From a virus, in IMG/VR virus record IMGVR_UViG_3300035034_000779, positions 1 through 64,000 of that record: a stretch of DNA of 64,000 bases; one strand, 5' to 3'. Numbering within the stretch: the first letter of the stretch is position 1; each line of letters opens with the position of its first letter. Positions 1-64,000 of this stretch are shown in pieces. A model generated the notes under the pieces. It searched no databases. It was not told the origin of the DNA and saw nothing but the letters and a program-made list of their open reading frames with translations. The position numbers were made by a program, and so were the translations under genes.

Positions 1-487
1 AATCTACATGTGGAAATATTATCCCTCCGGGTTTAAGTTCTAATATACGGGCTTTACACATAGTTGAACTGAATCTATCTAATATCTCACTTAGATACGG
101 AGTGCAAGCATCAGTACGCTGAGTAAAATTGCGTTCATATGTTAACGTATTAACTATTCCGTTTTCTGTATATTTCTTGTCTTTTACTTCTCTTCTATTA
201 AAAGTATTTAAGGCATCGTAGAGAGGATCTGTGGCATCCTCTCTACAAGTAAGCCCAATGCCATTATAATCAAATCTAGTTTTCTCGTTGTGGCCCCAAC
301 GTCCCGCAGCGAAACTAGGAAACGGTTTAAGTTCATAATTTTGCATTATGTCTATTATATTTGATCTCATAAGATCAAGATCAAAACTATATTTTTCGTT
401 TAGTTTTGCCCAATTTTTAGTTGGAATTTTCCAACTTGTATAAGGCTCATACCATTTATTAAGATCTGGTTTAATTGTATCATTCAT
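1..487 (-). CDS. Fe(II)/2-oxoglutarate dioxygenase, AspH-like (partial, cut by window edge)
   Basis: The first 162 codons of a gene that runs off the left edge. The ATG at 487 overlaps the end of the upstream desaturase gene by 8 nt. The visible part ends in LKPGGIIFPHVD, where H160 and D162 fit the metal-binding HxD of cupin-fold Fe(II)/2OG oxygenases of the aspartyl/asparaginyl or prolyl hydroxylase type; the distal His and the 2OG-binding Arg would lie outside the window. It would hydroxylate a protein side chain or small molecule, substrate unknown. It is the second dioxygenase of the operon (the other is at 2698-3558), and each sits beside a desaturase. The family call rests on one motif and the context, so it is moderate. 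Confidence 0.6.
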   Translation of the reverse strand, partial: MNDTIKPDLNKWYEPYTSWKIPTKNWAKLNEKYSFDLDLMRSNIIDIMQNYELKPFPSFAAGRWGHNEKTRFDYNGIGLTCREDATDPLYDALNTFNRREVKDKKYTENGIVNTLTYERNFTQRTDACTPYLSEILDRFSSTMCKARILELKPGGIIFPHVD

Positions 488-1115
488 GATGATCTCCATG
501 ATTCCACGCCCATGGATTGATAATTGCTATCCATGGGACATTTTCAGCGTATCCATTACTATGACAACACGCTGTTATTAGTTGAGCTGACGTAGTTGCA
601 TGTATACACATTGGTGCGATAATAAACAAAGCCACAGGAGGATAAATTATCAATACTGAAAGAAAAATTAGAATCCATATCTTAAAAAAATGTAAATTTA
701 ATTTCCGTTGGAATTCACTCTTGATGAAATCTCTAATCAAATTAAGTTCCATTTTAGTTGAATTCATCTTTAAGAATAACACGTTCCAAAATCCTTCAAG
801 CACAGGAGAATGTGGATCACCTTTTTTATCACTATATTTGTGATGCTGTCGGTGTATCAGTGCGTATTCGAGAGGAGTGCCGATCCCAGTAAACAAGCAA
901 CTTAAACTCAATAATTTATTTTGTATGGTGTCTTTATATGTCTTGTGGCCAAAATGTAAATGCAAAATATAATGACTGATCGCTACACTGAGATACCCAG
1001 CTACTATCGCAGGAAATATCCACATCCAATTATAGAAAAAAAATCCTATAACAAAAGAAAAATAGCTTATGGCTAGTATCACCTTTCCTCTATATTTCTT
1101 AAAATTAGTATCCAA
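480..1115 (-). CDS. fatty acid desaturase-like membrane protein (short C-terminus)
   Basis: A di-iron membrane desaturase of the acyl-CoA/acyl-lipid type, expected in the inner membrane. Three histidine boxes are visible: HLHFGH, HRQHHKYSD followed by GDPHSP, and NHGDHH. Hydrophobic stretches flank the first box and lie between boxes two and three. The reading frame stays open upstream to 1268, but that part lies inside the radical SAM gene. No ATG fits, so I place the start at TTG 1115, which overlaps the upstream stop by 11 nt and matches the N-terminus of the paralogue at 1989-2708; GTG 1082 is the alternative. The protein stops one residue after the third box, whereas the paralogue continues for about 22 residues. 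The region after the box is therefore lost and activity is uncertain. Confidence 0.7.
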   Translation of the reverse strand: MDTNFKKYRGKVILAISYFSFVIGFFFYNWMWIFPAIVAGYLSVAISHYILHLHFGHKTYKDTIQNKLLSLSCLFTGIGTPLEYALIHRQHHKYSDKKGDPHSPVLEGFWNVLFLKMNSTKMELNLIRDFIKSEFQRKLNLHFFKIWILIFLSVLIIYPPVALFIIAPMCIHATTSAQLITACCHSNGYAENVPWIAIINPWAWNHGDHHE

Positions 1116-1992
1116 ATTCGTTTTCCTTAACGTGCTCAAAGAAAGGTGCCAGCTTAAAATCTTGAGTGATCCTTCCTCTCCTAATACTATTTGGATCAGG
1201 AATATCAGATAAAGAAGGGCTCCAATCCGTAATTTTAATCCACTGGGTCGATCTCTTCTTTGTTTCATCTAATGGAAAGAGTACGTTGTGTTCTTCGTCG
1301 TAACCTTCAACTTGTTTCCATTGACGTATCCAATCAGGATCTTTTCCAGTAACTTTACCCATGAACTCTATCAATTCATCAAAGGTATAATTGTCTTCTT
1401 TTCCTAAAGAAAACCGGCCAATCTGTCCAACATTGCGGAATCGTAATACACCGGGATAGTTTAACTCATTTTGGAATATATCAATTAACCGTCCAGGCAC
1501 GGGTTCACTTACGCCTTTTTGTATGATACAATTGATATTGATGAACATATTTAAAGAAACGACATTCCTTAATGCTTTCATTTTACGTTCTGCACATTTA
1601 AGTTCATCTGTTATAACATAGATGTTGTCGTCATCAGCGCCGTTGAGACTTATGTTTAAACTGTGCAAGCCCGCGTTTTTAAGCGTCTTACAGTAGTCTA
1701 AATTGCCTAGCCTGAGTCCGTTAGTAAGTATTGTAGGCCTGTGACCTAGCGTGCGGAGAGTAGAAATTATGTCTGGTAGATCTTTGTGCATAGTCGGTTC
1801 TCCTCCCATCAATCGAAACTCTGTGCGCCGAGGTAGCCTCTTCGCTAGATCATAAAGACGATCTAGATCCATATCTGGAATATCTCTATTTGGAATATAA
1901 CAATTGGCACATTCCATATTACACTTATGAGTAATGTCCACTACAAGTGTTTTAAATGTATTTTCTTCTGGTTCAAGTTCATAATAATTCAT
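1105..1992 (-). CDS. radical SAM enzyme, short form without visible C-terminal cluster domain
   Basis: A radical SAM protein of about 295 aa. The CNMECANC motif (Cys24, 28, 31 from the ATG at 1992) binds the 4Fe-4S cluster that cleaves S-adenosylmethionine, and MGGEP is the SAM-contacting motif. The barrel continues through ILTNG and LNISLNG. After the barrel there is no SPASM-like Cys set, unlike most of its neighbours, so it probably has only one cluster. The start at 1992 makes an ATGA overlap with the upstream desaturase stop; an in-frame ATG at 2004 is possible. It lies between the two desaturase genes, so it may act on the same substrate (inference). The reaction is unknown. Confidence 0.85.
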   Translation of the reverse strand: MNYYELEPEENTFKTLVVDITHKCNMECANCYIPNRDIPDMDLDRLYDLAKRLPRRTEFRLMGGEPTMHKDLPDIISTLRTLGHRPTILTNGLRLGNLDYCKTLKNAGLHSLNISLNGADDDNIYVITDELKCAERKMKALRNVVSLNMFININCIIQKGVSEPVPGRLIDIFQNELNYPGVLRFRNVGQIGRFSLGKEDNYTFDELIEFMGKVTGKDPDWIRQWKQVEGYDEEHNVLFPLDETKKRSTQWIKITDWSPSLSDIPDPNSIRRGRITQDFKLAPFFEHVKENEFGY

Positions 1993-2708
1993 TTTATAAT
2001 CCACGGTAAAAAAATCTTAGCTATATCGTACTTACCAAAAACCGAACTTCCTGGACGCACATGATGATTAGAATGATAAGATTCTCCTCCAGTAACTAAA
2101 GATAAGATAGGAATATTAGTTGATCGATCATGTTTTGATTTTTGTTCTCCTATCATATGGTTAACGCTATTGATAAATCCAGTTACATGATACATCAACA
2201 CAGCTGGCATTGAGATTATATAAACTGCCCAATGTCCGATTGCTAGATATCCTAACACCAAATAAATCGTGACCATGCAAAAATACCATTTGTGTTGGAA
2301 CTTTAGCCATGGATCTTTTATAAGATCTGCTATGTACTTCGGTGATATGTTCTTATTAGGAAATATATGGAACCAGGTGTTAAAAAACCCATTCAAAGGA
2401 CTGTGTGGATCTTCATTTGTATCAGACTTAGCATGATGTATACGATGTATTCCAGACCAAGCTATAACTGGACCTAAAAAAGCTATGCTTCCGAAGAAAA
2501 GGAAAATTAATTCCCATGTCTTATTGGTATTAAATGATTTGTGAGTGTAATACCTATGATAGCCAATGCTTGTTCCAATCGTGACTATTAACAAGTAAAT
2601 GATAAATCCATATAATAATCCTGTCCATGAAAATGAATATACTACTCCTCCTATAAAGAGTAGGTGATTCAGTATAGCTAATAACTTAATTTTTGTGTCA
2701 GCTGTCAT
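1989..2708 (-). CDS. fatty acid desaturase (delta-9 acyl desaturase-like)
   Basis: A 239-aa integral membrane di-iron desaturase. All histidine boxes of the stearoyl-CoA desaturase-like family are present: HRYYTH, HRIHHAKSD followed by DPHSP, NSVNH (the extra metal-ligand His), and GGESYHSNHH. Hydrophobic segments near residues 8-45, 70-85 and 135-170 fit a four-helix membrane core. The family inserts a cis double bond (or a hydroxyl) into an acyl chain using O2 and electrons from a ferredoxin or cytochrome; no electron donor gene is visible here. It overlaps the dioxygenase upstream by 11 nt and the radical SAM gene downstream by 4 nt. The substrate could be membrane lipid or an acylated intermediate made by this operon. 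The family assignment is strong, the role is inferred. Confidence 0.88.
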   Translation of the reverse strand: MTADTKIKLLAILNHLLFIGGVVYSFSWTGLLYGFIIYLLIVTIGTSIGYHRYYTHKSFNTNKTWELIFLFFGSIAFLGPVIAWSGIHRIHHAKSDTNEDPHSPLNGFFNTWFHIFPNKNISPKYIADLIKDPWLKFQHKWYFCMVTIYLVLGYLAIGHWAVYIISMPAVLMYHVTGFINSVNHMIGEQKSKHDRSTNIPILSLVTGGESYHSNHHVRPGSSVFGKYDIAKIFLPWIIK

Positions 2709-3558
2709 TTAAAAATAACCTATCCTTTATTATTCTAGAAACTGGTATTCCAAAATTACTATTTGAAACGAATCTATCATTTTCTTCATCGTAGTCAAAC
2801 CACGGAGAAAACCCAACAATCATATTAATCCGGGGGTCTGTAAGTGGATCACTTTTATAACACCCAACCTCATGTGGAATACGGTTATTCCAGATGTATG
2901 CTTTGTCGTATTCGAGTATCTTATCAAACGATGCTTGATTACCTAGATTATCATCTCCATCAAATCTTAAATAATAATTTTCATTTGTCTTAAGGGGTAT
3001 AACTAACCTCAACATCATATACTGAGGTTCATCTATATGCCATCCTCCTTTAAATGTATTTAAGTCAATTTCTCCGGAATATAAATACGCAACACGACTT
3101 CGTAATATTGCCCCTTTTATGCGAGAAAATAACCCGCTAAAATGTTCTTTTATTGTTGAATTTAAATGTCGGAAAGCATATGTATCATAATATGTATTTT
3201 TCATAGTAACTACTCCAGACGCTTCTCGAGAGAAGGAATCTTTTATAAATTTAGATCCAAAAGTTTGATGATATTGGCTCCTGCTTTTATCATTAAACTC
3301 CTTGTTGTAAGTTAATGAAAACCCTCTATAATGCGGAGTTGAATATCCGTGTTGTTTTTGCCATCCTTCAAGCCCATGTAATCTTTCAATCTGTTCAACT
3401 GAAGTTAAAAGATTAGACGTTTTAACTCCGAGTTCACAAACATCTAACTCTTCAAAAATAAAAGGACCAACTCTATCCTCTTCGTTTCCTGGTAATTGTT
3501 TCTTTATAAAACTAAGTATTTCTTTATCTTGAGGTACTTCGTTTACATTTATAATCAT
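2698..3558 (-). CDS. Fe(II)/2-oxoglutarate dioxygenase, aspartyl/asparaginyl hydroxylase-like
   Basis: A 286-aa protein with a C-terminal double-stranded beta-helix oxygenase core. Metal ligands are read as H174 and D176 (GGWHIDEP) and H229 (NNRIPHEVG), with R243 (DPRINMIVGF) placed to bind 2-oxoglutarate. The spacing fits the AspH-like group. The N-terminal 110 residues show no motif I know. The likely chemistry is hydroxylation of a side chain or lipid-like substrate, identity unknown. The ATG at 3558 overlaps the end of the upstream radical SAM gene by 4 nt (ATGA). The desaturase follows with an 11-nt overlap, so the two oxidative enzymes are probably made together. Confidence 0.78.
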   Translation of the reverse strand: MIINVNEVPQDKEILSFIKKQLPGNEEDRVGPFIFEELDVCELGVKTSNLLTSVEQIERLHGLEGWQKQHGYSTPHYRGFSLTYNKEFNDKSRSQYHQTFGSKFIKDSFSREASGVVTMKNTYYDTYAFRHLNSTIKEHFSGLFSRIKGAILRSRVAYLYSGEIDLNTFKGGWHIDEPQYMMLRLVIPLKTNENYYLRFDGDDNLGNQASFDKILEYDKAYIWNNRIPHEVGCYKSDPLTDPRINMIVGFSPWFDYDEENDRFVSNSNFGIPVSRIIKDRLFLNDS

Positions 3559-4631
3559 ATCTTCTTCTTCTTCTTCTTTGGTATTTTGCTATCTGCACTT
3601 GAAACACAAGTCGGTGTAATACACGGCATAGGTGTATCAAATATTTTAAATCCTGTTTTGATATTACCTAATGGTTGATCTTTACATGAATATGAACGCT
3701 TAACACTACCATCCGGTTCTCTTATTATGATACCCTGATATCCTGCATTACAACTCCAGCCTTCAAATTTGTTAAAATTAAAAGCATTAAATCTTTCTGC
3801 TTGATCTATATACCATTTCTTTCCATTAGAATCTTCCATTTCTACTTGCATATTAGAAGGAACGTCTTGAGGGATAGAGATTTTCTGTTTAGGACGATTG
3901 TAAAATTTACTCTTTATTGTTGTAAAATTTTCTTGAGGCATTCCGTTATGAAGTTTATCAAGCATGTCATCTGTATATCCATCTACTATACGAGATGCGG
4001 TCGGATCGCTTTGTGGTTTAAGTGTAACATTGATATTTTGATTGTGAAAGAATAATGCGTTTTCCCATGATTGTTCAAACCATTCTGGTACCATTACCAT
4101 ATTGATAGTTACTTGTATATCTTGTTCTTGAGCAAATATCAATTTGTCTGCAAAGTCTTGCATCTTTTCCGGAGTATTAACATGTTCGGTGTGTAAACTT
4201 GCTGTGATACTAGCACGCTGAAAAGACTTTGCTGTTTCTGTATATTCCTCAAACCATTTCATATTACGAGAACAATTTGATGTCATATGAATTGTTGTTC
4301 CGTTTGTATTAGAAACATCATCTGCTAGGTATTTTAATATATCTAAATAACCCGGATGAAAGGTTGGTTCACCTCCACTAAAACTAAAATGAAAAGAATT
4401 AAATCCATTGTTTCTAGCTTGTCGTTTAATCTCATCTATTGTTGTTAAACAGAGTTCTGTAGGACGGTGATCTTTTCGATCACTCCTGGCATACGGCCAA
4501 CAATATGAACAACGATAATTACAAAAACGACCAAGTAACCAACTCACTGTAAAAAGGTCACGGTGTATCATAGTGCGTTGCCCAAGCCGTACTATATCTT
4601 CAAACGGGATCTTTGTAAAATCATAACTCAT
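3555..4631 (-). CDS. radical SAM enzyme with C-terminal Cys-rich (SPASM-like) region
   Basis: About 358 aa from ATG 4631, which overlaps the upstream gene by 11 nt. CNYRCSYC (Cys37, 41, 44) is the radical SAM cluster and FSGGEP the SAM-binding motif. The C-terminal third has GWSCNAGY, SYSCKDQPLGNI and MPCITPTC, a Cys pattern shared with the radical SAM proteins at 9439-10410 and 16078-17061. I read it as a SPASM-like auxiliary cluster domain. As in those two cases, the gene directly follows a twitch-type radical SAM gene. It ends in six consecutive Lys coded by a run of AAG codons, a basic tail the relatives lack. Substrate unknown. Confidence 0.87.
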   Translation of the reverse strand: MSYDFTKIPFEDIVRLGQRTMIHRDLFTVSWLLGRFCNYRCSYCWPYARSDRKDHRPTELCLTTIDEIKRQARNNGFNSFHFSFSGGEPTFHPGYLDILKYLADDVSNTNGTTIHMTSNCSRNMKWFEEYTETAKSFQRASITASLHTEHVNTPEKMQDFADKLIFAQEQDIQVTINMVMVPEWFEQSWENALFFHNQNINVTLKPQSDPTASRIVDGYTDDMLDKLHNGMPQENFTTIKSKFYNRPKQKISIPQDVPSNMQVEMEDSNGKKWYIDQAERFNAFNFNKFEGWSCNAGYQGIIIREPDGSVKRSYSCKDQPLGNIKTGFKIFDTPMPCITPTCVSSADSKIPKKKKKKI

Positions 4632-5757
4632 TAAACCATTCCTTAAATTCCGGACAATAATCATTAATCTTTATATTACGAAAATTCTCAGTATATTTTA
4701 TATATTCTTTAAACTGCCGAACCTCTTCCACTGTTGGGTCTTTCTTTATCATCTCTTCTATACGAGATAACCATTTATTATCAACTAAATTTTTTGTTTT
4801 ATTTGAATTATGTAATTGCTCTATTATTATTTCTTTTTGAATATTAGGTAATATATGTATCTGTAGATATCTAGGAGAAGTTACTTCTATAAAGTTCTGT
4901 TTTATTCCTTTATTTTCCGCCCATAACATTAATTCTGGTATTCCAAATAACGTCATATTATGCAATGCAGTATCTATCGAAAGTCTAGTGTTTTTGGGTT
5001 TTTCTAACAACAACCTATCAATGTTTTTTTCTATTATATCCCATTTGCTAGGATGCCGAACATAGAATGCTCTAGAACCGATTGAATCAATACTAAGTTG
5101 CATCTTTATCGTCTTAAAGTGTTTGGCTAAGTCAAACCACTTATCTCTTATTGTCGTACAATTGGTACTATATTTTAATTCAACGTTCTTTGCTTCTCCA
5201 GTTTTCACTAGATGTTCTATTATCTTAAAATGATCGTTATCTAGCATAGGTTCGCCGCCGGCAAAATAAATTTCTTTTAAATAAGGGCTATGTTTAATAA
5301 CCTCTTCGGCAACCTCTGCTGATTGATAAGCACTTTCTATTCCTTGTTCAATCCCAATTTGATCACTTGAATCAGGAGAACACATAATACATTTGAGGTT
5401 ACATTTATTACTCAGTCTTAAATCTAAATAAATTAATTCTTTTTTATCGTATATATAATCTCCATGCCAGGACCTTCCTCTTATAAAGTTCCTGAGAGAT
5501 TTTACCCCTTTTGCTTCCTGATTCCAACATTTTTGACATGCTTGGGGTTTTTCTCCTTTTAACATAGACTCTTGAACTTCTTTTATTTGTTTTAAATTTT
5601 TTATTTCTTCAAAAGAATAATCCTTTATATTGATAAACTTTCCATTATCATCAGTTAAAGGCATTGACCGGCAACACATTTTTGCTACTCCTGATGGTTC
5701 TATACAGAAACCAGAAAAAGGAAAAGGACAAAGGGTATTTGAATTATACTTAGACAT
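4621..5757 (-). CDS. twitch-type radical SAM enzyme
   Basis: A 378-aa protein starting at ATG 5757 (a TTG just upstream is not needed). The N-terminal region has Cys10, the pair Cys28-Cys29 and ACQKCW, the layout of the N-terminal twitch (half-SPASM) domain that holds an auxiliary 4Fe-4S cluster in N-twitch radical SAM proteins. The radical SAM motif CNLKCIMC and FAGGEP follow. It ends in DYCPEFKEWFNEL, almost identical to the end of the 64-aa protein encoded just upstream. It is the first gene of a repeated two-gene unit (twitch type followed by SPASM-like type). It overlaps both neighbours. The substrate is unknown; members of this group occur in phages and marine metagenomes. Confidence 0.88.
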   Translation of the reverse strand: MSKYNSNTLCPFPFSGFCIEPSGVAKMCCRSMPLTDDNGKFINIKDYSFEEIKNLKQIKEVQESMLKGEKPQACQKCWNQEAKGVKSLRNFIRGRSWHGDYIYDKKELIYLDLRLSNKCNLKCIMCSPDSSDQIGIEQGIESAYQSAEVAEEVIKHSPYLKEIYFAGGEPMLDNDHFKIIEHLVKTGEAKNVELKYSTNCTTIRDKWFDLAKHFKTIKMQLSIDSIGSRAFYVRHPSKWDIIEKNIDRLLLEKPKNTRLSIDTALHNMTLFGIPELMLWAENKGIKQNFIEVTSPRYLQIHILPNIQKEIIIEQLHNSNKTKNLVDNKWLSRIEEMIKKDPTVEEVRQFKEYIKYTENFRNIKINDYCPEFKEWFNEL

Positions 5758-5944
5758 CAAACCATTCCTTAAATTCAGGACAATAATCTAAAAATTTTAT
5801 GTTCTTTTCTTTTTCTTGTTCTCTAAATTCATTAATGTTGCTATTCAAAAAAGAGGGAATTCGACAACAAGGACTTAGTTTACCCGTCTTGTCTATTGTT
5901 AAATTTAAAAATGGCTGAGAACAAAGTTTCTTATATTGATTCAT
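5750..5944 (-). CDS. miniature radical SAM derivative (both ends kept, middle lost)
   Basis: A 64-aa reading frame with ATG at 5944 overlapping the upstream stop by 14 nt. Residues 7-28 (LCSQPFLNL, GKLSPCCR) match the N-terminus of twitch-type radical SAM proteins. The last 14 residues (FLDYCPEFKEWFDV) match the C-terminus of the next gene. The whole radical SAM barrel between them is missing, so no catalytic cluster can form. It is most simply an internal-deletion relic of a paralogue that kept its frame and its overlaps. A functional small protein, such as a partner that binds the paralogues, cannot be excluded. The intact overlaps at both ends may have protected it, since losing it would break translation coupling. 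Confidence 0.6.
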   Translation of the reverse strand: MNQYKKLCSQPFLNLTIDKTGKLSPCCRIPSFLNSNINEFREQEKEKNIKFLDYCPEFKEWFDV

Positions 5945-7202
5945 ACCAATCCTTTAATCGAGGAGCAACTGAAACAAACTCTTCATCTCTACTTTTATCA
6001 AACCATACTGTGTATTTCTTAAATTCTTTAGCATGGTGAGACCAATCATCCATTTTCATATAACTTATTAGACCTGGTATTTTATGTATCTTGTTTGGAG
6101 AAGATGCATGTGTTCCTTCATATTTGCTTTTGTTTTCTTCGTACCAAGTTAATAACTCATTAGACACTTCATCCTTAATGTGTTGTGGTAAAATCTTTAT
6201 ATTGTAATAAGGTGGATTAGTAAGCAAGTTTAAAAAAGGAAAATTAGTGATATTCTTAAATTTTGAAAAATAATCAAATATTTCAATCAACCTTGTTATA
6301 TTTGCAACTTGTACCGTTGTGTGTATTTCAACATCTATATTAGAATGTGTACCTGCAATTTGATCAATCATCTTTAAATTTTTATCAATCGCTTTCCAGT
6401 TACTTGGATTTCTTATATAACGACATACATCATCTAATCCGTCAACTGAACAATTAATTTTTACCTTCTTAAATTCTTTCCAATAATCAAGGAATTTCTT
6501 TGGAATATTTGTAACATTGGTATTATATTTCAAAGTGATATTCTTTGCATAACCTCTATCTATACAAGCTTTAAGAAGACGGAGTTGTTCCAATATTAAT
6601 GTTGGTTCTCCACCTGTTAGGTATATTAGATCTATTGTAGATAGATTACTTTCTAATAAATCCCATAATTTAGTAGACTCTGGCCAATCCATATTCTTAA
6701 GAAATGCTACATCTTCTGCAGAAATTATTCCAAGTTCTGCAGATTCGTCAACTAATTGGCTACTGGTATAAGGATTACACATCCGGCATCTTAAATTGCA
6801 CAAGTTGCCTAACCTTAGATCAAGATATTGAAATTTATGCGGAGCTTCACCGGTAGACTTAGTCTCTTTGAGAGCAACATCAATTTCTCCAAATTGTTCA
6901 TTATAAACCATTCTAGAACTAATAATTCCATTATCTTCTTCATGGAAACATCTTCTGCAAGTGTCTGGTCTTTCACCATTTAACATTTGTCTTCTTAATT
7001 CCATTAATGTCTTGTTTTTATCCAAGTCACTTACTTGTTTAATGTCTGTTGCTTTTACGAAAGATCCATTATCATGTAATAATTTGTTGTTTCCGGTAAA
7101 GCTATTGCAACATACTCGCAATCTACCAGTTGCATTAGTTGCTAAATGCAACCAAGGTAATGGACAATATGTTTGTTCTGCTTTTGATTTATCCCATGTC
7201 AT
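5931..7202 (-). CDS. twitch-type radical SAM enzyme
   Basis: 423 aa with ATG at 7202, overlapping the upstream gene by 14 nt. The N-terminal twitch Cys set is C13, C31-C32 and CRRC near residues 80-83. CNLRCRMC near residue 130 is the radical SAM motif and LTGGEP the SAM-contacting motif. SVDGLDD in the barrel matches the SIDG or SVDG strand found in most of its paralogues. The C-terminus has no further Cys-rich domain, so the expected clusters are one auxiliary N-terminal and one catalytic. The substrate is unknown. It is closest in appearance to the 19664-20953 protein (TGGEP and the phrases LDLRLGNLCNL and NPSNWK or SPSNWN). Confidence 0.88.
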   Translation of the reverse strand: MTWDKSKAEQTYCPLPWLHLATNATGRLRVCCNSFTGNNKLLHDNGSFVKATDIKQVSDLDKNKTLMELRRQMLNGERPDTCRRCFHEEDNGIISSRMVYNEQFGEIDVALKETKSTGEAPHKFQYLDLRLGNLCNLRCRMCNPYTSSQLVDESAELGIISAEDVAFLKNMDWPESTKLWDLLESNLSTIDLIYLTGGEPTLILEQLRLLKACIDRGYAKNITLKYNTNVTNIPKKFLDYWKEFKKVKINCSVDGLDDVCRYIRNPSNWKAIDKNLKMIDQIAGTHSNIDVEIHTTVQVANITRLIEIFDYFSKFKNITNFPFLNLLTNPPYYNIKILPQHIKDEVSNELLTWYEENKSKYEGTHASSPNKIHKIPGLISYMKMDDWSHHAKEFKKYTVWFDKSRDEEFVSVAPRLKDWYESI

Positions 7203-8367
7203 TTAAAAATTCCTTTGCTATTGTCAAAAAATTAGTATTTCTTGACTTATCTAATATTGAAGTATATTTTAAGAATTGATCTAACAAATGAGACTTGTCT
7301 TCACTCATCATATAATTTCCATTAGTTGTTAAGAATCGATCAATCCTTTTTTGATGATACTTACTCATATCATTTATTGTTTCTCTAAATACATTGTATC
7401 TAGTGATAATTTTTTGTTTAATGTCAATTGGTAATAATTGAGGATTAATAAACGGTGGATCGTATGCTATGTTTCCATGAACTGGCATATCTAATTCTCT
7501 AACAAAATAAGAATAACTCTCGGGTAGGTAATAAGCATTAAATGCCGAAAAACATAATGCAATCCTTCCTTTAAATTTATCACCTAATTCTTTTCTTACT
7601 AATTTTAAGTTTTCTTCTATTGACTTTGTATTTGATTCTGATCGTATGTAATCATTGAGATCCGGATATCCATCCATTGACAAAGATACATCAACACTTT
7701 TATAATCTTTCCAATAATCAAACACGTCCCATTTACCTATCTGCAATCTGCTTAGGTTAGTAGAATATTTAATTTCTATATGACTTGCTTCGCTCTTTAG
7801 TGCATTAAGAACCATATAATGCAATGGATCCATTAAAGGTTCCCCACCCGCAAACTCTAGTATCTCTATGGTAGGTGCAAGGCGCAACATGTTGTAGAGG
7901 AACTCTTCTGTATCGAAAAAATTAGCTTTTTCAGTGTTTATAGAGATATTGCTGTCATAGTACATATTAGAGACAGTATGCCAATCTTTGAGCCATGTAG
8001 TACTCAAATCAGGTTTACATGTACGACAACGAAAATTACAAAGGTTACTAAGTTTAAGTTCAATGACTGGAATCTTAAATGGTTGTTCCGGTAAAAGTTC
8101 AAACTCATAATTTCGATTTTGATTCATAGTTTGTCTCATACTTGTTCCGCCTGAGTCCTCAAGTTGCCAACAAGGCCAGCATTTTTCTGGTCTTTCATTT
8201 GCAAGAAATTGCTTTCGGAGTTCTTTCATCTGTTCTCCGTTCCATATTTCTTCTAATGAATTATCTTTTATATTTCCTAATTTTCCAGGATATCTACAAC
8301 AAGGAAGAACGTCGCCATTCGGACGTGTGCTAAAATGTGTAAATGGCAGGGAACAAAAATTACTCAT
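7189..8367 (-). CDS. twitch-type radical SAM enzyme
   Basis: 392 aa; the ATG at 8367 makes an ATGA overlap with the upstream gene. The twitch ligands are read as C5, C23-C24, C63 and C66; the radical SAM motif is CNFRCRTC (C110, C114, C117), followed by FAGGEP and LSMDG. The phrase LEEIWNGEQMKELRK between the twitch cysteines recurs as EIWNS or EAWNS in several paralogues and probably forms a conserved helix. The reaction and substrate cannot be read from the sequence. Confidence 0.88.
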   Translation of the reverse strand: MSNFCSLPFTHFSTRPNGDVLPCCRYPGKLGNIKDNSLEEIWNGEQMKELRKQFLANERPEKCWPCWQLEDSGGTSMRQTMNQNRNYEFELLPEQPFKIPVIELKLSNLCNFRCRTCKPDLSTTWLKDWHTVSNMYYDSNISINTEKANFFDTEEFLYNMLRLAPTIEILEFAGGEPLMDPLHYMVLNALKSEASHIEIKYSTNLSRLQIGKWDVFDYWKDYKSVDVSLSMDGYPDLNDYIRSESNTKSIEENLKLVRKELGDKFKGRIALCFSAFNAYYLPESYSYFVRELDMPVHGNIAYDPPFINPQLLPIDIKQKIITRYNVFRETINDMSKYHQKRIDRFLTTNGNYMMSEDKSHLLDQFLKYTSILDKSRNTNFLTIAKEFLNDMG

Positions 8368-9446
8368 AACATAGTCCTAAACTCTGGCACTATTTCTTCA
8401 ATTGGTGGCATTTTATTTCTTTTTTCCATCATACGAGTATATCTAATAAACATCTCAACTTTATTATTGTCAAGTTTTTCCATGTTCTTTAATGCAGTAA
8501 TAACTGGTTTGAATTTTACATCTTCTTCTTTTAATTTTTCTATCATCATATTTGATAACTGTTGTGGTAAAATCCCAAAACTTAAAAAATCTGGATTTAC
8601 TAATATGGTGTTATAAGTAGGAGGCCAAAATCCTCTATCTGCAATCTCATTATCTAATTCTACAAGATTAAAAAGATTGTAGGACATAACGGTTATGCTA
8701 AAATTATATGAAGCATCTTGAAAGTTTTTAATATTTTCAGTTTTTATCATTTCTATAATATCAAACATTTGATCTGATGTAAATTCTTTACCACCTCTTA
8801 TATATTGATATAATTGCCCTAATGCTTCTATGCTAAAAAGATATTTTACCTTTTTAAAATTTGAAGGAAGTTCTTTCATTATCCTAGTTCCATTTGTAAT
8901 AATCTTTAACGTGCATCTTTTTTTAAATTCTATATCAAGCATAGACAAAAATAATACAAATTCTGGAGTTACCATTGGTTCTCCTCCTTTTACATCAATT
9001 AAAAATTCTCCAATTGAGCTATTACATATTTCTGCTAATTCTTTGATGCGATTAAAATCCATCGTAGCATGTTTGTGTGCCGAAACAGGAAAATCATTGC
9101 CCTTTAGTTCTATATCTCTTTTATACAATTTACTTGAATTACTTGAATTACACATCAAACATTCAAGATTGCAAGTGTTAGCGAAACTTATATCTAAATA
9201 ATTCAATCCCGAAGAAGCAGGCCAACTTTCTTCATAAAAAATGCGCCGACTTTTTACTCCGATTAATTCAGAATTTTTACATTTGATACAACCTGGATGA
9301 TCAATACTTTTAATTTCTTTTTTAAAATTAGATCTTGCTTCACTTATGTCGCTATTTGTTCCGCCCTTAAACCAACAACAAGGACGAACTAACCCTTGAC
9401 TATTAATTGACACATGATGATCGATTGCTTTGCAAAAACTAGCCAT
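8364..9446 (-). CDS. twitch-type radical SAM enzyme, divergent
   Basis: 360 aa, the shortest full twitch-type member here. Twitch cysteines are C5, C23-C24, C53 and C56; the radical SAM motif is CNLECLMC (C92, C96, C99), followed by DVKGGEP in place of the usual FAGGEP or TGGEP. The EIWNS helix between the twitch cysteines is replaced by DISEARSNF, and the two-Cys pair lies closer than in paralogues. It is therefore a diverged branch. ATG 9446 overlaps the upstream stop by 8 nt. Function unknown. Confidence 0.86.
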   Translation of the reverse strand: MASFCKAIDHHVSINSQGLVRPCCWFKGGTNSDISEARSNFKKEIKSIDHPGCIKCKNSELIGVKSRRIFYEESWPASSGLNYLDISFANTCNLECLMCNSSNSSKLYKRDIELKGNDFPVSAHKHATMDFNRIKELAEICNSSIGEFLIDVKGGEPMVTPEFVLFLSMLDIEFKKRCTLKIITNGTRIMKELPSNFKKVKYLFSIEALGQLYQYIRGGKEFTSDQMFDIIEMIKTENIKNFQDASYNFSITVMSYNLFNLVELDNEIADRGFWPPTYNTILVNPDFLSFGILPQQLSNMMIEKLKEEDVKFKPVITALKNMEKLDNNKVEMFIRYTRMMEKRNKMPPIEEIVPEFRTML

Positions 9447-10410
9447 TTTTATTCCATTTTGTTGTGTTTAGATCAGCTGCACAATTACACCATTGTTTAG
9501 CACAAATAATTGGATTATTTGGAATTTTAAAATCTTCACTTATGTTTCCAATCGGACCACCTTGTTTGCAAGTTGCCCTAAAAATATTTCCATCATTCTC
9601 TATATACAATGTTTCAATTCCTGCCATGCATTTCCATCCTACAAAAGAATTTTGCCTATTCTTTAATAACGTGTTTACATTATCAAACCAACTAGATTCT
9701 GTTGTAAAAAATTCAGCATTATCTTGACTTGTACCTGCTTTTGAAAAGGTATCTAAATATTCTAACTCTTCTTGAGAATAATAACCATCAGGTGATTGTT
9801 TTGAATGTATTCCTTCCATTCCACTTGAGCCAGGAAGATTAAATCCACCAACTGGTGTAAATAAAGGTCTGATCCTTCTTATGTTATATCTAATTCCGTT
9901 ATCTTCTAACCAACTAACCGTATTTTTAATCTCTTCTAAACGTCCAGGTAAAAACATAAGATGTACATGTATTGGTCGATCCTTTAATCCATATAAAACA
10001 TTCCTCATATGTTCTTCTTTTAAATGTTCATAATGCCAACTAAAAATTAAATGATCAAGATGTTCAAAAGAGGCTTCATATTTTACTAATGGTAAACTAC
10101 CATTAGTAATAGTAGAAACTTCATCTATATTATATTTTGAAAACAAAGAAAGTATTTCAAGAATGCGAGGATGCACAAATGGTTCTCCACCTGTTATACT
10201 CATTCTTACTTTTTTATCAATATATGATTCTCTTATTTTTTGAATAGTATTGTCAAAGCTTTTTAGATCTGCGTGACCGCTTGAATTGTCATGTAGATCA
10301 GGTGGGCAATAACTACAATCAAAGTTACATCTTTTACCAAGATTCCATTCTACACGAACCCATTCTTTATATTTCTTATCAATATGCTCAATTCGAACTA
10401 ATTCTGTCAT
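9439..10410 (-). CDS. radical SAM enzyme with C-terminal Cys-rich (SPASM-like) region
   Basis: 323 aa. CNFDCSYC (C28, C32, C35) followed by PPDLHDNSSGH closely resembles the 16078-17061 protein (CTNSCSYC, PEDLHTGKNHH). ITGGEP is the SAM motif. The C-terminal region GWKCMAGIETLYIENDG, ATCKQGGPIGNI and CAKQWCNC carries five or six cysteines in a SPASM-like pattern, expected to hold auxiliary Fe-S clusters. The gene follows a twitch-type radical SAM gene with an ATGA overlap, the second case of the repeated two-gene unit. Substrate unknown. Confidence 0.87.
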   Translation of the reverse strand: MTELVRIEHIDKKYKEWVRVEWNLGKRCNFDCSYCPPDLHDNSSGHADLKSFDNTIQKIRESYIDKKVRMSITGGEPFVHPRILEILSLFSKYNIDEVSTITNGSLPLVKYEASFEHLDHLIFSWHYEHLKEEHMRNVLYGLKDRPIHVHLMFLPGRLEEIKNTVSWLEDNGIRYNIRRIRPLFTPVGGFNLPGSSGMEGIHSKQSPDGYYSQEELEYLDTFSKAGTSQDNAEFFTTESSWFDNVNTLLKNRQNSFVGWKCMAGIETLYIENDGNIFRATCKQGGPIGNISEDFKIPNNPIICAKQWCNCAADLNTTKWNKNG

Positions 10411-11795
10411 ATATACTTTCGTAGATCTGGAAAGATCTCCCCACTGTCTAATCCTCTACTTTGGTCTATTAATTTTAACCATTCTTGTAATTCAGGAACA
10501 CGTTCGCTCCAATCTTCACTTTGCATAAAATTAATAATTCCTTTATATCTTTTTATTCCATACGGAGCATCTTTCCATTGATCGTATGAAACATCCTCAA
10601 CACCTGTAGATTTTTGCCAGTTATCTTCAAGCCAAGGATAGAATTCATTCTCATATTTTTTTTGTACCCAATTCTTATAATCTTTTGGTAATGTTTTTAC
10701 ATTAAGTTGAGGTGGCCAGTATGCGAAGTGCATATTAATCAATCCCGCACCAAATGGCCACTTATTAATTTTTTTAAATCCTTGTTCAACTTTCCATTTA
10801 ACTAATTCGGGCAAATATCCAACGTTTAATGCCATCACCGTTGTTGCAGTTGTTATCTCTACATTGTCAGTAGTTTGGTCAAGTTGCCAAAATATCTTTT
10901 CTTGATGTTCCCATTTTGAAGGGAATCTAATATAATCATTTTGTTTTCCATATGCATCAATAGAATAATGAAATCTTACTCGTTTAAATTCTGCCCATAG
11001 ATCAAAAAGGTCATCTCTCCATTCTACTGCATTTGAATTATAGCGTAGTTCAATATCTTTAGCATATCCACGTTTTATACATTCTTCAAGTAACTCATAA
11101 TGTTCGTCTATAATGAGGCTTTCGCCTCCGGCAAAATACAATTGGTACATATGTGGTATTTGATCCATAAGTTCATTCCAGAACCTTGGGTTATTTTTAT
11201 GCCAGTTGTAACTTGCTCCGTTATTACGACCTTTGTTTTCCCACTTACTTGTATTCTTTAATCGTTCATTTTGTATTTGCGGATGTATAGTTTGCCATTC
11301 CTTAATCCAACCTGAGCTATCATGTGGTGAACACATCACACAAGCCAATTGACATTTAGATCCTAATCTCAAATCGATATAACGTATTTTTGTTGGCAAA
11401 GATCCATCTTCATTTGTAGAATTAACTAACTCATCTACACTGTATCTCTTTTCCCAATATGCTGTTTCCCAATTACGCTTTGAAAGATGTCCAGATTCTT
11501 CTTCTTTATAACACTTTAAACATGGTGCAGGTTTTTCTCCACGCAACATTGTTTTTCGAACGTTTCTCATGTATTCTGAATTCCATGCTTCTTCTAGAGT
11601 AGTATGATTAAAATTAGCTGGTATTCCTGCATCGGTTTTAACTACGCCTACTTCTCCCCCTCCTATTTTTTTATTTGAATCTGGATCTTGAACCGATGAT
11701 GCGTTACTGGTACAACAAGTTCGCATCTTTCCGTCTGGTCGAGAAGAAAGGTGTATCCACGGAAGGATACAAAATGTATTAGATGGTAATGTCAT
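10407..11795 (-). CDS. twitch-type radical SAM enzyme (longest of the set)
   Basis: 462 aa. Twitch cysteines C9, C27-C28 and PCLKCYKEE near residue 100; radical SAM motif CQLACVMC near residue 155 followed by SPHDSS; then FAGGES, in which the usual Glu-Pro is Glu-Ser. An insert after the first Cys pair (SVQDPDSNKKIGGGEV) makes it longer than its relatives. The phrases YIRFPSKWEHQ and NKWPFGAGLINMHFAYWPP align with the 17058 and 18418 proteins. It is separated from the upstream gene by 8 nt, one of the few junctions here without overlap, and it overlaps the SPASM-like partner downstream by 4 nt. Confidence 0.88.
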   Translation of the reverse strand: MTLPSNTFCILPWIHLSSRPDGKMRTCCTSNASSVQDPDSNKKIGGGEVGVVKTDAGIPANFNHTTLEEAWNSEYMRNVRKTMLRGEKPAPCLKCYKEEESGHLSKRNWETAYWEKRYSVDELVNSTNEDGSLPTKIRYIDLRLGSKCQLACVMCSPHDSSGWIKEWQTIHPQIQNERLKNTSKWENKGRNNGASYNWHKNNPRFWNELMDQIPHMYQLYFAGGESLIIDEHYELLEECIKRGYAKDIELRYNSNAVEWRDDLFDLWAEFKRVRFHYSIDAYGKQNDYIRFPSKWEHQEKIFWQLDQTTDNVEITTATTVMALNVGYLPELVKWKVEQGFKKINKWPFGAGLINMHFAYWPPQLNVKTLPKDYKNWVQKKYENEFYPWLEDNWQKSTGVEDVSYDQWKDAPYGIKRYKGIINFMQSEDWSERVPELQEWLKLIDQSRGLDSGEIFPDLRKYI

Positions 11796-11803
11796 ATTAA
11801 TAC

Positions 11804-12868
11804 TTATTGAAATTGAGCAGTAAAGGGATCAAAGGCGATCCCACATTTCATAGCACAAACTTTTAATCGATCATTCTTATTCCAAGCATTTTCAATTCGA
11901 TCAAATATTCCAGTTTGAAATACTTTATCTAACCCTTGTCGTGCATCTAATGCTTCTTTTCCTCCGGACATCTCAATAAATGCCCAAATTTGTTCTACTT
12001 TAGGATCTTTATGCCACCATTTGTACATTCGACCTGCAGTCCAACAACATGGCATAACTAATCCCTCGGCTGTTATAAACAAACTTCCTTCGTCTTTTAC
12101 CTTACATTTTATAGGGACCTGCTCATAATACGCATCCATTGATCCATATTGTTCAATTAGCAATGCTTGTTTCTTTAATTCTTCATTTTGGTATTGAGGT
12201 TCTGGTTTCTTAATATTTGTGGTATCATTACCTTTGTGATCTTTAGCTTGGTGTTCTTCTTTAGCTTCCGAATTTGATTTAACAAATCGGGCAGTCTTTT
12301 TTGCAATAAACCTTTCTACTCCCCACCGTAACGAGAGCTGTCTTGCTTCTTCTACTTGATGTTGATTATATTCAAAAACTAAAAAATCCCACCTTGCTCG
12401 GCCACCATGATTTATATAAGCATTCATATTTCGTTGTACTAAATCCCAATTTACACCCTGACGATATAAATGGTTAGTGTCTCTTAGTCCATCGACTGAA
12501 AATATAACTGCACCATTTTTACCTATTGTGTCAGCAAGCTCTTGCCACCACCGAACATCTCTTGCGCCTCCGTTTGTATTCATACTAAGCCACATGGTAG
12601 GATTATGATCTCGAAAATACGAAAATATTGCAAGGGTATCCTTTGCTATGATTGGATCTCCTAAGTTGCCACACATATACATAGTATTGAGTTGTTTAAT
12701 AAATTCGGGTAAAAATATCTTTTTACAATCTTCAAGTGTTAGTTCGTCTAAATTAATGTGAGGATTTATTCCTTCACCGCGCATATTTCTATCACACATT
12801 GGACAAGCTGCTTGGCATTTTTGTGTCACTTCAAGATGAATAGTTCGTATGTCTTGTATTTGATACAT
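11804..12868 (-). CDS. radical SAM/SPASM enzyme (classical C-terminal SPASM)
   Basis: 354 aa. CQAACPMC (C18, C22, C25) is the radical SAM motif. The SAM-contacting loop reads CGNLGDP instead of GGEP. SVDGLRD follows. The C-terminal SPASM region has KCKVKDEGSLFITAEG, VMPCCW and KVCAMKCG, the usual ligand order for auxiliary clusters. This places the auxiliary domain at the opposite end from the twitch-type neighbours, so it comes from a different subfamily. A charged insert at about residues 190-225 (SEAKEEHQAKDHKGND) is unusual. It begins one nucleotide inside the stop of the upstream methyltransferase-like gene (TAATG). Substrate unknown. Confidence 0.88.
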   Translation of the reverse strand: MYQIQDIRTIHLEVTQKCQAACPMCDRNMRGEGINPHINLDELTLEDCKKIFLPEFIKQLNTMYMCGNLGDPIIAKDTLAIFSYFRDHNPTMWLSMNTNGGARDVRWWQELADTIGKNGAVIFSVDGLRDTNHLYRQGVNWDLVQRNMNAYINHGGRARWDFLVFEYNQHQVEEARQLSLRWGVERFIAKKTARFVKSNSEAKEEHQAKDHKGNDTTNIKKPEPQYQNEELKKQALLIEQYGSMDAYYEQVPIKCKVKDEGSLFITAEGLVMPCCWTAGRMYKWWHKDPKVEQIWAFIEMSGGKEALDARQGLDKVFQTGIFDRIENAWNKNDRLKVCAMKCGIAFDPFTAQFQ

Positions 12869-13545
12869 TACTTTTTTCCTATTAACATAAACCTAGTATA
12901 TTTTGGAAGAAATAATTCTCCTGCGTAAAATATCTCCGACATAGGTGCCCTCTTTTTAAATTCCTTTAAACAAGGAACACAATTTATATGTTGATTGTGT
13001 TCAAAGTAATTGTTACTTTGAAGAACTAATGTTGTTCCTGTTGGTATATGATCATACCATTCTTGAAAATATTTAATATGTTCACAACTAGTATTGATAA
13101 TAGTGTCTGGCATTTCTTCAAGTAGTACCGAAGTTCCGTTTGCCCTATAAGTAACATATTTTGTTGGATATGTCATATCTAATATGTCTAATGTACTGGC
13201 TTTAAACTTCCATTCTTGTTGCACTTCTGTTCTATTCATATTTTCTGCTATGACAGCACAACTTGGGTCAACATCAAACGTCCTTATCTCTGTTATATTA
13301 AGGTTAGCTCGGAACATCATTGCTGCAAGAGTTCCGTACCAACCTGCACAAATAAAAACTTTTCCAAGTTCTTTTGGTAAATGATCAATCAACCATTCTT
13401 TACTTTTTATTTGTCCAATGCTAAGTGCATCAGACATTGCATCTTCTACCTCTGGATTCTTTTCTAATGTTCGTTTTAGGTGAATTATAAAATTGTCTTG
13501 ATAAATTTCTTCTAATCCATTTAATATCTTAATTACATTGCTCAT
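12868..13545 (-). CDS. SAM-dependent methyltransferase-like protein
   Basis: 225 aa from ATG 13545. A Rossmann-like class I methyltransferase core is suggested by KVFICAGWYGTLAAM at residues 62-76 (glycine loop), then RTFDVDPSCAVIAENMN with the acidic residue expected to bind the SAM ribose, and a later NTSCEHI segment in the motif IV position. The glycine loop lacks the standard GxGxG, so SAM binding is inferred. A related fold could instead be a nucleotide-dependent enzyme. It lies between a glycosyltransferase-like gene and a radical SAM/SPASM gene, with overlaps on both sides. The substrate is unknown. Confidence 0.6.
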   Translation of the reverse strand: MSNVIKILNGLEEIYQDNFIIHLKRTLEKNPEVEDAMSDALSIGQIKSKEWLIDHLPKELGKVFICAGWYGTLAAMMFRANLNITEIRTFDVDPSCAVIAENMNRTEVQQEWKFKASTLDILDMTYPTKYVTYRANGTSVLLEEMPDTIINTSCEHIKYFQEWYDHIPTGTTLVLQSNNYFEHNQHINCVPCLKEFKKRAPMSEIFYAGELFLPKYTRFMLIGKK

Positions 13546-14554
13546 CAAATTTTTCTTTTAACCAATCAAAATTGTTAATCATTGCAAGGGCCTTTTTATC
13601 ATCCTTGTTTTTTATTCCGTACTCGTTTCCACTACGAGCTCCGTCTATACAATATATACCATATTGCATATCAGCACCAACCGTCATCCAGATTTGTAAA
13701 CGGTCTTGTGTTTCTTTTTCATTTTGTCTTGTTATTGTTCGAGATGACAATTTTACACATTCACGAAAAGCTGATTTCCAAGTGTTAAAAGGATCAGTAT
13801 TAAATTCTGTTAGATTAGAAATATCTTCGTGTATTCTAAATCTATCACTTATGCTAGTAGTCATATCTGGTGTGTTAATATCAAGTGACAAAGTAAGATC
13901 TCTCGGAAAAAGTTTTATTCCACCATATCCGTAAGATAATCCATTAATAGGATTTTTTGACCTCCAGACATGAACGGCGTCTTGTTCCCAAACGGATGGC
14001 AAATAAGAGAAATTAAATTCATTTACAACTATAGCATCAGCATCAACAATCCATAACATTTTAGTATCTGATATTTTTGCTGCTTCTATATGAGCTTGGT
14101 GTATCCCGTTTATCCCGTTTACTCTTTTTGCGCAAGGAACGATCTCAAGTAATTTCTTATAATTCTTATCAGCATTAGGTTCATTGTATGATATAAAAAC
14201 TACATCATATGGATTTGGAGTTGATGCTTCAATTGGAATTTCTTTCTTGTCTACGAAAAACCTATATTCTGCTTCTCGTTTTGATATATTTTTCGTTTTA
14301 GGTATTAAAGATATTCCATTATAATTTCCATTATTGAGAAAAGAATGAACATATTTTTGATCCCATTCTTCTATTTTATAATCAAAATTAAAGTCTTCGT
14401 TTATAATTAGATCATCATAAACTAACCAATACATTTTAGTGAATGTTATCTTGTTGATATTTTCTAAATTAGTTATATTTTTTGCCGTTGGAAATCTTTC
14501 TTTAAGAATATCCCAATTATTATTTCTTTCTCCAAAGAATACAATATCATACAT
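13529..14554 (-). CDS. glycosyltransferase-like protein with internal duplication
   Basis: 341 aa in two similar halves. The C-terminal half (from about residue 118: YDVVFISYNEPNADKNY, CAKRVNGI, VDADAIV, GYGGIKLF) is homologous to the 20955-21878 protein and has a DxD-type metal/sugar-nucleotide motif. The N-terminal half is a degraded copy: YDIVFFGERNNNWD, and KMYWLVYDDLIINEDFNFDY aligning with KMLWIVDADAIVVNEFNFSY, with the first Asp of the DxD lost. The N-terminal half probably no longer binds donor sugar and may be structural. This family is common in marine T4-like phages, and its acceptor is unknown. The gene overlaps the SGNH gene upstream by 8 nt. Confidence 0.6.
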   Translation of the reverse strand: MYDIVFFGERNNNWDILKERFPTAKNITNLENINKITFTKMYWLVYDDLIINEDFNFDYKIEEWDQKYVHSFLNNGNYNGISLIPKTKNISKREAEYRFFVDKKEIPIEASTPNPYDVVFISYNEPNADKNYKKLLEIVPCAKRVNGINGIHQAHIEAAKISDTKMLWIVDADAIVVNEFNFSYLPSVWEQDAVHVWRSKNPINGLSYGYGGIKLFPRDLTLSLDINTPDMTTSISDRFRIHEDISNLTEFNTDPFNTWKSAFRECVKLSSRTITRQNEKETQDRLQIWMTVGADMQYGIYCIDGARSGNEYGIKNKDDKKALAMINNFDWLKEKFDEQCN

Positions 14555-15323
14555 TAGTTAATAATTTCTTTTCAATTATCGTTGCATAATCCTTATGACA
14601 AAGATAACAAGGATGATTATTATCTGTAGCCTTTCTACTATTATACATCGGTTTTGTTATATAACTGTCATTATAATTTTCTATTAATATTTTGTGTACT
14701 ATTTCTTCGTATGAACTAAAATATATCCTAATTCCAAATTCTTTTCCAATTAATATAATATGATCCACTATGTCTAAATAATTCATTAATAAGGTTTCTT
14801 CGTTTATCGATTGATAGTATTGTTTTCTTCTTTTTTCTAATCCATCTTTGTTTAAGGAATTAGTTCCCGGATGTAGATTATAATATCCAGCTTCATTTAC
14901 CATTAGAATCCTATATATACTAGGAAGACTAAAAAATGCCGTTTTAATTTTAAATAGTTGACTAGATATAAGAAATATCCTAGCTATATGCGAGACAGAA
15001 GCGCCCATTACTCCAAAGTTTAATAATGTTTTTTCGGGAAATTTCTCTTGTAATAGAGAAGTACAAACAAGGTCGTCTGGAACTCCAACACCAAAGATAT
15101 TACTACATCCATATATTCCAACAATATGATCTTTCATTTTTTCCGGCCAAGAATTTCTAAATCCTATTTCATTTATATAATAAGTCCATTTTTTATCAAT
15201 AGTAGTTGCATGTTCTTCCCACCTTCCTAGAAATACAGGTCTAGTATTTTTTAGACCCGGTGTTGTTAGATCTTTTAAATCATTTAATTTTATATTAGAA
15301 AAAGATGATTTTATTTTCATCAT
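14547..15323 (-). CDS. SGNH-hydrolase-like protein
   Basis: About 258 aa from ATG 15323 (ATGA overlap with upstream). IYGCSNIFGVG stands where the GDS block with the nucleophile Ser is expected, and NFGVMGAS resembles the glycine/Asn block. A C-terminal DNNHP with the following Tyr could supply the Asp-His of the catalytic dyad. The family includes carbohydrate O-acetylesterases and acyltransferases, fitting the nearby glycosyltransferases. It is paired with a second SGNH-like gene upstream, but identity between the two is low. The family call rests on short motifs. Confidence 0.5.
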   Translation of the reverse strand: MMKIKSSFSNIKLNDLKDLTTPGLKNTRPVFLGRWEEHATTIDKKWTYYINEIGFRNSWPEKMKDHIVGIYGCSNIFGVGVPDDLVCTSLLQEKFPEKTLLNFGVMGASVSHIARIFLISSQLFKIKTAFFSLPSIYRILMVNEAGYYNLHPGTNSLNKDGLEKRRKQYYQSINEETLLMNYLDIVDHIILIGKEFGIRIYFSSYEEIVHKILIENYNDSYITKPMYNSRKATDNNHPCYLCHKDYATIIEKKLLTNV

Positions 15324-16081
15324 AATAATCCAAGTAACTTCATTTCTTTTTCTAATATGGTTGCCCATATCTCATGACCATTTTCCGCATAATGATACCA
15401 ACGGTTATTATCCGTTGGATCTAATTTATAATCAAGCATTAAAGTTTGGAAATAAGAATCATTATAAGAAAAAGGTTTTCTATAATAAATATCTTTTTCT
15501 ATTTCGTTATATCCTACTTCGTCTATTTTGTAATTATTAAAAAAATTAATAGGATCAAATTCGTTTGCCGGCGGAACTATTCTGTCAACTGCGTTAAAAG
15601 CATAATATTTTATACCTTTATTCTTAAGGTATCCGGTTATTGTTAAATGTCGAATAACATGTTCAATCGACAATAATTCATAATTTACAAACCTCAACCA
15701 TACTTTATAAAACTTCCTAAGATTTAAAGTTGCAAATCTTTTCCACGATGACATGTTATGTTGATTAAGAGTAAATCCGTAATACTTTCCGTTCTCTACC
15801 ACATATTCTCTCGGATGACTAGTCCATCCAATTAACACTATGATATCTTCTGATTTATGTCCTTCTGATATTAGCTTATTGAGATTCTTTACTATACTAG
15901 ATTCAATTAATTTATTTGATGCTCCGGCATATGCAATGTTTACCATTGTCATGTTATTCCGTTGTGCAATTTTATTTCCAAAACATCTTTCTAAATCATT
16001 AGGATCTCTATGAGATCCCGGTGCTGTTATTTCGGAGCCATTAGAATGACTACATCCAGCAACTAATAATATTTTTGTCAT
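15320..16081 (-). CDS. SGNH-hydrolase-like protein
   Basis: About 253 aa from ATG 16081, which overlaps the upstream radical SAM stop as ATGA. LLVAGCSHSNGSE is a good block I (nucleophile Ser), NIAYAGASN a block II/III-like glycine-Asn element, and IGWTSHPRE the strand before the next block. RWYHYAENGHEIWA near the C-terminus supplies the catalytic His. It probably removes or transfers an acyl group on a sugar or lipid. No signal peptide is visible, so it would act in the cytoplasm. The two SGNH genes in a row may be an old duplication or may act on successive groups. Confidence 0.6.
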   Translation of the reverse strand: MTKILLVAGCSHSNGSEITAPGSHRDPNDLERCFGNKIAQRNNMTMVNIAYAGASNKLIESSIVKNLNKLISEGHKSEDIIVLIGWTSHPREYVVENGKYYGFTLNQHNMSSWKRFATLNLRKFYKVWLRFVNYELLSIEHVIRHLTITGYLKNKGIKYYAFNAVDRIVPPANEFDPINFFNNYKIDEVGYNEIEKDIYYRKPFSYNDSYFQTLMLDYKLDPTDNNRWYHYAENGHEIWATILEKEMKLLGLL

Positions 16082-17061
16082 GTTATCTCCTTTGACATCA
16101 ATACGTCTGCTAAACAATGACAAACTGTTTTATTACAGATAATACTTTCAGTCGGCCAGTTTATTTTGGTGGTAATATTGCCAAGATGACCTCCTACTCC
16201 ACAGTTGCCCCTTTGCACATTTCCATCATAATGCACAAATAGACTTTCCAGTCCAATTTTACAATTCCAACCATTAAAGTCATTATTCATAGTATTAGAT
16301 ATTTCCGACGCTATCGGGAAATCTAACATTATTTCGTTAGTTTCTGAAATCAAATAAGAATTCAGTACATTATGTCGATATGTATCCGGAAGGTTATTTG
16401 GCCAATTTATGTAGGGTTTTACTTCACGTAAGATGCGTTCTTGTTCTTCGGTGTAATTAATAACACAAAAAGCCTCTCCTATTCCAAAATTGTCCAATAT
16501 ACGGACAATTTCTGCAGAACATTCTATACCGGAATCTTGTATACGTTTAAAAAAATTCATACATTGATCCCAATAATCTGGATGCATCATCACTCGAACC
16601 GTAACACAAGTTACCTTCGCTGCTTCTGTTATTTTCTCAATTAGACTGTCGTCAAATTCTTTTGTGGGCATAAACTCTGGATGATAGCTACATGATAAAC
16701 TACTGATCTTTGGGGCCACATCTTTCCACCACGAAACAGACCTTGCAAAATTGGTAGTTAATACTACCAATCCACCATTGTCGTATATAAGATCTACTAT
16801 TTCTTTAAAAAAAGGACTAACTGTTGGTTCGCCGCCGGAGATGCTACATTGCACTTTACCATAACGATCGAAGCAATCTTTCAGAAACTTTTTAGCATGA
16901 TTCCATTCATAATGATGATTTTTTCCAGTGTGTAAATCTTCAGGACAATAAGAACAACTATTAGTACAGATATTATTCATCACCCATGTAAGATACAAAC
17001 TATTTGATCTATTCTCAATCTTTGTATATTCAATTCCACTTAATGTTACTGGTTTTTTCAT
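16078..17061 (-). CDS. radical SAM enzyme with C-terminal Cys-rich (SPASM-like) region
   Basis: 327 aa. CTNSCSYC (C32, C36, C39) followed by PEDLHTGKNHH, then ISGGEP. The C-terminal region GWNCKIGLESLFVHYDG, RGNCGVGGHLGNI and CNKTVCHC carries the SPASM-like Cys set shared with 9439-10410 and 3555-4631. It follows the twitch-type gene at 17058-18425 with an ATGA overlap, the third instance of the repeated two-gene unit. SCSYHPEF inside the barrel matches FSWHYEHL of the 9439 protein, a feature absent from the twitch-type proteins. Substrate unknown. Confidence 0.87.
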   Translation of the reverse strand: MKKPVTLSGIEYTKIENRSNSLYLTWVMNNICTNSCSYCPEDLHTGKNHHYEWNHAKKFLKDCFDRYGKVQCSISGGEPTVSPFFKEIVDLIYDNGGLVVLTTNFARSVSWWKDVAPKISSLSCSYHPEFMPTKEFDDSLIEKITEAAKVTCVTVRVMMHPDYWDQCMNFFKRIQDSGIECSAEIVRILDNFGIGEAFCVINYTEEQERILREVKPYINWPNNLPDTYRHNVLNSYLISETNEIMLDFPIASEISNTMNNDFNGWNCKIGLESLFVHYDGNVQRGNCGVGGHLGNITTKINWPTESIICNKTVCHCLADVLMSKEIT

Positions 17062-18425
17062 TTTACGTATTCCTTAAATATTTCATCTAGTTTTGGTATT
17101 GCATCCTTATAGGACACTTTTCTATGCTCATCTAAAGTAACCAACATAGTTTTTAATTTAGTTAATTGGAAAACGGAATCTTCTTTGTCCCATTCATTAT
17201 TTAATTCATGTATTAACATTTCAATTTTAATCTTTAAATCAGGAAAGAATTTAATGATATCTCCATTTTCAAGATAATGATTAAGATTATCAATTATCTC
17301 TTGTCTAAATTCCGGAGGTATAATCGATATGCGTTGCTGTTCCGGAAAATTAATTAAATTAATATTAAATGGCCATTCGTTGTAATAAGGATGTTTACTA
17401 CTTTGTTCATCAATATACCAAAACAAATCATGTAATTGAAATATATTCATTATGCTTACCGTTATATTCGTTAATATCTTAATTTCCGTGCCTTGCATAT
17501 AGGTCTTAGCTTCTTCAAAGTTTTCTTTTATTTTATTCCAATTAGAAGGAAACCGTGTATATTCTTGTACCTTTTCTGTACCATCTATACTAGCAATTAA
17601 TTCAAACTTTTTAAAGTTATTCATATTTGAAAGAAATTTAGGATTAAGATTGGTAAAATTACTACTGATAAAAACGGTGATATTTTTAGATATTTTTGTT
17701 TCAACACAATAGGTTAGTATTTTATTGACTATAGGATTAAGAGTTGGTTCGCCTCCTGCAAAACTTAAAACTTCTATCTTTGGTAGCAATATCTTTAATT
17801 CTTCCCAGAATCGATCTGACTCTGCCCATTTAGATTTAGAATTAGCATTCAAAACATATTGTCCTACATTACCTTCCCACACACCAGACTGATTTCCTAC
17901 TATTCTTGAGAATGTTCCACCTATTGTTTTAATTCCATTAAACTTTTCATCTAAGTCTGACAACTCTTTTTCAATCTGAGAAGAATCATAAGCATTGCAA
18001 ATTAGACATTTCAAATTACAAAGATTGCTTGGTTTAAGTTCTATCTTTTTTGGTGAATGTTTTGCTACACCTTCATTGTTTAAAGTATCTTTTACTATCT
18101 GTAATTTATCTCTATCATTTATATGCTCCTTTATACTTCTAGCCCTCATGCTAGATGCACCATCTCTATAACATATTTTACAACCCTTAACTTTAGTTCC
18201 GTTTGATATTTTATTTCTAGTATCAATTACTTTTTTGTTGTTCCAGAATGTATCAAGAGAATTTTTATCATCTAATCTTTTTTCTAAAGATAAATGATCA
18301 TTTTCATTCCAATAACAACATGGAAAAACTACTCCATTTGGTCTTGTGCTTACTTCAAGAAACGGATAAAAACAGAATGTTTCACTCTCTAATATATCTC
18401 TTCTTAACTTATCTAATTCATCCAT
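17058..18425 (-). CDS. twitch-type radical SAM enzyme
   Basis: 455 aa. Twitch cysteines C18, C36-C37 and GCKIC near residue 80; radical SAM motif CNLKCLIC, then FAGGEP and ASIDG. There is an insertion between the radical SAM cluster and the GGEP loop (about 80 residues, including FNGIKTIGGTFSRIVG and VWEGNVGQYV) that is shorter in relatives. ATG 18425 overlaps the upstream stop by 8 nt. It is the first partner of a twitch/SPASM-like pair with 16078-17061. Confidence 0.88.
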   Translation of the reverse strand: MDELDKLRRDILESETFCFYPFLEVSTRPNGVVFPCCYWNENDHLSLEKRLDDKNSLDTFWNNKKVIDTRNKISNGTKVKGCKICYRDGASSMRARSIKEHINDRDKLQIVKDTLNNEGVAKHSPKKIELKPSNLCNLKCLICNAYDSSQIEKELSDLDEKFNGIKTIGGTFSRIVGNQSGVWEGNVGQYVLNANSKSKWAESDRFWEELKILLPKIEVLSFAGGEPTLNPIVNKILTYCVETKISKNITVFISSNFTNLNPKFLSNMNNFKKFELIASIDGTEKVQEYTRFPSNWNKIKENFEEAKTYMQGTEIKILTNITVSIMNIFQLHDLFWYIDEQSSKHPYYNEWPFNINLINFPEQQRISIIPPEFRQEIIDNLNHYLENGDIIKFFPDLKIKIEMLIHELNNEWDKEDSVFQLTKLKTMLVTLDEHRKVSYKDAIPKLDEIFKEYVK

Positions 18426-19671
18426 CTAATATATCCTTAAATTCTGGAAAAACTTTACTAAAATCTGTATGCCTTATTTTGTCAAGTTTGTCAATATAAT
18501 CAATATATTGAAGGAACAAATCTGAATGATCTTCAGAATCCATAAATTCTAATTGACTTTTAATTTTACTAGTCCATTGGTAATTTTTATTTAACTCGAT
18601 ATAACTTTCCCATTTTTCTCTTATTTTATGTTTAATACACTGTGGGAAGATTTGTATATTAAGATAACGAGGCCAGTGTACGGTTCCTGCGTGAAACAAC
18701 CCTTCATGATGCAACTTTCCTATCTTCTTAAAATCCTGTTTAAGTAACTCAGTTGCAAAATCCGGAATATAATATATATTCATAGCATGTATGGTTGCTA
18801 AAATCTTAACATCGATATTATCTGGTGTATTATCTAATCTATTTAGATTAGTTATTATTTGCTGCCAGTCTGCCGGATATCTAACATAATCATGATGTTT
18901 TCCCCATGCATCAATACTTACCATCAATTCAACAAACTTAAATTCTTTCCAAAGATCTATTATTTCTTCAGTTAATGTAGTTCCATTTGTGTGATAACGT
19001 AATTCAATATTTTTACTATGCCCTGATTCAACTAATTTTTTTATTAATCGAAGATGTTCTTTAATTAATAATGGTTCTCCGCCGGCAAATATAATGTGGC
19101 GTATATTAGAAAACATACCGTTAAAATCAGCCCATAATTTTTCATTTTTATACCAATCAAATCTTGTTGTATCAATGTCTGCTTTGTGTTGCCAATCCCA
19201 TTTAGCTTCAGTTTCAAGTATATCCTTTAGTTTTTTAGCATTGTTTAACCACATACTGCTATCTTGAGGACGGCACATCACACATTGTAAATTACAGGTA
19301 TTACCTAATCTAAAATCTAACGTAACTAAATCTTCATTTAACGTTCCGTCAACGTCGGTTGCTTCAATTAGACTATCAATCTTTTCTTGCCCTAATTTTT
19401 TAATCCATAGATTATTTTCATTTATACGATGGCTTCTAATTCCAACTGCTTCTTCCTTGTAACAAGATTCACATGCTGAAACTTTTTCTCCGTTTAACAT
19501 CTTAACACGGGCTTCTTTAAAATGATCACTATTCCAGATTTCAGAAACAGTGTTATCATTAAGATTTAACTTATGACTATTCTTTGCTACACAACAAAGT
19601 AAGGCGCTACCATCTGTCCATGTTGCCATATGTGTCCAAGGTAGAACGCAAAAAGTTTTTGAGTTATTCAA
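18418..19671 (-). CDS. twitch-type radical SAM enzyme, TTG start
   Basis: 417 aa. Twitch cysteines C8, C26-C27 and ACESCYKEE; radical SAM motif CNLQCVMC followed by RPQDSS; FAGGEP; VSIDAWGK. No ATG lies near the expected N-terminus. A TTG at 19671 with AAGGAG about 7 nt upstream (inside the end of the previous gene) gives an N-terminus (KTFCVLPW) that matches the paralogues, so I take it as the start. The family phrase EIWNSDHFKEAR is present. It aligns best with the 10407-11795 protein. Substrate unknown. Confidence 0.87.
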   Translation of the reverse strand: MNNSKTFCVLPWTHMATWTDGSALLCCVAKNSHKLNLNDNTVSEIWNSDHFKEARVKMLNGEKVSACESCYKEEAVGIRSHRINENNLWIKKLGQEKIDSLIEATDVDGTLNEDLVTLDFRLGNTCNLQCVMCRPQDSSMWLNNAKKLKDILETEAKWDWQHKADIDTTRFDWYKNEKLWADFNGMFSNIRHIIFAGGEPLLIKEHLRLIKKLVESGHSKNIELRYHTNGTTLTEEIIDLWKEFKFVELMVSIDAWGKHHDYVRYPADWQQIITNLNRLDNTPDNIDVKILATIHAMNIYYIPDFATELLKQDFKKIGKLHHEGLFHAGTVHWPRYLNIQIFPQCIKHKIREKWESYIELNKNYQWTSKIKSQLEFMDSEDHSDLFLQYIDYIDKLDKIRHTDFSKVFPEFKDILDG

Positions 19672-20953
19672 AATTTAACTCCTTTGCTAGATCTGGTATA
19701 GAATTAGTAAAATTTTCTTTCCTTGATTTGTCTAATGCTTTTGTCATAGTTATAAAATTTTGATAAATCTCTTTGTGATTATCTCTCAATGGTCTTCCAA
19801 ATAAATTTACTATTCCATTTATACTATTTTGTGTTATATGGTCTTCAATTTTATTCTGTTGTTTAAAGGCTAAAAGGTTTTCTATTCCTTTTTTTCGTAT
19901 TTCTAAAGGTATAATAGTTACATCTAAATATGTTGGATGATCATTTATCAAAAAATCAACACTAATAGATTTATTATATTCTTTTGATACTTGATTAGCA
20001 TACTCAAGTATGTTATGACAATCTAAGATATTATAGACTTGAATTACTGGACTCATTCCAAGTCTTACATTAGACAAGGATGCTAATTTTCTAAAATTAG
20101 TATCAACTTTGTTCCAATTACTAGGAGATCTAATATAATCATTTACTGATCCTATACCGTCAATACTGCAATTAATCTTTATACTTTTAAATTTTGAAAC
20201 TAAGTCAAGAAATTTATCAGTTACGTTAGTGCAATTGATGTTAAAGAATAATTCTATTTGATCGTTATATCCTGCTGCAACACACTCTTCCATAAATCTG
20301 TAATTGTTCTTAATAAGAGTAGGTTCTCCACCTGTCATATAAACTTTTTGAAGCTTAGGTATCATTCCTATAATTTCATTCCATAAAAAATTACTATCAA
20401 AAACAACTTCTTCTTCTTTTAAATGTATTGGATTATTTCCAAATTCAGAAGTCCAAACGGATTTATATCCTTCATCTTGTTCATACAAAGGAAAATGTTC
20501 TTTAGCAATTTGGCTACTATTAAATGGATTACACATACGACATTTTAAATTACAAAGGTTACCTAGTCGCAAATCTAAATATACAGGAGGCAATTTAATC
20601 TTCATATCATTTTCGACAGCTTCTTGCACATAATCATAAAATGATTCGCCTAAACGATGCTTCCATTCGTTTGTCATCATTTCACGAAAACTTGTTTTGC
20701 CAATATCTTCTTGCTTATAACAATGACTACAAGCTGTAACCTTTTTACCCTCTATCATTGCACGCCTTACTTCTACCATGCTTTCGCTGTTCCAGGCTTC
20801 CTCAATACTAGATGTTCCAACTGCTAACTTTTTTCCATTTTCGTCTCTAAGTATAGCTTCTGGACCAGAAGCTATACAACAAAATCGTATAAATGTATCT
20901 GTGTTGAGCATAATACCTATAAAAGGCATTGCGCAAAATGTTTTTGATTCCAT
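19664..20953 (-). CDS. twitch-type radical SAM enzyme, first of the array
   Basis: 429 aa. Twitch cysteines C7, C25-C26 and ACSHCYKQE; radical SAM motif CNLKCRMC followed by NPFNSS; MTGGEP; CSIDGIG. It is the promoter-proximal radical SAM gene of the operon and lies one nucleotide after the stop of the glycosyltransferase-like gene. An insert of about 30 residues after NPFNSS (YKSVWTSEFGNNPIHLK) is specific to this copy. Substrate unknown. Confidence 0.88.
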   Translation of the reverse strand: MESKTFCAMPFIGIMLNTDTFIRFCCIASGPEAILRDENGKKLAVGTSSIEEAWNSESMVEVRRAMIEGKKVTACSHCYKQEDIGKTSFREMMTNEWKHRLGESFYDYVQEAVENDMKIKLPPVYLDLRLGNLCNLKCRMCNPFNSSQIAKEHFPLYEQDEGYKSVWTSEFGNNPIHLKEEEVVFDSNFLWNEIIGMIPKLQKVYMTGGEPTLIKNNYRFMEECVAAGYNDQIELFFNINCTNVTDKFLDLVSKFKSIKINCSIDGIGSVNDYIRSPSNWNKVDTNFRKLASLSNVRLGMSPVIQVYNILDCHNILEYANQVSKEYNKSISVDFLINDHPTYLDVTIIPLEIRKKGIENLLAFKQQNKIEDHITQNSINGIVNLFGRPLRDNHKEIYQNFITMTKALDKSRKENFTNSIPDLAKELNFE

Positions 20954-20954
20954 A

Positions 20955-21878
20955 CTATTCCTTGTCTATAAATTGCTGAGTTGACGACCTAGCTGGATTT
21001 TGATAAACTTCTTTAAAGAACAAACTCTGTTCTGAATTTAGAGGAATTGCTGATATAGGAATTTCTAATTCTTTAATTATCATTTTTCCTAATTCTTCTG
21101 AAAACTCATTAACTTCGTATTCTGTTTTTGTTTGTTCCCATAACTCATTAAGATATTCAAAATCTCTTACCTGTATATAATCCCAATTGTTACCAGTACA
21201 CATTGTCATATATAATCCGTGTCTTGCGCCCATTATTGCCCAGTTACCATTCTTTATATCTTTTCCTACCATTAACCATATATAAAGCCGATGTAAATTC
21301 TTCCAGTGATTCTTTAAGAATTCTTCTTTTGTAGGTCGAATGCCACGATCTAAACTCATCTTAACACCTTCACGAAATCCTGCTCTCCATGCCTGATGGG
21401 GAGTAGAATTATTATACACATCCGAATAACATGAATTCATTTGTATGTACTCTACGTCCCAACAAAAATCAACTTGTGCATGTGGATTATCCTGATCTGC
21501 ATTTTCGTGTGTCTTCATATCTAATACATATTGCTTTGACCAACATTTTAATCCACCATTGCCATACATTAATCCATTTACTACATTATTTCCGCACCAA
21601 GATATAACAGACTTTTCTAAATCTCGATGTTCTTCAAAATCTATCTCTTGGCTAAGAAAGTCTGCTCGAATTATATTGTCCCCGTCTACTGTTATAAACC
21701 GATCGGTTTCTGATAACTCTGCACAAGCCTTGTGAGCAGCATCAGACCCTTTTACTCCGTGTACTCTTTTTGCCCAGGGCACTTTACGACACAAATCATT
21801 ATAATTTTTTTCAGCATTTGGTTCATCATAACTTAGATATATTATGTCATAATCTATTACTCGAAATTTTTTACTCAT
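20955..21878 (-). CDS. glycosyltransferase-like protein (marine phage family)
   Basis: 307 aa. IIYLSYDEPNAEKNY at the N-terminus, WAKRVHGVKG, VDGDN (residues 64-68, a DxD-type motif), NGLMYGNGGLKCW and AWRAGFREGVKM give a GT-A-like pattern. It is homologous to the C-terminal half of the 13529-14554 protein and carries one copy of the unit. Proteins of this kind recur in marine T4-like phages, where the acceptor is not known to me. It overlaps the upstream unknown gene by 8 nt. It may glycosylate a virion protein or a host glycan. Confidence 0.62.
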   Translation of the reverse strand: MSKKFRVIDYDIIYLSYDEPNAEKNYNDLCRKVPWAKRVHGVKGSDAAHKACAELSETDRFITVDGDNIIRADFLSQEIDFEEHRDLEKSVISWCGNNVVNGLMYGNGGLKCWSKQYVLDMKTHENADQDNPHAQVDFCWDVEYIQMNSCYSDVYNNSTPHQAWRAGFREGVKMSLDRGIRPTKEEFLKNHWKNLHRLYIWLMVGKDIKNGNWAIMGARHGLYMTMCTGNNWDYIQVRDFEYLNELWEQTKTEYEVNEFSEELGKMIIKELEIPISAIPLNSEQSLFFKEVYQNPARSSTQQFIDKE

Positions 21879-22482
21879 CTATTACCTCAAAAGAATACGA
21901 ATTAAACTTCTTCATAGTGTAAATTGAAACCGGTGTTTTGTCAAGTTCAAATTGAGAATCAAACGGAATAATATAATAATTATTCGATCCCAAATGGTCA
22001 AAAGGAACTTTTATCATCTTATGAAGTATATTAGGATTTCCTTTTTCTGTTACCGAAAACTGCAACAATGAATCGATTATAACATTATTAAGAGAAAGCG
22101 ATATCATAAATCTTTCACTTAGCAATATCTTCCAACATGTATTAGAATAATCAAGTATGAGAGAAATGTCTGCATCCTCACACTCAAGTAATTCATATAT
22201 ATAATCGTGTACTGTTAATTCTTTTTGATTGAGTTTTACAATCTCAAATTCTTTTAATTCTGGATTAAAAGAAATTTTAGCATCTTCGATTTTTCTTGTT
22301 CCGTCTAAAAAGTTTTTAACTACATCATGTGTAGTTAGAAAAAAAGAAATCTCTTCATAATTTTCCGCAGGTAAATTTGTTATCTTCTCAATTTTTAATT
22401 TTGCAGGATCAAAATAGACATAGAAACTAGTTGGTTCTATTGTTCGTTGTTCTAATTTATATTTCCCTATCTTAAAGTTCAT
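21871..22482 (-). CDS. hypothetical protein
   Basis: 203 aa, not recognised. Mostly beta-rich by appearance, with alternating hydrophobic residues (SFYVYFDPAKLKIEKI, DISLILDYSN, SLSLNNVIIDSLL), no Cys clusters, no signal peptide and no membrane segment. It lies between glycosyltransferase genes with overlaps of 11 nt and 8 nt, so it is expected to work with them, perhaps as a small binding or accessory protein. No function is claimed. Confidence 0.7.
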   Translation of the reverse strand: MNFKIGKYKLEQRTIEPTSFYVYFDPAKLKIEKITNLPAENYEEISFFLTTHDVVKNFLDGTRKIEDAKISFNPELKEFEIVKLNQKELTVHDYIYELLECEDADISLILDYSNTCWKILLSERFMISLSLNNVIIDSLLQFSVTEKGNPNILHKMIKVPFDHLGSNNYYIIPFDSQFELDKTPVSIYTMKKFNSYSFEVIDE

Positions 22483-23308
22483 TCAAATAATCCTCATAAA
22501 TTTTAATTATTTTATCTGTTACAAATTCTTTTTCTGTGTAATGAAAAATTCCACTTTGTCTAAAATTACCTATAAACAAATCAAGTTCAGGAGTTAAATG
22601 AACATCAACAACTTTGCGCCACGAATCTTTAGGAAACTGCCAGTCTTGACAATGAGGTTTCATATGTGTAAAAGTTGGATATTTTGCTAACGAATTTATT
22701 ATTTCATTTTCAATATTAAGTATCTTAGCTGCTATTGCTGCGGTTACATCCATTGATACTCTATTGGGATATTTTTCAGAATGAAATTCTCCATAAAATC
22801 TTTCCCAATTTTGTGTTATAAACTCTATCCATTTATAAAGTAATTTAGCTTGATCACACTTTTTAAAATAATGAAATCCTGAGTACAAATTAGCGAGGTC
22901 ATTAGCAACAAAGCCCCCACGATAATACATGCTTGTAACCGTTTGTGCGCGGTATGTACAGGGGTTGCTTACAAAATACACGCTGTAACTGCTTAAAAAA
23001 TTCCACCACGCTGTAAGGTCTTGTAGCACGAGCATATCAGTATCCATAACAATAGTTTCTTCATATGGACTAACATGATATAACTTCCATCTGTTTTCTA
23101 CCTTCCATGTGCTGTCGATTGCACTGTCCCCCCAAGGAATTGAAATAATCTGATCAAAATATTTAACATATTTAGAAGGTACAACATCATCAGTTACAAT
23201 AGAAATTTTTGGATCTTGATTTGTGGCATGCAAACTCATTGCTAATAAACATGCTTGGAGGACATAATCATATTCTGAATTTTGAGCTAATACCAAATAT
23301 CCTTTCAT
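22472..23308 (-). CDS. GT-A glycosyltransferase (GT8-like)
   Basis: 278 aa. A nucleotide-sugar transferase fold is suggested by the N-terminal strand YLVLAQNSEYDYVLQA, the ISIVTDD strand and MDTDML (D89, D91), the DxD motif that binds metal and the sugar diphosphate. FVANDLANLYSGFHYFKKC and IFHYTEKE may complete the site. It is a paralogue of the next gene upstream (23308-24141), sharing the frame PYxETxVxDTD. The stop of that gene and this ATG overlap by 1 nt (TAATG). The acceptor is unknown. Confidence 0.68.
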   Translation of the reverse strand: MKGYLVLAQNSEYDYVLQACLLAMSLHATNQDPKISIVTDDVVPSKYVKYFDQIISIPWGDSAIDSTWKVENRWKLYHVSPYEETIVMDTDMLVLQDLTAWWNFLSSYSVYFVSNPCTYRAQTVTSMYYRGGFVANDLANLYSGFHYFKKCDQAKLLYKWIEFITQNWERFYGEFHSEKYPNRVSMDVTAAIAAKILNIENEIINSLAKYPTFTHMKPHCQDWQFPKDSWRKVVDVHLTPELDLFIGNFRQSGIFHYTEKEFVTDKIIKIYEDYLNEL

Positions 23309-24141
23309 TAGATTTCCTTATCAATCACATCACTTAGACTAAATTTATTCATAACGTGTATAGTACCTTTAAATTTGATAGGAGTATATTCTCCTAAATA
23401 ATTTGGTTTTTCAATTAGAAACAAATATTGATTGCCCTTTAATTCCCACAATATATCTCTATCCGCTGTGTAAAATAACTTTCCGGGCATAGCTGATGCA
23501 AAATTTCCACTTTGATATCCGTTCATTATGTGTACACCTATACTAAAAGCATGGTCGTTTCTAAAAGTAGATTGTCTTATTTGGAATATAGTTCTGTAAT
23601 GGTACCAGTTGTCTTGTATATGTTGAAGGAGATCAAAAAAGATTTTATTAGTTTTAGTTTTACGAAAGAACACACAAGTTGCCCAATAGAAATCTATCCC
23701 TGCATCATAAAGATATTTAAATTCTGAATAATCACGAAAGTTTGCCAAGTCATATGCTGTTTTATACATCAACAAATCTTCGATTTGAGTAAAGCAATGA
23801 AGATATTTGTCATCACCTATTATTATGTCGGTGTCTAATACTAATGTTTCGTCGTAAGGGGTTAGGTCATAAGCCCTAACCCTATCATCATTTTTAAATT
23901 CAAGTTGTTTTTGAACTAGTGTTCCATTGTGATATCTCTTTAATGATTTGCCTTCTCTAAACGGAACAGAAATGATTTGATCAAAAACTTTTGGAAATGT
24001 GTTAACATAGTCAATTGCATCGGTTGCTATCGAAACTGGTAAGTTTAAATATTCTTTTGCCCTTATTGCCAAAAATACTGCTTGTTTAACATAATCAACC
24101 TGACTATTATTCCTAGCAAAAACTAATATACCTTTGCTCAC
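23308..24141 (-). CDS. GT-A glycosyltransferase (GT8-like), GTG start
   Basis: 277 aa. It starts with GTG at 24141, overlapping the upstream stop as GTGA. GILVFARNNSQVDYVKQA and FDQIISVPF match the downstream paralogue, as does PYDETLVLDTD with the DxD at D103-D105. The C-terminal half (INGYQ region, TIHVMNKF) has diverged. The pair is a tandem duplication with changed acceptor or donor choice. It probably adds a sugar to a phage or host surface component. Confidence 0.66.
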   Translation of the reverse strand: MSKGILVFARNNSQVDYVKQAVFLAIRAKEYLNLPVSIATDAIDYVNTFPKVFDQIISVPFREGKSLKRYHNGTLVQKQLEFKNDDRVRAYDLTPYDETLVLDTDIIIGDDKYLHCFTQIEDLLMYKTAYDLANFRDYSEFKYLYDAGIDFYWATCVFFRKTKTNKIFFDLLQHIQDNWYHYRTIFQIRQSTFRNDHAFSIGVHIMNGYQSGNFASAMPGKLFYTADRDILWELKGNQYLFLIEKPNYLGEYTPIKFKGTIHVMNKFSLSDVIDKEI

Positions 24142-24485
24142 AGTTCGGTTATTCCTTTAACTGAGCGATTCTTTCGAAGCTTATCATATTCTGTTCTAAA
24201 TTCGTTAGTTGATGAAAAATAAAGATCCATAATTTCTTGAAGAAACTGGGAAATATCAGTTATATCAATTGGTGTTCCATTATCGTCTATTAACGTAACA
24301 GATTCAAGTCCTCTATTAACCAACATATCACAAAAAGTCATACGTTGTTCGGTGGCAGTAAATTGTCCACCGCCGTAATAGTAGATATTATTTTCTGCAA
24401 ATTTTTCACTTAATAATCGTATCTGATTATTTAAAGTGACAGTATAGTTAGAAAATTCTAACGCCTTTTCAAGTCTTTCGTCCAT
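24138..24485 (-). CDS. small hypothetical phage protein
   Basis: 115 aa with a strong Shine-Dalgarno (AGGAGG, 6 nt before the ATG at 24485), stronger than most in this operon. It reads as a compact alpha/beta protein: LNNQIRLLSEKFAENN, YYYGGGQFTATEQRM, TLIDDNGTPIDI. Small proteins with this look occur in marine T4-like phages beside virion genes; I know no function. It is the first gene of the accessory operon, downstream of the fibre genes, and its ribosome binding site suggests independent translation initiation. Confidence 0.72.
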   Translation of the reverse strand: MDERLEKALEFSNYTVTLNNQIRLLSEKFAENNIYYYGGGQFTATEQRMTFCDMLVNRGLESVTLIDDNGTPIDITDISQFLQEIMDLYFSSTNEFRTEYDKLRKNRSVKGITEL

Positions 24486-24520
24486 GAGGAACCTCCTACT
24501 GAACTACTTACCGTAAAAGT

Positions 24521-24526
24521 ATTATA
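24521..24526 (-). promoter_or_regulatory. possible -10 element (TATAAT) before the accessory operon
   Basis: TATAAT on the minus strand overlaps the end of the 24522 gene, about 36 nt before the first codon of the small protein at 24485. No good -35 box is visible 16-18 nt upstream (about TTCTTA), so this may be chance in AT-rich DNA. If used, it would let the radical SAM operon be read apart from the late fibre genes. Confidence 0.22.
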
Positions 24527-25412
24527 GAGTGGTATCGTTTGAGTAAGAAGGTGTATCTACTTCAACATATATACCGGTTGCACGATATTGCTGAATGGTA
24601 CTAGTTAATGTTCCACTTACATTTTCGTCAGTTCCTGGATCTCCCGTATCATCATCTTGGAATAGAACTCTAATCTGTATTACACTCGGAGAGACTTCCC
24701 TAGCTTGAACGTTATAATCATTTTCGGTGTAAAGGCCGGAACCAGTTTTATTAAAAATATTTTGATAAGAACCAGTTAAATCATAATTTCCAATAGCAGA
24801 CCCAGTTCCTGATCCTGTTGAAATTGTATTTGTGTAACCTAATTTAACTATTCCCATATTTGACAACATAGTTGCCCAATCTGTACTTTTTGATCCCGAT
24901 GGACTAGTTAATGATGCAGTAAGTCTTATTTCACCACCTGCATTAAAAAAATGCCGGCGATCGTCTGCACTATTAAAGGTAATGCTAAATTCATGAGTTA
25001 ATGTACCATTCCAAGCCGATACCCTTGTTGAACTAATAGCCGATTCAAGAGATGCTTGAGTTACATCTACAAGAAACTTATCTGTTTCAATATTTGGCAT
25101 TAATGATTCGAAATCTGCATATCCCTTAGCTGCACCATTTGGATCCGTTGAAACATCCTCTGCTATTACATCTGCTATTGATATACTTGCAATTGATGTT
25201 GGAATAGTTCCATTTTGGTGCACACGAGCTGCAACCATATCATCATATAAGTTTTGCATATCCTGAGCCGTAACTGTTGCACCGACACTAACTGTTGAAC
25301 TATTTAATGTTTGTCCGTATCCGTCTGTGCCGGAACCTATTCCTAGAACAGTTGCTATTCTTGCCTGTATATTATTATACCGCGCCGCGGTTATTGTATC
25401 TCCGACTGCCAT
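24522..25412 (-). CDS. virion-type structural protein, fibre-associated
   Basis: 296 aa, rich in Ser, Thr and Gly, with no Cys and no catalytic motif. It starts MAVGDTITAARYNNIQ, a form common in structural proteins of marine T4-like phages. The middle (STRVSAWNGTLTHEFSITFN, FFNAGGEIRLTASLTSPSG) looks beta-sandwich. It follows the fibre gene 25417-26898 after 4 nt, so it is probably a fibre or adhesin component. Exact role unknown. Confidence 0.68.
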   Translation of the reverse strand: MAVGDTITAARYNNIQARIATVLGIGSGTDGYGQTLNSSTVSVGATVTAQDMQNLYDDMVAARVHQNGTIPTSIASISIADVIAEDVSTDPNGAAKGYADFESLMPNIETDKFLVDVTQASLESAISSTRVSAWNGTLTHEFSITFNSADDRRHFFNAGGEIRLTASLTSPSGSKSTDWATMLSNMGIVKLGYTNTISTGSGTGSAIGNYDLTGSYQNIFNKTGSGLYTENDYNVQAREVSPSVIQIRVLFQDDDTGDPGTDENVSGTLTSTIQQYRATGIYVEVDTPSYSNDTTL

Positions 25413-25416
25413 TTTT

Positions 25417-26898
25417 TTATACCTTTAATACACACTCAACTAATTTAACACCATCGTCGTAGTTTGACTCAAGTGCAATACCAATTAAGTATGATGCTTT
25501 ATTTACTGTAGCGATGCCTGAATGACTAGCATAAATGGGTTGCCCTTTGTTTACTGCGCCGGAAATTTTAACCGGAACACGTCCAACAAGTGCAATATAT
25601 TGCCCTTCTGCCTCACTATTCAACATCATTGCTGGATTTGTCGACACAACACCCACTGGCATATGCAAACCACACGCTTCGCAAACTTCATGATCTGTAT
25701 GATCACTGTGTGAGCAAACTTCAACAACTGTACCTGGTTCGAGGTTACCATTTGTAAGATATTTTTCTGCCAAGTCTGCATAGCGAGCAGATGTTGCAAC
25801 ACCCTGAAAAAGATTAGCTGCTATATTTCCGGATGCTGTACGAACTGCAACCGTATTTGCTGTTGCGCTAGTATCACCCGAACGATAATTACTACCTTCT
25901 TTTAATGTATCTGCTTGAGTTGCTGCGCCATCAAATACGTCAGCATAAACCGTAGCATACTTTATACCACTTGTACCTAAATTAAATGTAGAATCAGCCG
26001 AAGGATTCATTCCTGTTGCGGTAACTGTTAATGAATGAGTTAATGTTCCTCCTGAATTATTGGCTTTTAGCTTGATAATGTTAGAAGCACCAACAGTATT
26101 TGATATATAACCTTCATTTCCGTTTTCAATACCAATCTTAAGATCTTGTGAATCACCAATTGTAATTCCAGAATCCGCAAAATTAACGATTGCTGAGAAA
26201 TTTGCAGTATTTGCCAAAACATAATCACTTGCTAATGCACCACCTAATCTTAGTGCATTTGAGCTTGTTCCCCAATATACATGATCGGTTGTTGTAACAC
26301 CATTTGTTGCTGCTTTTGTATTCTTTAAGGTTAACCCTTTTTTAATTACATCAAAACCATCTATCTCTGTTGGATCACCAGGTTTTGATGTGAATTCGTC
26401 TGCTGAAATAACCTGGATAACTTCATCATCAACAACAGAAACAATAACAGAATGATTAACATTAAGTGTATCTTTGATATTTCTCGATTGTATTTGGGTT
26501 ACGCCGTCTCCTGCTGTTTGTGGTCCAATTAGGACAAATGCAGTTCCGTTGTAAACATAAAGTTGATCATTTCCTGTGTCCCACCAAAAATCACCGGTTG
26601 TTAATCCAGTTGGTTCAGAGGTTGAAATTTCAGAACCTCCAGTAGTACGGAATTTATTTCCATCATAAAATTTTAGTTTATTTGCTGAACTATCAAACCA
26701 AACCTGTCCAGAAACTGCCCTTGGTGGCTGATTTGCTCCTGAAAAGTTTTCAAGTAAGAATAAGAAATTTTCATTCTGTATCTCACCATAGCCTGCATAA
26801 TTCTTTCCAACAAGCTTTATGTCGGTTGTTTGATCAATTGTTCCATCTTCAACCGTAGTAATTAGTGTATTATCGTATCTATTAACCTGATATGCCAT
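25417..26898 (-). CDS. tail fibre-like protein with Cys/His-rich C-terminal insert
   Basis: 493 aa. Residues 1-85 carry the N-terminal module shared with the next two fibre genes (LVGKNYAGYGEIQNENFLFLLENF, then GQVWFDSSANKLKFYDG), followed by a second short repeat (GDFWWDTGNDQLYVYNG). The C-terminal part has SARYADLAEKYLTNG and PVGVVSTNPAMMLNSEAEG, a tail-end domain frequent in marine phage fibres. Between these, residues about 393-412 form VCSHSDHTDHEVCEACGLH, with three Cys and several His that could bind zinc. It probably contributes to host attachment. Confidence 0.72.
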   Translation of the reverse strand: MAYQVNRYDNTLITTVEDGTIDQTTDIKLVGKNYAGYGEIQNENFLFLLENFSGANQPPRAVSGQVWFDSSANKLKFYDGNKFRTTGGSEISTSEPTGLTTGDFWWDTGNDQLYVYNGTAFVLIGPQTAGDGVTQIQSRNIKDTLNVNHSVIVSVVDDEVIQVISADEFTSKPGDPTEIDGFDVIKKGLTLKNTKAATNGVTTTDHVYWGTSSNALRLGGALASDYVLANTANFSAIVNFADSGITIGDSQDLKIGIENGNEGYISNTVGASNIIKLKANNSGGTLTHSLTVTATGMNPSADSTFNLGTSGIKYATVYADVFDGAATQADTLKEGSNYRSGDTSATANTVAVRTASGNIAANLFQGVATSARYADLAEKYLTNGNLEPGTVVEVCSHSDHTDHEVCEACGLHMPVGVVSTNPAMMLNSEAEGQYIALVGRVPVKISGAVNKGQPIYASHSGIATVNKASYLIGIALESNYDDGVKLVECVLKV

Positions 26899-26922
26899 AT
26901 TGTTTTAACCCCTAGCTGGTAA

Positions 26923-26930
26923 TATTTATC
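26923..26930 (-). promoter_or_regulatory. late-promoter-like octamer GATAAATA
   Basis: GATAAATA on the minus strand, 32-25 nt before ATG 26898, in the 33-nt gap between two fibre genes. It differs by one or two bases from the T4 late promoter box TATAAATA read by gp55, and the same octamer precedes the plus-strand gene at 62536. It would give a separate late transcript for the 25417-26898 fibre. Confidence 0.5.
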
Positions 26931-26931
26931 A

Positions 26932-28767
26932 TCACAGCCCTGTTGGCAGGTCTTGGTCAAAAGTCCATGCGCCGCTGCTTACCGTAAATTGTTTTAATCC
27001 ACGAGTAGTAGTAAGGGTAACATTACCCGAAGCTGTATTATTTGCCGCAATATCCTGTATCACGGATTCATTTTGTGTTCCATTTGAATCAACTGCAACT
27101 CTTGAAATTTCAAGCACTTCTGTAGTTGCCGGTGACACAGCCACGTCAATTACAATACCAGTAACAGTGGTTCCTGAGAACGAAGTAGTTACTATCTTTG
27201 CTACAGTGCCTTCTGTTTTAGTTGATGCTGAAACAAGAGATTCAATAACTGTAGCAATTTGTGCGTTTGACAATCCTGAAATATCAAGACTGAGATAAAC
27301 CGGATTACTAGAAATTAAAGAATCTGCATAAGATTTGTTAACTACATCTGTTGGAACCGTTGGTGTTGATACTCCTGTTATTTTTTGAGAATTAACTGTT
27401 ATAGTACCAGCTGAAATAAGGTTTAATCCCGAACCAGTTGAAGTTATAGTTACACCATTTAAATTAATACTATCTACATCAAGTTCGTCTAATGTACCGA
27501 TCGAAGTCAATCCGTCTGCTGATGTAATCCCAGTACCTATAGCAGTGGAAGAAAGAACTGTTGTTCCGTCTATTTTATAAGTACGGCTTGCATCTAAGTC
27601 AAAATTTTCACTCGAAGTCCACGCTGTGTTTGCATTACTCCATGTTAATGTTTTTTCTCTACCTGACGCTCTTAATATAATGCCGCCACCGTCTACATCT
27701 ACATCATCTAATAATGTACTATCAGAAGTAATAGCAAGTTCAATATTCTTATCTTGAACTTGTAGGGTAGCAACATCAATATTTGTAGTAGATCCTTCTA
27801 CTATTAGATTACCACTTATTCTTGCATCTCCATCAACGTCAAGAGTGTAAGCAGGATTTGATTCAAATATACCAATTCTACCAGTCGAAGCATCAACTAC
27901 TATTGCATCAACCAAAAGAGATCCAAAATTACTAGAGCGAACCCGAATCTTATAATCATTATCTAATAGACCCATCTCTGTAACAACAGTGGTTCCTACT
28001 ATTTTTTGAACATTATTTTGTGCGGTACCAATAGTTAGGCCACCTGTGTTTTGTATCGTTAAAGTACCAACTGTAACACCGTCACTATCTGCAGGTAGAA
28101 ATGATGAAGAATTACGAACCGTGCCTACATTATCTATCAAATTTCTTGAGTTAAGTGCTGTTCCGTTAAATTCAAAAGTATCTTCATCTACAGGAGTAAA
28201 TCCTTTTAATATAGGTGATGATATTCCTGTAATCTCTGCTCCCGATCTAGGTGTAAAAGAAGTATTACTCCATATTCCTACAAGAGTTCCTTGGATAAAC
28301 TGTCTTAATATTACTCGTGATCGTCCAAGAATATCAAGGATTGAAGAAGTTTCAAAACCTGTTTTACCTTGTCCTGTAGTCCACAATGGTCCTACTAATG
28401 TCCACAAATTACCATCGTAGAAAAATAACTGATTATCTTGCGTATTAATAAAAAGGTCGCCTGCTACTGGATTATTTGGGAAGGTACTTTGAACAGACGG
28501 GCCACCGGCTGCTTTAAAACCTGCGCCATCATAAACTTCAAGTCTACCAGAACTAGTATTATACCAAAGCTGACCTTCTAGTGGTTTGGTTGGTGCTGCC
28601 GAATTAGCAAAATTTTCAAGTAGAGCAATAAAATTCTCATTAAATTGTTCTCCCCAACCTTTATAATTTTTTCCAACAAATATTAAATCGCTTGAATCTG
28701 TATCAATTTCTCCGTCAATAAGATCAACTAAAAGTGTTCCGTCTGTTCTGTTTAATCTATAACTCAT
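26932..28767 (-). CDS. tail fibre-like protein
   Basis: 611 aa. The N-terminal module (IFVGKNYKGWGEQFNENF, EGQLWYNTSSGRLEVYDG, then GDLFINTQDNQLFFYDG) is shared with its two neighbours. The middle has VDGDARISGNLIVEGSTTN, a beta-strand repeat typical of trimeric fibres. Thr, Ser and Asn are abundant and Cys absent. The C-terminus (STKTEGTVAKIVTT, GVTLTTTRGLKQFTV) looks like a beta-structured tip. It shares one base with the start of the 28767 gene's stop region. It is a structural fibre, likely trimeric; the receptor is unknown. Confidence 0.72.
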   Translation of the reverse strand: MSYRLNRTDGTLLVDLIDGEIDTDSSDLIFVGKNYKGWGEQFNENFIALLENFANSAAPTKPLEGQLWYNTSSGRLEVYDGAGFKAAGGPSVQSTFPNNPVAGDLFINTQDNQLFFYDGNLWTLVGPLWTTGQGKTGFETSSILDILGRSRVILRQFIQGTLVGIWSNTSFTPRSGAEITGISSPILKGFTPVDEDTFEFNGTALNSRNLIDNVGTVRNSSSFLPADSDGVTVGTLTIQNTGGLTIGTAQNNVQKIVGTTVVTEMGLLDNDYKIRVRSSNFGSLLVDAIVVDASTGRIGIFESNPAYTLDVDGDARISGNLIVEGSTTNIDVATLQVQDKNIELAITSDSTLLDDVDVDGGGIILRASGREKTLTWSNANTAWTSSENFDLDASRTYKIDGTTVLSSTAIGTGITSADGLTSIGTLDELDVDSINLNGVTITSTGSGLNLISAGTITVNSQKITGVSTPTVPTDVVNKSYADSLISSNPVYLSLDISGLSNAQIATVIESLVSASTKTEGTVAKIVTTSFSGTTVTGIVIDVAVSPATTEVLEISRVAVDSNGTQNESVIQDIAANNTASGNVTLTTTRGLKQFTVSSGAWTFDQDLPTGL

Positions 28768-30854
28768 TATGTTACCCCATGATAGATGATATAATTAACT
28801 GTTTGGTACGGGTTCATAACATCAAGTTTTGATCCAAGTGATTCTCCATCAACTGAACGGTAATCACTGTTACCTGTTAATCCTCCTTCTAGAATTCCTC
28901 CAGAAGTTGCAATAGACGAACCTGCACTAGTACCGGTTGGAGCATCATACGATATAGCAGTTGGATCCGAACTACCACTTATTGCAATATCTGCTATAGC
29001 ATAAAATTGATCTCCGTTTGGAGCTCGTAGATCGTGTTCATGTTCTGGTAAATTAGCAGTGGTAATATCTTTTGATTCATTTCCTTCGCTTGCTCCTATT
29101 GAGTCTGCTGCATTTGAAGTATTTCTGTTAGCTGCACCTTCATCTGTTCCCATATCATCAAGACCTAATGGAAATCTTCCACGTAAATCTGGTATGCCAA
29201 ATAATGTTACTCCGCCATCTGATATTAATAGAGGATCTTTAAAATTAAAAGCGATAACGTTAAATAGATTAGAATATGTAACCTGGCTGTATTCTGCTCC
29301 GTCACATAAGAACCAACCCGGTGGAGCTGTTGCTCCACCATAAGGAACAATCATTCCCGGGGGATTAGTTGGAATAGAAGAAAACAAATTAGCTCTACTT
29401 ATTCGAAATAATCCTGTTGTTCCAGATACGCGATTAATTAATATTTCGTCATCGATTAACGAAGATGTTACTCCTGTTTTATTTGATATAAAGGTATTAC
29501 TTATGGTTGTAGTAAAGGTTTTAGTGGTTCCGCCGGTCTGGCCATCAAATATAAATTCCGGAGCACTAACATCACCTGACAATCTAAAATTAGTAGATGA
29601 AGTTAATTTATCTGCAGACCCTGATCTGCCTGAAACTGTACCGGTTACGTTTCCAACTAAGTTACCACGAAAATTATTCGCATAAACGTTATTCCATTTT
29701 GCAGATGTTGAACCTAAATCTCTATTTGTAGAAGTTGTTACTGTATCTGGTATTGCGTCTGCTAAAGTAGTAGTACCAATTAATCTAGATGTTCCCCCTA
29801 CATTTAAGTTTTTAGCAATGCCGGCCCCACCTCTTGTAACAATTGCGCCGGTTCCAAATGTAGAACTTTGAGTAATTCCGTTTACAATTATAGATGAATC
29901 GGTTTGTATGTTTCCAACTACGTCTAATGATTCTTCAGGATTTGAATTGTTAATACCAACCGTTGTGTCTGAATTAATTCTAATTGCAGTCTTAACTGTA
30001 CCATTATCATTAATACGAAAATCAATATTTGAACCGGTTGTATTATGAGTAAGTACTGCCGCTTCTCCTTCAATACTTATGCTAAGAGGCAAAGAAGAAC
30101 CAAGTACTAATCCGCTGTTTGTTTTAATTCTAAAAGTGTTATTTGTAGTTGAAACTACATCACTTCTTAAGAAATTTGAAGCTGCAATCGTTTCATTAAC
30201 AATTACCAAATTTTCTGCTTGTTCAGCTGTTCCTCGAAACTTAGTTACCCCATCTCCTGTTACGTCTAAATTAGAAAGATTGATACCTGGTTTAATTGTA
30301 CTAAATCCAGCTATAGCCGTTTTTGGAATAAACTGATCGGTTGCTATAATTCCAACTGTTTGAGCATCAACTATAATCTCAATTACTGTATGATTAATAT
30401 TACCTGTATCAGTTAAAGTTGTTGGATTAGCCCCTGTCGTTAATCCTTCGGAAAATTGAGGACCAACTAATAACCAGCCAGATCCAGTAAACAAATAAAG
30501 CTGTTGGTTATCTGTATCTGCCCATAAATCTCCTGCAACCGAAGAACTTACATCGGGTTCAGTCGTTGCTTTTTTAAGTCCACCTGCACCAACCCAATTA
30601 GTTCCATTATAAACTTTAAGTTGTTCGGATCCAATACTTGTGTCATACCAAAGTTGTCCCTCAATAGGATTATTAGGTGATTCATCGGATGCAAAATGTT
30701 CTAACATTTGAAGAGAATTTTCTGCAATGACTGCGCCGAAGCTGGTATTTCTTCTTCCAACTAAACCAATACTAAGTTCTTGATTGATTGTATTGTCTTC
30801 AATCGAAATTGTACCTTTGTTGGCTACATCTGTAAATTCAATTTCATATGCCAT
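28767..30854 (-). CDS. short tail fibre-like protein with collar domain
   Basis: 695 aa. The N-terminal module (LVGRRNTSFGAVIAENSLQ, EGQLWYDTS, GDLWADTDNQQLYLFTG) is shared with the two downstream fibres. Residues about 495-560 form a phage tail collar domain: GMIVPYGGATAPPGWFLCDG followed by FGIPDLRGRFPLG, the classic motif of T4 gp12-type short tail fibres (PF07484). The remaining C-terminus (DLRAPNGDQFYAIADIAI) is the likely receptor-binding tip. In T4 this fibre binds LPS irreversibly; here the receptor is unknown. Confidence 0.82.
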   Translation of the reverse strand: MAYEIEFTDVANKGTISIEDNTINQELSIGLVGRRNTSFGAVIAENSLQMLEHFASDESPNNPIEGQLWYDTSIGSEQLKVYNGTNWVGAGGLKKATTEPDVSSSVAGDLWADTDNQQLYLFTGSGWLLVGPQFSEGLTTGANPTTLTDTGNINHTVIEIIVDAQTVGIIATDQFIPKTAIAGFSTIKPGINLSNLDVTGDGVTKFRGTAEQAENLVIVNETIAASNFLRSDVVSTTNNTFRIKTNSGLVLGSSLPLSISIEGEAAVLTHNTTGSNIDFRINDNGTVKTAIRINSDTTVGINNSNPEESLDVVGNIQTDSSIIVNGITQSSTFGTGAIVTRGGAGIAKNLNVGGTSRLIGTTTLADAIPDTVTTSTNRDLGSTSAKWNNVYANNFRGNLVGNVTGTVSGRSGSADKLTSSTNFRLSGDVSAPEFIFDGQTGGTTKTFTTTISNTFISNKTGVTSSLIDDEILINRVSGTTGLFRISRANLFSSIPTNPPGMIVPYGGATAPPGWFLCDGAEYSQVTYSNLFNVIAFNFKDPLLISDGGVTLFGIPDLRGRFPLGLDDMGTDEGAANRNTSNAADSIGASEGNESKDITTANLPEHEHDLRAPNGDQFYAIADIAISGSSDPTAISYDAPTGTSAGSSIATSGGILEGGLTGNSDYRSVDGESLGSKLDVMNPYQTVNYIIYHGVT

Positions 30855-31462
30855 TATTCATTAAACCCCGTCAAACTTTGTACTCTTACAGTGTAATCAA
30901 CTTGTATAAGTCTGTTTAAACTTTTTTGAACCGGATGAAATATAACATGAGTGATCAAACGACCGGTGCCAGACGTTGAATATGCCCTCAGTCCTAATTC
31001 ATCAAAAACATAAAGACTGTTAGATTCTGTTGCTGTATCAAACGCATCTTGTCCATTAGGCTCCCCATAATCAAGTAAACATGTTATCAATATATCTGTA
31101 TAATTTGTTCCGCTTACATGACGTGTTTCTGTCTTATTTCGAACTGGATCTAAATTGTTCACACTTCTATCATCTACTATCTTTGTAAAAGTTTCATTGT
31201 ACAAACTAGCATTAGTTCCTGTACTATTTGGAGTTAGATAAGTTATGATTCCAGTTGGATCGACACTTGTTCCTCCATTGCCAAAAGTCATTTCATATAT
31301 AAAACCTTGTCCTGCATTAGCAAGACTCTCTGCTAATGAAATTGACATGTTTTCGTAATGTATGGCGTTTCTTTTATTCACTATTGTTTCGCCAGATTCT
31401 GGGTTAAAAATATGAATGTGTCCTTGTATTAACACTCCTGGTTTGTCTAAAAATGATGTCAT
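30854..31462 (-). CDS. structural protein of the fibre/baseplate region
   Basis: 202 aa, no catalytic motif. It begins MTSFLDKPGVLIQGHIHIFNP and has ESLANAGQGFIYEMTFGNGG and DELGLRAY, phrases seen in proteins that follow the baseplate genes in marine T4-like phages. It lies between the giant baseplate gene and the collar fibre, and its gene starts 22 nt after the giant's stop. It could be a connector between baseplate and fibre, in the genomic position of T4 gp9-gp11, but no similarity to those is visible. Confidence 0.7.
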   Translation of the reverse strand: MTSFLDKPGVLIQGHIHIFNPESGETIVNKRNAIHYENMSISLAESLANAGQGFIYEMTFGNGGTSVDPTGIITYLTPNSTGTNASLYNETFTKIVDDRSVNNLDPVRNKTETRHVSGTNYTDILITCLLDYGEPNGQDAFDTATESNSLYVFDELGLRAYSTSGTGRLITHVIFHPVQKSLNRLIQVDYTVRVQSLTGFNE

Positions 31463-31480
31463 TTATTCTACCTTCAATTG

Positions 31481-31488
31481 TATTTATT
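31481..31488 (-). promoter_or_regulatory. late-promoter-like octamer AATAAATA
   Basis: AATAAATA on the minus strand, overlapping the stop codon of the giant gene and ending about 19 nt before ATG 31462. It matches the element before the gp6 gene exactly. GAAGG follows 8 nt downstream and may serve as ribosome binding site. It would start a separate transcript for the fibre region. Confidence 0.45.
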
Positions 31489-34400
31489 CTGGTAGCTCAA
31501 CCGATCTTGCTCGGATAAAGCGTGATATGTCATTATCTGCATAACGAATGGATATTCCTTGGTCTGTCCAAGTTTTTCCTATTTTTCGTACTACAACAAT
31601 GTTTGAATTTTCTAATGGATCTTCAGTTAGTGTTAAAGTTGTACCGTCTACTGAAAATTCTACAGGAAGGGTAATGTCTGCTTCTGGAGAATCTTGATCA
31701 ATTGTTTTATCAAATGATTGTATCTCTGTTTTCCTTAAACGTCTTCCTCCAACAAAAACCTCTATTTCATCTACATTTGATGCAACAAAATCAAGCGTGT
31801 AAAGGTTAGTAGTTCCATCGGATTGAAAAACTTGAGTTCTTGTTTGATCCTTGTACGGTATTGTTTGTCCAGGGCCTTGCTCGTACACCTTTGTACCTGC
31901 TACATAAAGATCTTTTACTCCAGTTCCTAATGTGCCTCGACGTAATTGACGCAAAGTGTTGTCTTGCTTGACAAAATATTCAATACGTTCACCATCTAAG
32001 AAAACCACTCCTGGAATATTTTTTTCTTTATTAGGTTCTGGTAATGTTGTTCCATCGGTTACTTCAATTCGAAGATCCCACCAATTTAGATCCGATGCTA
32101 GAATATAAGTCATGGTTTCATCAAGTCTCTTATAATGAGTCCTGTTTAACATATCCTTGAACTGTCTAAATCCAAATGTATCAGTTTTCTTATCAGCTGT
32201 AAAGTGTATATAGTCAACAACATCCCCTTCTGCTAATTCACGTACGATTCGAAAACTATTCAAATCGTCTGTTACATAGTAATCAACACTTGGAGAAAGT
32301 GTTTCACCATTTATAGAAACCCATACATATTGTGCATCTTGTGCAGGTGACTTTAATTTAATTATGCCATTTGACAATTGATTATACGTTGAATAGGCTT
32401 CTGTTCCTACTATGATTGCTTCCCGGGCAACTATATCATATGTTTTGCGATTGATATCTTGTACATCATGATTAGAAAATTGCCAAACTTTAATAGTAGC
32501 ATCTATTGCAGGTGCTGTATCAAATGTTAGAGTAGATCCTTCAATAGTATATTCACCGTCGTCTATTATATAAACTAGAAGTTTGTCATTTACTGTACCT
32601 ATGTCTGTAAACAACAGAACTGAAGAATTAAAAGTGTCCCATCTCCAACTAATTGTTTGTTCAAGTTCTTCTCCATTTAAGAAAACTCTAAGATTATCAG
32701 TTGCAATGGTTCCTCTTGGAATTTGCCAAGTTTCAATAATATATTCGCGAGCAGTTGTTACATTAAATTCTTGAGTATATCCTGCCGATAGCATTTGTCC
32801 GTCTACTTCAACTAAGGTACGATACCTAGTTGGATCTTGAGAGAAAGGTGCATTGCTTAATTCAAATTGTTCTGTTGAACCGTCACCAATTAATTGTTCA
32901 AGTTCAACTACGCTAGAAACAGTCGTTGGACTATCATAAACAATAACTCTTATTGTTGCGCCTTCTGCTGGAGGAACAGCAAATTCAATATCAGTATTAC
33001 CAATATTGTCGTATATAATTACACTACTTCCGGATAACGGAATATTATCTAAGAATGATAGAACATATTGATTATCACCAAATTCGTCAGTTAAAATTTG
33101 ATATTGATAGAATTGCGGTAATTGCTCAATGCCGTCTACTGTTATTACTGAATCAATACTTGGATAGTAAGGAAGTTCAAAGTTTACAGTTGATCCGTCT
33201 GCTATCAAAGAAATTTCATTTTCACGTACATTCTTTGTTAAGGTAACTTCGGTTGGAACTCCATTAACCATCACATTTGCTGTTATATTTCCATCACTAT
33301 ATCTTGCTGCTGTTGAAAAAGTTGAAGTGCTTCCGTTTCCTGTTAAGGTTATTGCATCAAGAACACTAGTTCCGCTTTCCCCTACCACTACAATATTAAG
33401 TTCTTGATTTGCTACCGGTATTGCATTAAATGTTAATTCGTTTGTTTCCCAATCTACTGAATAAGAATTTACAATTTGATTTGAAATTTTAACAAATATT
33501 GCATCTTGACTATTTGGTCTTTCAACTAATGGATAGGTTTCTGTTATTCCATCTGTTATATAATTAGCGGAATAAATTCGAGATCCTCCGTTTCCAACTC
33601 TGTCATACACTTGTATGTCAAGTGTATCAAGTACTTGTCCAGGAATTAATTCTTCTGGTCCTTTACTGGTAGTCGGAGTTACAAATCCATCACCGTCTAC
33701 TACAATTTGATCGGCTGCAATACCTTTTGCAGTTTGATAAGCCATGTCTCCACCTTGTAACAAGGTGTCATAAGAATCCGGATCTGGAAGGAACGAACCA
33801 TCAGAAGTTGATTTTCTTACTATAATAACATCGCCATCGCCTGCATCAATATTAATATTTTGAAGATTTATAACATCAGTTACACCGTCTCCTTGTATTG
33901 GTTGTGTTACAGCGTTTGGATTAGATGGAGTTGAATCACTAGGATCATCTAAACGAATACCATTTTTATAAATGTTATATTCAACTCCGTTTTCTAATGG
34001 TTGTGCTAGTTCAAGAACAATAGTTGATCCATCCAAAGTAAAGATTTCATCTTCAAAGGTAGTATCATATGTGTCCCATGTTCCGGTATACCATGGTTCG
34101 GTATCCCAGCCGCCGCCGCCTGAAAATCCAAACGAACGAACCTCAACTCCACCATAATCAATACCATCCATTAACTGTCCAAGATCTTTACCAAATTGTC
34201 CCGACGTTGGATTATAATAGAAATTAATACGATCCTGTGCTGTGAGCATAAGAGCATTTTTCTTATAATTGATTACAATCGCTGCACCATTAGATGGTGG
34301 ATTAGTAAATCTTATTTGTCCTTTATATCTATCATATCCTTTACTTTCATCAAGTAAATTGCTAAATTCGTATTCAGAACGTAATACTTCTTGTCCATTT

Positions 34401-37400
34401 ATTGTTATAGAAACTGTATTGGTTCTTAAATCCATAGGCCATTTTAAATTGAAGTTTGTACGAGAAGCAGTACCATTAAATGATTCTGATTCATCTATAT
34501 TAAGGATGTAATACGATCCATTAACTCTATCAAATTTAACAGCTATATGAGAACTACGAACAGGTGAGTCTCCAATTATAGCAGACGCTCTTGCTGGTAC
34601 ACTTCCTTCGATTTGAGGTCTTTCTATTTCAACTTTTGGTGCCGATGTATAATTAGACCCAGAAGTTAATACAGTAATTGAATTTACAGAACCTGATCCG
34701 ATATTTGCCCTTGCGGTGGCTCCTGTACCGCCGCCACCTATTAGGCGAACAACAGGTCTTTCTGTGTATCCTGTTCCACCATTGCTTATTCTTATTTCCG
34801 TAACCGAATAAGCATAATTATCAAGCCAATGTTTCCAAGGATAAGACTGTGTCTTATTTGTTACACCTGTTAATACTCCATCTCTTATTTTTACACTTTC
34901 TGGAAGTATTTTCTTACGGTCTTCGTTATACGAAGGTGGTAGATCAAAATCTGTTACAACAGAATGGGTGTCATCTTTGCTATCATATGTTGAAAGATAT
35001 TCTCTTATCTTTGTTTTGTAAGGTTTAACTTCAAATATATAATCTTCGTAACTTGGAAGATTATCATTTTGATAAGTAGTCTTTTGTTGCAAAGTTCCAA
35101 CATTATGGGTTGCCTTAACAAAACTAGTTTTAAAGGCCCAATCAACATATCCTTGTTCTGTAAATACATAACGGAGACTTGCAAAGAAAAGTTTGTTATA
35201 CTCAACTTCTAATTGATCAACAAACAGATCATCTCTTATTATCTCTAATATCTTACGTATCTCTATTGCTGGCTCACTATCATATAATGTAATATCATAA
35301 TTGTTAACATCAAATCCTGTTTGTCCAGCAGCTGGATCATAAAGAGAAGAACTAAATTGTATTGTTCCATTTTCTCTACCTATTGTTTCATAATTAACAG
35401 TATAGTCAATAGTATCTTGATCGTCTACTTTAAGAAGCAATAACCAACCACCTGAACCAATATTACGAATCTTAGTTACATTTCCAATTATATCATTTAA
35501 TGCAGTTAATTCATATGCTTCGTCAATTGTATAATCAACTTGTGAAAATGTATTATAACCGGTTGCATACCAATCTGAATATTCCCAATATGAAGTTACA
35601 TCATAATCTTGTGTTCTGCGACGTTCCCATTCTCTTAGGGTTTGATTCCAGCTATATATACTCCATTTATTATTAATAAATTCATCATTTTCAACTAATA
35701 TAGAGAACGGACGTACAATTATAGAAGTTGTAGAATCATATCCAAAACCTTCATTTGTTACAGTTACACCGGAAATTCGACCAATTCCGTCAAGTGTGAT
35801 TTCAAAATCAGCATCCTGACCTTTTCCTATAATCTGAAATGTTGGTATTCTTAGATATCCTCTACCTTGCTCTGCTATATCAATTCTTGTTATTTTTCCA
35901 TCTTCTATAACAGGAGTTAATATTGCTCGAGAAAATCGGGATGTTCCAACAAACTGTAATTGTGCAAAATTATCAACTATATTATCAAATAAATTGGTTA
36001 CAATAGAAGGTGCAGGATCTTGATCTTCGAGTGCTGATAGATCAAAATCATCCACTATTAGATTTTCGAGCAATACTGCATTAGTTCTTTCAACTACTTG
36101 TTTAAGTGCTTCTTTGCGGTTAATAAACCAACTTTGTCTTGGTCGATTTAGGTTTCCATATCTTATTTTTGGACTTAGTTCTATATTTGGTACTTCTTGG
36201 AAGAATCTATCTTTTCCGACCAAAGAATCAAACCATTTTGTTTCAATATCTCTTTTTGGTTTACTTGTTCCTAATCCATCAGTAATTAATTGATATTCAT
36301 TATGTATGTTCATATCTCTATTGTTTAATTCCCAAAATTGGAAACTAATTATTAGATTTTTATCTTCAAGGAATCTATCTAAATTATTAAGAGAAAATCT
36401 ATTTTCAGATAATAAACTTGCAAAACGATACTGTTGTCTAAATGGATTTGCAATTAGATTTGTTATATCATTAATGCTTATAGTACGAAATTCTACATTT
36501 GGTACCGTTACTTTGTTCTTAACCCAATAATAATACCTTGATTCAAAACTTTGTGCAATGCTATCATATTTTTGTTTAGTTGTATATGCGGCATCACCAT
36601 ATTTTGTCGTTCCTGAAATATTATTTGCAAGACCTTCGTCTGTGTCAGACAAACTATCCCATTCGGATGGCAACAAGGTTGTTTCTACCCACTCATATAC
36701 ATCAATACTAGCCCCAGGAAATAATTTATTCCAGGAATTGGTTTGATATATTATATCTCCTTGATAAGGATTTATAAACAACGCATTGGTTAAATCCCAC
36801 CAAACTCTTCCAACATAACGTTCTGCCCAATGTTCAGTTTCATCTACTATAACCTCTTCATCTCCTATATTATAAATGGCAGGATCATAATATGTCTTAT
36901 AGGTAATATCTTGATCTGCTATACCTGCAATTTTTCCTTGTATTGGATCAATAAAATCAACATTAGATTCGTATTGATTTGTTCTTTTATTATAAACAAA
37001 TGCGGTTTTAATATCATTTATATTTACAGGATCTATTGGTTCACGATGAAGCGACCATGTATTTGTATTTTTTGGCTTTCTGTAATCTAACAACAATCCT
37101 TCATACAGATCATCTTGTAATCTAGCTCGTGGTATTCCGATGTATACATGATTATTTTTCACTAATACATTTTCACCAAAGAATGTTAAATCGGTATCTA
37201 TGTCCTTAAAAGAGAATGCATCAGCATAAACTAATGTATCATTAATTTTTTCATAAAGCTGTACCAATCCTGTATTAAAGTCTATATTTACAAATCGTGT
37301 TAATCTTTGATCAAAGTATGTTGAATCTCCGTCAAAAGTAGTTTTTGCTTTGATATCTCCATTTAAACTTGTGATAACTAATTGGTTGTCGTCAAAAGAT

Positions 37401-40400
37401 AATTTGTATCCAAATTTTTCAGCTTTTTCGTTACTGGTACTTTTTAATATTTGATTTGAAACAAAAGTTCCGGCTGTTTGTTTATAGATATGAACACGGC
37501 CTTGATCAACTCGTCTTGAATCATTGTATGGTTCACCCACTGCTAAGAAATTACCATTATTTGATAATGCTATTGATTCTCCGTATCCTGTAAAATCTTC
37601 AGGTGCTTGTATCACTTGTGACAAACTAAAATGGTCATTTTCTCTACGATAAATTTCAATAGTTGATTGTTTTGTACTATCATTTCCAGTTAGCTTTGAA
37701 GAAACTGCAAGTATCTGTCCATTGTCAGATATGTCAAAATCATATGCAAATTGCAAGATTCCCGGAACAGAGCTATCTGGATTTCCAGGTGAAAAGATAT
37801 CGTCATTTATGTTATCTTCTGCATTTATTGGAATATATCCTGTGTATGATACATCAGAAGAACTTTCAATCCAATCTTCTTCATCAAACACACCGGGTGC
37901 TAAATTAGTTATAGAATGGTAGGTTTTTGTTCCAACTCTTACAATTTCATTTTCTTTATAGAAAACATTATCCTGGAAAATTCCTCGGTAATTTCGATCT
38001 TTTGCTCTTTCCCAAACATACGTTATTCCATTTCTATTTCCGTGTAGTACCATATTAATAGTACCAGGTAAGTTAACCGTTCCGTTTCCACTTGAAGAAA
38101 TATAAAAAGTATACAAATCATTTTGCTTAGAAACTTTAACTTGGGCTCCTAATCTTCTATCATTTTCTGCTTCTGGAACAACAAACGAATTGACGTATTC
38201 GTATGAACCTCTTACTCTACGTTCATATACTGAATACATTCCTTGGTTTGTGTATCCACTTTCTGTTCCAAATTCCGTTGCTTCTATATTGTAAACTTGT
38301 ATCCAATCTCTGTTATTAGAAGATGGTAAATTAGCGTCCCTAGGAATACCAGATATATTAAAATCTTCTGTATAAAACCAATATTCTTGACTTGATATAC
38401 TTTGTAGATTTGGTATTTGTAGTAGATCATTTTCTTCTATTACGATAAGTTTACCAACTTCAGAAGTTCCTAACGATACCTGACGTATTGCTCCTATGGT
38501 ACGAACAGGAGAACCCTGTCTTGATACGTTACCCGACTCTCCCCATAATGAACCAAGTCTCCAAGTTCCTGTTACATTCTTAACATAAACCCTAACATCA
38601 TTGAAGTTTCTCTTATAGAATACAACTTCAGCCGTTGCTCCGGTTGTATTATCAGATATGACATCTCCAACTACTGGTTCAAATGGATCCCCTACTACTC
38701 CGTCTGGCTCTTCGTCTGCTATCTGAAATTCTGTAAATTCAAAATCAATATAACCATCCCAAAGATCCTTAACTTCTAATTCAACATCAAAATCTACATT
38801 ACCTAATCCAAGATTAGTTAAAGGAATTTCTGTATTTGGATAAAAACGGAATTTATCTCCGTTTCCTGTTCCTGCTAATAATGAAGTATTAGTTATCGTG
38901 TCTGTAAATGCTTTTGGTGCTCTTACTACCCAGCGATCGTCTAATTGGTCAGATTCTATTAATGCGTAAGGATCTCCTCTATACGAAAGCACAGATAGAT
39001 ATGATATTTCTTCGTTTTGATTTGCAATTGTACCAAGATCTTGCAATATTTCAGTTACATTGTAATAGAAATTAGGACGAAGTGGATCGGTATATTCGGC
39101 TTCGGTTGCTCGCAATACATCTTGTATTATTAATCCTCTACCTTCGTCTGTATACACATCGTCAACTACACTGTTAACATAAGAAGGTGCTGAAATTTGT
39201 AAGTATCCACCAAGACCAGTTCCTGCATCGTAATCAGGTATAACATAACTACCAATTAAAGTATTTTCACTATCATAAATGTCACCCGAGCTATCAAAAG
39301 TTCCATTTAAATTTTTAATATAAATTATTAATGATGCATCACTGTTATCAAAATAGGTTACAATTCCAGAAGCAGAGTCTGAAGATATTTGTTCCCCTAT
39401 CTCTGGCAATGCACTCCATCTATTAACATAGATGATATGCTCTATTTTTTCTTCAATTGTGTGCCTATCACTTATGTAATCTGCATCAATGCCTATTATG
39501 TTTCCGTCAAAAGGTTCTACTGCTGTTGATTGATCTCCGTTTTCTTGTGTATAACTATTCCATTTTAATACTATATCATCTCCAACTGCAACACCGGCAT
39601 ATATATCTGCAGGTGCTCGAACTAATATGTGATCAACGTTTGTTTCTTCTAAATTATAATTACCAAGAGTTAGAAGTTTAATTAGACTAGAGTCAGAACG
39701 TTCTGCAATTTGACTATAAGAATCAAATGTTGAAAATTCAATATTGTCAGTTGCACCTAATATTCTTAGACGAGCTTTCCACAAACTATCAAGATAACGA
39801 ACAACTGCATTTTTTTCATAATCTATTACTGTTGAATATTCACCTTTATATCGTGTCTTAACGTTTGATGCTTCTGGAGAACCAATTATTAAATACTTTC
39901 CGTCTTCTGAAAGTGCAACAGAAGTACCAAATCTTCCACCAATATCCATTATATTTTCCGGTGGTGTTATAGAATTGCGAAATACTAAATTATTAAGATC
40001 TGCTGACCTTGAGTACACATGAACTTTACCATCTAATGTTCCGGGAGAACCAACTACTAATTCATTATTAGTAGAAGATGCACTAACTGATGTAGCAAAT
40101 TGATCATCATTTGAATCAAATGCATCTGGATTTAATATCTGAGTTTGTTGAGCATAAATGGTATCTTTTTTGAATACTGACCAATTACTGTTTAACCCAT
40201 TGTCAATCCATATAATTTCACCATTCTTAAGACCTAGGTCCTGTATAGTTTGATTTGCTAACTGTAGGTTACTAAATCTCTTACTTTTAAATCTTGCGAT
40301 TCGTCCTTTTGAAATTTCTTCTGTACCTAAACCTTCTGTAGCAAGAACCAACACGTTTGCTCTAACATCAAGGATTTCATAAAATCCTTCACCCTCGTTA

Positions 40401-43400
40401 ACATCAAATATTCCTATTATTTCACCTGGTTCAAAATCAGGTGAATCATTCAATACAATGACTGTTCCATCTGTTATATTAGACGCAGTTGAATCGTTTT
40501 GTCTTATTGTATAAGAATCGGTTATCTTTTCAATTTGATAATTAGATGAAGAAAATCTATAAACATTCCATGTGTTATTTTCTTTACCTACCCATACATA
40601 ATCACCTTCTGTTAGATCACTAAAATCAAGATTAAGAATGCTTTTGTAGTCAATTAAAGACTGTACTACATCGTCTGTATGAATATAACCCGCCGTCTTT
40701 AAGAATTCTGTAAAATTTGCTACTGTCGGAAAGGGTGTATGATCATAATTTAAATTTTTAAGATATGTCTCGCTTTCTCGTATCTTGTAAATTAAACGAG
40801 TGTCATTTGTATCAATTGTATTAGTTAATTCGATAGGTTGTGGAGTTAAGAAAAACTTTGTTTCATCAAGTGCATATTCAATTTCACTAAATTTTTCAAC
40901 TGCTCCAATTTGTCCTACACGAACTCCCCATTCTTCGTAAAATTCAAGACTTTCTTTATCTGCCGAAGCAAGTGCATCAAACAACTTAGTAAGTGAATTC
41001 TTTGTACCTTTATCAGCAATGTAACCTTGATAAAATTTGTATTGACTTATGTCATCATTTATAATATTCTTTAGGTAGTCTCTATCTTGATAACCAATTA
41101 GATGCTGAGCCATTCTCTGTTGCTCTCCATCAAAATTATCCGTGTCTAAACTATAAAAATCAGAAAATTCTGAAATTTTAAAATCAAAGTTAGTACGAAG
41201 TTTTGGTTCTGGTCTTTCGCCTAGACGAGTCCAGTCTTTTGTGGAGAATTTGTCTGTTCCAGAAATTTTATTATTCGAAACATAATAAAATTCTTTGTAC
41301 TTAACTAGATCACCTATTGAATAATCTTTGTTTGTTTCCCATTCTGTTACCGTTGCACTGTCGTATATGAATCCAGGTATGTTAAGACCACCTGTCCAGT
41401 TATCTGAACGATATCCAACTACTCGAATTCTCTCCTGGCGATAACCTGGTTCTAAATCATACAATATATCATTAAAGACTGTTCTATTATCTAATAACAA
41501 TACATGTTCTTTTTGAACTAATGGCAATTTAATATTGTAAATTCCATCTGCTGTTTCACGAGGAGAAACAATAAAATCATTTTCGTTATTACGAACACGA
41601 CTAGTAAAATCTTCTTTTAGTTTTTGTCCATCAGCTTTAAACAAACTATAATCATAAAAATTATCAAACAAATTATCAACTACAGAAAATTCACTCTTAA
41701 ATTTAATTTGAGCAGCTCCGGGGCTAAGTGTAATACTTGAATTTTCCTGCCAATTTTGTGTTGTCCAAAATGCAAATTCCTTAATTGATTGCACCCAATC
41801 TTCAACCACTCCTGCATCTTTATCAAAATAGTCAAATATAAATCCTTTATCGATAAGATATGCTTGGTATCCAAATATAAAATCTGCTACTTCTTGAATG
41901 GTCTTAAAGACAAATCCGTATGGTATTTCAAGCACTCTTCTTTTATCAAAACTTTTTCTTATATAAACATCGCGGCCGCCATCTATTGGTAGTCTTGGTA
42001 GTACCGCAAATTTTTCTATATCAAAAGATGATTCGCTTACATGAGCTGTTTTGGTTCTGTAGAACTTAGACTGGTATTGAACTACTTGTCCTACTAAGTA
42101 TCTATTGTTTACATCCCAATTTACAAAAGATTGTGACACACCACCTATATTAATAAGTGTATCATTATTAAGTTCGTGTGCTCTAAAATAACTAAACCCG
42201 GGTGAATTACGATCATACCCGCGGATTGCATATCCACCAGTTAGACGTTCAATTATTACACCGGAATAGTTTATTACTTCAACCGGAGAACTAGTATTTA
42301 AGAAAATATTATAATTTTCTTTTGGTATTAAAACATTACTCTTGTTAAATGGAGTACGAGAATCAAGTATTAATTCAAACTTATCCTTGTCAGTAAATCC
42401 ACCAATTTTTGCACCTAGTTGTGTTGTTATTGATGTTAACCTGTCTTTATAATTTTCATAGCTTAATAAAACAGAACTAGCCAAATAATTATACATAAAA
42501 TTAACTAATCCGGCTGTGTTAATTCTTGTATTCCCCATTATTGTATTAGGAAAAATCAAATCGGCTGTTCTTATTTGTTCTTGTGATTCGGTGTATACCA
42601 AATGACCTGCTAAGTCTCTTTCAATACGAGAAATGTCAAATCCTATTCCCATCACTTTTGAAGGCTGATTTAATAACCAAGAAGTTATTAAACTAAAAGG
42701 ATATTCAGAACTTTTACGCCATGCAGTTTCTACAGGTGCTTCGTCTCCGAATGCAAATTCTCTAACAGTTAAATTTGAAATATAACCCTTTGCATAGTTC
42801 GAATCTAAAGGACTAAGCAAGTTTCCTTGGCTGTCAACTGGTATATGGGTTGTCAATCCTGGACGAGCATATTTGGTTAGATATTGTGGATTTGTTCCAG
42901 GTTCTTTTATAGCACCTTGTTCTAAATCATTCCACAATATTAAATTGTCTCTAGTATATGGGGCTGGTCCATACTTGTCTGTCCACCAATCTGGCATAAC
43001 TGTAAATCCAAGCATTTCCCAAGGATTTGTATGTGGACGATCAGTATCATAAGCTTCTTTATAAACTGCTCTCCAAAATCCCGGTAATGGTTTTCCGCTA
43101 GGTGATGACATAAATTTATAATTGTAAGTGAAAGTATCACCGTTTACATAAAAATTATTGTTGGTATAATCAACCGATCCGACAACAGATAACCATTGTG
43201 TAAAATCATATATCATCGAATCATTTATACTATCTCTAGTATAATTTGTTGAACGAAATTCACCGCCGACAAAATCTTTTATATCTAATATATCAGTTCT
43301 ATATGGTTGTTTAAGGTTATTATAAATTCGAGTCTCTAATTCAAGTAACAAATCATCTCTATAATCATCATATGCTCGAGTTAACGATCCATCATGACCC

Positions 43401-46400
43401 TGTATCATTACTGTAGGAGTACGATAAGTTGTGTCATTTATTATTGCAGGACGATATGCCTGATACAATCCTAATTTTGTAGGAGTAGGAGGTATGAAAC
43501 AACCATCTGTTGTTTCATATTCATATATTTCAATTATATCATCAATTTCTTTATCTGCCGTAATAATACAAAATCCATTGTCATTAAACGTATAATCTTT
43601 ACCATGGATTAATTGAGATTCATTTTTATAAACTAAAACTGCAATTGGTGATAGTTCACCAAGCGTAAATGGCTGAGTTAGAGCAAAAAATTCATTTCTT
43701 GTATCTACTACTGTATATTCTAATTTTTTAGATGGTCCAGACGGCAACATATCCGAGAAATAAAATGGCATAGTATTGGTTTTTGCCTTGTTCATTTCTC
43801 CTAGAATTCTATCTACATGTTCCTTTATAGTTCCATCAAATCCTAAATTAAAAGCAGTTTGGAAAAACAATCTCTTAAATTTAGCATATTCTTTTCTGTT
43901 AAATCTTAAAGCCTTAACTATATTGTTTTCTTTATCGGTTATATGAAAATTAGCAAGGTTAAACGGACCAGAATGCTTAACTATCTTTGTACCATATTGA
44001 TCTATTTCACCCAAGTCTCTTAGATTTGAATTGCCGGGAAAATTACCATTAAATTCAAATGCTTCTTCAACTATCGTAGTAACATGATCATTAACTTCAC
44101 CTAGTGTAAAAGAAAGAATATTATTGTTAAGTGGATTTCTTTCAAGGTTAGTTGGTATTTCGTAATAGCCATTATCATTTTTAGGAGTTAAACTATTACT
44201 CTTTATTAATATTCTATCACCCGGAACTAAATCTGTAAAAAATCGAACATATGCAATACCGTTTATTCGATTAATTTCATAATCAATTTCAAAAAACTTT
44301 AGGTTATTGTTAACATATACCCAAACACGCAGATCATTTAACTCTCCGCTACGGTTATAGACATCAACAGGAAAATCATTAACAATGTCTTCACCAAAAA
44401 ATTGTCTAGTTACTTTTTGTCTACTATTGCGACGACCTTTTGTCCAGCCATTTTTATAACTAAATTCTTCTCTCTGTGAATATTTTTGAAGATAGGCTAT
44501 TTTAGAATCAATCATTATTTGTGTGTTTGATTGAGCATAGGTATAGCTTTCATTTAAAAGATTAAAATCAAAAACAATATCTCCTACATTTTCAAAAGCA
44601 CGATATGAAAGGGCAAAACCTAATTCAGTATCAACTATTCCTGTTCCTCGACGATAGGAAAAAATAGAATTACCACGAAAGTTTGTTGCATCATAAACAG
44701 TTTGATCTGCGTAAGAAATTCCGTTTTTGTCAAAGAGATCAAATTTTGGTTCTTGATTTATTTCTGTTTTCTCTTGCCCTCTTATCCAACTAGACCCGTT
44801 ATAGAAATAAATTTGTCCTGCATTTTCTACACCTTGTTGTACCAAAACAGTTTCGTTTAATAACGGTTGTGTATCAATAGTTTCACGTAACGCAATTTGA
44901 CGACGGTTTTCAAAAGTAACAAAGGTTACTTCATATATTTTGTTTGCAACAAAACTATCTGGATCTGCTGTAAATAAGATACGTTGTCCTTCAGTTAAAT
45001 CAATGCCATCTACATTGTAACCAATTGATCCTTCAATTGTTGAAAATACATCCGTTGTAAAATTATCAATAAGAGCAATATCAGTTTTAGAAGCTGATCC
45101 AAAATTATATAACTTTAATCCTGCTTCAAATTCAATAATAGGACGTTTTGCTCTCTGTGCTTGGTCAACTTCTACTTCAGTTCCGTTTATTATAGCACTT
45201 GTTTCTATTACACCTCTGTGGAACCAACGATTATAACGAGTCCACGCATTTCGGTCAAGGCTTGCACGGTTTATAACGATGTAATCTTTCGTTCCTGCAA
45301 AAGATGACGAATTTGCATACGGAAGTGTATCAAATCCATCTGTGTCAAACGGTATTTCTAAATTAGTTGAATAAGCAGCTGGAATTTCAAGATCATTTGA
45401 ATTAATCAACTTTATTTCACTGCCAACTCCTTCAACATACCATTCACCTGTAGAATATATTTCAGGAGTTACATCTCCTTGAAAATATATTTTCATTCCG
45501 TTACTAATATCATATCCAGTTGAAGTTTTATAAGCACGCTTTCCTATAATTTCTTCTTCTACATTGATTTCGGTATTTTCTTCAATATCATATATCTTTA
45601 TAAATCCACTTACATTTACATCATTTTTTGAAATATAATAAAGTTTGTCTGGTGCATTTTCTGGAACTTTAAATTCAATAAATCCTTCTTCAACATAGAC
45701 AACAGCAACTTCTTCAAATTCTTCGTTGTATCTTGTTACACCGTCATTATATATTTGTGAACGATTAATTGCTTCTCCGGGGGTTACTCCTCCAGGATTA
45801 GGATCAACTACGAAAGGTCCAACATCATATTGTTCTCCGTCATATGGAGCATTGTCGTATAGACCACTTGCTTTTATTCCCTCTGTCGTAGCAACTAAAA
45901 TGGCTTCGCCCGGTGTAAATGATCGAGATGTAGCAAATGCTATAGGATGATTAGGGGTATTAATTTGAAAACGATAAGTTTGACCTCTAAATAACTTTAA
46001 AGTTTTGTTTGGGGTGAACCCATTTGGAGTAAACAAATAGGCAAGGCTATCACCTTGCTCTGCTAATTCTACTGTAAGAGTTGATTGTACTTCTTTTGCA
46101 TTACCCCTAACAGGTACCGGCTGTGGTCCATTTGGTAACCAATAATATTCACGAAAATTAGCAATTTTATCCCAATCAATATTTGGATTCCAAGCATAGT
46201 ATTCTTGTGCATTTAATATATTATGATTAGACGTATTGCCTTTGAATGCAGTAGTCTGATTAATAAAATCTTGGTAATCTTTATAAAAGAGTACATTTGA
46301 TAGATCGTCTTTTATAACTGTTGCTGGTTCTAATTGGTAATTTTCTCTTTGAGAAGTTACTGCTCCGACATAGCTATCATCTTTCTTTCTTGCTTTAGAA

Positions 46401-46591
46401 ACCCGGCGACCAAAATATCCGGATAGCTTTTCGGCTACTCCGGGTTGTATCATTTGGTCAAGGGTAGCGTTTAAGAATTTTTCATTAGTTGGTGTACGAA
46501 AAAATCTTGGGAGGAATTGTGTACTTTTAACACTACGATCAGGCTTTTCTGGGTTTATTGGGTATTCATTTTGATTATTGTCGTAAGCCAT
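31484..46591 (-). CDS. giant baseplate-region structural protein (5,035 aa)
   Basis: One uninterrupted reading frame of 15,108 nt. It sits directly after gp6 (1-nt overlap), the position of T4 gene 7, but is about five times the length of T4 gp7. The N-terminus is basic and soluble. At residues about 2160-2260 and 2950-3150 there are FG-GAP-like beta-propeller repeats (FGTSVALSEDGKYLIIGSP, YGESIALSNNGNFLAVGEP). At about 3560 and 3940 a GxGY-type repeat occurs (IAEQGRGYLRIPTFQI, NGGTGYTERPVVRL). Residues about 4030-5000 hold a series of beta-sandwich-like units of the form DGSTxxFxLxxxP. Few Cys, no membrane segment. It probably forms part of the wedge or a baseplate-attached adhesin. Large proteins at this locus are known in marine T4-like phages. 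Confidence 0.82.
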   Translation of the reverse strand: MAYDNNQNEYPINPEKPDRSVKSTQFLPRFFRTPTNEKFLNATLDQMIQPGVAEKLSGYFGRRVSKARKKDDSYVGAVTSQRENYQLEPATVIKDDLSNVLFYKDYQDFINQTTAFKGNTSNHNILNAQEYYAWNPNIDWDKIANFREYYWLPNGPQPVPVRGNAKEVQSTLTVELAEQGDSLAYLFTPNGFTPNKTLKLFRGQTYRFQINTPNHPIAFATSRSFTPGEAILVATTEGIKASGLYDNAPYDGEQYDVGPFVVDPNPGGVTPGEAINRSQIYNDGVTRYNEEFEEVAVVYVEEGFIEFKVPENAPDKLYYISKNDVNVSGFIKIYDIEENTEINVEEEIIGKRAYKTSTGYDISNGMKIYFQGDVTPEIYSTGEWYVEGVGSEIKLINSNDLEIPAAYSTNLEIPFDTDGFDTLPYANSSSFAGTKDYIVINRASLDRNAWTRYNRWFHRGVIETSAIINGTEVEVDQAQRAKRPIIEFEAGLKLYNFGSASKTDIALIDNFTTDVFSTIEGSIGYNVDGIDLTEGQRILFTADPDSFVANKIYEVTFVTFENRRQIALRETIDTQPLLNETVLVQQGVENAGQIYFYNGSSWIRGQEKTEINQEPKFDLFDKNGISYADQTVYDATNFRGNSIFSYRRGTGIVDTELGFALSYRAFENVGDIVFDFNLLNESYTYAQSNTQIMIDSKIAYLQKYSQREEFSYKNGWTKGRRNSRQKVTRQFFGEDIVNDFPVDVYNRSGELNDLRVWVYVNNNLKFFEIDYEINRINGIAYVRFFTDLVPGDRILIKSNSLTPKNDNGYYEIPTNLERNPLNNNILSFTLGEVNDHVTTIVEEAFEFNGNFPGNSNLRDLGEIDQYGTKIVKHSGPFNLANFHITDKENNIVKALRFNRKEYAKFKRLFFQTAFNLGFDGTIKEHVDRILGEMNKAKTNTMPFYFSDMLPSGPSKKLEYTVVDTRNEFFALTQPFTLGELSPIAVLVYKNESQLIHGKDYTFNDNGFCIITADKEIDDIIEIYEYETTDGCFIPPTPTKLGLYQAYRPAIINDTTYRTPTVMIQGHDGSLTRAYDDYRDDLLLELETRIYNNLKQPYRTDILDIKDFVGGEFRSTNYTRDSINDSMIYDFTQWLSVVGSVDYTNNNFYVNGDTFTYNYKFMSSPSGKPLPGFWRAVYKEAYDTDRPHTNPWEMLGFTVMPDWWTDKYGPAPYTRDNLILWNDLEQGAIKEPGTNPQYLTKYARPGLTTHIPVDSQGNLLSPLDSNYAKGYISNLTVREFAFGDEAPVETAWRKSSEYPFSLITSWLLNQPSKVMGIGFDISRIERDLAGHLVYTESQEQIRTADLIFPNTIMGNTRINTAGLVNFMYNYLASSVLLSYENYKDRLTSITTQLGAKIGGFTDKDKFELILDSRTPFNKSNVLIPKENYNIFLNTSSPVEVINYSGVIIERLTGGYAIRGYDRNSPGFSYFRAHELNNDTLINIGGVSQSFVNWDVNNRYLVGQVVQYQSKFYRTKTAHVSESSFDIEKFAVLPRLPIDGGRDVYIRKSFDKRRVLEIPYGFVFKTIQEVADFIFGYQAYLIDKGFIFDYFDKDAGVVEDWVQSIKEFAFWTTQNWQENSSITLSPGAAQIKFKSEFSVVDNLFDNFYDYSLFKADGQKLKEDFTSRVRNNENDFIVSPRETADGIYNIKLPLVQKEHVLLLDNRTVFNDILYDLEPGYRQERIRVVGYRSDNWTGGLNIPGFIYDSATVTEWETNKDYSIGDLVKYKEFYYVSNNKISGTDKFSTKDWTRLGERPEPKLRTNFDFKISEFSDFYSLDTDNFDGEQQRMAQHLIGYQDRDYLKNIINDDISQYKFYQGYIADKGTKNSLTKLFDALASADKESLEFYEEWGVRVGQIGAVEKFSEIEYALDETKFFLTPQPIELTNTIDTNDTRLIYKIRESETYLKNLNYDHTPFPTVANFTEFLKTAGYIHTDDVVQSLIDYKSILNLDFSDLTEGDYVWVGKENNTWNVYRFSSSNYQIEKITDSYTIRQNDSTASNITDGTVIVLNDSPDFEPGEIIGIFDVNEGEGFYEILDVRANVLVLATEGLGTEEISKGRIARFKSKRFSNLQLANQTIQDLGLKNGEIIWIDNGLNSNWSVFKKDTIYAQQTQILNPDAFDSNDDQFATSVSASSTNNELVVGSPGTLDGKVHVYSRSADLNNLVFRNSITPPENIMDIGGRFGTSVALSEDGKYLIIGSPEASNVKTRYKGEYSTVIDYEKNAVVRYLDSLWKARLRILGATDNIEFSTFDSYSQIAERSDSSLIKLLTLGNYNLEETNVDHILVRAPADIYAGVAVGDDIVLKWNSYTQENGDQSTAVEPFDGNIIGIDADYISDRHTIEEKIEHIIYVNRWSALPEIGEQISSDSASGIVTYFDNSDASLIIYIKNLNGTFDSSGDIYDSENTLIGSYVIPDYDAGTGLGGYLQISAPSYVNSVVDDVYTDEGRGLIIQDVLRATEAEYTDPLRPNFYYNVTEILQDLGTIANQNEEISYLSVLSYRGDPYALIESDQLDDRWVVRAPKAFTDTITNTSLLAGTGNGDKFRFYPNTEIPLTNLGLGNVDFDVELEVKDLWDGYIDFEFTEFQIADEEPDGVVGDPFEPVVGDVISDNTTGATAEVVFYKRNFNDVRVYVKNVTGTWRLGSLWGESGNVSRQGSPVRTIGAIRQVSLGTSEVGKLIVIEENDLLQIPNLQSISSQEYWFYTEDFNISGIPRDANLPSSNNRDWIQVYNIEATEFGTESGYTNQGMYSVYERRVRGSYEYVNSFVVPEAENDRRLGAQVKVSKQNDLYTFYISSSGNGTVNLPGTINMVLHGNRNGITYVWERAKDRNYRGIFQDNVFYKENEIVRVGTKTYHSITNLAPGVFDEEDWIESSSDVSYTGYIPINAEDNINDDIFSPGNPDSSVPGILQFAYDFDISDNGQILAVSSKLTGNDSTKQSTIEIYRRENDHFSLSQVIQAPEDFTGYGESIALSNNGNFLAVGEPYNDSRRVDQGRVHIYKQTAGTFVSNQILKSTSNEKAEKFGYKLSFDDNQLVITSLNGDIKAKTTFDGDSTYFDQRLTRFVNIDFNTGLVQLYEKINDTLVYADAFSFKDIDTDLTFFGENVLVKNNHVYIGIPRARLQDDLYEGLLLDYRKPKNTNTWSLHREPIDPVNINDIKTAFVYNKRTNQYESNVDFIDPIQGKIAGIADQDITYKTYYDPAIYNIGDEEVIVDETEHWAERYVGRVWWDLTNALFINPYQGDIIYQTNSWNKLFPGASIDVYEWVETTLLPSEWDSLSDTDEGLANNISGTTKYGDAAYTTKQKYDSIAQSFESRYYYWVKNKVTVPNVEFRTISINDITNLIANPFRQQYRFASLLSENRFSLNNLDRFLEDKNLIISFQFWELNNRDMNIHNEYQLITDGLGTSKPKRDIETKWFDSLVGKDRFFQEVPNIELSPKIRYGNLNRPRQSWFINRKEALKQVVERTNAVLLENLIVDDFDLSALEDQDPAPSIVTNLFDNIVDNFAQLQFVGTSRFSRAILTPVIEDGKITRIDIAEQGRGYLRIPTFQIIGKGQDADFEITLDGIGRISGVTVTNEGFGYDSTTSIIVRPFSILVENDEFINNKWSIYSWNQTLREWERRRTQDYDVTSYWEYSDWYATGYNTFSQVDYTIDEAYELTALNDIIGNVTKIRNIGSGGWLLLLKVDDQDTIDYTVNYETIGRENGTIQFSSSLYDPAAGQTGFDVNNYDITLYDSEPAIEIRKILEIIRDDLFVDQLEVEYNKLFFASLRYVFTEQGYVDWAFKTSFVKATHNVGTLQQKTTYQNDNLPSYEDYIFEVKPYKTKIREYLSTYDSKDDTHSVVTDFDLPPSYNEDRKKILPESVKIRDGVLTGVTNKTQSYPWKHWLDNYAYSVTEIRISNGGTGYTERPVVRLIGGGGTGATARANIGSGSVNSITVLTSGSNYTSAPKVEIERPQIEGSVPARASAIIGDSPVRSSHIAVKFDRVNGSYYILNIDESESFNGTASRTNFNLKWPMDLRTNTVSITINGQEVLRSEYEFSNLLDESKGYDRYKGQIRFTNPPSNGAAIVINYKKNALMLTAQDRINFYYNPTSGQFGKDLGQLMDGIDYGGVEVRSFGFSGGGGWDTEPWYTGTWDTYDTTFEDEIFTLDGSTIVLELAQPLENGVEYNIYKNGIRLDDPSDSTPSNPNAVTQPIQGDGVTDVINLQNINIDAGDGDVIIVRKSTSDGSFLPDPDSYDTLLQGGDMAYQTAKGIAADQIVVDGDGFVTPTTSKGPEELIPGQVLDTLDIQVYDRVGNGGSRIYSANYITDGITETYPLVERPNSQDAIFVKISNQIVNSYSVDWETNELTFNAIPVANQELNIVVVGESGTSVLDAITLTGNGSTSTFSTAARYSDGNITANVMVNGVPTEVTLTKNVRENEISLIADGSTVNFELPYYPSIDSVITVDGIEQLPQFYQYQILTDEFGDNQYVLSFLDNIPLSGSSVIIYDNIGNTDIEFAVPPAEGATIRVIVYDSPTTVSSVVELEQLIGDGSTEQFELSNAPFSQDPTRYRTLVEVDGQMLSAGYTQEFNVTTAREYIIETWQIPRGTIATDNLRVFLNGEELEQTISWRWDTFNSSVLLFTDIGTVNDKLLVYIIDDGEYTIEGSTLTFDTAPAIDATIKVWQFSNHDVQDINRKTYDIVAREAIIVGTEAYSTYNQLSNGIIKLKSPAQDAQYVWVSINGETLSPSVDYYVTDDLNSFRIVRELAEGDVVDYIHFTADKKTDTFGFRQFKDMLNRTHYKRLDETMTYILASDLNWWDLRIEVTDGTTLPEPNKEKNIPGVVFLDGERIEYFVKQDNTLRQLRRGTLGTGVKDLYVAGTKVYEQGPGQTIPYKDQTRTQVFQSDGTTNLYTLDFVASNVDEIEVFVGGRRLRKTEIQSFDKTIDQDSPEADITLPVEFSVDGTTLTLTEDPLENSNIVVVRKIGKTWTDQGISIRYADNDISRFIRARSVELPE

Positions 46592-49500
46592 TAGAAACTA
46601 GTTCCTCCAGTTATGCTTATTGTTGATAGTGTATTACTTTGAATTCCTGTATTAGGATCTACGCTAGATGTTACCACTAGTCCTCCTGCTTGCAATCTAG
46701 TTGCGGTTATAGCATCAATTATTTGAACATCGTCAACTGTTGCCCCAGATATAAAAACTTCATCTGCTTCAGAACGAATTTCAAACAAACTACCAAATGC
46801 TTGTGATGTTTGAATTGGTACAATAACAAAGGATACTACATCAGGAGCAAGTTGATTCATTACATACGTTGACAATTCGCTAAAGTAAAAAGTCTCTCCA
46901 AATTCCCAATTTTCAAGAGCAAAATATTGATTCATTGCTTCAATTACTTGAGTTTTAACGTCGTTATCATTAACTACCAAGTCTGGATTCTTTACTATCT
47001 TAAATGTAGCTCTTAGATCTGATTTTGCTTTTGTACCAAACAATATCTTATACTTAACCGAATTATAAATTACTTCGTCACTTATGGTTTTAATTTGATT
47101 TAACTGTTGTCCAAAATTACGATATAATTCATCAGAACTAGGTGGTAGAGGAATAGTAGATGTAGTTCCATCAAGGTAGTTGCGAAATGAAGAATCATAT
47201 CGACGTGTTAGCATATAAACATCCATTATATTACTCACTGCCGGATCAATTCTTGAATTTGAATCAGCTGCATGAACATAATAGAAACGTAAATTATCAC
47301 GTCCTACATATGCTCTGTATCCGGAAATAGTTTCAAGTCTTATGTTAGTTAGGTCTACTACCTTAAAAACATTGGTACTAGAAACATAAAATATATCACC
47401 CTCTTGATATTGACTTAACGCTCCTATGTCTTGCTCAAAAGAAACAACCAAAATACCTGCATCTGACTGAGAAATATAACGATAATCTTCTACACCGTCT
47501 GATGTCCTATAAGATTTTTCAAAAATATACTTAGTATTGGCATTAACTGATTGATTTACAATTTCGTCAAATATATCAATATCATCTACTACACCATCGT
47601 TGTCGCTATCAAAGAAACTAATTTGTATTTTCTTTGAATCTACGTATCCTTCTTTATCTCGAAATTCTTCAATAATTTCCCAATCATGATTAATAGTGAA
47701 AGGAGAATTTGAATCAGGTTGTGTATTAATTGACATAATTTGTATCTTATCTTTTACTATATTACCAGTTCTATTATCATATATTGTATCCGAAGAATCA
47801 TAATAAAACTTAATTTCTCTATCACTTTCAAATATATAACGTAACCCTCTATAAGTTAATGTATATGATTCTCCATTTGTCTGAAACAAAATTAACCAAC
47901 TTGCATCAAGATTTTGATTGCTTGTGTCTCCTGCTTTACCTGTTGAAAAATTTGAATTAATATCAATATTTGTATTATCAACTAATTTCCATTGTCTTGA
48001 CGGTACATCATATCTTAATCCAAAAGTATTAAAAGAAAATGTTTGGTCTACAATCTGTGTTTTAACCGGAGCAGTTATCGAAGTTGCTAATTTTGGTTTT
48101 AATTCACTTAATATTGCATTAGATGGTATAACGTCGTTAAAAACAATGGGACCTTTACCAGTTTCGTCAACTGCGATACCTCTACCATTTACACTTATTA
48201 CCTTTGTCCATTTATAAAGAGTTGCTCCCGGAGCAGTTCCGTCACCTACATCAATAGTCCCGTTTGCTTTAAAATAATAACCAGCAGGTGGAATAAATTT
48301 ACAGAGTGTACCGGATTCAATACTCTTTAAAGAATTAGATGTAAATGATCCAACGGTATAAGGCTGACCATCTACGTCTTCTAGATATCCAGTTGACTGG
48401 TTCGTGTCAGACGTACTTTGAACCCATGTTGCAGATAAATCAGATGTAAATATTCTTGGAAATTCTTTATAATAAAAATTTAAGACTTTTCTATCTTTTA
48501 ATATTGGTTCAATTGTGTTTAAGATTATACCTTCAATATCTGTTTGTGTAGCAAAAGTAAAGGTTTGCTTCTCTTCAATACTTTGACGATATAATACACC
48601 ATCTACTCCATAAAGATTGACTGTGCTATATTTTCCACTAGTGTCTATTAAATCAAAATAACGACTAATTCCACTTGACGTCCTATTAACTGCTTTTACC
48701 TTTACAATCTCTTGAGAAATTCCAAGAGGGGCAATATTATAATCTTCTGCTGTTACCATTCTATTTTGTGTGTAATAAGTAGAAGGTGCATTAGAACGAA
48801 TGCTGTCGTTTGATTCTGTTGATGCTCCGTTATCAACTGTTGCCTTTAGAGAAAGTCCAATTGATAATGTTTCAACTGTACCGTTTCTTGAAAGATAAGG
48901 AATAGATATACTAATATTTTGCATATCTGGAGTTTGAACAATTACTCGACGGTTAGCAGAAGTACGATAATATACACGGAATGTTCCTTTTGGTAGATTA
49001 CCAAAGACGCCGTCGCTAAAAATAAGATTGATTCTATCGTCTGACCTAGTAAGAACAGAATAAAAATTTCTTATGCCTTTGTTCAAACTGTTATAGATTA
49101 CGTTATTTCCTTCAATTGCTTCAACCTTAGTCCAGTATTCTGTTTCAGAACCTTGATCATTTAATTGATATAACCAAACATCAGAGTTATTAATATTCCT
49201 TGCATCTACACCAATAATTTGATTAGGTACTGTATTATTGATTGTAAAAATTCCTTGATCTAATACTCCTTGACGGAAATGACTGAAAAATCCTGTATTA
49301 GAAGAACCTGCTCCTCGACCATCATCTCTGTATAAACAAGCAAGACTATTTGCAAGAATAGGCAATTCTTCTTTTATTTCACCGTCTTCTAAATCAGTTG
49401 AAACTATTTCAAAAGGTGTATCTATTCCTTCAACTGATTTAGAAAATTTATAAATTGGAAGATCTGTGTTGATAGCATTAAAACGATATTGTTCAGTTGG

Positions 49501-50046
49501 TATTCCTGCTACTGTATCTTTCTTGTCAGGGCGACCAAACGTGCCATTAACTGGTAATGCAGAATTCATTATTTTAATAAATTGCTCGTACCAATCTGAA
49601 TTAGACGGATCATTCCATACAATTGTTTGTCCTGCTAAATTGAAATTATTAGAATCAAGTAATGTTTCCGTTGTGCTAACAGAATCAAATTTTAATAATC
49701 CGTTTGCTGCTTGGTTTCTTTTAACATTATATGATAGCAATCGAGCCAATCTTAAGATTGATTCTCTTCTTTCTGCTAATTCAATAAAGTTTTCTCTTGC
49801 ATTTAGATCTATACGGAAAGAAAGATTTTGTCCAAGGAATGCAATAAGATCAATTAACGCAAGGTATTCGCTACTTTCAATATAATCGTTAAAATCTTCA
49901 GGATAGTTTTCTCTCAAATATGAAATCATCGTCCTGCGAAGATTGTCAAAGTCATAACTTTGAAAATCTGCATTACGAAATGTTTGATAAACCCTTTTCC
50001 AATCCTCTGCTACGAGGAGTCTATTTTGACGATCTGTAGCCGACAT
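46591..50046 (-). CDS. gp6: baseplate wedge subunit gp6
   Basis: 1,151 aa, longer than T4 gp6 (about 660). The N-terminus (FDNLRRTMISYLRENYPEDFNDY, SSEYLALIDLIAFLGQNLSFRID) matches the gp6 family of marine T4-like phages. RILRLARLLSYNVKRNQAA is the next conserved helix. gp6 forms the inner wedge ring and joins gp25 and gp53. The extra length lies in the centre (residues about 500-900), with beta-rich insertions. It is preceded by gp25 and followed by the giant gene, the T4-like wedge order. Confidence 0.88.
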   Translation of the reverse strand: MSATDRQNRLLVAEDWKRVYQTFRNADFQSYDFDNLRRTMISYLRENYPEDFNDYIESSEYLALIDLIAFLGQNLSFRIDLNARENFIELAERRESILRLARLLSYNVKRNQAANGLLKFDSVSTTETLLDSNNFNLAGQTIVWNDPSNSDWYEQFIKIMNSALPVNGTFGRPDKKDTVAGIPTEQYRFNAINTDLPIYKFSKSVEGIDTPFEIVSTDLEDGEIKEELPILANSLACLYRDDGRGAGSSNTGFFSHFRQGVLDQGIFTINNTVPNQIIGVDARNINNSDVWLYQLNDQGSETEYWTKVEAIEGNNVIYNSLNKGIRNFYSVLTRSDDRINLIFSDGVFGNLPKGTFRVYYRTSANRRVIVQTPDMQNISISIPYLSRNGTVETLSIGLSLKATVDNGASTESNDSIRSNAPSTYYTQNRMVTAEDYNIAPLGISQEIVKVKAVNRTSSGISRYFDLIDTSGKYSTVNLYGVDGVLYRQSIEEKQTFTFATQTDIEGIILNTIEPILKDRKVLNFYYKEFPRIFTSDLSATWVQSTSDTNQSTGYLEDVDGQPYTVGSFTSNSLKSIESGTLCKFIPPAGYYFKANGTIDVGDGTAPGATLYKWTKVISVNGRGIAVDETGKGPIVFNDVIPSNAILSELKPKLATSITAPVKTQIVDQTFSFNTFGLRYDVPSRQWKLVDNTNIDINSNFSTGKAGDTSNQNLDASWLILFQTNGESYTLTYRGLRYIFESDREIKFYYDSSDTIYDNRTGNIVKDKIQIMSINTQPDSNSPFTINHDWEIIEEFRDKEGYVDSKKIQISFFDSDNDGVVDDIDIFDEIVNQSVNANTKYIFEKSYRTSDGVEDYRYISQSDAGILVVSFEQDIGALSQYQEGDIFYVSSTNVFKVVDLTNIRLETISGYRAYVGRDNLRFYYVHAADSNSRIDPAVSNIMDVYMLTRRYDSSFRNYLDGTTSTIPLPPSSDELYRNFGQQLNQIKTISDEVIYNSVKYKILFGTKAKSDLRATFKIVKNPDLVVNDNDVKTQVIEAMNQYFALENWEFGETFYFSELSTYVMNQLAPDVVSFVIVPIQTSQAFGSLFEIRSEADEVFISGATVDDVQIIDAITATRLQAGGLVVTSSVDPNTGIQSNTLSTISITGGTSF

Positions 50047-50069
50047 ACACTCATTCTCCTATTATAATG

Positions 50070-50077
50070 TATTTATT
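50070..50077 (-). promoter_or_regulatory. late-promoter-like octamer AATAAATA before gp6
   Basis: AATAAATA on the minus strand in the 60-nt gap between gp25 and gp6, ending about 24 nt before ATG 50046. AGGAG follows at proper distance as ribosome binding site. It is the same octamer as at 31481, so it is a reasonable late promoter for gp6 and the giant gene. Confidence 0.5.
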
Positions 50078-50106
50078 AAGAATAGAAAAGTGCTCTGTTA
50101 TTTCTA

Positions 50107-50553
50107 TTAAGAAATTAGTCCGTTTTCTCTATCAAATCGAAATTGCATAGATTCAGAAATATTATAAGGGAGATATGTGAGATCACACTCAATTTGTATT
50201 CCACTTTCGTAGGAATCAACCGTAACTTGATTAACTACTACTCTTGGATCATAGTTAACGATAGTGGTTACGTTTTCGGCTACTGCTTCCTTTAAGTCAT
50301 CAGTTAATGGTTCGAATATTATATCCCATATAATTGTTCCAAATTCTGGATTTTCAAGTTTTTCGCCTTGTCTTATATGAAAATGATTTATAAGATCCTG
50401 TTTAATTAATTCAAGATCATATAATCGGAGACTTCTCCGATTAGGATCAACTGTACTAAGTCCTCTGTAAGCACGTCCTTTTACTACCGAATCAGGATAA
50501 TTTCCTGATGATACATTTACACGTTTGATTAAGTTTTTTTCGAGCGCTGCCAT
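50107..50553 (-). CDS. gp25: baseplate wedge subunit gp25
   Basis: 148 aa, about the length of T4 gp25 (132). IWDIIFEPLTDDLKEAV carries the conserved EP of the gp25/GPW lysozyme-like baseplate family, preceded by the helix LELIKQDLINHFHIRQGEKL. gp25 starts sheath assembly and connects the wedge to the hub. The gene begins 15 nt after the CHAP-like gene. Confidence 0.92.
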   Translation of the reverse strand: MAALEKNLIKRVNVSSGNYPDSVVKGRAYRGLSTVDPNRRSLRLYDLELIKQDLINHFHIRQGEKLENPEFGTIIWDIIFEPLTDDLKEAVAENVTTIVNYDPRVVVNQVTVDSYESGIQIECDLTYLPYNISESMQFRFDRENGLIS

Positions 50554-50568
50554 ATTAATACTTATCCA

Positions 50569-51327
50569 TTATGCGCTTAGGGTTTTAGACGGTGATAAAA
50601 ATTCTTTTTCATCAAACGTTGGTCCAGTATCTGGTATATCGGATATTTCCGTTATTCTTCTTACGTCAGTTACATATAAATTACCATTTACAGAAAAATT
50701 TGAATATTTTACTCTATCAGCTTGGTTGCCACCAAACACCCTAACTCTGTTAGTTGAAGGAATATATCGATCTACAAATCCAACATGTCCCCCGGGACCT
50801 TTTCTGCTTTTGAAAACAATTATATCATTCTTGCGAACATTAGACCAAGTCCTCCAGTCTACTGGTGAACCATATGATTTATATGCTTGTGAACTACCTG
50901 TTCTTAAACCTTCAAATCCTGCTTGAACTAAGGCCCACGACATAAAGGCTGCACACCAAGAAGTTTTTCTGTCATTTGTTCTATCATATCCTGCTACTGC
51001 AAGTGCTTCGAGTATACGAGGATTAGATCCGTTTTCTGCCCAATCTTGTCTTTCTACTTCAACTAACAAAGTATTTAATCTAGCAAGACTTCCTGCTCCA
51101 TTTGATTCTATTATGGTATTTGTATATGCTACAGAATTACCTTCGCTTGCTGACCCTGCAGGTGAACCAGTATGATATGCTCCTGTATCCTTAACTCCGT
51201 TTACATCAGTTCCGGGTGCATCTAAAGCAGCAGCATTAATTTGAGGTATAAAAACTTCAAGCTCATCTTCAGTTATTAATCTTGCCGGATCAACACAAGG
51301 AGTTGTAGGTATTATTATCCTAGCCAT
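50569..51327 (-). CDS. CHAP-like cell-wall amidase/peptidase
   Basis: 252 aa. TSWCAAFMSWALVQAGF (Cys125), GGHVGFVDRY (His181) and FGGNQADRV (Asn201) give the Cys-His-Asn triad of NlpC/P60-CHAP proteins of the type found in TIGR02594-like phage enzymes. It would cleave peptide bridges in peptidoglycan. The first 100 residues are a Gly/Ser/Ala-rich linker with no motif. It is encoded inside the baseplate cluster, next to the gp5-like hub, so it is more likely a tail-associated lysin than a late endolysin. No signal peptide. Confidence 0.74.
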   Translation of the reverse strand: MARIIIPTTPCVDPARLITEDELEVFIPQINAAALDAPGTDVNGVKDTGAYHTGSPAGSASEGNSVAYTNTIIESNGAGSLARLNTLLVEVERQDWAENGSNPRILEALAVAGYDRTNDRKTSWCAAFMSWALVQAGFEGLRTGSSQAYKSYGSPVDWRTWSNVRKNDIIVFKSRKGPGGHVGFVDRYIPSTNRVRVFGGNQADRVKYSNFSVNGNLYVTDVRRITEISDIPDTGPTFDEKEFLSPSKTLSA

Positions 51328-53738
51328 TATGTTACTGCTCCGCTACCAAGATTGTAATATTCATCACCTGTTGTTCCATAAGCATCACGTCCTCCGTTTC
51401 CACGTCGCCAATTTGTCATACCGCCTGCGCCAAGTAAATGTGCTCCTGCTAACATTCCTCCTTTTTCGTCTAAAGGAGAATCATTTGATAATCCTCCCTT
51501 AGAAAGAAGATAACGATAATTAAGATTTGTATATTCAATCATGGCCTGTTCTTGTACTTCTTTTGCTTCGAGAAATGCCTGTTTACTTGTTATACCATTT
51601 TTTCCAGTCCAATTAACAGGATTATCTAATGCACTATTCCTATTCTTTGATGTTCTTTTAATGTACCCAATGTCTTTTAATGCAGACGTACCAAATTGAA
51701 ACCTTCCAATAAAACCAATTGTATTAACTGCATCATATGAATTGCCGCTTTCACGTTGACCTAATGCATCAACATATGCTTGAGTTTTTGAACCTAAAGC
51801 TGTGATTTCCCCTGGTGCTTCTAACGGAACTGTGGTTGTTCCTCTTGTTGCTCTTGGTACTGGTTGTGTTACAGGGCGAGGTGCTCGTGTTGCATCATAT
51901 GGATTGTCTTCGGTTGAAGTAGTGAATGATGCTGTTACAATACCAGTAGTTCTAGTATCAAATGTATCAAATACAGGAGTTGAAAAACTTTGTGTTTGTT
52001 GAGTACCTGCCCTTGTTTTATCCGGTGTAACGTTCAAAGGATTTATATTTTCGTGTTCATACCATGGTTCATGTTCGGGAACTCTTGCTGTAGTTGCTGC
52101 CCTTAATGGAGGCACAGGTTCAATTGGATTAGCTATTGGTGCAAGTATTGCTTCAAGTGCAGAATCTGCTTCGACTGCTATTGGCCCATTACGATGTATC
52201 TTTAATGCGGTTGTTGTATTCAATCCTGTTGTTTTAACATCCATTTTTCCACCTTGTGTTAATCTTGTATCAAGTAGAGAATTTTGATGTATATTAGTTT
52301 CAGAAGTATGAAAACTGTCATTTTTAGAATATAGATTATAAGTTTGATCAGTTGTAACAAACATTGAATTTATAGATTTTAGATGCATAGCTTGGCTTGC
52401 TGTTATCTTAATATTATTATTAGCTTCTATTCCAATTTCATCTAATGCACCTAAATTAATAGTAGATCCAGAAAGTATGGTTATATTGTCAGATTCTGCA
52501 GTATGAGTTATACTTTCTTTTGCATAATTTGTTATAAAGGTATTTGCATTCTCTGTTATACTATCTCCTGCATTTGATGCTATAAAAGTTCCTGCTGTTG
52601 TGCTGATTGAATCACCAACGTCTATCTTTAATTCTTTACCAACTACTATGTTCATATTTTCGTATGCTGTAAAATTTATATCTCTATCAGCAGTTAAATT
52701 TAAATCTTGTTGTGAATGAACAGAAACACTATCTTGTGCAAAAATATCAATTTTTCCGTTTGACGTCATTTCAATCCATGTAGTTCCTCGAGCATTTGCT
52801 ATGTATATCAAGTCTTCAGTGTTATGCATCAATATTTGATGCCCGGTTCGAGTCCTAAGTCTTATTAATTCATTGTGTGGAAATTTAGTGTTACCACCTT
52901 TTTCACCGCGTTCTACGTTAACATAATCTGCTGGTGAGTTTTCGGGAGATCCTTTTCTTAATATCTTATCGTCACCGTCGTCCATAACAAAAGATGAACC
53001 ACCCAATCTGTTTACATAGATGTTTGCTTTTGAATCAACTGGACCTAATTTATGTCTTGGACCGTTCTTGTCAATCGGTCCTGGGGTTGAAATTCCAAAT
53101 ACTGCCGAAGGAACTTCTCTTCTTGCACTCGACGTTGTAGTTCCTCTTATTTCATCTTCTAACAATCCCTGTCTTATAAAATTTAATACCATTTCTTTAT
53201 GAAATGATTTTTTAAACACGGTAGGTTTCTTTTCGGCATAGTTAGATGAGGTTCCTAATTTTTTATTATATTCAGCAACCGGAACTTTTAATCCCTTAAG
53301 AGCCGATGGTGTTTCATCTATCGTTCTAGAAGTTGCTGCATAACCAGGTAACATAAAATTCATATAATCGTCTTGTACACAGCCTATCCAAAATCCTTGT
53401 CCGGGATTTCCTTCTGCAAAAATAACAAGAACCCTTGTTCCTACATCAGGCGGAACAAACCACATACCGTAAGATTTTTGAGAATATTCATATCCTTTTT
53501 CGGGCTTTGTTGCATCTCTTGACGTAGTTCCATAAAAGGGACTCAAATATCGTACTTCTACCATTTGACCGGTTCGCTGAGGAGAATTACCGGATGATGT
53601 ATTCTTTAATAATTCAACTTCGAGTCCACCCATGTATTTTGGATCTAAATGAGAAACAACAATGGCCTCATAAGGGCCGCCATCTAATTTAGGAGAAATG
53701 TTACTCGAACTTCTTGATTCAGTTCTATTATAAGCCAC
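51327..53738 (-). CDS. gp5: gp5-like baseplate hub spike with C-terminal lysozyme-like domain
   Basis: About 803 aa if translation starts at GTG 53738, which overlaps the upstream stop by 11 nt; ATGs at 53768 and 53801 are alternatives. The N-terminal OB-fold region has SHLDPKYMGGLEVELL, YGMWFVPPDVGTRVLVIF and FWIGCVQDDYMNFMLPG, as in gp5/VgrG spikes. A middle stretch with strand repeats (SQQDLNLTADRDINF, GDSISTTAGTFIAS) is the likely beta-helix needle. The C-terminus has QRESGNSYDAVN and GRFQFGTSALKDIG, a transglycosylase/lysozyme-like fold with catalytic Glu. In T4 the lysozyme lies between OB-fold and needle; here it follows the needle. Confidence 0.8.
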   Translation of the reverse strand: MAYNRTESRSSSNISPKLDGGPYEAIVVSHLDPKYMGGLEVELLKNTSSGNSPQRTGQMVEVRYLSPFYGTTSRDATKPEKGYEYSQKSYGMWFVPPDVGTRVLVIFAEGNPGQGFWIGCVQDDYMNFMLPGYAATSRTIDETPSALKGLKVPVAEYNKKLGTSSNYAEKKPTVFKKSFHKEMVLNFIRQGLLEDEIRGTTTSSARREVPSAVFGISTPGPIDKNGPRHKLGPVDSKANIYVNRLGGSSFVMDDGDDKILRKGSPENSPADYVNVERGEKGGNTKFPHNELIRLRTRTGHQILMHNTEDLIYIANARGTTWIEMTSNGKIDIFAQDSVSVHSQQDLNLTADRDINFTAYENMNIVVGKELKIDVGDSISTTAGTFIASNAGDSITENANTFITNYAKESITHTAESDNITILSGSTINLGALDEIGIEANNNIKITASQAMHLKSINSMFVTTDQTYNLYSKNDSFHTSETNIHQNSLLDTRLTQGGKMDVKTTGLNTTTALKIHRNGPIAVEADSALEAILAPIANPIEPVPPLRAATTARVPEHEPWYEHENINPLNVTPDKTRAGTQQTQSFSTPVFDTFDTRTTGIVTASFTTSTEDNPYDATRAPRPVTQPVPRATRGTTTVPLEAPGEITALGSKTQAYVDALGQRESGNSYDAVNTIGFIGRFQFGTSALKDIGYIKRTSKNRNSALDNPVNWTGKNGITSKQAFLEAKEVQEQAMIEYTNLNYRYLLSKGGLSNDSPLDEKGGMLAGAHLLGAGGMTNWRRGNGGRDAYGTTGDEYYNLGSGAVT

Positions 53739-56238
53739 TATATTTTTCACCGTTTGTATATCCACCATTCGATGTCGTTTGTATATCCGCCGATGGATCA
53801 TCTGTTTCTTCTATAACCGGAGGAACAGGTATTTGACTATCTGTTTGATTTCGATATCTTAAGAGTTTTAATTCTTGTGTAAATTGACCTTTTGAAAAAG
53901 AATGTTTAATTAATATGACTTTGTAAATTCCACTAAATCCATCTATTACTTCTGAATTTTCAATCCTTGTTTGTGCAAAATCCATTGTACCATTATCGTT
54001 GTAATCTATAGGTGTTCGAAATAAAAGATTAACAAATACATCACCATTTTGGTAATTAATTGAACCATCTGTTTTCATATTAAAATGTCCAGAATCTTCT
54101 GCTACATAATTTCCTAATCCACTATTAGGAAGATAAAAAGGATCTCCCAATATTGTTAAATCAACTTCTAATAAATCAACTGCACTGTTAAGAAAAGCAT
54201 CATTTATTTGTCTTGCATTTCTATCTTCTGCTGTATCATAAGCATTTCCTGTTGCAGTAGAGCTATTAGATTCTTGGTTGTTAACTGTTCGAGAAATTGG
54301 TTGTGCATCATCTGATTGAGTGGATCCAGCTTCTTGAGTTTTATATTTTTCTTTTTGAGTTTGTATTGCATTGTTGCCAATTTCTACTTTTGAATCTGCA
54401 TTTGCATTAAATGAATTTGATTCCAGTGCAACATAAAAAGCTAGATTAAATTCTAATTTGAAATCTAATACATCTTTATTTTGTCCGGTATAGATATAAT
54501 TATATTCTTTTGCTGCTTGAGATTTTAAGAAGGTCATTCCTTGCGAATCTCTATTTGCTCCTGTAAAGAAAGAATGATGTATCTTATAAGGAACTACTCT
54601 ATAAACAAAAACTTTTGGTATTCTACCTGATCTTGCTTCTTGAACTGCATCTCTTACCATGTATACTTGTGATTCAATTCGATACCAAGTAATCATTCCA
54701 TCCGATGGTAAATTTCTAAATTGTTCTTTTGCTGTTTTAGCAAAGGTACTTATTAGAATCATTTGTTGTATTATGTGTTCAATTTTTGAACCAGAAGTAA
54801 AGGTGTATTTTCTATTATCCTGGCTTATCTGCATATCTAAATTGTATCTCAAATAAACCTTTTTTACAGGATCCCATGTTGCATCTGGTAACGCATAAGG
54901 CATTTCTCCAGCATGTTCAAATCCTGTTATTATCTTTTCTTTACCCATCTTACTAACGTTACTTCTTGCTTCTGTTGCTTTTCGTTGGGCTATCTCAGAA
55001 CTATTGTATAAATTTTGAAATTCAGAAAAATCATTTTGATATGATTGAAGAGCTAGAACATCTCTTGGTCCTTGAAATTCGTCAATTGTTGTTTGGCTTT
55101 TTATATAAGAAGATATTTGCTGATTTTGATTTTCTGTTATTGTTGCTCGTTGAGTAGTAACCGTTGAATGTTCGTTGTTTCCGCTAGTTAATTCGTCGGG
55201 GAATTGTATTATAATTCTATCAGCTGTTGAAGATTGTTTTGTATCTTCGTATCCTTTAAATGTCTCGTTTATTTTTGCTGCTAAAGAACCGCCGCCGGTT
55301 TGTAATATCTCAATTAAATCTTTTCCCGTTATTGAAACATCATTAACTAAGGTTTGTGTTTCATTAAGAAATGCTTGTCCGTTAAATGCGTATCCTTGTA
55401 CTCGATATTCACTACCACCTTCGCTTGCTGATACTGTTACATTTACTAACTTGATAGGAATACGACGTGTTGCATAAGGAGATAATTCACTTTCGTTTTC
55501 TTCATTCCATCCTTTAAATTCAACAGTTAACAAAAAAGGACATTCTATATAATTTGAATAACCCGATTGCTGTGCACCATTCTTAAGAGCTTGTATAAAC
55601 ATTCCAAGACTGTAAGGTTCAAATACATCAAATTCTATTCCTACTGCGTTAGCTATACCAGTTGTTGGATTAGGGGCTATGAAACTTTCTATTTCTATGT
55701 TATCCATGTAATATTCTATAGAGGAGCCACCATTTTTTTCATAAGAAGTTTTAACTTTCTCGGAACCGGCAAGGCCACCCGATTTAATTATAATATTTTT
55801 TGGAGAATTGGTTACATACGTTTCGTCTGGATTATTAAGTTCTTCTATTGTCAAAGTAGAAAGTGTGAATATAGAATTATAAGAAGCATATGGTTCAAGT
55901 TCATTATTCCAAGGTGGTTCTTGTCCTGGCTGAAATTGTTTATAACTTGACCCTGGTCCCGAAGGTGGTGTTATACTTCCGGGAAATCCGGATATATTTT
56001 TAACAGATTGAGGTATTGCTCCGCCAAAAAGATTGTTAGTATTAGATCCAATCTTTTTGGTAACTTCAGATACAGTTGCAGAAACTGAATCTTGCACACC
56101 TTGTTTGATATTAGTTGAAAATTTTTCAATAGATTGACCTGATAAGAAATTTTTAAGACCAGTATCTGTTCCTGCAATCTCGCTTATTCTTGGGATTTTT
56201 CTATCTATACTATTTTTTAATGAATCAAATCTTGACAT
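53728..56238 (-). CDS. baseplate hub or tail structural protein
   Basis: 836 aa between gp53 and the gp5-like spike. It has YASYNSIFTLSTLTIEELN, ECPFLLTVEFKGW, VSASEGGSEYRVQGYAFN and GSKIEHIIQQMILIS, phrases seen in hub proteins of marine T4-like phages. The C-terminus has a probable beta-rich domain (IYKVILIKHSFSKGQFTQEL). A Gln/Thr-rich segment (about residues 650-690) links them. By location it could take the place of T4 gp27, the hub ring on which gp5 sits, but I do not see direct similarity to gp27. Confidence 0.68.
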   Translation of the reverse strand: MSRFDSLKNSIDRKIPRISEIAGTDTGLKNFLSGQSIEKFSTNIKQGVQDSVSATVSEVTKKIGSNTNNLFGGAIPQSVKNISGFPGSITPPSGPGSSYKQFQPGQEPPWNNELEPYASYNSIFTLSTLTIEELNNPDETYVTNSPKNIIIKSGGLAGSEKVKTSYEKNGGSSIEYYMDNIEIESFIAPNPTTGIANAVGIEFDVFEPYSLGMFIQALKNGAQQSGYSNYIECPFLLTVEFKGWNEENESELSPYATRRIPIKLVNVTVSASEGGSEYRVQGYAFNGQAFLNETQTLVNDVSITGKDLIEILQTGGGSLAAKINETFKGYEDTKQSSTADRIIIQFPDELTSGNNEHSTVTTQRATITENQNQQISSYIKSQTTIDEFQGPRDVLALQSYQNDFSEFQNLYNSSEIAQRKATEARSNVSKMGKEKIITGFEHAGEMPYALPDATWDPVKKVYLRYNLDMQISQDNRKYTFTSGSKIEHIIQQMILISTFAKTAKEQFRNLPSDGMITWYRIESQVYMVRDAVQEARSGRIPKVFVYRVVPYKIHHSFFTGANRDSQGMTFLKSQAAKEYNYIYTGQNKDVLDFKLEFNLAFYVALESNSFNANADSKVEIGNNAIQTQKEKYKTQEAGSTQSDDAQPISRTVNNQESNSSTATGNAYDTAEDRNARQINDAFLNSAVDLLEVDLTILGDPFYLPNSGLGNYVAEDSGHFNMKTDGSINYQNGDVFVNLLFRTPIDYNDNGTMDFAQTRIENSEVIDGFSGIYKVILIKHSFSKGQFTQELKLLRYRNQTDSQIPVPPVIEETDDPSADIQTTSNGGYTNGEKYSGL

Positions 56239-56540
56239 TAAACGTTTAACCTTGCTTTTAGCTTTGAACTTTTAGGAATGAAAATTTTAGTTCCGGGTAC
56301 CATATCAAATATAGGATCTTTTATTATATCCATGTTACGTTGAGTAAATACCCACCACAATTTAGAAGTACCATACAAATCATAAGCTAACAAATCAGGA
56401 CGATATGTATATTGGGGTTCAATTTCATATAAGAAATCATCAGAGTCTGCAGGAATAGGACGGATATTTAATATATCCATGTATGGTCCTATTATCATCT
56501 TAGTAGTATTCCAAGGACTTGTTTTAGGGTAATCAGCCAT
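56238..56540 (-). CDS. gp53: baseplate wedge subunit gp53
   Basis: 100 aa, shorter than T4 gp53 (196). YTYRPDLLAYDLYGTSKLWW, VFTQRNMDII and MVPGTKIFIPK match the gp53 family, including the LysM-like end. gp53 joins wedges into the ring. The stop shares a base with the start of the downstream gene, and the start does the same with the upstream stop. Confidence 0.9.
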   Translation of the reverse strand: MADYPKTSPWNTTKMIIGPYMDILNIRPIPADSDDFLYEIEPQYTYRPDLLAYDLYGTSKLWWVFTQRNMDIIKDPIFDMVPGTKIFIPKSSKLKARLNV

Positions 56541-57445
56541 TAAATAAATCCTTTACCATTTGTTACATATGTACCTGCTACAAAATTAGATAAACTAAAT
56601 TGTGATATTGTTTTACGAGAGTATATTGGTTGTAATGTAACCGTTAAATTGCTTCGTGTCGGAACCCAGCTTGTTGCTCCTGTTGAATTGATATTAGGAG
56701 AAGTTCTTCCTGTGAATGTTATACCAAATGATTTTTCTATATCAGCTAATTCTTCTATAGAAGTTGTTCCACTACCCGCACTAACAGGACATTCAATATA
56801 ATCAACATCTGGTTGTAATTCAACCGTAAAATTAGTAACAACTACAGGAATTTGATTTAATACATAATCTCCATATCCATTTAGTTTAACAATAGGAGGT
56901 GGATTACCTCCATGTTCTTTATCTCCGTAAAACATCTTAGAAACTGATCTTAAGTAATGAAGAGCAGCAATCCAATATTGTCCTTCTTGGGAGTTTTCTA
57001 TTACAAACTCACCTACTACTGTGATAACGTCAACTTGACTACTGATATAATTATGATAAGTATAATTACTATGAGTTGGGTTTGTGCTACCATAAGATGC
57101 ACTATGACTCATAATTACCGTCGGAGTATATGGAAAAATTAATTTATTACCTGTCTCACTTAAAGGAGCCAGCATAGGACTGTCAAAAGCAGAAATGTTA
57201 GGTACCGAAAGACTAACTCGCCAATCTCTTTCACCACTTTGTGCAACAGTAGCAGATGTTAGTGTTCTTTTTAAAACTTCACCACCAGCTGGTAAATTTC
57301 CACTACGTATAGATGACATAAATTTTGAAGGATCTCGTATCGCATCAACTATATTTTTTGCTTTCCCTGCTGCTTGTCTTATACCTTTTCCAATATTATC
57401 CGGTTGGCTACGACTAATAAAACTACCTAATCCTGGTTCTGGCAT
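56540..57445 (-). CDS. gp48: tail tube cap/initiator (gp48- or gp54-like)
   Basis: 301 aa. DWRVSLSVPNISAFDSPMLA, IFPYTPTVIMSHSASYG and SVSKMFYG match the tail tube cap family of marine T4-like phages. In T4, gp48 and gp54 sit on the hub and start polymerisation of the tube; they are similar enough that I cannot choose between them, but gp48 seems more likely. It is the first gene of the leftward late operon, next to the divergent promoter region. Confidence 0.78.
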   Translation of the reverse strand: MPEPGLGSFISRSQPDNIGKGIRQAAGKAKNIVDAIRDPSKFMSSIRSGNLPAGGEVLKRTLTSATVAQSGERDWRVSLSVPNISAFDSPMLAPLSETGNKLIFPYTPTVIMSHSASYGSTNPTHSNYTYHNYISSQVDVITVVGEFVIENSQEGQYWIAALHYLRSVSKMFYGDKEHGGNPPPIVKLNGYGDYVLNQIPVVVTNFTVELQPDVDYIECPVSAGSGTTSIEELADIEKSFGITFTGRTSPNINSTGATSWVPTRSNLTVTLQPIYSRKTISQFSLSNFVAGTYVTNGKGFI

Positions 57446-57466
57446 TTTTCTTTTCTCCTGTACCAG

Positions 57467-57474
57467 TATTTAGT
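57467..57474 (-). promoter_or_regulatory. late-promoter-like octamer ACTAAATA
   Basis: ACTAAATA on the minus strand, 22 nt or more before ATG 57445, followed by CAGGAG as ribosome binding site. CTAAATA or ATAAATA is the expected form of late boxes in marine T4-like phages. It overlaps the -35 element of the divergent plus-strand promoter. Confidence 0.42.
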
Positions 57475-57502
57475 TGACTTTATTAACTATGTATATTATA
57501 CT
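57474..57502 (+). promoter_or_regulatory. sigma70-type promoter for gp55
   Basis: TTGACT at 57474-57479 and TATACT at 57497-57502 with a 17-nt spacer, followed by a GGAGG ribosome binding site and ATG 57521. It fits host RNA polymerase, so gp55 would be made before late transcription. Its -35 box lies against the late-promoter-like box of the opposite strand, so the two directions may compete. Confidence 0.72.
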
Positions 57503-57520
57503 ATGAATTGGAGGACTTAA

Positions 57521-58390
57521 ATGAAACCTAAGAATTACTTAAACAATAAAGATATTTTAAAAGAAATACATAAATCAAAACTGACATTCAGCAGTTTTGT
57601 TGATGAAGAAAAAGATCATCAATTTGACATTATATTAACCGATATTGATAAGATTAATATCCGTACTATTGCGGAAGCAAAAAGAAACCGTGCTAAGAGA
57701 TTAGGTCAATTAGAATTTGAATCTCATCGAGAAGAAGGCGGCAAGAAAAAACTAGCAGAATTTGAAGTTGAATATAAATCAATTCAAAAAACAGATTTAG
57801 TTTTTAGAATTATGACGTTTGATCATATTCCTGAAGAAATAGGAAGGAAAAAGAATCCTAAGACTATCGCCGACACAAAGACTAAATTAAATTTTCCACC
57901 CTTTCAACATTATAGATTTAACGAAAATGATGAGTTGAGGTGTGTAGGAAAGAGTCATTGGGTTGGAGGTATGGAAAATGGATACTTTGCAAAAGACCAA
58001 GGTCAGGCTACTCGTAAATTAGCAATGATGTGGATGAAGCTTTGTGATCGTTATGGAACTAGAGGAAATGTTCGAGGTTATACATACAACGATGAAATGA
58101 GAGGGCAAGCTATTTTGCAACTTTCACAAATTGGTTTACAATTTGACGAGTCTAAATCAAATAACCCGTTTGCTTACTATACTGCGGCTGTTACAAATTC
58201 TTTTGTAAGAATTATTAATATAGAAAAACGAGCGCAAATGATAAGAGACGACATACTTGAAATGAATGACATGTCTCCTTCTTATACTAGACAACATGCA
58301 GGTGAATGGGAGCACGCACAAGCAAGATGGAATGAGGACTTAGAAAAAAAATCAGCTGGCCATAACGAAACTTCAGAAAATAACGATTGA
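57521..58390 (+). CDS. gp55: late-transcription sigma factor gp55
   Basis: 289 aa against 185 in T4. The C-terminal 150 residues carry the family signature: CVGKSHWVGGMENGYF, KLAMMWMKLCDRYGTR, DEMRGQAILQLSQIGLQF, SNNPFAYYTAAVTNSF. It is a minimal sigma factor that directs RNA polymerase to TATAAATA-type late promoters with the sliding clamp. The N-terminal 140 residues are a Lys/Glu-rich extension that is not part of the core. It stands opposite the late structural genes it would switch on, and is followed by gp47, as in other marine T4-like phages. Confidence 0.9.
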   Translation: MKPKNYLNNKDILKEIHKSKLTFSSFVDEEKDHQFDIILTDIDKINIRTIAEAKRNRAKRLGQLEFESHREEGGKKKLAEFEVEYKSIQKTDLVFRIMTFDHIPEEIGRKKNPKTIADTKTKLNFPPFQHYRFNENDELRCVGKSHWVGGMENGYFAKDQGQATRKLAMMWMKLCDRYGTRGNVRGYTYNDEMRGQAILQLSQIGLQFDESKSNNPFAYYTAAVTNSFVRIINIEKRAQMIRDDILEMNDMSPSYTRQHAGEWEHAQARWNEDLEKKSAGHNETSENND

Positions 58391-58414
58391 CTTTTATCTA
58401 ATATCTGCTATAAT
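58387..58414 (+). promoter_or_regulatory. sigma70-type promoter for gp47/gp46
   Basis: TTGACT at 58387-58392 and TATAAT at 58409-58414 with a 16-nt spacer and a TGC extended -10 element. AGAGGAG and ATG 58437 follow. The -35 box overlaps the gp55 stop codon. It is a strong match to the consensus and fits early or middle expression of the recombination genes. Confidence 0.75.
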
Positions 58415-58436
58415 CATTAACTATAGAGGAGAATTA

Positions 58437-59441
58437 ATGTTTAAGAAGGCTGCTGTTTTTACTGATATACATTTTGGATTAAAGTCAAACTCTCGCACAC
58501 ACAATGATGATTGTGAAGATTTTGTAGATTGGTTTATTGAACAAGCAAAGATAAACGGATGCGAAACTGGAATATTTTGCGGTGACTGGCATCATAATCG
58601 AAACTCATTAAATTTAACTACAATGAGTGCAACTTTGCGTTGTTTAGAAAAACTCGGTAAGGCATTTGATAAATTTTACATGTTTGCCGGAAATCACGAT
58701 TTGTATTACAAATATAATCGAGATGTTAAGAGCACAGAATTTGCAAAACATATTTCTGGTATTACGGTTGTTGACGAAATCTTTGAAGAAGGCGACGTTG
58801 CCCTTGTTCCGTGGTTAGTTGACGAAGAATGGAAAAAAATGAAAGATATTAAATCAAAATATCTTTTTGGTCATTTTGAACTTCCTTCTTTTTACATGAA
58901 TGCTATGGTTAAGATGCCCGAGGAAGGAGATCTTAAATCAGAACATTTTGTAAATCAAGAATATGTCTTTAGTGGACATTTTCACAAGAGACAAAAAAAA
59001 GGAAAGATACATTACATGGGTAATTCATTTCCTCATAACTATGCAGATGCATGGGATGATGAAAGAGGAATGATGGTACTTGAACATGGAAGTCATCCAG
59101 TATATATTGATTGGGAAGATTGTCCTAAATATCGAACTGTTACTTTATCAAAATTAATTGATGAAAAAGACACTCTTATCAAAAGCAAGATGTATCTTCG
59201 TGTTACACTTGATATTGATGTTACCTATGAGGAAGCTTCTTTTCTTAAAGAAACATTTATGGAACAATATAAGTGTCGAGAAATTGTATTAATACCTTCA
59301 AAATTAGACGAAGACATCAATACAAACATTGACATTACCAAATTTGAATCAGTTGATCAAATTGTTTCAAAGGAGTTAACTGCAATTGAATCGGATAACT
59401 TTAATAATACCACTCTATTGAAAATCTATGGTGATCTTTAA
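58437..59441 (+). CDS. gp47: recombination endonuclease subunit gp47 (Mre11-like)
   Basis: 334 aa, close to T4 gp47 (339). Calcineurin-like phosphoesterase motifs appear in order: FTDIHFG (D10, H12), CGDWHHNR, AGNHD, FGHFE and SGHFHK. Together with gp46 it forms the Mre11/Rad50-type (SbcCD) complex that resects DNA ends for recombination-dependent replication. The last base of the stop is the first base of gp46's ATG, so the two are coupled. Confidence 0.95.
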   Translation: MFKKAAVFTDIHFGLKSNSRTHNDDCEDFVDWFIEQAKINGCETGIFCGDWHHNRNSLNLTTMSATLRCLEKLGKAFDKFYMFAGNHDLYYKYNRDVKSTEFAKHISGITVVDEIFEEGDVALVPWLVDEEWKKMKDIKSKYLFGHFELPSFYMNAMVKMPEEGDLKSEHFVNQEYVFSGHFHKRQKKGKIHYMGNSFPHNYADAWDDERGMMVLEHGSHPVYIDWEDCPKYRTVTLSKLIDEKDTLIKSKMYLRVTLDIDVTYEEASFLKETFMEQYKCREIVLIPSKLDEDINTNIDITKFESVDQIVSKELTAIESDNFNNTTLLKIYGDL

Positions 59442-61219
59442 TGGCTATTAAAATTAAGGATTTAACTGTCAAAAATTTTATGTCAGTTGGTAATCAAACC
59501 CAAGCTGTAGATTTTGATAAAGAGCAAATGACTTTAGTGCTTGGAGAAAATCTTGACCAAGGTGGAGATGATTCAGGATCAAGAAATGGCACTGGAAAAA
59601 CAACGATTATTAATGCGTTGTCCTATGCCTTATATGGTCAGGCTCTTACTAATATTAAGAAAAATAACCTTATAAACAAAACTAACGGCAAAGGCATGTT
59701 AGTAACCTTAAATTTTGAAAAAGACGGCATAGCCTATCGCATCGAAAGAGGACGGTCGCCTAGTGTTCTCAAATTTTTTATAAACGATGAAGAAGTTGAC
59801 CTAGAAGTTAACGAAAGTCAAGGCGATATGAGACTAACCCAAGTAGATATTAACGATCTACTTGGGATGTCTCACGATATGTTCAAACATATTGTTGCGT
59901 TGAACACTTATACCGAACCATTTCTTTCAACAAAAACAAACGAACAACGTGCAATAATAGAACAATTATTAGGTATTACAATTCTTTCTCAAAAAGCAGA
60001 AGTGTTAAAAAAAGAAATGAAAGAAGTTCGTGATAGCATAACTGAAGAAAATGCTCGTATAAAAGCTGTTGAAGAAAGTAATCGCAGAATAAACGAAACA
60101 ATTAAGTCAACTTCATTAAGACAGAAAGTATGGCATAACAAACAAATTGAAGCTGTATCTTTTCTAGAAAATGCAATAACAGAACTTGAAACGGTTGATA
60201 TAGATAACGAATTAGACGCACACGATCAACTTGCTAATTGGACCGAGTTAAATGATAAGATAAGGTCTTTACAGAAAGAAAAAAGCACATTTGAAAGCAC
60301 ATTTGATCGTGCTTCTCGATCTGTTGAAAAAATTCAAAAAGAAGTAGACGGTTTAGATCAAGCTATATGTTATGCTTGTGGGCAAGAGTTACACGAAGAG
60401 AAAAAAGAAGAAATACTTCTTGAAAAAACTAAAGAACTTAATGATGCTATATCTTATGAAAACGAAATAAAAATCAAACTTGATAAGATACTTGTTAAGT
60501 TAGAAGAAATAGGTGATATAAACGGTCGTCCTAATACTTTTTATGAGACGGCAAGAGAGGCATACGATCATCAAAATAATCTAACCACTATGCGCAACGC
60601 ATTAGAGGATAAGAAAAATGAAGAAGATCCTTATCAAGCACAAATTATTCAATTAAAAGAATCTGCAATCCAGGAAATTAATTGGGACACGATGAATGAG
60701 ATAAATGCTTATAAGGAACATCAAGAATTCCTGCTAAGGCTATTGACTAACAAAGATTCATTTATCAGAAAAAAAATTATTGATCAAAATTTAGCTTATC
60801 TTAATAACAGGCTTACATATTACCTAGCTAAAGCAGGCTTACCGCATCAAGTACAATTTCAAAACGATTTAACCATTGAGATAACACAACTAGGACAAGA
60901 TTTAGATTTTGATAATCTATCAAGAGGCGAACGTAACAGACTTATATTAGGCATGAGTTGGTCATTCCGTGATGTATGGGAATCATTATATCAAGGAATT
61001 AATTTGTTATTCATTGACGAATTAATAGACTCCGGAATGGATTCAGCAGGCGTTGAAAGTTGTTTAGGCATATTAAAAACTATGGGGCGCGATCGTAATA
61101 AAAATGTATTCCTTATATCTCACAAAGATGAATTAGTAGGCAGAGTTAATCACGTATTAAAAGTTGTAAAAGAAAATGGATTTACGTCGTATGAAAACGA
61201 CATAGAAATAGTAGAATGA
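59441..61219 (+). CDS. gp46: recombination endonuclease subunit gp46 (Rad50-like)
   Basis: 592 aa. The Walker A stretch is SRNGTGKTT (residues 47-55), the zinc hook CYACG near residue 308 in a coiled-coil region (residues about 180-420), the ABC signature LSRGERNR near 493, and Walker B LLFIDE near 522. It holds DNA ends and drives gp47. It follows gp47 with a 1-nt overlap (TAATG) and overlaps the small gene downstream as ATGA. Confidence 0.95.
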   Translation: MAIKIKDLTVKNFMSVGNQTQAVDFDKEQMTLVLGENLDQGGDDSGSRNGTGKTTIINALSYALYGQALTNIKKNNLINKTNGKGMLVTLNFEKDGIAYRIERGRSPSVLKFFINDEEVDLEVNESQGDMRLTQVDINDLLGMSHDMFKHIVALNTYTEPFLSTKTNEQRAIIEQLLGITILSQKAEVLKKEMKEVRDSITEENARIKAVEESNRRINETIKSTSLRQKVWHNKQIEAVSFLENAITELETVDIDNELDAHDQLANWTELNDKIRSLQKEKSTFESTFDRASRSVEKIQKEVDGLDQAICYACGQELHEEKKEEILLEKTKELNDAISYENEIKIKLDKILVKLEEIGDINGRPNTFYETAREAYDHQNNLTTMRNALEDKKNEEDPYQAQIIQLKESAIQEINWDTMNEINAYKEHQEFLLRLLTNKDSFIRKKIIDQNLAYLNNRLTYYLAKAGLPHQVQFQNDLTIEITQLGQDLDFDNLSRGERNRLILGMSWSFRDVWESLYQGINLLFIDELIDSGMDSAGVESCLGILKTMGRDRNKNVFLISHKDELVGRVNHVLKVVKENGFTSYENDIEIVE

Positions 61220-61461
61220 TAGTAGACCGAGAAGATTTAACAGATACCGAAACACAAGATCAACTTATTCAAGCATATCTTGAATATTTTGATCTTATAG
61301 AACAATATCGACGTCGTAGATCTTATCGTACCGCTATACGGGCAAGGAAATCACTAGCATACGTGATAAAACTTTGTCGCAAGCGCAGAAAGGAAATTTC
61401 AGCGGATCATGCCGTCGAAGTCGAAAACAAAAGGGAGCTCGTTCGAAAGAGAAATAAGTAA
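61216..61461 (+). CDS. small basic protein
   Basis: 81 aa, very rich in Arg and Lys (YRRRRSYRTAIRARKS, LCRKRRKEIS), ending KRELVRKRNK. ATG 61216 overlaps the gp46 stop (ATGA). The basic helix-forming sequence suggests nucleic acid binding. Small proteins at this locus are usual in marine T4-like phages, and no function is known to me. Its last 53 nt overlap the start of the nuclease-like gene in another frame. Confidence 0.68.
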   Translation: MIVDREDLTDTETQDQLIQAYLEYFDLIEQYRRRRSYRTAIRARKSLAYVIKLCRKRRKEISADHAVEVENKRELVRKRNK

Positions 61462-61939
61462 TTTTCTCACTGAGCTGTATGAAGAATCATTTATTAGAGT
61501 TAAAGACTCTGGAGCATTTACTGGTGGGAAAAATACCTTTCGCAAGGATACACTAAGTGAAGGACAAATAAGAGCAGCAAAAGGCGACATAGTTCCGCCG
61601 GATAGCTGGAAACATTTCAATTGTGAATGTAAGTCTTATAAAGAATTTCCTTTTCATCAAATGTTTACAGACGGTCCAGTTCCGCTGCTTGAAACCTGGA
61701 TTGAACAAACACTAGAAGCAGCAGACGATGGCGATTTTAGTATCATTTTTATGAAATTTAATCGCAAAGGCATATACACAGCATATGAACTACCACAAGG
61801 CAATCATTTTAAAACAATTAGGCATTTAGATTATACAGACAAAACAGGCAAAACATGGAGATTTACAGGCTTTAATGATTTTTTTGGGCTTAATTCAGAG
61901 GCATTTAAAACAATATCAACAGGCACACCTAAACAATAA
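61409..61939 (+). CDS. PD-(D/E)XK nuclease-like protein
   Basis: 176 aa. GSSFEREISNFL (Glu of the first helix), KGDIVPP (Asp) and CECKSYKEF (ExK) give the order E-x-GD-x-ECK of PD-(D/E)XK nucleases, similar to Holliday-junction resolvase-like or RecB-like phage enzymes. It may cut branched DNA in the recombination pathway of gp46/gp47, next to which it lies. AAGGAAA 12 nt or so before ATG 61409 is a possible ribosome binding site. Without a structural comparison the exact enzyme type remains open. Confidence 0.68.
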   Translation: MPSKSKTKGSSFEREISNFLTELYEESFIRVKDSGAFTGGKNTFRKDTLSEGQIRAAKGDIVPPDSWKHFNCECKSYKEFPFHQMFTDGPVPLLETWIEQTLEAADDGDFSIIFMKFNRKGIYTAYELPQGNHFKTIRHLDYTDKTGKTWRFTGFNDFFGLNSEAFKTISTGTPKQ

Positions 61940-61944
61940 ATCAA

Positions 61945-62275
61945 GGCAGTAAAGGCGTTTGGGCAATTAAGGCTTTAAAATACGAACCCTATTGGTGAAA
62001 GCCCTCCTTGAGGTTATGGTTAGTCCATTGCCGGATACTGGAGTTGTTCGAAGGATAAAGCTAACTTAAGGCTCAAACGACGTAGGCGCTGCGAAACAGA
62101 TGCAACCTACACGGTAAGTAATTTGGATTGGTACGGATATTACTGCCGCCCGTTGACACGCGAAGCTAGAGTAGGGAGTACAGGTCAACCGCTTCCACTG
62201 CAAAAGGCAACTTGCAAATCTCTTTTACCAAGAATGGTGTACGACTCACAGAAAAGATTCGAAGCGCTTTTTTTT
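61945..62275 (+). ncRNA. candidate structured non-coding RNA
   Basis: No credible gene lies in 61940-62535. On the plus strand the region tiles into helices: GGCTTT/AAAGCC (61971-61976/61998-62003), CCTC/GAGG (62003-62013), GTAGG/CCTAC with inner TGC/GCA (62082-62110), a 10-bp stem with one bulge (62112-62122/62139-62148), GTTGAC/GTCAAC (62152-62157/62184-62189), and CGCTTC/GAAGCG (62190-62195/62261-62266) enclosing an 8-bp stem with a 2-nt bulge (62217-62226/62252-62259). Eight T follow at 62268-62275, a plausible 3' end. It is more GC-rich than its surroundings. I found no tmRNA, RNase P, group I/II intron or tRNA signature. GOLLD or ROOL classes remain to be tested. Confidence 0.5.
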
Positions 62276-62301
62276 ATACTTCGCCCGTAAGGGCGAAGTA
62301 T
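62276..62301 (+). other. perfect 11-bp hairpin with GUAA loop
   Basis: ATACTTCGCCC and GGGCGAAGTAT pair without mismatch around GTAA, a GNRA tetraloop typical of stable RNA. It directly follows the T8 run at the end of the candidate RNA. It is not a terminator on either strand because no U-run follows it. It may be the first helix of a second domain or a protecting stem if transcription reads on. Confidence 0.55.
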
Positions 62302-62331
62302 GACCGGATCTACAGAAATCATCTCGCGCTA

Positions 62332-62428
62332 ACAGTTAATCACATAAGAGAGATTAATAAAGCTAATTACTTAAGAGAAATTAGTGTGCGAGCGCAAGCG
62401 AAGCACTGGCGCGTGCGCCACTAACTGT
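62332..62428 (+). other. second structured domain in the gene-free region
   Basis: ACAGTTA at 62332-62338 pairs with TAACTGT at 62422-62428 and closes a region that holds CTAATT/AATTAG (62363-62368/62379-62384), GTGC/GCAC around 62385-62405 and TGGCGC/GCGCCA (62407-62420). An alternative, TTAGTG/CACTAA (62381-62386/62419-62424), competes with two of these. This could be a switch or a multi-branch junction. The function is unknown. Confidence 0.4.
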
Positions 62429-62502
62429 ATATCATTATGTTGCACACAACTCTAGAAAGAATTAAAATATCTGATTGTAATACTTCTTTGTAAGTTCTAT
62501 AT

Positions 62503-62510
62503 GATAAATA
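62503..62510 (+). promoter_or_regulatory. late-promoter-like octamer GATAAATA
   Basis: GATAAATA on the plus strand, 33-26 nt before ATG 62536, with CGGAGA as ribosome binding site. It is identical to the minus-strand element at 26923 and separates the following gene from the early or middle genes upstream. Confidence 0.5.
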
Positions 62511-62535
62511 AAAGCAACTTACGGAGACCCTATCT

Positions 62536-63339
62536 ATGAAGATATATGAAGTTACTGCGTTGCCTGTTCGCAAGAAAACAAACGAAGGACCTCTTAGAGG
62601 CATTGCTGCTAAGATGGGAAGTGATACTGCTGCTACTGGGATAGCTATTGACAAAGACGTCAATGGAATGCTCAAGCAATTTAAGGCTTTCTATAAAAAC
62701 ACTAACCAAGGACAACCAACTGTTGATCTTGTAGCTAAATTTTTAGGTAAGGCAGGTTTTCCAGTTAAGTCTCCTCAAGATGTTATGAAGTATCTTAAAG
62801 CAGCTGGTTCAAGAACAACCGGTGCTAAAATAAAGCGTGGACTTAGCAAGATGATGCCAACAGGTGGTAAAAGTGTTGCAGCACCACGTGAAAATTATGT
62901 TAGAGAAGAATTAGTAAAGGGTCAATCTTATCAAGCTTCGGATGGTGAAACTTACAAATGGATGGGTCAACAATTTTTAAATGTTAAGACCAGGCGTGTA
63001 GCACAAAGAGCAGTTGCTCAAGAACTTAAATCTCAAAATGCCGGTCAACCAGCGGCACCAAGTGCTGCTCCTGCTCCGGGTGGTCAACCAGCGGCACCTG
63101 CAGCTAATCCTAAGAAGCGTGTATTATCGGGTGGTGAAGTTAAAAGTCTCTTTACATATCTAGCTAAGAAAGGATTTAGTAAAAACGGATCAAACGTTAC
63201 TAAGTCTAATTTTGGATTTTCTCCTGGACAGAAAGCAAGTTCTGGAAATGTAGCAACTGGTAGTCAAGGTGCTAACCTACAATCAGCACTTGACCAAGTT
63301 AAAGATGCAGGATATAGAGTAACTAAACCTTCAAGATAA
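62536..63339 (+). CDS. hypothetical basic phage protein with Ala/Pro-rich linker
   Basis: 267 aa, not recognised. Residues 1-125 are Lys- and Gly-rich with helices (MLKQFKAFYKNTNQGQ, VAKFLGKAGFPVKSPQD). Residues about 168-195 form a Gln-Pro-Ala linker with two AGQPAAP/GGQPAAP repeats. The C-terminus (VKSLFTYLAKKGFSKNGSNV, ALDQVKDAGYRVTKPSR) is again basic. No Cys and no membrane segment. The late-promoter-like box upstream suggests a virion or late protein, maybe DNA-associated. Proteins starting MKIYEV are seen in marine T4-like phages; their function is unknown to me. Confidence 0.72.
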   Translation: MKIYEVTALPVRKKTNEGPLRGIAAKMGSDTAATGIAIDKDVNGMLKQFKAFYKNTNQGQPTVDLVAKFLGKAGFPVKSPQDVMKYLKAAGSRTTGAKIKRGLSKMMPTGGKSVAAPRENYVREELVKGQSYQASDGETYKWMGQQFLNVKTRRVAQRAVAQELKSQNAGQPAAPSAAPAPGGQPAAPAANPKKRVLSGGEVKSLFTYLAKKGFSKNGSNVTKSNFGFSPGQKASSGNVATGSQGANLQSALDQVKDAGYRVTKPSR

Positions 63340-63349
63340 AATAAGAAAT

Positions 63350-63392
63350 AAAAAAGTGGACTGCTTAGAAAAAAGGCAGTCCACTTTTTTTT
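63350..63392. terminator. bidirectional intrinsic terminator
   Basis: A run of A at 63350-63355, the perfect 9-bp stem GTGGACTGC (63356-63364)/GCAGTCCAC (63376-63384) and eight T at 63385-63392. Flanking A and T runs allow termination in both directions. It stops the plus-strand gene ending at 63339, and the stop codon of the minus-strand gp26-like frameshift extension (63365-63367) lies in its loop. Confidence 0.9.
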
Positions 63393-63610
63393 GTGGTTTC
63401 GAAATTTTCTTCAACTATTTTCATAATTATTTGACGATCTGTTATATCCATAGCCCATGCTTCTTCCATAGAAACAGAACCCCTCATATACCAACATAAT
63501 TTATACAATTCATGTTTGAGTTGCTTGGACTGTTGTTCAAGGTTAGTAACCTCTTGTAAGATCCGGTCGACAGTCCAACTCAGGATCTTGATACGAAAAA
63601 ATTTGAAGCA
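63365..63610 (-). CDS. gp26: -1 frame extension of the gp26-like gene (frameshift product C-terminus)
   Basis: An open frame of about 81 codons with no upstream ATG; the first Met is 44 codons in. It is entered from the 63580-64000 gene by a -1 slip at 63595-63604. The peptide has ILQEVTNLEQQSKQL (helical), ELYKLCWYMRGSVSMEEAW and NFETTKKSGLPFF, a conserved-looking C-terminus of gp26-like or tail-chaperone proteins. The frame closes upstream at a TGA at 63611-63613, so the two frames overlap by only 28 nt, and the slip site lies within it. Without the shift this coding-like stretch would be unread. Confidence 0.7.
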   Translation of the reverse strand, partial: CFKFFRIKILSWTVDRILQEVTNLEQQSKQLKHELYKLCWYMRGSVSMEEAWAMDITDRQIIMKIVEENFETTKKSGLPFF

Positions 63611-64000
63611 TCAAACGATATAGGAACTTCAAATGTATCAGGAGCTCCTGCTGTTCTTTCTTCGTCAGATGTAGTTACTGTCAATGGTTTAATTGAAAAA
63701 TTTTCTTTTTGCTTTTCTAAATGATCAGTTACGGCTGTATAGAGCCCGCTATCCGCGTTTGAAATAAATTCAGATATAAAAGCAGTATCGCTTACAACTT
63801 CTCCATCAACTTCAATTTTGTATATACCTTGAGTAACCGCAGCTACCGTAAGATCAGTTAATTTAGCAAAACTTTGTTGAAATTTTACCAATTTATCCTC
63901 TTCGGTTAAATTATCATTGTTTACCATTGCAATGATACGTTGTTCTTCAAAGGTTTTCATTGCTTGTTTAGTAAATTCTTGGTAAGTTAACGGACGAATG
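63580..64000 (-). CDS. gp26: gp26-like baseplate hub protein/chaperone (partial at right edge)
   Basis: The frame runs in from beyond the right edge without a stop, so the ATG at 63960 is internal and the gene is incomplete. IRPLTYQEFTKQAMKTFEEQR, followed by FEVPISFDASNFF, fits the T4 gp26 family (T4_baseplate, PF12322). In T4 gp26 is a hub assembly protein of 208 aa. In frame 0 the protein would end soon after SNFF (VSRS stop), lacking the C-terminal part found in the -1 frame. A short and a long product are expected. Confidence 0.72.
   Translation of the reverse strand, partial: IRPLTYQEFTKQAMKTFEEQRIIAMVNNDNLTEEDKLVKFQQSFAKLTDLTVAAVTQGIYKIEVDGEVVSDTAFISEFISNADSGLYTAVTDHLEKQKENFSIKPLTVTTSDEERTAGAPDTFEVPISFDASNFFVSRS
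63595..63604 (-). other. slippery site for -1 ribosomal frameshift
   Basis: In frame 0 the minus strand reads TCA AAT TTT TTC. This contains two overlapping slippery heptamers, A AAT TTT and T TTT TTC, both of the X XXY YYZ form. It lies in the 28-nt window between the TGA of the -1 frame (63611-63613) and the TGA of frame 0 (63580-63582), exactly where a programmed shift must occur. A stimulatory hairpin downstream was not clearly seen. Confidence 0.72.

Follow-up and report, generated by a model that had tools for sequence, protein, structure and literature searches.

The analysed stretch of DNA (hereafter the window, 64,000 nucleotides) carries a phage island of 13 intact radical SAM (rSAM) genes with a conserved core, and the core genes also cluster in the chromosomes of Bdellovibrionota. 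We tentatively interpret it, with slightly less than even confidence, as a late carbohydrate-tailoring island, the core of which would make an unusual sugar or cyclitol and transfer it, most likely, onto virion fibre proteins. An earlier note on this DNA had correctly assigned it to a phage: the source record, 75.8 kb long, is part of the genome of a marine jumbo phage of the T4 superfamily and is syntenic with a 330-kb contig bearing a 42-kb array.

The array was as the earlier note had described it, with 13 intact rSAM genes, eight of them of the N-twitch type, and a relic on a single strand (1105–20953). All 13 matches to PF04055 in the record fell between 1507 and 20566 on the minus strand, without internal stops, and each of the 13 proteins contained exactly one CxxxCxxC motif. 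The rS8 protein scored below the Pfam cut-off for PF04055 but matched NF033640 (N_Twi_rSAM, 418 bits). This family, the name of which carries no function, matched eight of the 13 proteins over their full length; seven exceeded its cut-off of 170 bits (283–418 bits), and the eighth, rS6, was just below it (150 bits). Invariant N-terminal auxiliary-cluster cysteines and a core motif were common to all eight, and the Pfam SPASM domain was found N-terminally in several of them. A joint profile search with the eight proteins yielded no patterns, as their divergence was too great. A SPASM-like C-terminus was common to rS2, rS7, and rS10. In one frame, the deleted relic (~5740–5930) consisted of an N-twitch N-terminus fused to an N-twitch C-terminus, and it shared a 71-nt repeat (75%) with the 3' end of rS3. 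The whole island belongs to a co-directional gene run extending from 57,445 to 480, in which 28 of 37 junctions overlapped and the widest gap was 170 bp. The gene labels given previously stood in part: both desaturases matched PF00487 and the glycosyltransferase had a GT-A fold, whereas the proteins labelled 2OG-dioxygenase, SGNH, and methyltransferase had no Pfam match above the cut-off.

Table 1. Genes of the island and adjoining tail genes, with the evidence for each assignment.
Feature	Position	Strand	Evidence
Fatty-acid desaturase-like protein 2	480..1268	-	PF00487 1.5e-9
rS1, short radical SAM	1105..2004	-	PF04055 68.8 bits; CxxxCxxC
Fatty-acid desaturase-like protein 1	1989..2708	-	PF00487 1.1e-16
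Hypothetical protein (2OG-dioxygenase label not confirmed)	2698..3558	-	No Pfam/PHROG matches
rS2, core radical SAM, SPASM-like C-terminus	3555..4664	-	PF04055
rS3, N-twitch radical SAM	4621..5760	-	NF033640 311.7 bits
Relic, internally deleted N-twitch gene	5740..5930	-	Frame translation
rS4, N-twitch radical SAM	5931..7202	-	NF033640 374.6 bits
rS5, N-twitch radical SAM	7189..8367	-	NF033640 341.4 bits; N-terminal SPASM PF13186 1e-15
rS6, divergent N-twitch radical SAM	8364..9446	-	NF033640 150.3 bits (cut-off 170)
rS7, radical SAM, SPASM-like C-terminus	9439..10410	-	PF04055
rS8, core N-twitch radical SAM	10407..11795	-	NF033640 417.7 bits
rS9, core SPASM-type radical SAM (CGNxGDP motif)	11804..12868	-	PF04055
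Core methyltransferase-like protein	12868..13548	-	No Pfam match; Rossmann-MTase-like motif by eye
Core glycosyltransferase, GT-A fold	13529..14554	-	Structure model and Foldseek
SGNH-like protein 1 (putative)	14547..15368	-	No Pfam match
SGNH-like protein 2 (putative)	15320..16123	-	Weak DUF6071 5e-5, below cut-off
rS10, radical SAM, SPASM-like C-terminus	16078..17061	-	PF04055
rS11, N-twitch radical SAM	17058..18425	-	NF033640 282.8 bits
rS12, N-twitch radical SAM	18418..19671	-	NF033640 401 bits
rS13, N-twitch radical SAM	19664..20953	-	NF033640 360.4 bits
GT2, paralogue of core glycosyltransferase	20955..21878	-	Alignment with core glycosyltransferase
GT8-like glycosyltransferase a (motif only)	22472..23308	-	DxD by eye
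GT8-like glycosyltransferase b (motif only)	23308..24141	-	Homologues in 16 phage loci and one Bdellovibrionales chromosome
Small conserved protein between fibre gene and glycosyltransferases	24138..24485	-	16 phage loci, one Bdellovibrionales chromosome
Tail/fibre-associated virion protein	24522..25412	-	30% identity to PA5oct EST35_0123 (flagged ESI-MS/MS)
Tail collar/gp10-like protein	28767..30854	-	PF07484 9e-14

Arrays of this kind were common in uncultured relatives (41 records, with 2–25 rSAM genes each). The relatives showed neither the scattering into single genes nor the loss of active-site residues that had been considered previously: every rSAM gene of the 330-kb contig G011 lay inside 47–89 kb, all but one of those in G028 lay in ~22 kb spanning the contig ends, and 620 of the 622 full-length copies in relatives kept the CxxxCxxC motif. 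The loci that were read contained 77 rSAM families at 35% identity, a reservoir of dozens of uncharacterised families. Homologues in two phages were 72–73% identical to rS12, those of rS7 in other phages did not exceed 65% identity, and no close homologue of rS1 was present in the fetched phage loci. An origin of the array by tandem duplication was rejected because the nearest homologue of most of the 13 genes was found in another phage (up to ~80% identity), while the paralogues in the window reached only 24–31% identity to each other.

In the relatives, the variable rSAM genes surrounded a fixed core comprising the glycosyltransferase, the methyltransferase-like protein, rS9, and rS8, with a single-copy rS2 further along; as far as our searches go, this anatomy appears to be new. 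The rS9 gene lay upstream of rS8 in all 66 phage loci, the methyltransferase-like gene was present in 62 of them and in several Bdellovibrionota loci, and the core glycosyltransferase in 60; rS2 was found, always as a single copy, in 29 of the 42 phage records. There were 99 matches to rS8 in IMG/VR, mostly of 65–80% identity among the matches listed. In rS9, a SPASM-like Cys set is located at the C-terminus, and a CGNxGDP motif replaces GGEP. The core glycosyltransferase is of the GT-A fold according to its structure model (pLDDT 91), the best Foldseek matches being RmlT, WrtF, K4CP, and ppGalNAcT (lowest E 4e-5, prob 1.00); its DxD-like motif is VDGDN in most homologues and VDADA in the window copy. 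Profile searches against PDB sequences with this protein and the methyltransferase-like protein found nothing. Homologues of GT2 in other phages were up to 72% identical, and those of GT8-like protein a occurred in 19 phage loci and one Bdellovibrionales chromosome.

The chromosomal counterparts in Bdellovibrionota contained the glycosyltransferase, rS8, rS2, and usually rS9 packed together (e.g., L112, L114, L119, and L189), with the methyltransferase-like gene in some of them. The minimal cluster, found in one genome, was GT-rS8-rS2-rS9; ~14 rSAM genes occupied 26 kb in one genome, and in one Bdellovibrionales chromosome, rS8, the glycosyltransferase, and rS2 sat together with both GT8-like genes and those of the small and the fibre-associated protein. 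Identity to the window proteins was 59–63% for rS2, which was found in 22 of 369 genomes, and 46–48% for rS9. In contrast to the phage arrays, the gene order was shuffled and fibre genes were mostly absent. Mis-binned phage is an unlikely source of these matches in G042, G045, G046, and G050, which lack Gp23, and in L112, L119, and L189, the flanks of which read as ordinary chromosomal genes; L106, L107, and L116 probably represent phage contigs that ended up in bins of bacteria.

The number of rSAM genes, which the earlier note had regarded as novel, has published precedents. The Campylobacter phages CP220 and CPt10 (Firehammervirus) encode 11 and 12 rSAM proteins, five of which share an interchangeable module of ~10 kb with an amidinotransferase (PMC2853527, 2010). 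In CP220 the module also includes glycosyltransferase-fold proteins, and its amidinotransferase and the one from the marine arrays had 32% identity; however, the remaining rSAM genes of these phages are dispersed through the genome, homologues of the core rS8, rS2, and glycosyltransferase were not found in them, and the rS9-like match had only 24% identity. The T4-like ocean genome TARA_ERS488813_N000010 resembles the present phages, by its published description, in its 12 rSAM genes and Fe-S carrier (PMC5332604, 2017), but is 183 kb long, compared with 307–330 kb for the relatives studied here; the main text of PMC5332604 contains nothing on clustering, a core module, or function. In pelagimyophages, rSAM cassettes and GT8 glycosyltransferases occur in a hypervariable host-recognition island of the tail region (PMC7029224, 2020). 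Pelagibacter phage Mosig EXVC030M additionally has an aminotransferase, a carbamoyltransferase, and a desaturase, but only two PF04055 rSAM genes. The pelagimyophage cluster sits between VrlC and gp14. The island in the window follows fibre/gp10-like genes; VrlC and gp14 were not recognised. Among annotated phages, no close homologue of the core rS8 or the core glycosyltransferase was found.

The company of the core in relatives points to carbohydrate chemistry. Just upstream of it, in the same gene run, relatives encode an inosamine-phosphate amidinotransferase similar to StrB1 (8e-104, with an intact GGxHC motif), a TobZ/GdmN/NovN-like carbamoyltransferase, a DegT/perosamine-synthase-like aminotransferase, a UDP-sugar dehydrogenase, an NDP-sugar epimerase, and a cytidylyltransferase; of the 44 phage loci with a length of at least 18 kb, 21 had one or more of these genes. 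The core glycosyltransferase, the methyltransferase-like protein, rS9, rS8, and rS2 would build and transfer the sugar or cyclitol, a sugar being the presumed rSAM substrate, while the variable rSAM genes and their partners (amidino-, carbamoyl-, and amino-transfer, NDP-sugar oxidation, and desaturases) would make the structure differ from phage to phage. Against the sugar reading, the window itself has no genes for the amidino-, carbamoyl-, and aminotransferases or for the UDP-sugar dehydrogenase; the three transferases were also missing from the whole record.

The island directly follows tail genes, homologues of which are virion proteins in the Pseudomonas jumbo phage PA5oct (Arenbergviridae); modification of a surface or of the virion, as suggested earlier, is probable. 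The tail gene order is the same in PA5oct up to the fibre-associated protein, and its gp23 is 67% identical, but PA5oct lacks the island and has no rSAM genes. The island continues the co-directional run of the tail/baseplate genes and encodes almost exclusively soluble enzymes, which makes the phage's own fibre proteins, modified inside the infected cell, the most likely target; the phage would gain a change in receptor binding or protection of its virions. Late expression is presumed. We regard the virion as a possible acceptor, although with less confidence than we attach to the tailoring role as a whole, and the host surface as an unlikely one. The core occurs in bacterial chromosomes without a nearby fibre gene, and therefore a fibre is not necessarily the target; many phages also carry glycosyltransferases that alter the host surface.

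The rSAM enzymes might instead modify proteins or peptides in the manner of RiPP maturation, cross-linking or epimerising residues of a virion protein or a small peptide. The structure model of rS8 (pLDDT 81) was nearest to the sactipeptide maturase SkfB (8e-6), followed by CteB and SuiB, which counts against a sugar substrate. In addition, a conserved ORF of ~74 residues, a candidate for such a peptide, adjoins the core in 74 loci; in relatives it is flanked by the methyltransferase-like gene and rS9. However, neither this record, inside or outside the window, nor any Bdellovibrionota cluster contained the ORF, and it is conserved over its full length, unlike a leader with a variable core. 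In agreement with the earlier note, no RiPP precursor was found in the window, nor next to a maturase in the Bdellovibrionota clusters, and the small ORFs of 19 cellular and related loci had nothing in common beyond pairs. An RRE/PqqD domain had no match in ten rSAM proteins scanned at the sequence level, at which an RRE recognisable by fold could be missed, and nucleoside-acting enzymes such as BlsE have the same SPASM/twitch folds. Peptide modification seems unlikely.

We give a similarly low probability to remodelling of the host surface during infection (alteration of LPS or capsule, exclusion of competitor phages), a role suggested for the pelagimyophage host-recognition island, which the present island resembles in type and position (PMC7029224; Mosig region). 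Host lipids could be substrates of the two desaturases; nevertheless, membrane segments were not predicted in 293 of the 306 protein families of the loci and numbered three or more in only four, so no flippase, polymerase, or lipid-carrier transferase is evident, although host export machinery could be borrowed. Still less probable is that a soluble natural product, an aminocyclitol or amino sugar, is produced in the infected cell to act on competitors or as a host effector. The gene set of relatives is similar to aminoglycoside tailoring (amidinotransferase, carbamoyltransferase, aminotransferase, glycosyltransferase, and radical SAM), but a non-systematic look revealed neither a cyclitol-forming enzyme nor an exporter or resistance gene, and the location behind fibre genes would be left unexplained. 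General support of host cofactor or anaerobic metabolism, put forward for CP220 (PMC2853527), is very improbable given scores far below the NCBIfam equivalog cut-offs for known cofactor equivalogs in all genes, the tail-operon position, and the 77 divergent families. DNA hypermodification was considered, since guanine is modified in Campylobacter phages, but seems unlikely, as the island is located in a tail operon and has no recognised nucleotide-modification genes.

Phage rSAM clusters have been noted since 2010 without explanation, and the core, its chromosomal counterpart, and the sugar enzymes convert what had been an inventory of unusual genes into a definite, testable pathway and hint that radical-chemistry glycosylation may be a virion trait of ocean phages. 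A wider version, which we consider rather doubtful, is an undescribed pathway with this core, common to marine jumbo phages and Bdellovibrionota, in which radical chemistry would yield a new class of sugar for attachment to fibre proteins of phages (or of bacterial surfaces), each phage would obtain a glycan of its own from an exchangeable set of dozens of rSAM families, and the 74-residue protein conserved in most relatives would serve as a carrier or adaptor. The heavy Fe-S cost of such an array, pointed out previously, received some support, since three of the 25 records from this group of phages encode an A-type Fe-S carrier.

The record is 75,838 bases long, and the window comprises its first 64,000. 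A search with PF04055 detected thirteen stop-free radical SAM (rSAM) domains, which all lie on the minus strand between 1507 and 20566, and a single CxxxCxxC motif was found in each protein (13/13). Full-length matches to NF033640 (N_Twi_rSAM) were obtained for eight of the proteins, and seven of these scored above the curated cut-off. The array is thus real and intact, as the earlier note had described it, including the relic; family support was found for none of its labels 2OG-dioxygenase, SGNH and methyltransferase. The array belongs to a single-strand gene run from 57,445 down to 480, with 28 of 37 junctions overlapping. The position of a giant ORF in the tail operon of this run corresponds to that of the giant PA5oct protein EST35_0128 (flagged ESI-MS/MS).

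Location and character of selected features (unprefixed positions, window; G, related genomes; L, fetched loci)
Feature	Location	Character
rS1		short rSAM
rS2		SPASM-like C-terminus
rS7		SPASM-like C-terminus
rS9		C-terminal SPASM-like Cys set; CGNxGDP replaces GGEP
rS10		SPASM-like C-terminus
Relic	about 5740–5930	internally deleted N-twitch gene, its start joined to its end
Giant ORF	31484–46591	single ORF, 5,035 codons
~74-residue ORF	L013:7686–7901, L020:8603–8833 and further loci	74 loci in all
A-type Fe-S carriers	G015:105650, G022:44341, G028:104781	three relatives
PP-loop ATPase-like genes	L018:12041–12685 and 12 other loci	ATP_bind_3/QueC-like
Bdellovibrionales MAG contig	L189:7060–19512	core genes, then phage-type block
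Vibrio phage K566	L104:11615–20402	rSAM and related gene cluster

The major capsid protein had its closest counterparts in jumbo T4-superfamily phages (72% identity to Vibrio phage 2.275.O; 67–69% to GAP32, CBB, BF, and PA5oct), and synteny between the record and the 330-kb contig G011 extended from the fibre genes through the capsid gene, which was 82% identical. The record therefore represents part of a jumbo myovirus genome, and the array may extend beyond the contig start. From the relatives, which include bacterial-bin contigs of ocean metagenomes, rather than from any label, we infer a marine origin.

Within its phage group the array is ordinary. Each of forty-one related records carried 2–25 rSAM genes, and a scan with an rS8-only pattern matched 99 IMG/VR stretches, mostly at 65–80% identity among the matches listed. 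All rSAM genes of G011 lay within 47–89 kb, and those of G028 (307 kb), except one, were confined to about 22 kb spanning the contig ends. The full-length rSAM ORFs of the fetched loci formed 77 families (35% identity), and CxxxCxxC was kept in 620 of 622, the two exceptions starting at a locus edge. Near-duplicates are numerous among the loci, and the counts given are of loci rather than of independent lineages. Most of the thirteen proteins had their nearest homologue in another phage and not among their window paralogues; the array was therefore assembled from old, separate families rather than by recent duplication. Among annotated phages, rS8 had three weak matches and the core glycosyltransferase (GT) none; no rSAM genes were found in PA5oct or Vibrio phage 2.275.O, and GAP32 gave one weak match. 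PP-loop ATPase-like genes often adjoined an rSAM gene in the arrays.

The core was conserved: rS9 preceded rS8 in 66/66 phage loci having enough upstream sequence, and GT, the methyltransferase-like gene, and rS9 were all found in 59 of the 66. rS2 was exactly single-copy in 29/42 records, several of the remainder being short fragments. Homologues occurred in Bdellovibrionota (rS8, 51–62%; rS2, 54–64%; rS9, 42–48%), packed into a few kilobases with their order rearranged, and rS2 was found in 22 of 369 genomes, one of which carried a 26-kb island with about 14 rSAM genes. The neighbours in L112, L119, and L189 look like ordinary chromosomal genes (in L189 presumably trmD, rimM, pheS, and pheT, named from reading their sequences), and Gp23 was absent from the Bdellovibrionota genomes tested. 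In trees, the rS8 sequences from phages of this group and the phage rS2 sequences each formed one clade, adjoining or among Bdellovibrionota sequences, which fits a single transfer of the core between phages and Bdellovibrionota, its direction unsettled because the root is weak. One Bdellovibrionales chromosome (contig L189) has the genes for the fibre-associated and small proteins, the two GT8-like genes, and the GT paralogue GT2 alongside rS8, GT, and rS2. On this contig, the trmD-rimM-pheST-like genes and rS8-GT-rS2 are followed directly by a block of these phage-type genes together with rSAM genes, possibly a phage segment acquired by the bacterium or a bacterial one acquired by phages. 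A 3.5-kb contig titled Thermoplasmata archaeon (L128) encoded an rS8 homologue (42% identity); its binning is doubtful because this rS8 clusters with L087/L092, which are divergent phage copies.

The favoured reading is that the array encodes a cytoplasmic sugar-tailoring pathway that would act late in infection, most likely on virion fibre proteins, with a sugar as the putative rSAM substrate. This reading is based on the GT fold, the sugar enzymes of relatives, the few membrane proteins, the position after the tail genes, and the Bdellovibrionales linkage. The core GT model (pLDDT 91) had a GT-A fold matching RmlT, WrtF, chondroitin polymerase, and polypeptide GalNAc-transferases. The variable part in relatives encoded an enzyme resembling inosamine-phosphate amidinotransferases (its top PDB hit was StrB1, which acts in streptomycin biosynthesis), a carbamoyltransferase (NovN, GdmN, TobZ), a DegT/StrS-type aminotransferase, a UDP-sugar dehydrogenase, an NDP-sugar epimerase, and a cytidylyltransferase, and at least one such gene was present in 21/44 loci of 18 kb or more. 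In L061 the order was UDP-sugar dehydrogenase, small ORF, aminotransferase, amidinotransferase, carbamoyltransferase, rSAM, GT, methyltransferase-like, rSAM, rS9, and rS8. The amidinotransferase, carbamoyltransferase, aminotransferase, and sugar-nucleotide enzyme genes were absent from the window; between GT and GT2 it has two SGNH-like and four rSAM genes, whereas G011 has an amidinotransferase, an aminotransferase, and a dehydrogenase. No membrane segment was predicted in 293 of the 306 protein families of the loci, and the few polytopic families were rare; machinery for a lipid-linked surface glycan is therefore not evident. Tail genes immediately precede the island, and their homologues in PA5oct carry a mass-spectrometry detection flag.

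A less likely alternative is that the rSAM enzymes modify a protein. The nearest structure to the rS8 model was SkfB, a peptide maturase, and in 74 loci a conserved 74-residue protein (consensus ATnnNI.qFNK.AHHNS.nWYkaVi.WY...yGdLPSk.GPGk from 51 distinct sequences, without a PHROG match) is encoded between an rSAM gene, mostly rS9, and the methyltransferase-like gene. This small protein is, however, missing from the window phage and Bdellovibrionota, and a scan of ten rSAM proteins revealed no recognition domain. Remodelling of the host surface, metabolic support of the host, and synthesis of a soluble product were also weighed as rivals, each less likely than the favoured reading.

Phages rich in rSAM genes have been described before: CP220 and CPt10 encode 11 and 12 rSAM proteins, with an interchangeable five-gene module including an amidinotransferase (PMC2853527), and a 183-kb T4-like ocean genome carries 12 rSAM genes as well as Fe-S genes (PMC5332604). 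The A-type Fe-S carriers of the three relatives agree with the Fe-S genes already reported from T4-like ocean phages. Pelagimyophage host-recognition islands contain GT8 and rSAM cassettes (PMC7029224), and rSAM and glycosyltransferase genes are enriched in Tasman Sea viromes (PMC7150976). No description of the conserved core, its chromosomal counterpart, or the sugar-tailoring company was found in the literature searched, outside which subscription papers mostly lay. The array is partly known in kind; against the literature searched its anatomy is new, and it makes the function testable. The gene cluster of Vibrio phage K566, some of it annotated as hypothetical, showed weak rS8 similarity, and this phage is a possible culturable model.

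Follow-up and report, generated by a model that had tools for sequence, protein, structure and literature searches.

A pseudoknotted, single-copy noncoding RNA with coupled twin 7-mers at a fixed locus of giant phages

What does a long gene-free gap in a viral genome contain, when the open reading frames on either side reach its very edges? The gap considered here occupies positions 61940-62535 of a 64,000-nt stretch of DNA (positions 1 to 64,000 of the IMG/VR record IMGVR_UViG_3300035034_000779; hereafter the window), flanked by an ORF that ends at 61939 and by one of unknown function that starts at 62536. A preliminary description made from the sequence had noted this gap and its elevated GC content, and both observations hold: the GC fraction of 61955-62256 is 0.46 compared with 0.335 for the whole window, a value that only 2 of 1274 equally long windows attain. 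A conserved reading frame, which that description had named as contrary evidence, is absent, as 0 of 188 relatives are open across the RNA on the plus strand, and a scan of the gap for sigma-70-like promoters returned none above chance. The gap holds a real noncoding RNA, encoded on the plus strand. Elsewhere in the window, on the minus strand, about a dozen radical-SAM-like proteins (CxxxCxxC, read by eye) form one block at 1105-20953 that is unusually dense for a phage and also includes glycosyltransferase-like and desaturase-like ORFs, and a single ORF of 5035 aa occupies 31484-46591 in the tail/baseplate region.

The preliminary description had based its RNA-like reading on helices tiled by eye, which fared poorly as evidence. 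Minimum-energy folding does no better than random expectation (z +0.64 for 341 nt and -1.98 for the full gap), and because it shows no excess stability, helices drawn by eye are not acceptable on sight; the evidence for an RNA fold is instead the covariation among relatives. When 27 diverse copies are aligned, five helices, one of them pseudoknot 1, comprise 22 pairs and are 96.6% paired, with 113 double-change cells observed vs 31 after shuffling and 5-18 when the helices are slid, so that the compensatory change proposed as a check proved overwhelming. One of the early helices, 62152 with 62189, is exactly right and corresponds to pseudoknot 1 (GTTGAC/GTCAAC), whereas the adjoining one, 62190-62266 (CGCTTC/GAAGCG), is unconserved and clashes with a conserved helix; the T8 tract (62268-62275), taken at the time for the end of the RNA, is internal and equally unconserved.

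Pseudoknot 1 is 99.3% paired, with double changes at 4 of 5 pairs, and its variants include GTTGA/TCAAC, GCGAC/GTTGC, GCGTA/TACGC, GTCAG/CTGAC, GAAAC/GTTTC and others. Pseudoknot 2 pairs the P3 loop with the strand behind P5 and was assessed by a separate, alignment-independent test, in which the loops and strands of the same element formed a mean of 6.2 contiguous base pairs, compared with 3.3 for cross pairs and 4.3 for the best permutation. Both pseudoknots are backed by the alignment, and both are missed by energy folding. Further variation is seen in the 5' hairpin, with 23 distinct fully paired stems among 67 relatives. At one conserved pair, 25 of the 27 sequences have G-U, and therefore the plus-strand RNA is the functional form. 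A covariance model (R1), built without the pseudoknots from 27 sequences that include the window's own, recovers nearly all fetched loci and scores the window, one of its training sequences, at 135.8 bits (E 9e-29); besides this score, P2, pseudoknot 1, P4, P5 and pseudoknot 2 all form in the window copy, and its two 7-mers are identical. The RNA is about 350-480 nt long, and the conserved double hairpin with a GAGCGnnAGCGA core probably marks its 3' end, because this hairpin lies downstream of the 7-mer region in 158 of 188 elements and is rare elsewhere. The number of AAGGC units at the 5' edge varies, L003 having one more than L002.

Table 1. Parts of the window RNA and its upstream neighbour, with positions in the window.
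Feature	Position	Strand	Basis or remark
PDDEXK_15 / RusA-like resolvase gene, upstream neighbour	61409..61939	+	SegE-type GIY-YIG gene fills the slot in other phages
AAGGC repeats, 5' edge	61943..61975	+	Read in the sequence; several copies here, 1-4 (A)AGGC(A) in relatives
5' domain	61955..62080	+	Clade-variable; equals Rfam RF01718 in one sub-clade; fold of the window copy uncertain
P2 hairpin GTAGG/CCTAC	62082-62086 with 62106-62110 (part 62082..62110)	+	Covariation helix
P2b TGC/GCA	62090-62092 with 62102-62104	+	Covariation helix
P2 invariant loop GAAAnAGA	within 62082..62110	+	Pattern matches
P3 hairpin	62113-62122 with 62139-62147	+	Alignment, read by eye
Pseudoknot 2, 5' strand TTGGTA, in P3 loop	62128..62133	+	Own-pair vs cross-pair test
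Pseudoknot 1, 5' strand GTTGAC	62152..62157	+	Covariation
P5 5' strand AGAG	62168..62171, pairs with 62220-62223 CTCT	+	Covariation helix
P4 5' strand GGGAG	62174..62178, pairs with 62192-62196 CTTCC	+	Covariation helix, 100% paired
Pseudoknot 1, 3' strand GTCAAC	62184..62189	+	Covariation helix
P4 3' strand	62192..62196	+	Covariation
P5 3' strand	62220..62223	+	Covariation
Pseudoknot 2, 3' strand TACCAA	62226..62231	+	Own-pair vs cross-pair test
3' module 1: CTC + X1 = ACAGAAA (62248-62254)	62245..62254	+	Comparison with relatives
GC hairpin ATACTTCGCCC-GTAA-GGGCGAAGTAT between X copies	62276..62301	+	Hairpin equally placed in relatives
TATGACC ahead of 3' module 2	62299-62305	+	
3' module 2: TCT + X2 = ACAGAAA (62312-62318)	62309..62318	+	Comparison with relatives
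Conserved double hairpin, GAGCGnnAGCGA core	62383..62420	+	158/188 elements, rare elsewhere; probable 3' end

How widely is this RNA distributed? A search with the upstream nuclease gene led to 13 phage loci, 10 of which carry a structured gap directly behind that gene, and the window gap shares sequence with 4 of these 10. The core pattern GTAMNGSYCAACCGCCTC matched at least 120 IMG/VR contigs, and the independent hairpin-loop pattern GGCTCTGNGAAANAGATACAACC likewise at least 120; chance matches to the latter are negligible because it has 21 specified bases, and among 84,980 cellular genomes it is present in only 2. The large phage records that match (n = 25, up to 347 kb) have essentially one copy each, a second match in one of them reaching only E 0.003, and hundreds of giant phages keep the RNA in single copy. 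Two copies of intermediate type, L254 and L256, reach 29.6 bits, and a Synergistaceae match (L252) was set aside as chance, since it comprises the loop motif only. Some copies (L084, L028, L042) have long extra domains between pseudoknot 1 and P4, as in phage PA5oct, and one contig bearing the large RNA also bears a freshwater-2 RNA (RF02980; L132 12867-12948).

The genomic slot is fixed. In nearly all contigs the RNA lies between gp46 and gp26, and nearly always directly behind a resolvase-type endonuclease gene; in about 230 contigs this gene is of either of two unrelated kinds, SegE GIY-YIG or PDDEXK_15/RusA-like, interchanged between gp46 and the RNA, and the genes downstream differ among these contigs.

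Judged by gp46, PA5oct, MIJ3, Paride and related jumbo phages are the closest phages in culture. A blastn search with four elements against 50,697 cultured phage records gave no match, and the laboratory-grown Pseudomonas jumbo phages PA5oct and Paride have a candidate divergent copy in the same slot. The PA5oct candidate, in NC_071039.1 at 76.2-76.9 kb, has the loop motif of P2, a hairpin at P3 that ends in TTCCG and the strict arrangement of pseudoknot 1 plus P4, CCGGGAG ... TGAG-TTTAG-CTCC-CCG-CTCA, which 6 of 3000 shuffles match. Its covariance model score is below significance, and because the model alone is non-significant, the proposed homology rests on synteny, the P2 motif and the strict pseudoknot descriptor. 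In PA5oct the nuclease gene is on the strand opposite the RNA; two short annotated hypothetical proteins over the RNA region (L247 7453-7605 and 7751-7870) are probably false gene calls. Phosso and Atu_ph07 have no convincing copy. With two unrelated upstream nucleases, differing downstream genes and a nuclease on the opposite strand in PA5oct, the RNA is not a fixed untranslated region of one gene.

Relatives also occur in bacterial chromosomes. Pseudomonas sp. BBP2017 and a second Pseudomonas genome have copies with 77% identity across 583 nt; each copy is part of an island at tRNA-Ser(CGA), beside purC, that also carries a tyrosine integrase and a serine resolvase (L325, L326). The island cargo comprises PD-Lambda-2 B and C, an AbiJ-like protein and a type VI defence-associated reverse transcriptase (RT_VI), and the tRNA-Ser(CGA)/purC islands thus represent a site of anti-phage cargo. 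In a third genome the copy adjoins a serine resolvase. The island copies are not preceded by the resolvase-type nuclease gene, and such islands are rare, because only two of 369 Gammaproteobacteria genomes match. Their presence in chromosomal defence islands ties the RNA to phage-host conflict.

The second question raised by the locus concerns its twin 7-mers (X1 and X2, together X7). Canonical copies end in CTC-X7, a GC hairpin and TCT-X7, with X1 and X2 spaced 49-74 nt apart in most copies, and X7 differs between phages, 29 forms being found. Among the 188 elements of a set selected by near-identity, the two copies are identical in 172, the other 16 differing by one base, almost always the first or the last. 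With identity-blind anchors X1 equals X2 in 152 of 184 cases (shuffles: mean 19, maximum 30), and most of the 32 non-identical cases are anchoring errors. The matched tract is delimited at 7 bases because the flanking bases on both sides differ systematically. On a tree of 164 distinct elements, made with the X region left out, X1 requires 64 steps, X2 62 and both jointly 66; the two change together about 60 times, whereas control bases flanking X change independently. Distant relatives maintain the identity with other words, GCGAAGG, AGGATTGAG, GGTTGAT, CCTTCAGGTT and TTCTTCAG. We know of no described RNA with this signature of some sixty independent concerted changes of two identical loops. 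In the Pseudomonas copy X is TTCAGGT, all 5 of its occurrences in 8 kb fall within 700 bp surrounding the RNA (L253 3050-3755 = L326 7050-7755), and a 9-base version of it occurs three times at this L253/L326 locus.

Possible partners of X were sought at several levels. Exact matching, GU matching, mutual information and a column scan revealed no third site complementary to X within the RNA; neither X nor its complement is enriched within 6 kb, and no complement was found near the starts or ends of 98 conserved gene groups from 8 genomes with 8 different X. A role of X as an anticodon loop or in translational bypass was rejected, as frame and spacing are not kept.

Taken together, these observations establish a class of single-copy, noncoding, pseudoknotted plus-strand RNAs with a fixed locus and coupled twin 7-mers. 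For its function, the reading we prefer, whose chances we judge to be about even, is that of a trans-acting RNA, single-copy in jumbo T4-like phages, whose two X7 loops recognise, as one bivalent element, a nucleic-acid partner common to both. The RNA would be made in infection, either as its own transcript or cut from the transcript of the recombination genes; both trans action and expression in infection are suggested by the changing neighbours and the island copies. Its core consists of two interlocked pseudoknots, and its 3' end of two tandem modules, each with a helix, RTGRCY, CTC or TCT and the same X7. The pseudoknotted body would act as a scaffold or protein-binding part, and the twin loops might contact their partner in the manner of guide or antisense seeds. 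A few chromosomal islands with anti-phage systems would have acquired the same RNA. Against this reading stand the negative searches for a complement of X (in the RNA, within 6 kb and near the ends of the conserved gene groups) and the non-random X7, of which RGATRAW is the commonest form and which suits contact with a protein just as well. It is possible, and we put this tentatively, that jumbo phages and anti-phage islands share a categorically new RNA machine in which X7, a freely changing word that both 3' loops have to carry alike, is a phage-specific address for RNA-guided recognition of a nucleic acid, be it of self and non-self or of a host target.

The X pattern equally allows the two copies to be matched directly to each other. 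Identity itself would then be the mechanism: a strand moves from one copy to the other and skips the hairpin, with no third partner, by a polymerase or template jump, a splicing-like loop-out or DNA exchange over a 7-base overlap. Exactly 7 identical bases between systematically different flanks, the hairpin between X1 and X2 and the null result for a third complementary site speak for such a process; however, the right-hand flanks are not conserved as recombinase arms would be, the spacing varies, the 3' modules resemble RNA loops and no hairpin-less product is seen among the contigs, and we consider this explanation unlikely.

We assign the same low probability to an RNA-only or RNA-protein assembly scaffold, with the RNA as a multimer and the twin loops touching a homo-oligomeric phage protein symmetrically. 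The RNA is like GOLLD and ROOL in its size, its pseudoknots and its occurrence in phages, homo-oligomers are known for those two (PMC12286853), and a pair of identical sites suits a homodimer. The roughly 60 concerted changes, many of them A-G flips in close relatives, are nevertheless too fast for protein specificity, and self-pairing would need a complementarity that is absent.

A further reading is that the upstream recombination genes have here a 3' untranslated or processing element that acts in cis; in many phages the RNA begins at once behind the stop codon of the nuclease gene, and the gap is without a good promoter. Against this, the upstream gene varies (GIY-YIG, PDDEXK, opposite strand in PA5oct), the island copies lack it and the RNA is far more elaborate than a terminator, which makes such an element improbable to a greater degree. 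A DNA-level element (an origin, packaging or recombination site) that merely looks like RNA is suggested by the adjoining gp46/gp47 and resolvase genes and is highly improbable, given the plus-strand G-U pairs, one of them in 25 of 27 sequences, and the loop-to-strand pseudoknots that indicate RNA. The concerted change of the twin loops opens the function of the RNA to a direct genetic test, and the likely copy in PA5oct and Paride would place the RNA in laboratory-grown phages.

How does this RNA compare with known systems? In the antisense immunity of P4 CI RNA and c4, two like sequences, seqA and seqC, share one partner and evolve together; that partner, seqB, lies between them and is complementary, whereas for the large RNA, with its far larger body, searches of the RNA itself, of the surrounding 6 kb and of conserved gene ends gave no complement of X, which leaves room for a partner that is remote or in the host. 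The bypass of T4 gene 60 likewise involves short matched sequences that flank a hairpin and stand about 50 nt apart, but works in a reading frame, while the large RNA has no open frame and does not keep its spacing modulo 3. Searches of the window with ARAGORN and Rfam gave no tmRNA, two-piece forms included, and Rfam no group I or group II intron; the RNA is intergenic and keeps to one locus.

Large noncoding RNAs are known from other phages. In ICP1, a big lytic myophage, an ORF-less transcript is the most abundant phage transcript (PMC7567579); it differs in locus and phage, and was rejected as a homologue, the model having no match in ICP1. GOLLD and ROOL are large structured RNAs of phage genomes whose function is unknown (PMC12286853; PMC7567579). 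The preliminary description had proposed a new class with GOLLD/ROOL-like size and setting and without specific match to either. Both parts are upheld, the former by homologues in hundreds of contigs with massive compensatory change and the latter by the lack of Rfam matches in the window and 12 relatives; the anatomy of GOLLD and ROOL differs, and ARAGORN finds no tRNA gene of the kind typical of their setting in the 64 kb.

In the literature searched, neither the whole RNA nor its occurrence in phages nor the twin sequences are described, and cmscan against Rfam 15 gave no match in the window. The reading as a new class is qualified, as Rfam already lists the 5' domain of one sub-clade under the name of the orphan Polynucleobacter-1 (RF01718), whose 2010 table entry gives Burkholderiales and fresh water/estuary, not phages (PMC2864571). 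RF01718 matches the 5' domain in L009, L029, L039, L047, L078, L091, L114, L128 and L132 at 58-113 bits and fails to match the window copy even at E 10 (gathering threshold 37 bits). It covers only 141 nt and includes neither the pseudoknot core nor the X repeats. An Rfam orphan of 141 nt and a gap without annotation are thereby joined into one large RNA superfamily of jumbo phages.

Follow-up and report, generated by a model that had tools for sequence, protein, structure and literature searches.

A likely programmed -1 frameshift for short and long tail-assembly chaperones in a T4-superfamily phage

Vladimirov, Gautam and Davidson (Virology 2022, 566:9-15) reportedly identified the tail chaperone genes of T4-like phages and proposed that they undergo frameshifting, a trait said to be kept in several T4-like groups, with T4 using genes 26 and 51. 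A passage of a 2016 review describes G-T frameshifting as conserved in long-tailed phages “except T4” (PMC5009743), and a 2025 paper, citing Vladimirov et al., assigns poly-T -1 signals to the TAC-N genes of T4-like phages (PMC12846349). Literature searches for gp26 together with frameshift or gp51 returned no direct match. Frameshifting in T4-like tail chaperones is already known, and the gene described here adds another case; the breadth of the sampling, the coverage of jumbo and uncultivated clades and the statistics on a conserved downstream stem-loop may add something new.

The stretch of DNA analysed here, termed the window, comprises bases 1-64,000 of a 75,838-base IMG/VR virus record. 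In this analysis we document the layout of a frame junction in a gp26-like gene, the conservation of this layout and of an RNA stem downstream of it, and the homology to T4 gp26 and gp51. A -1 programmed frameshift most likely yields two forms of a tail-assembly chaperone, one short and one long, in this T4-superfamily phage, a reading to which we assign a probability of roughly 0.93 (Table 1).

Table 1. Features at the frame junction, in window coordinates
Feature	Position	Strand	Basis
gp26-like frame 0 (short chaperone form, TAC-N), 3' part	63580..64000	-	PF12322 and phrog_150 matches; 31 relatives in viral contigs
Slippery heptamer T_TTT_TTC, frame 0 phase	63595..63601	-	29/29 relatives, 10/12 named phages; T_TTT_TTT in the other two
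Frame-0 stop TGA	63580..63582	-	4 sense codons past the slip site
-1 frame extension, C-terminal domain of the long form (TAC-C), 76 codons + TAA	63365..63595	-	Conservation in 23 aligned loci; predicted all-helical
Candidate stimulatory stem-loop, AAGATCC (63589-63583) with GGATCTT (63564-63558)	63558..63589	-	Fold; tests across 33 loci
Possible pseudoknot stem 2, loop TGAGTTGGACTGT (63582-63570) with ACAGTCC..AACTCA (63533-63517)	63517..63582	-	Speculative; p=0.004 in the window
Putative terminator-like hairpin GTGGACTGC...GCAGTCCAC, T runs on either side	63356..63384		Read directly from the sequence

Frame 0, on the minus strand, has its start at record position 64452, beyond the window, and codes for 290 amino acids with the C-terminus ...DASNFFVSRS*. 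It matches PF12322 (E=5.7e-11; 42.9 bits, above the curated cut-off of 24.5) and phrog_150, a baseplate hub family (E=3.1e-13). The joint reads TCA AAT TTT TTC GTA TCA AGA TCC TGA. The -1 frame opens 5 codons upstream of the shift point, overlaps frame 0 by about 30 nt, runs for 76 codons beyond the shift and ends at TAA 63367-63365. It is without a sensible start of its own, the first possible one being TTG at codon 29 and the next ATG at codon 36. The sequence-only reading had described a gp26-like minus-strand frame ending at TGA 63582-63580 and a start-less -1 frame running on to 63365, with an overlap of 28 nt; its coordinates are correct, the overlap agrees with ours, and the two family matches bear out the assignment to gp26. 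The terminator-like hairpin overlaps the end of the -1 frame and sits between convergent genes.

A search of viral contigs retrieved 31 relatives, of which 29 span the joint (L003 and L013 end at the contig end). All 29 harbour an in-frame T_TTT_TTC, a frame-0 stop 1-4 codons further on and a conserved -1 frame protein of about 71-77 codons, one of them cut by the contig end. The same layout is found in the isolate genomes of 12 named phages from several groups, with T_TTT_TTC in Atu_ph07, Phosso, PA5oct, 121Q, RaK2, S-PM2, P-SSM2, Aeh1, KVP40 and phiW-14, and T_TTT_TTT instead in HTVC008M and phiM12. Across relatives and named phages the frame-0 stop follows the heptamer after 0-6 codons, the -1 frame holds a conserved domain, and every locus keeps a heptamer of the form X_XXY_YYZ in the phase of frame 0. 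Among the relatives, the codon preceding TTT TTC is AAT, GAT, ACT, AGT, GGT, CAT, CGT or TCT (log10 P = -9.3 for conservation of the wobble T under the genes' own codon usage, a value that overstates independence since the loci are related). Of the “double” slippery run A AAT TTT TTC that had been pointed out earlier, together with the suggestion to follow the slip site in homologues, the run is present and T_TTT_TTC (or T_TTT_TTT) is conserved as described; the upstream heptamer A_AAT_TTT is not, and it is evidently incidental, because the codon before TTT TTC is free in its first two positions, with T constant in the third.

The -1 frame is, to judge from its substitution pattern, protein-coding and under protein-level constraint: close pairs of loci differ mostly at its third codon positions (for example 3/1/13, 5/2/19 and 9/4/28 differences at positions 1/2/3). 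In the aligned loci the conservation of the extension starts at the shift point, and residues R1, W35, M37, R38, G39 and N64, including a WxMRG motif, are invariant in all 23. An AlphaFold2 model of the extension is all-helical with a mean pLDDT of 87.6. Neither frame 0 nor the extension matched a solved structure by sequence. A fold search with frame 0 found T4-like baseplate hub proteins in BFVD (E=2.3e-23 downwards) and nothing in the PDB, and the same search with the extension yielded no convincing match.

Downstream of the heptamer the RNA is predicted to fold. Against a null that preserves the -1 protein and samples codons as the gene itself uses them, the 80 nt past the heptamer are more stable than expected (mean MFE z -2.7, Stouffer -15.7 in 33 dereplicated loci, which are related, so that the combined figures overstate independence). 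A contiguous perfect helix, the 5' arm of which starts 4-10 nt (mostly 4-7) past the heptamer, reaches p<0.05 in 26 of these 33 loci; no significant helix was detected by this test in L006, L020, HTVC008M, 121Q, RaK2 and phiW-14. The predicted structure lies at the short spacing that is expected for -1 frameshifting, and codon choice falls far short of accounting for the strength of the stem-loop. In the window the candidate stem-loop begins at the 6th nt past the heptamer, and the region has an MFE z of -4.0; the main helix alone, at p=0.09, is not significant. The helix arms vary among clades (GGCTTTTG/CAAAAGCC, GCCTAACTAG/CTAGTTAGGC and AGGATCT/AGATCCT), and these clade-specific sequences argue for selection on pairing.

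A pseudoknot was rejected as a general feature, as it is significant in only two of 15 loci, the window (p=0.004) and PA5oct (p=0.03). Comparison with Rfam gave sub-threshold matches only. The cyanophages S-PM2 and P-SSM2 carry a Shine-Dalgarno-like GGAGGG upstream of the slip site (duplex -10.8 kcal/mol) and HTVC008M a weaker GAGGG (-6.3 kcal/mol), and a search for an internal Shine-Dalgarno stretch in the window clade found none. It is conceivable, though rather doubtful, that frameshifting in the uncultivated/jumbo clade is driven by RNA structure alone, without an upstream Shine-Dalgarno-like stimulator and in the window maybe through an H-type pseudoknot; if so, the chaperone ratio in very large phages would be set by that element.

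Elsewhere in the window, about 590 bases (61940-62530) are devoid of a convincing gene and contain GC-rich hairpins (e.g., TACTTCGCCCGTAAGGGCGAAGTA) and a long inverted repeat. This region has an MFE z of -1.9, yielded no match in Rfam or in a phage collection, and two 22-mers taken from it are without an exact match in viral contigs; it is possibly a structured RNA. Locus L002 encodes at positions 10032-11081 a very acidic, Asp/Glu-rich protein of 349 amino acids; its gene is flanked by that for the portal on one side and those for the protease and capsid on the other.

Could the -1 frame be a small gene in its own right, translated through re-initiation or coupling at the frame-0 stop, as the cyanophage “gp51” is annotated? 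Databases do list separate ORFs, and an ATG is located 1-3 codons past the shift point in S-PM2, P-SSM2, KVP40, phiM12, phiW-14, 121Q, Phosso and Atu_ph07. Yet, besides the late first start in the window, there is no start before codon 30-36 in L004, L006, L017, L022 and RaK2, and none in PA5oct. Moreover, the extension is conserved from the shift point onwards, the phase of the heptamer is kept, and T4 gp51 has both parts in one chain, which makes a separate gene very improbable.

We consider it less probable still that the frames are joined by transcriptional rather than ribosomal slippage. The phase of X_XXY_YYZ is kept, most runs end in TTC and not in more T, and a downstream stem at near-fixed spacing is a feature of ribosomal frameshifting; in favour of the transcriptional route, six T stand in a row, and seven in HTVC008M and phiM12. 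A run of six T is short for slippage by bacterial polymerases. Finally, the window stems from a metagenomic contig and the run is homopolymer-like, as would suit an assembly error or a pseudogene in which a one-base error split a single-frame gene. This explanation is refuted by 29 other contigs and 12 isolate genomes, all of which show the break at exactly this position, and its probability is negligible. Nor is the layout a product of chance, given this recurrence, the third-position bias of close pairs and the conserved wobble T.

Under ribosomal frameshifting, the preferred reading, most ribosomes would stop at 63580 and yield the 290-aa gp26-like protein (TAC-N). A minority, delayed by the stem-loop just downstream, would slip one base back on U_UUU_UUC and produce a 362-aa protein with an additional 76-aa helical domain (TAC-NC). 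By analogy to lambda gpG/gpGT, many short copies may coat the tape-measure protein, and a few long copies may recruit the tail tube subunit. The production of both proteins, their ratio and these binding roles are inferred. The gene has the build of a TAC-N/TAC-NC pair, with a short protein and a long form that has a C-terminal domain in the -1 frame. In HTVC008M the gene order is tail tube - gp26 - “gp51” - tape measure, and a similar order from tail tube to tape measure is found in phiM12, KVP40 and cyanophages, which matches lambda V-G-GT-H. The sequence-only reading had proposed a -1 programmed frameshift and a link to lambda-type tail chaperones; the former is supported by the conserved heptamer, the constraint on the -1 protein and the downstream RNA stem, and the latter by the short/long layout and the V-G-GT-H-like order in relatives. 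Its expectation that a shifted gp26 would be notable did not hold, as the arrangement is common to cyanophages, a pelagiphage, KVP40, Aeh1, phiM12, phiW-14 and several jumbo phages. The exception is T4, in which 26 and 51 are separate genes.

T4 gp26 and gp51 both match PF12322 (8.8e-64 and 3.9e-52) and phrog_150, gp51 across nearly its whole length, and on these profile matches the two proteins are homologous. The last 100 residues of gp51 match phrog_634, as does the small cyanophage “gp51”. With hhalign, T4 gp51 aligns through the shift junction onto the fusion product of seven cyanophages/vibriophages (E=1.3e-11), which argues that T4 encodes both chaperone forms as two genes, 26 (short) and 51 (long). 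The fusion profile of the window clade aligns onto the same cyanophage/vibriophage set (E=2.9e-17), and the link between this clade and T4 gp51 runs via that set, because the profile gave no direct alignment through the extension with the single T4 gp51 sequence (hhalign probability 3.7%). T4 gp26 ends in GAG TTC TTT GAG TTA CTA TAA, without a slip site. RB49 and 44RR2.8t have the two-gene form of T4, and Cr30 the frameshift form. One phrog_150 copy was found in the record of the window, which is incomplete, and one each in PA5oct, 121Q, RaK2, Atu_ph07 and Phosso; a T4-type pair of PF12322 genes was not found in the record. The data favour a history in which the frameshift persists in the relatives of T4, and T4 itself came to encode each product by a gene of its own, 26 and 51; they suggest a concrete role for two proteins that had long figured as nothing more than hub assembly factors.

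The small “gp51 baseplate hub assembly catalyst” genes of S-PM2, P-SSM2 and KVP40 (L085, L086 and L088) appear to be misannotated gp26 frameshift extensions, and where a cyanophage or jumbo-phage annotation lists a small “gp51” ORF, it should be merged with gp26. In a 2010 comparison, cyanophage gp51 was noted to reach only some 20% of its customary length (PMC3037559). Two further phages show related arrangements. In Rhodothermus phage RM378 (L084, record 25785-26465) a +1/-2 frame with an extension of similar size comes after the gp26-like gene, behind TTT TTT T; the direction of the shift may differ from -1. Salmonella phage ViI/Vi01 (L098, record about 47528) has a -1 ORF matching phrog_634 after gp26, and no classical slippery heptamer was found in phase at the end of its frame 0.

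Compared to described systems, the window gene would share with lambda gpG/gpGT the scheme of an abundant short chaperone accompanied by a less frequent long form made by frameshifting. The slippery heptamer of lambda G/GT differs, and the window gene is divergent from, rather than upstream of, its tape-measure candidate (record 64526-67159), which has a weak match to phrog_14121 “virion structural protein” (6e-05). T4 gp26 and gp51 belong to the same PF12322/phrog_150 family, and the gp51 C-terminus matches the cyanophage/vibriophage extension; in contrast to the window gene, they are two separate single-frame genes that lost the slip site. The gp26 and small “gp51” of Kyanoviridae (S-PM2, P-SSM2, HTVC008M) feature the same slip site and a -1 extension, but the latter measures 60-63 aa versus 76 in the window, and the Shine-Dalgarno-like stretch upstream of their slip site is absent from the window clade. 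Close, too, are the T4-like chaperones of Vladimirov et al. 2022, reportedly with a gp26-type TAC-N, a poly-T -1 signal, and T4 genes 26/51 as the separate-gene version, which was also derived independently here.
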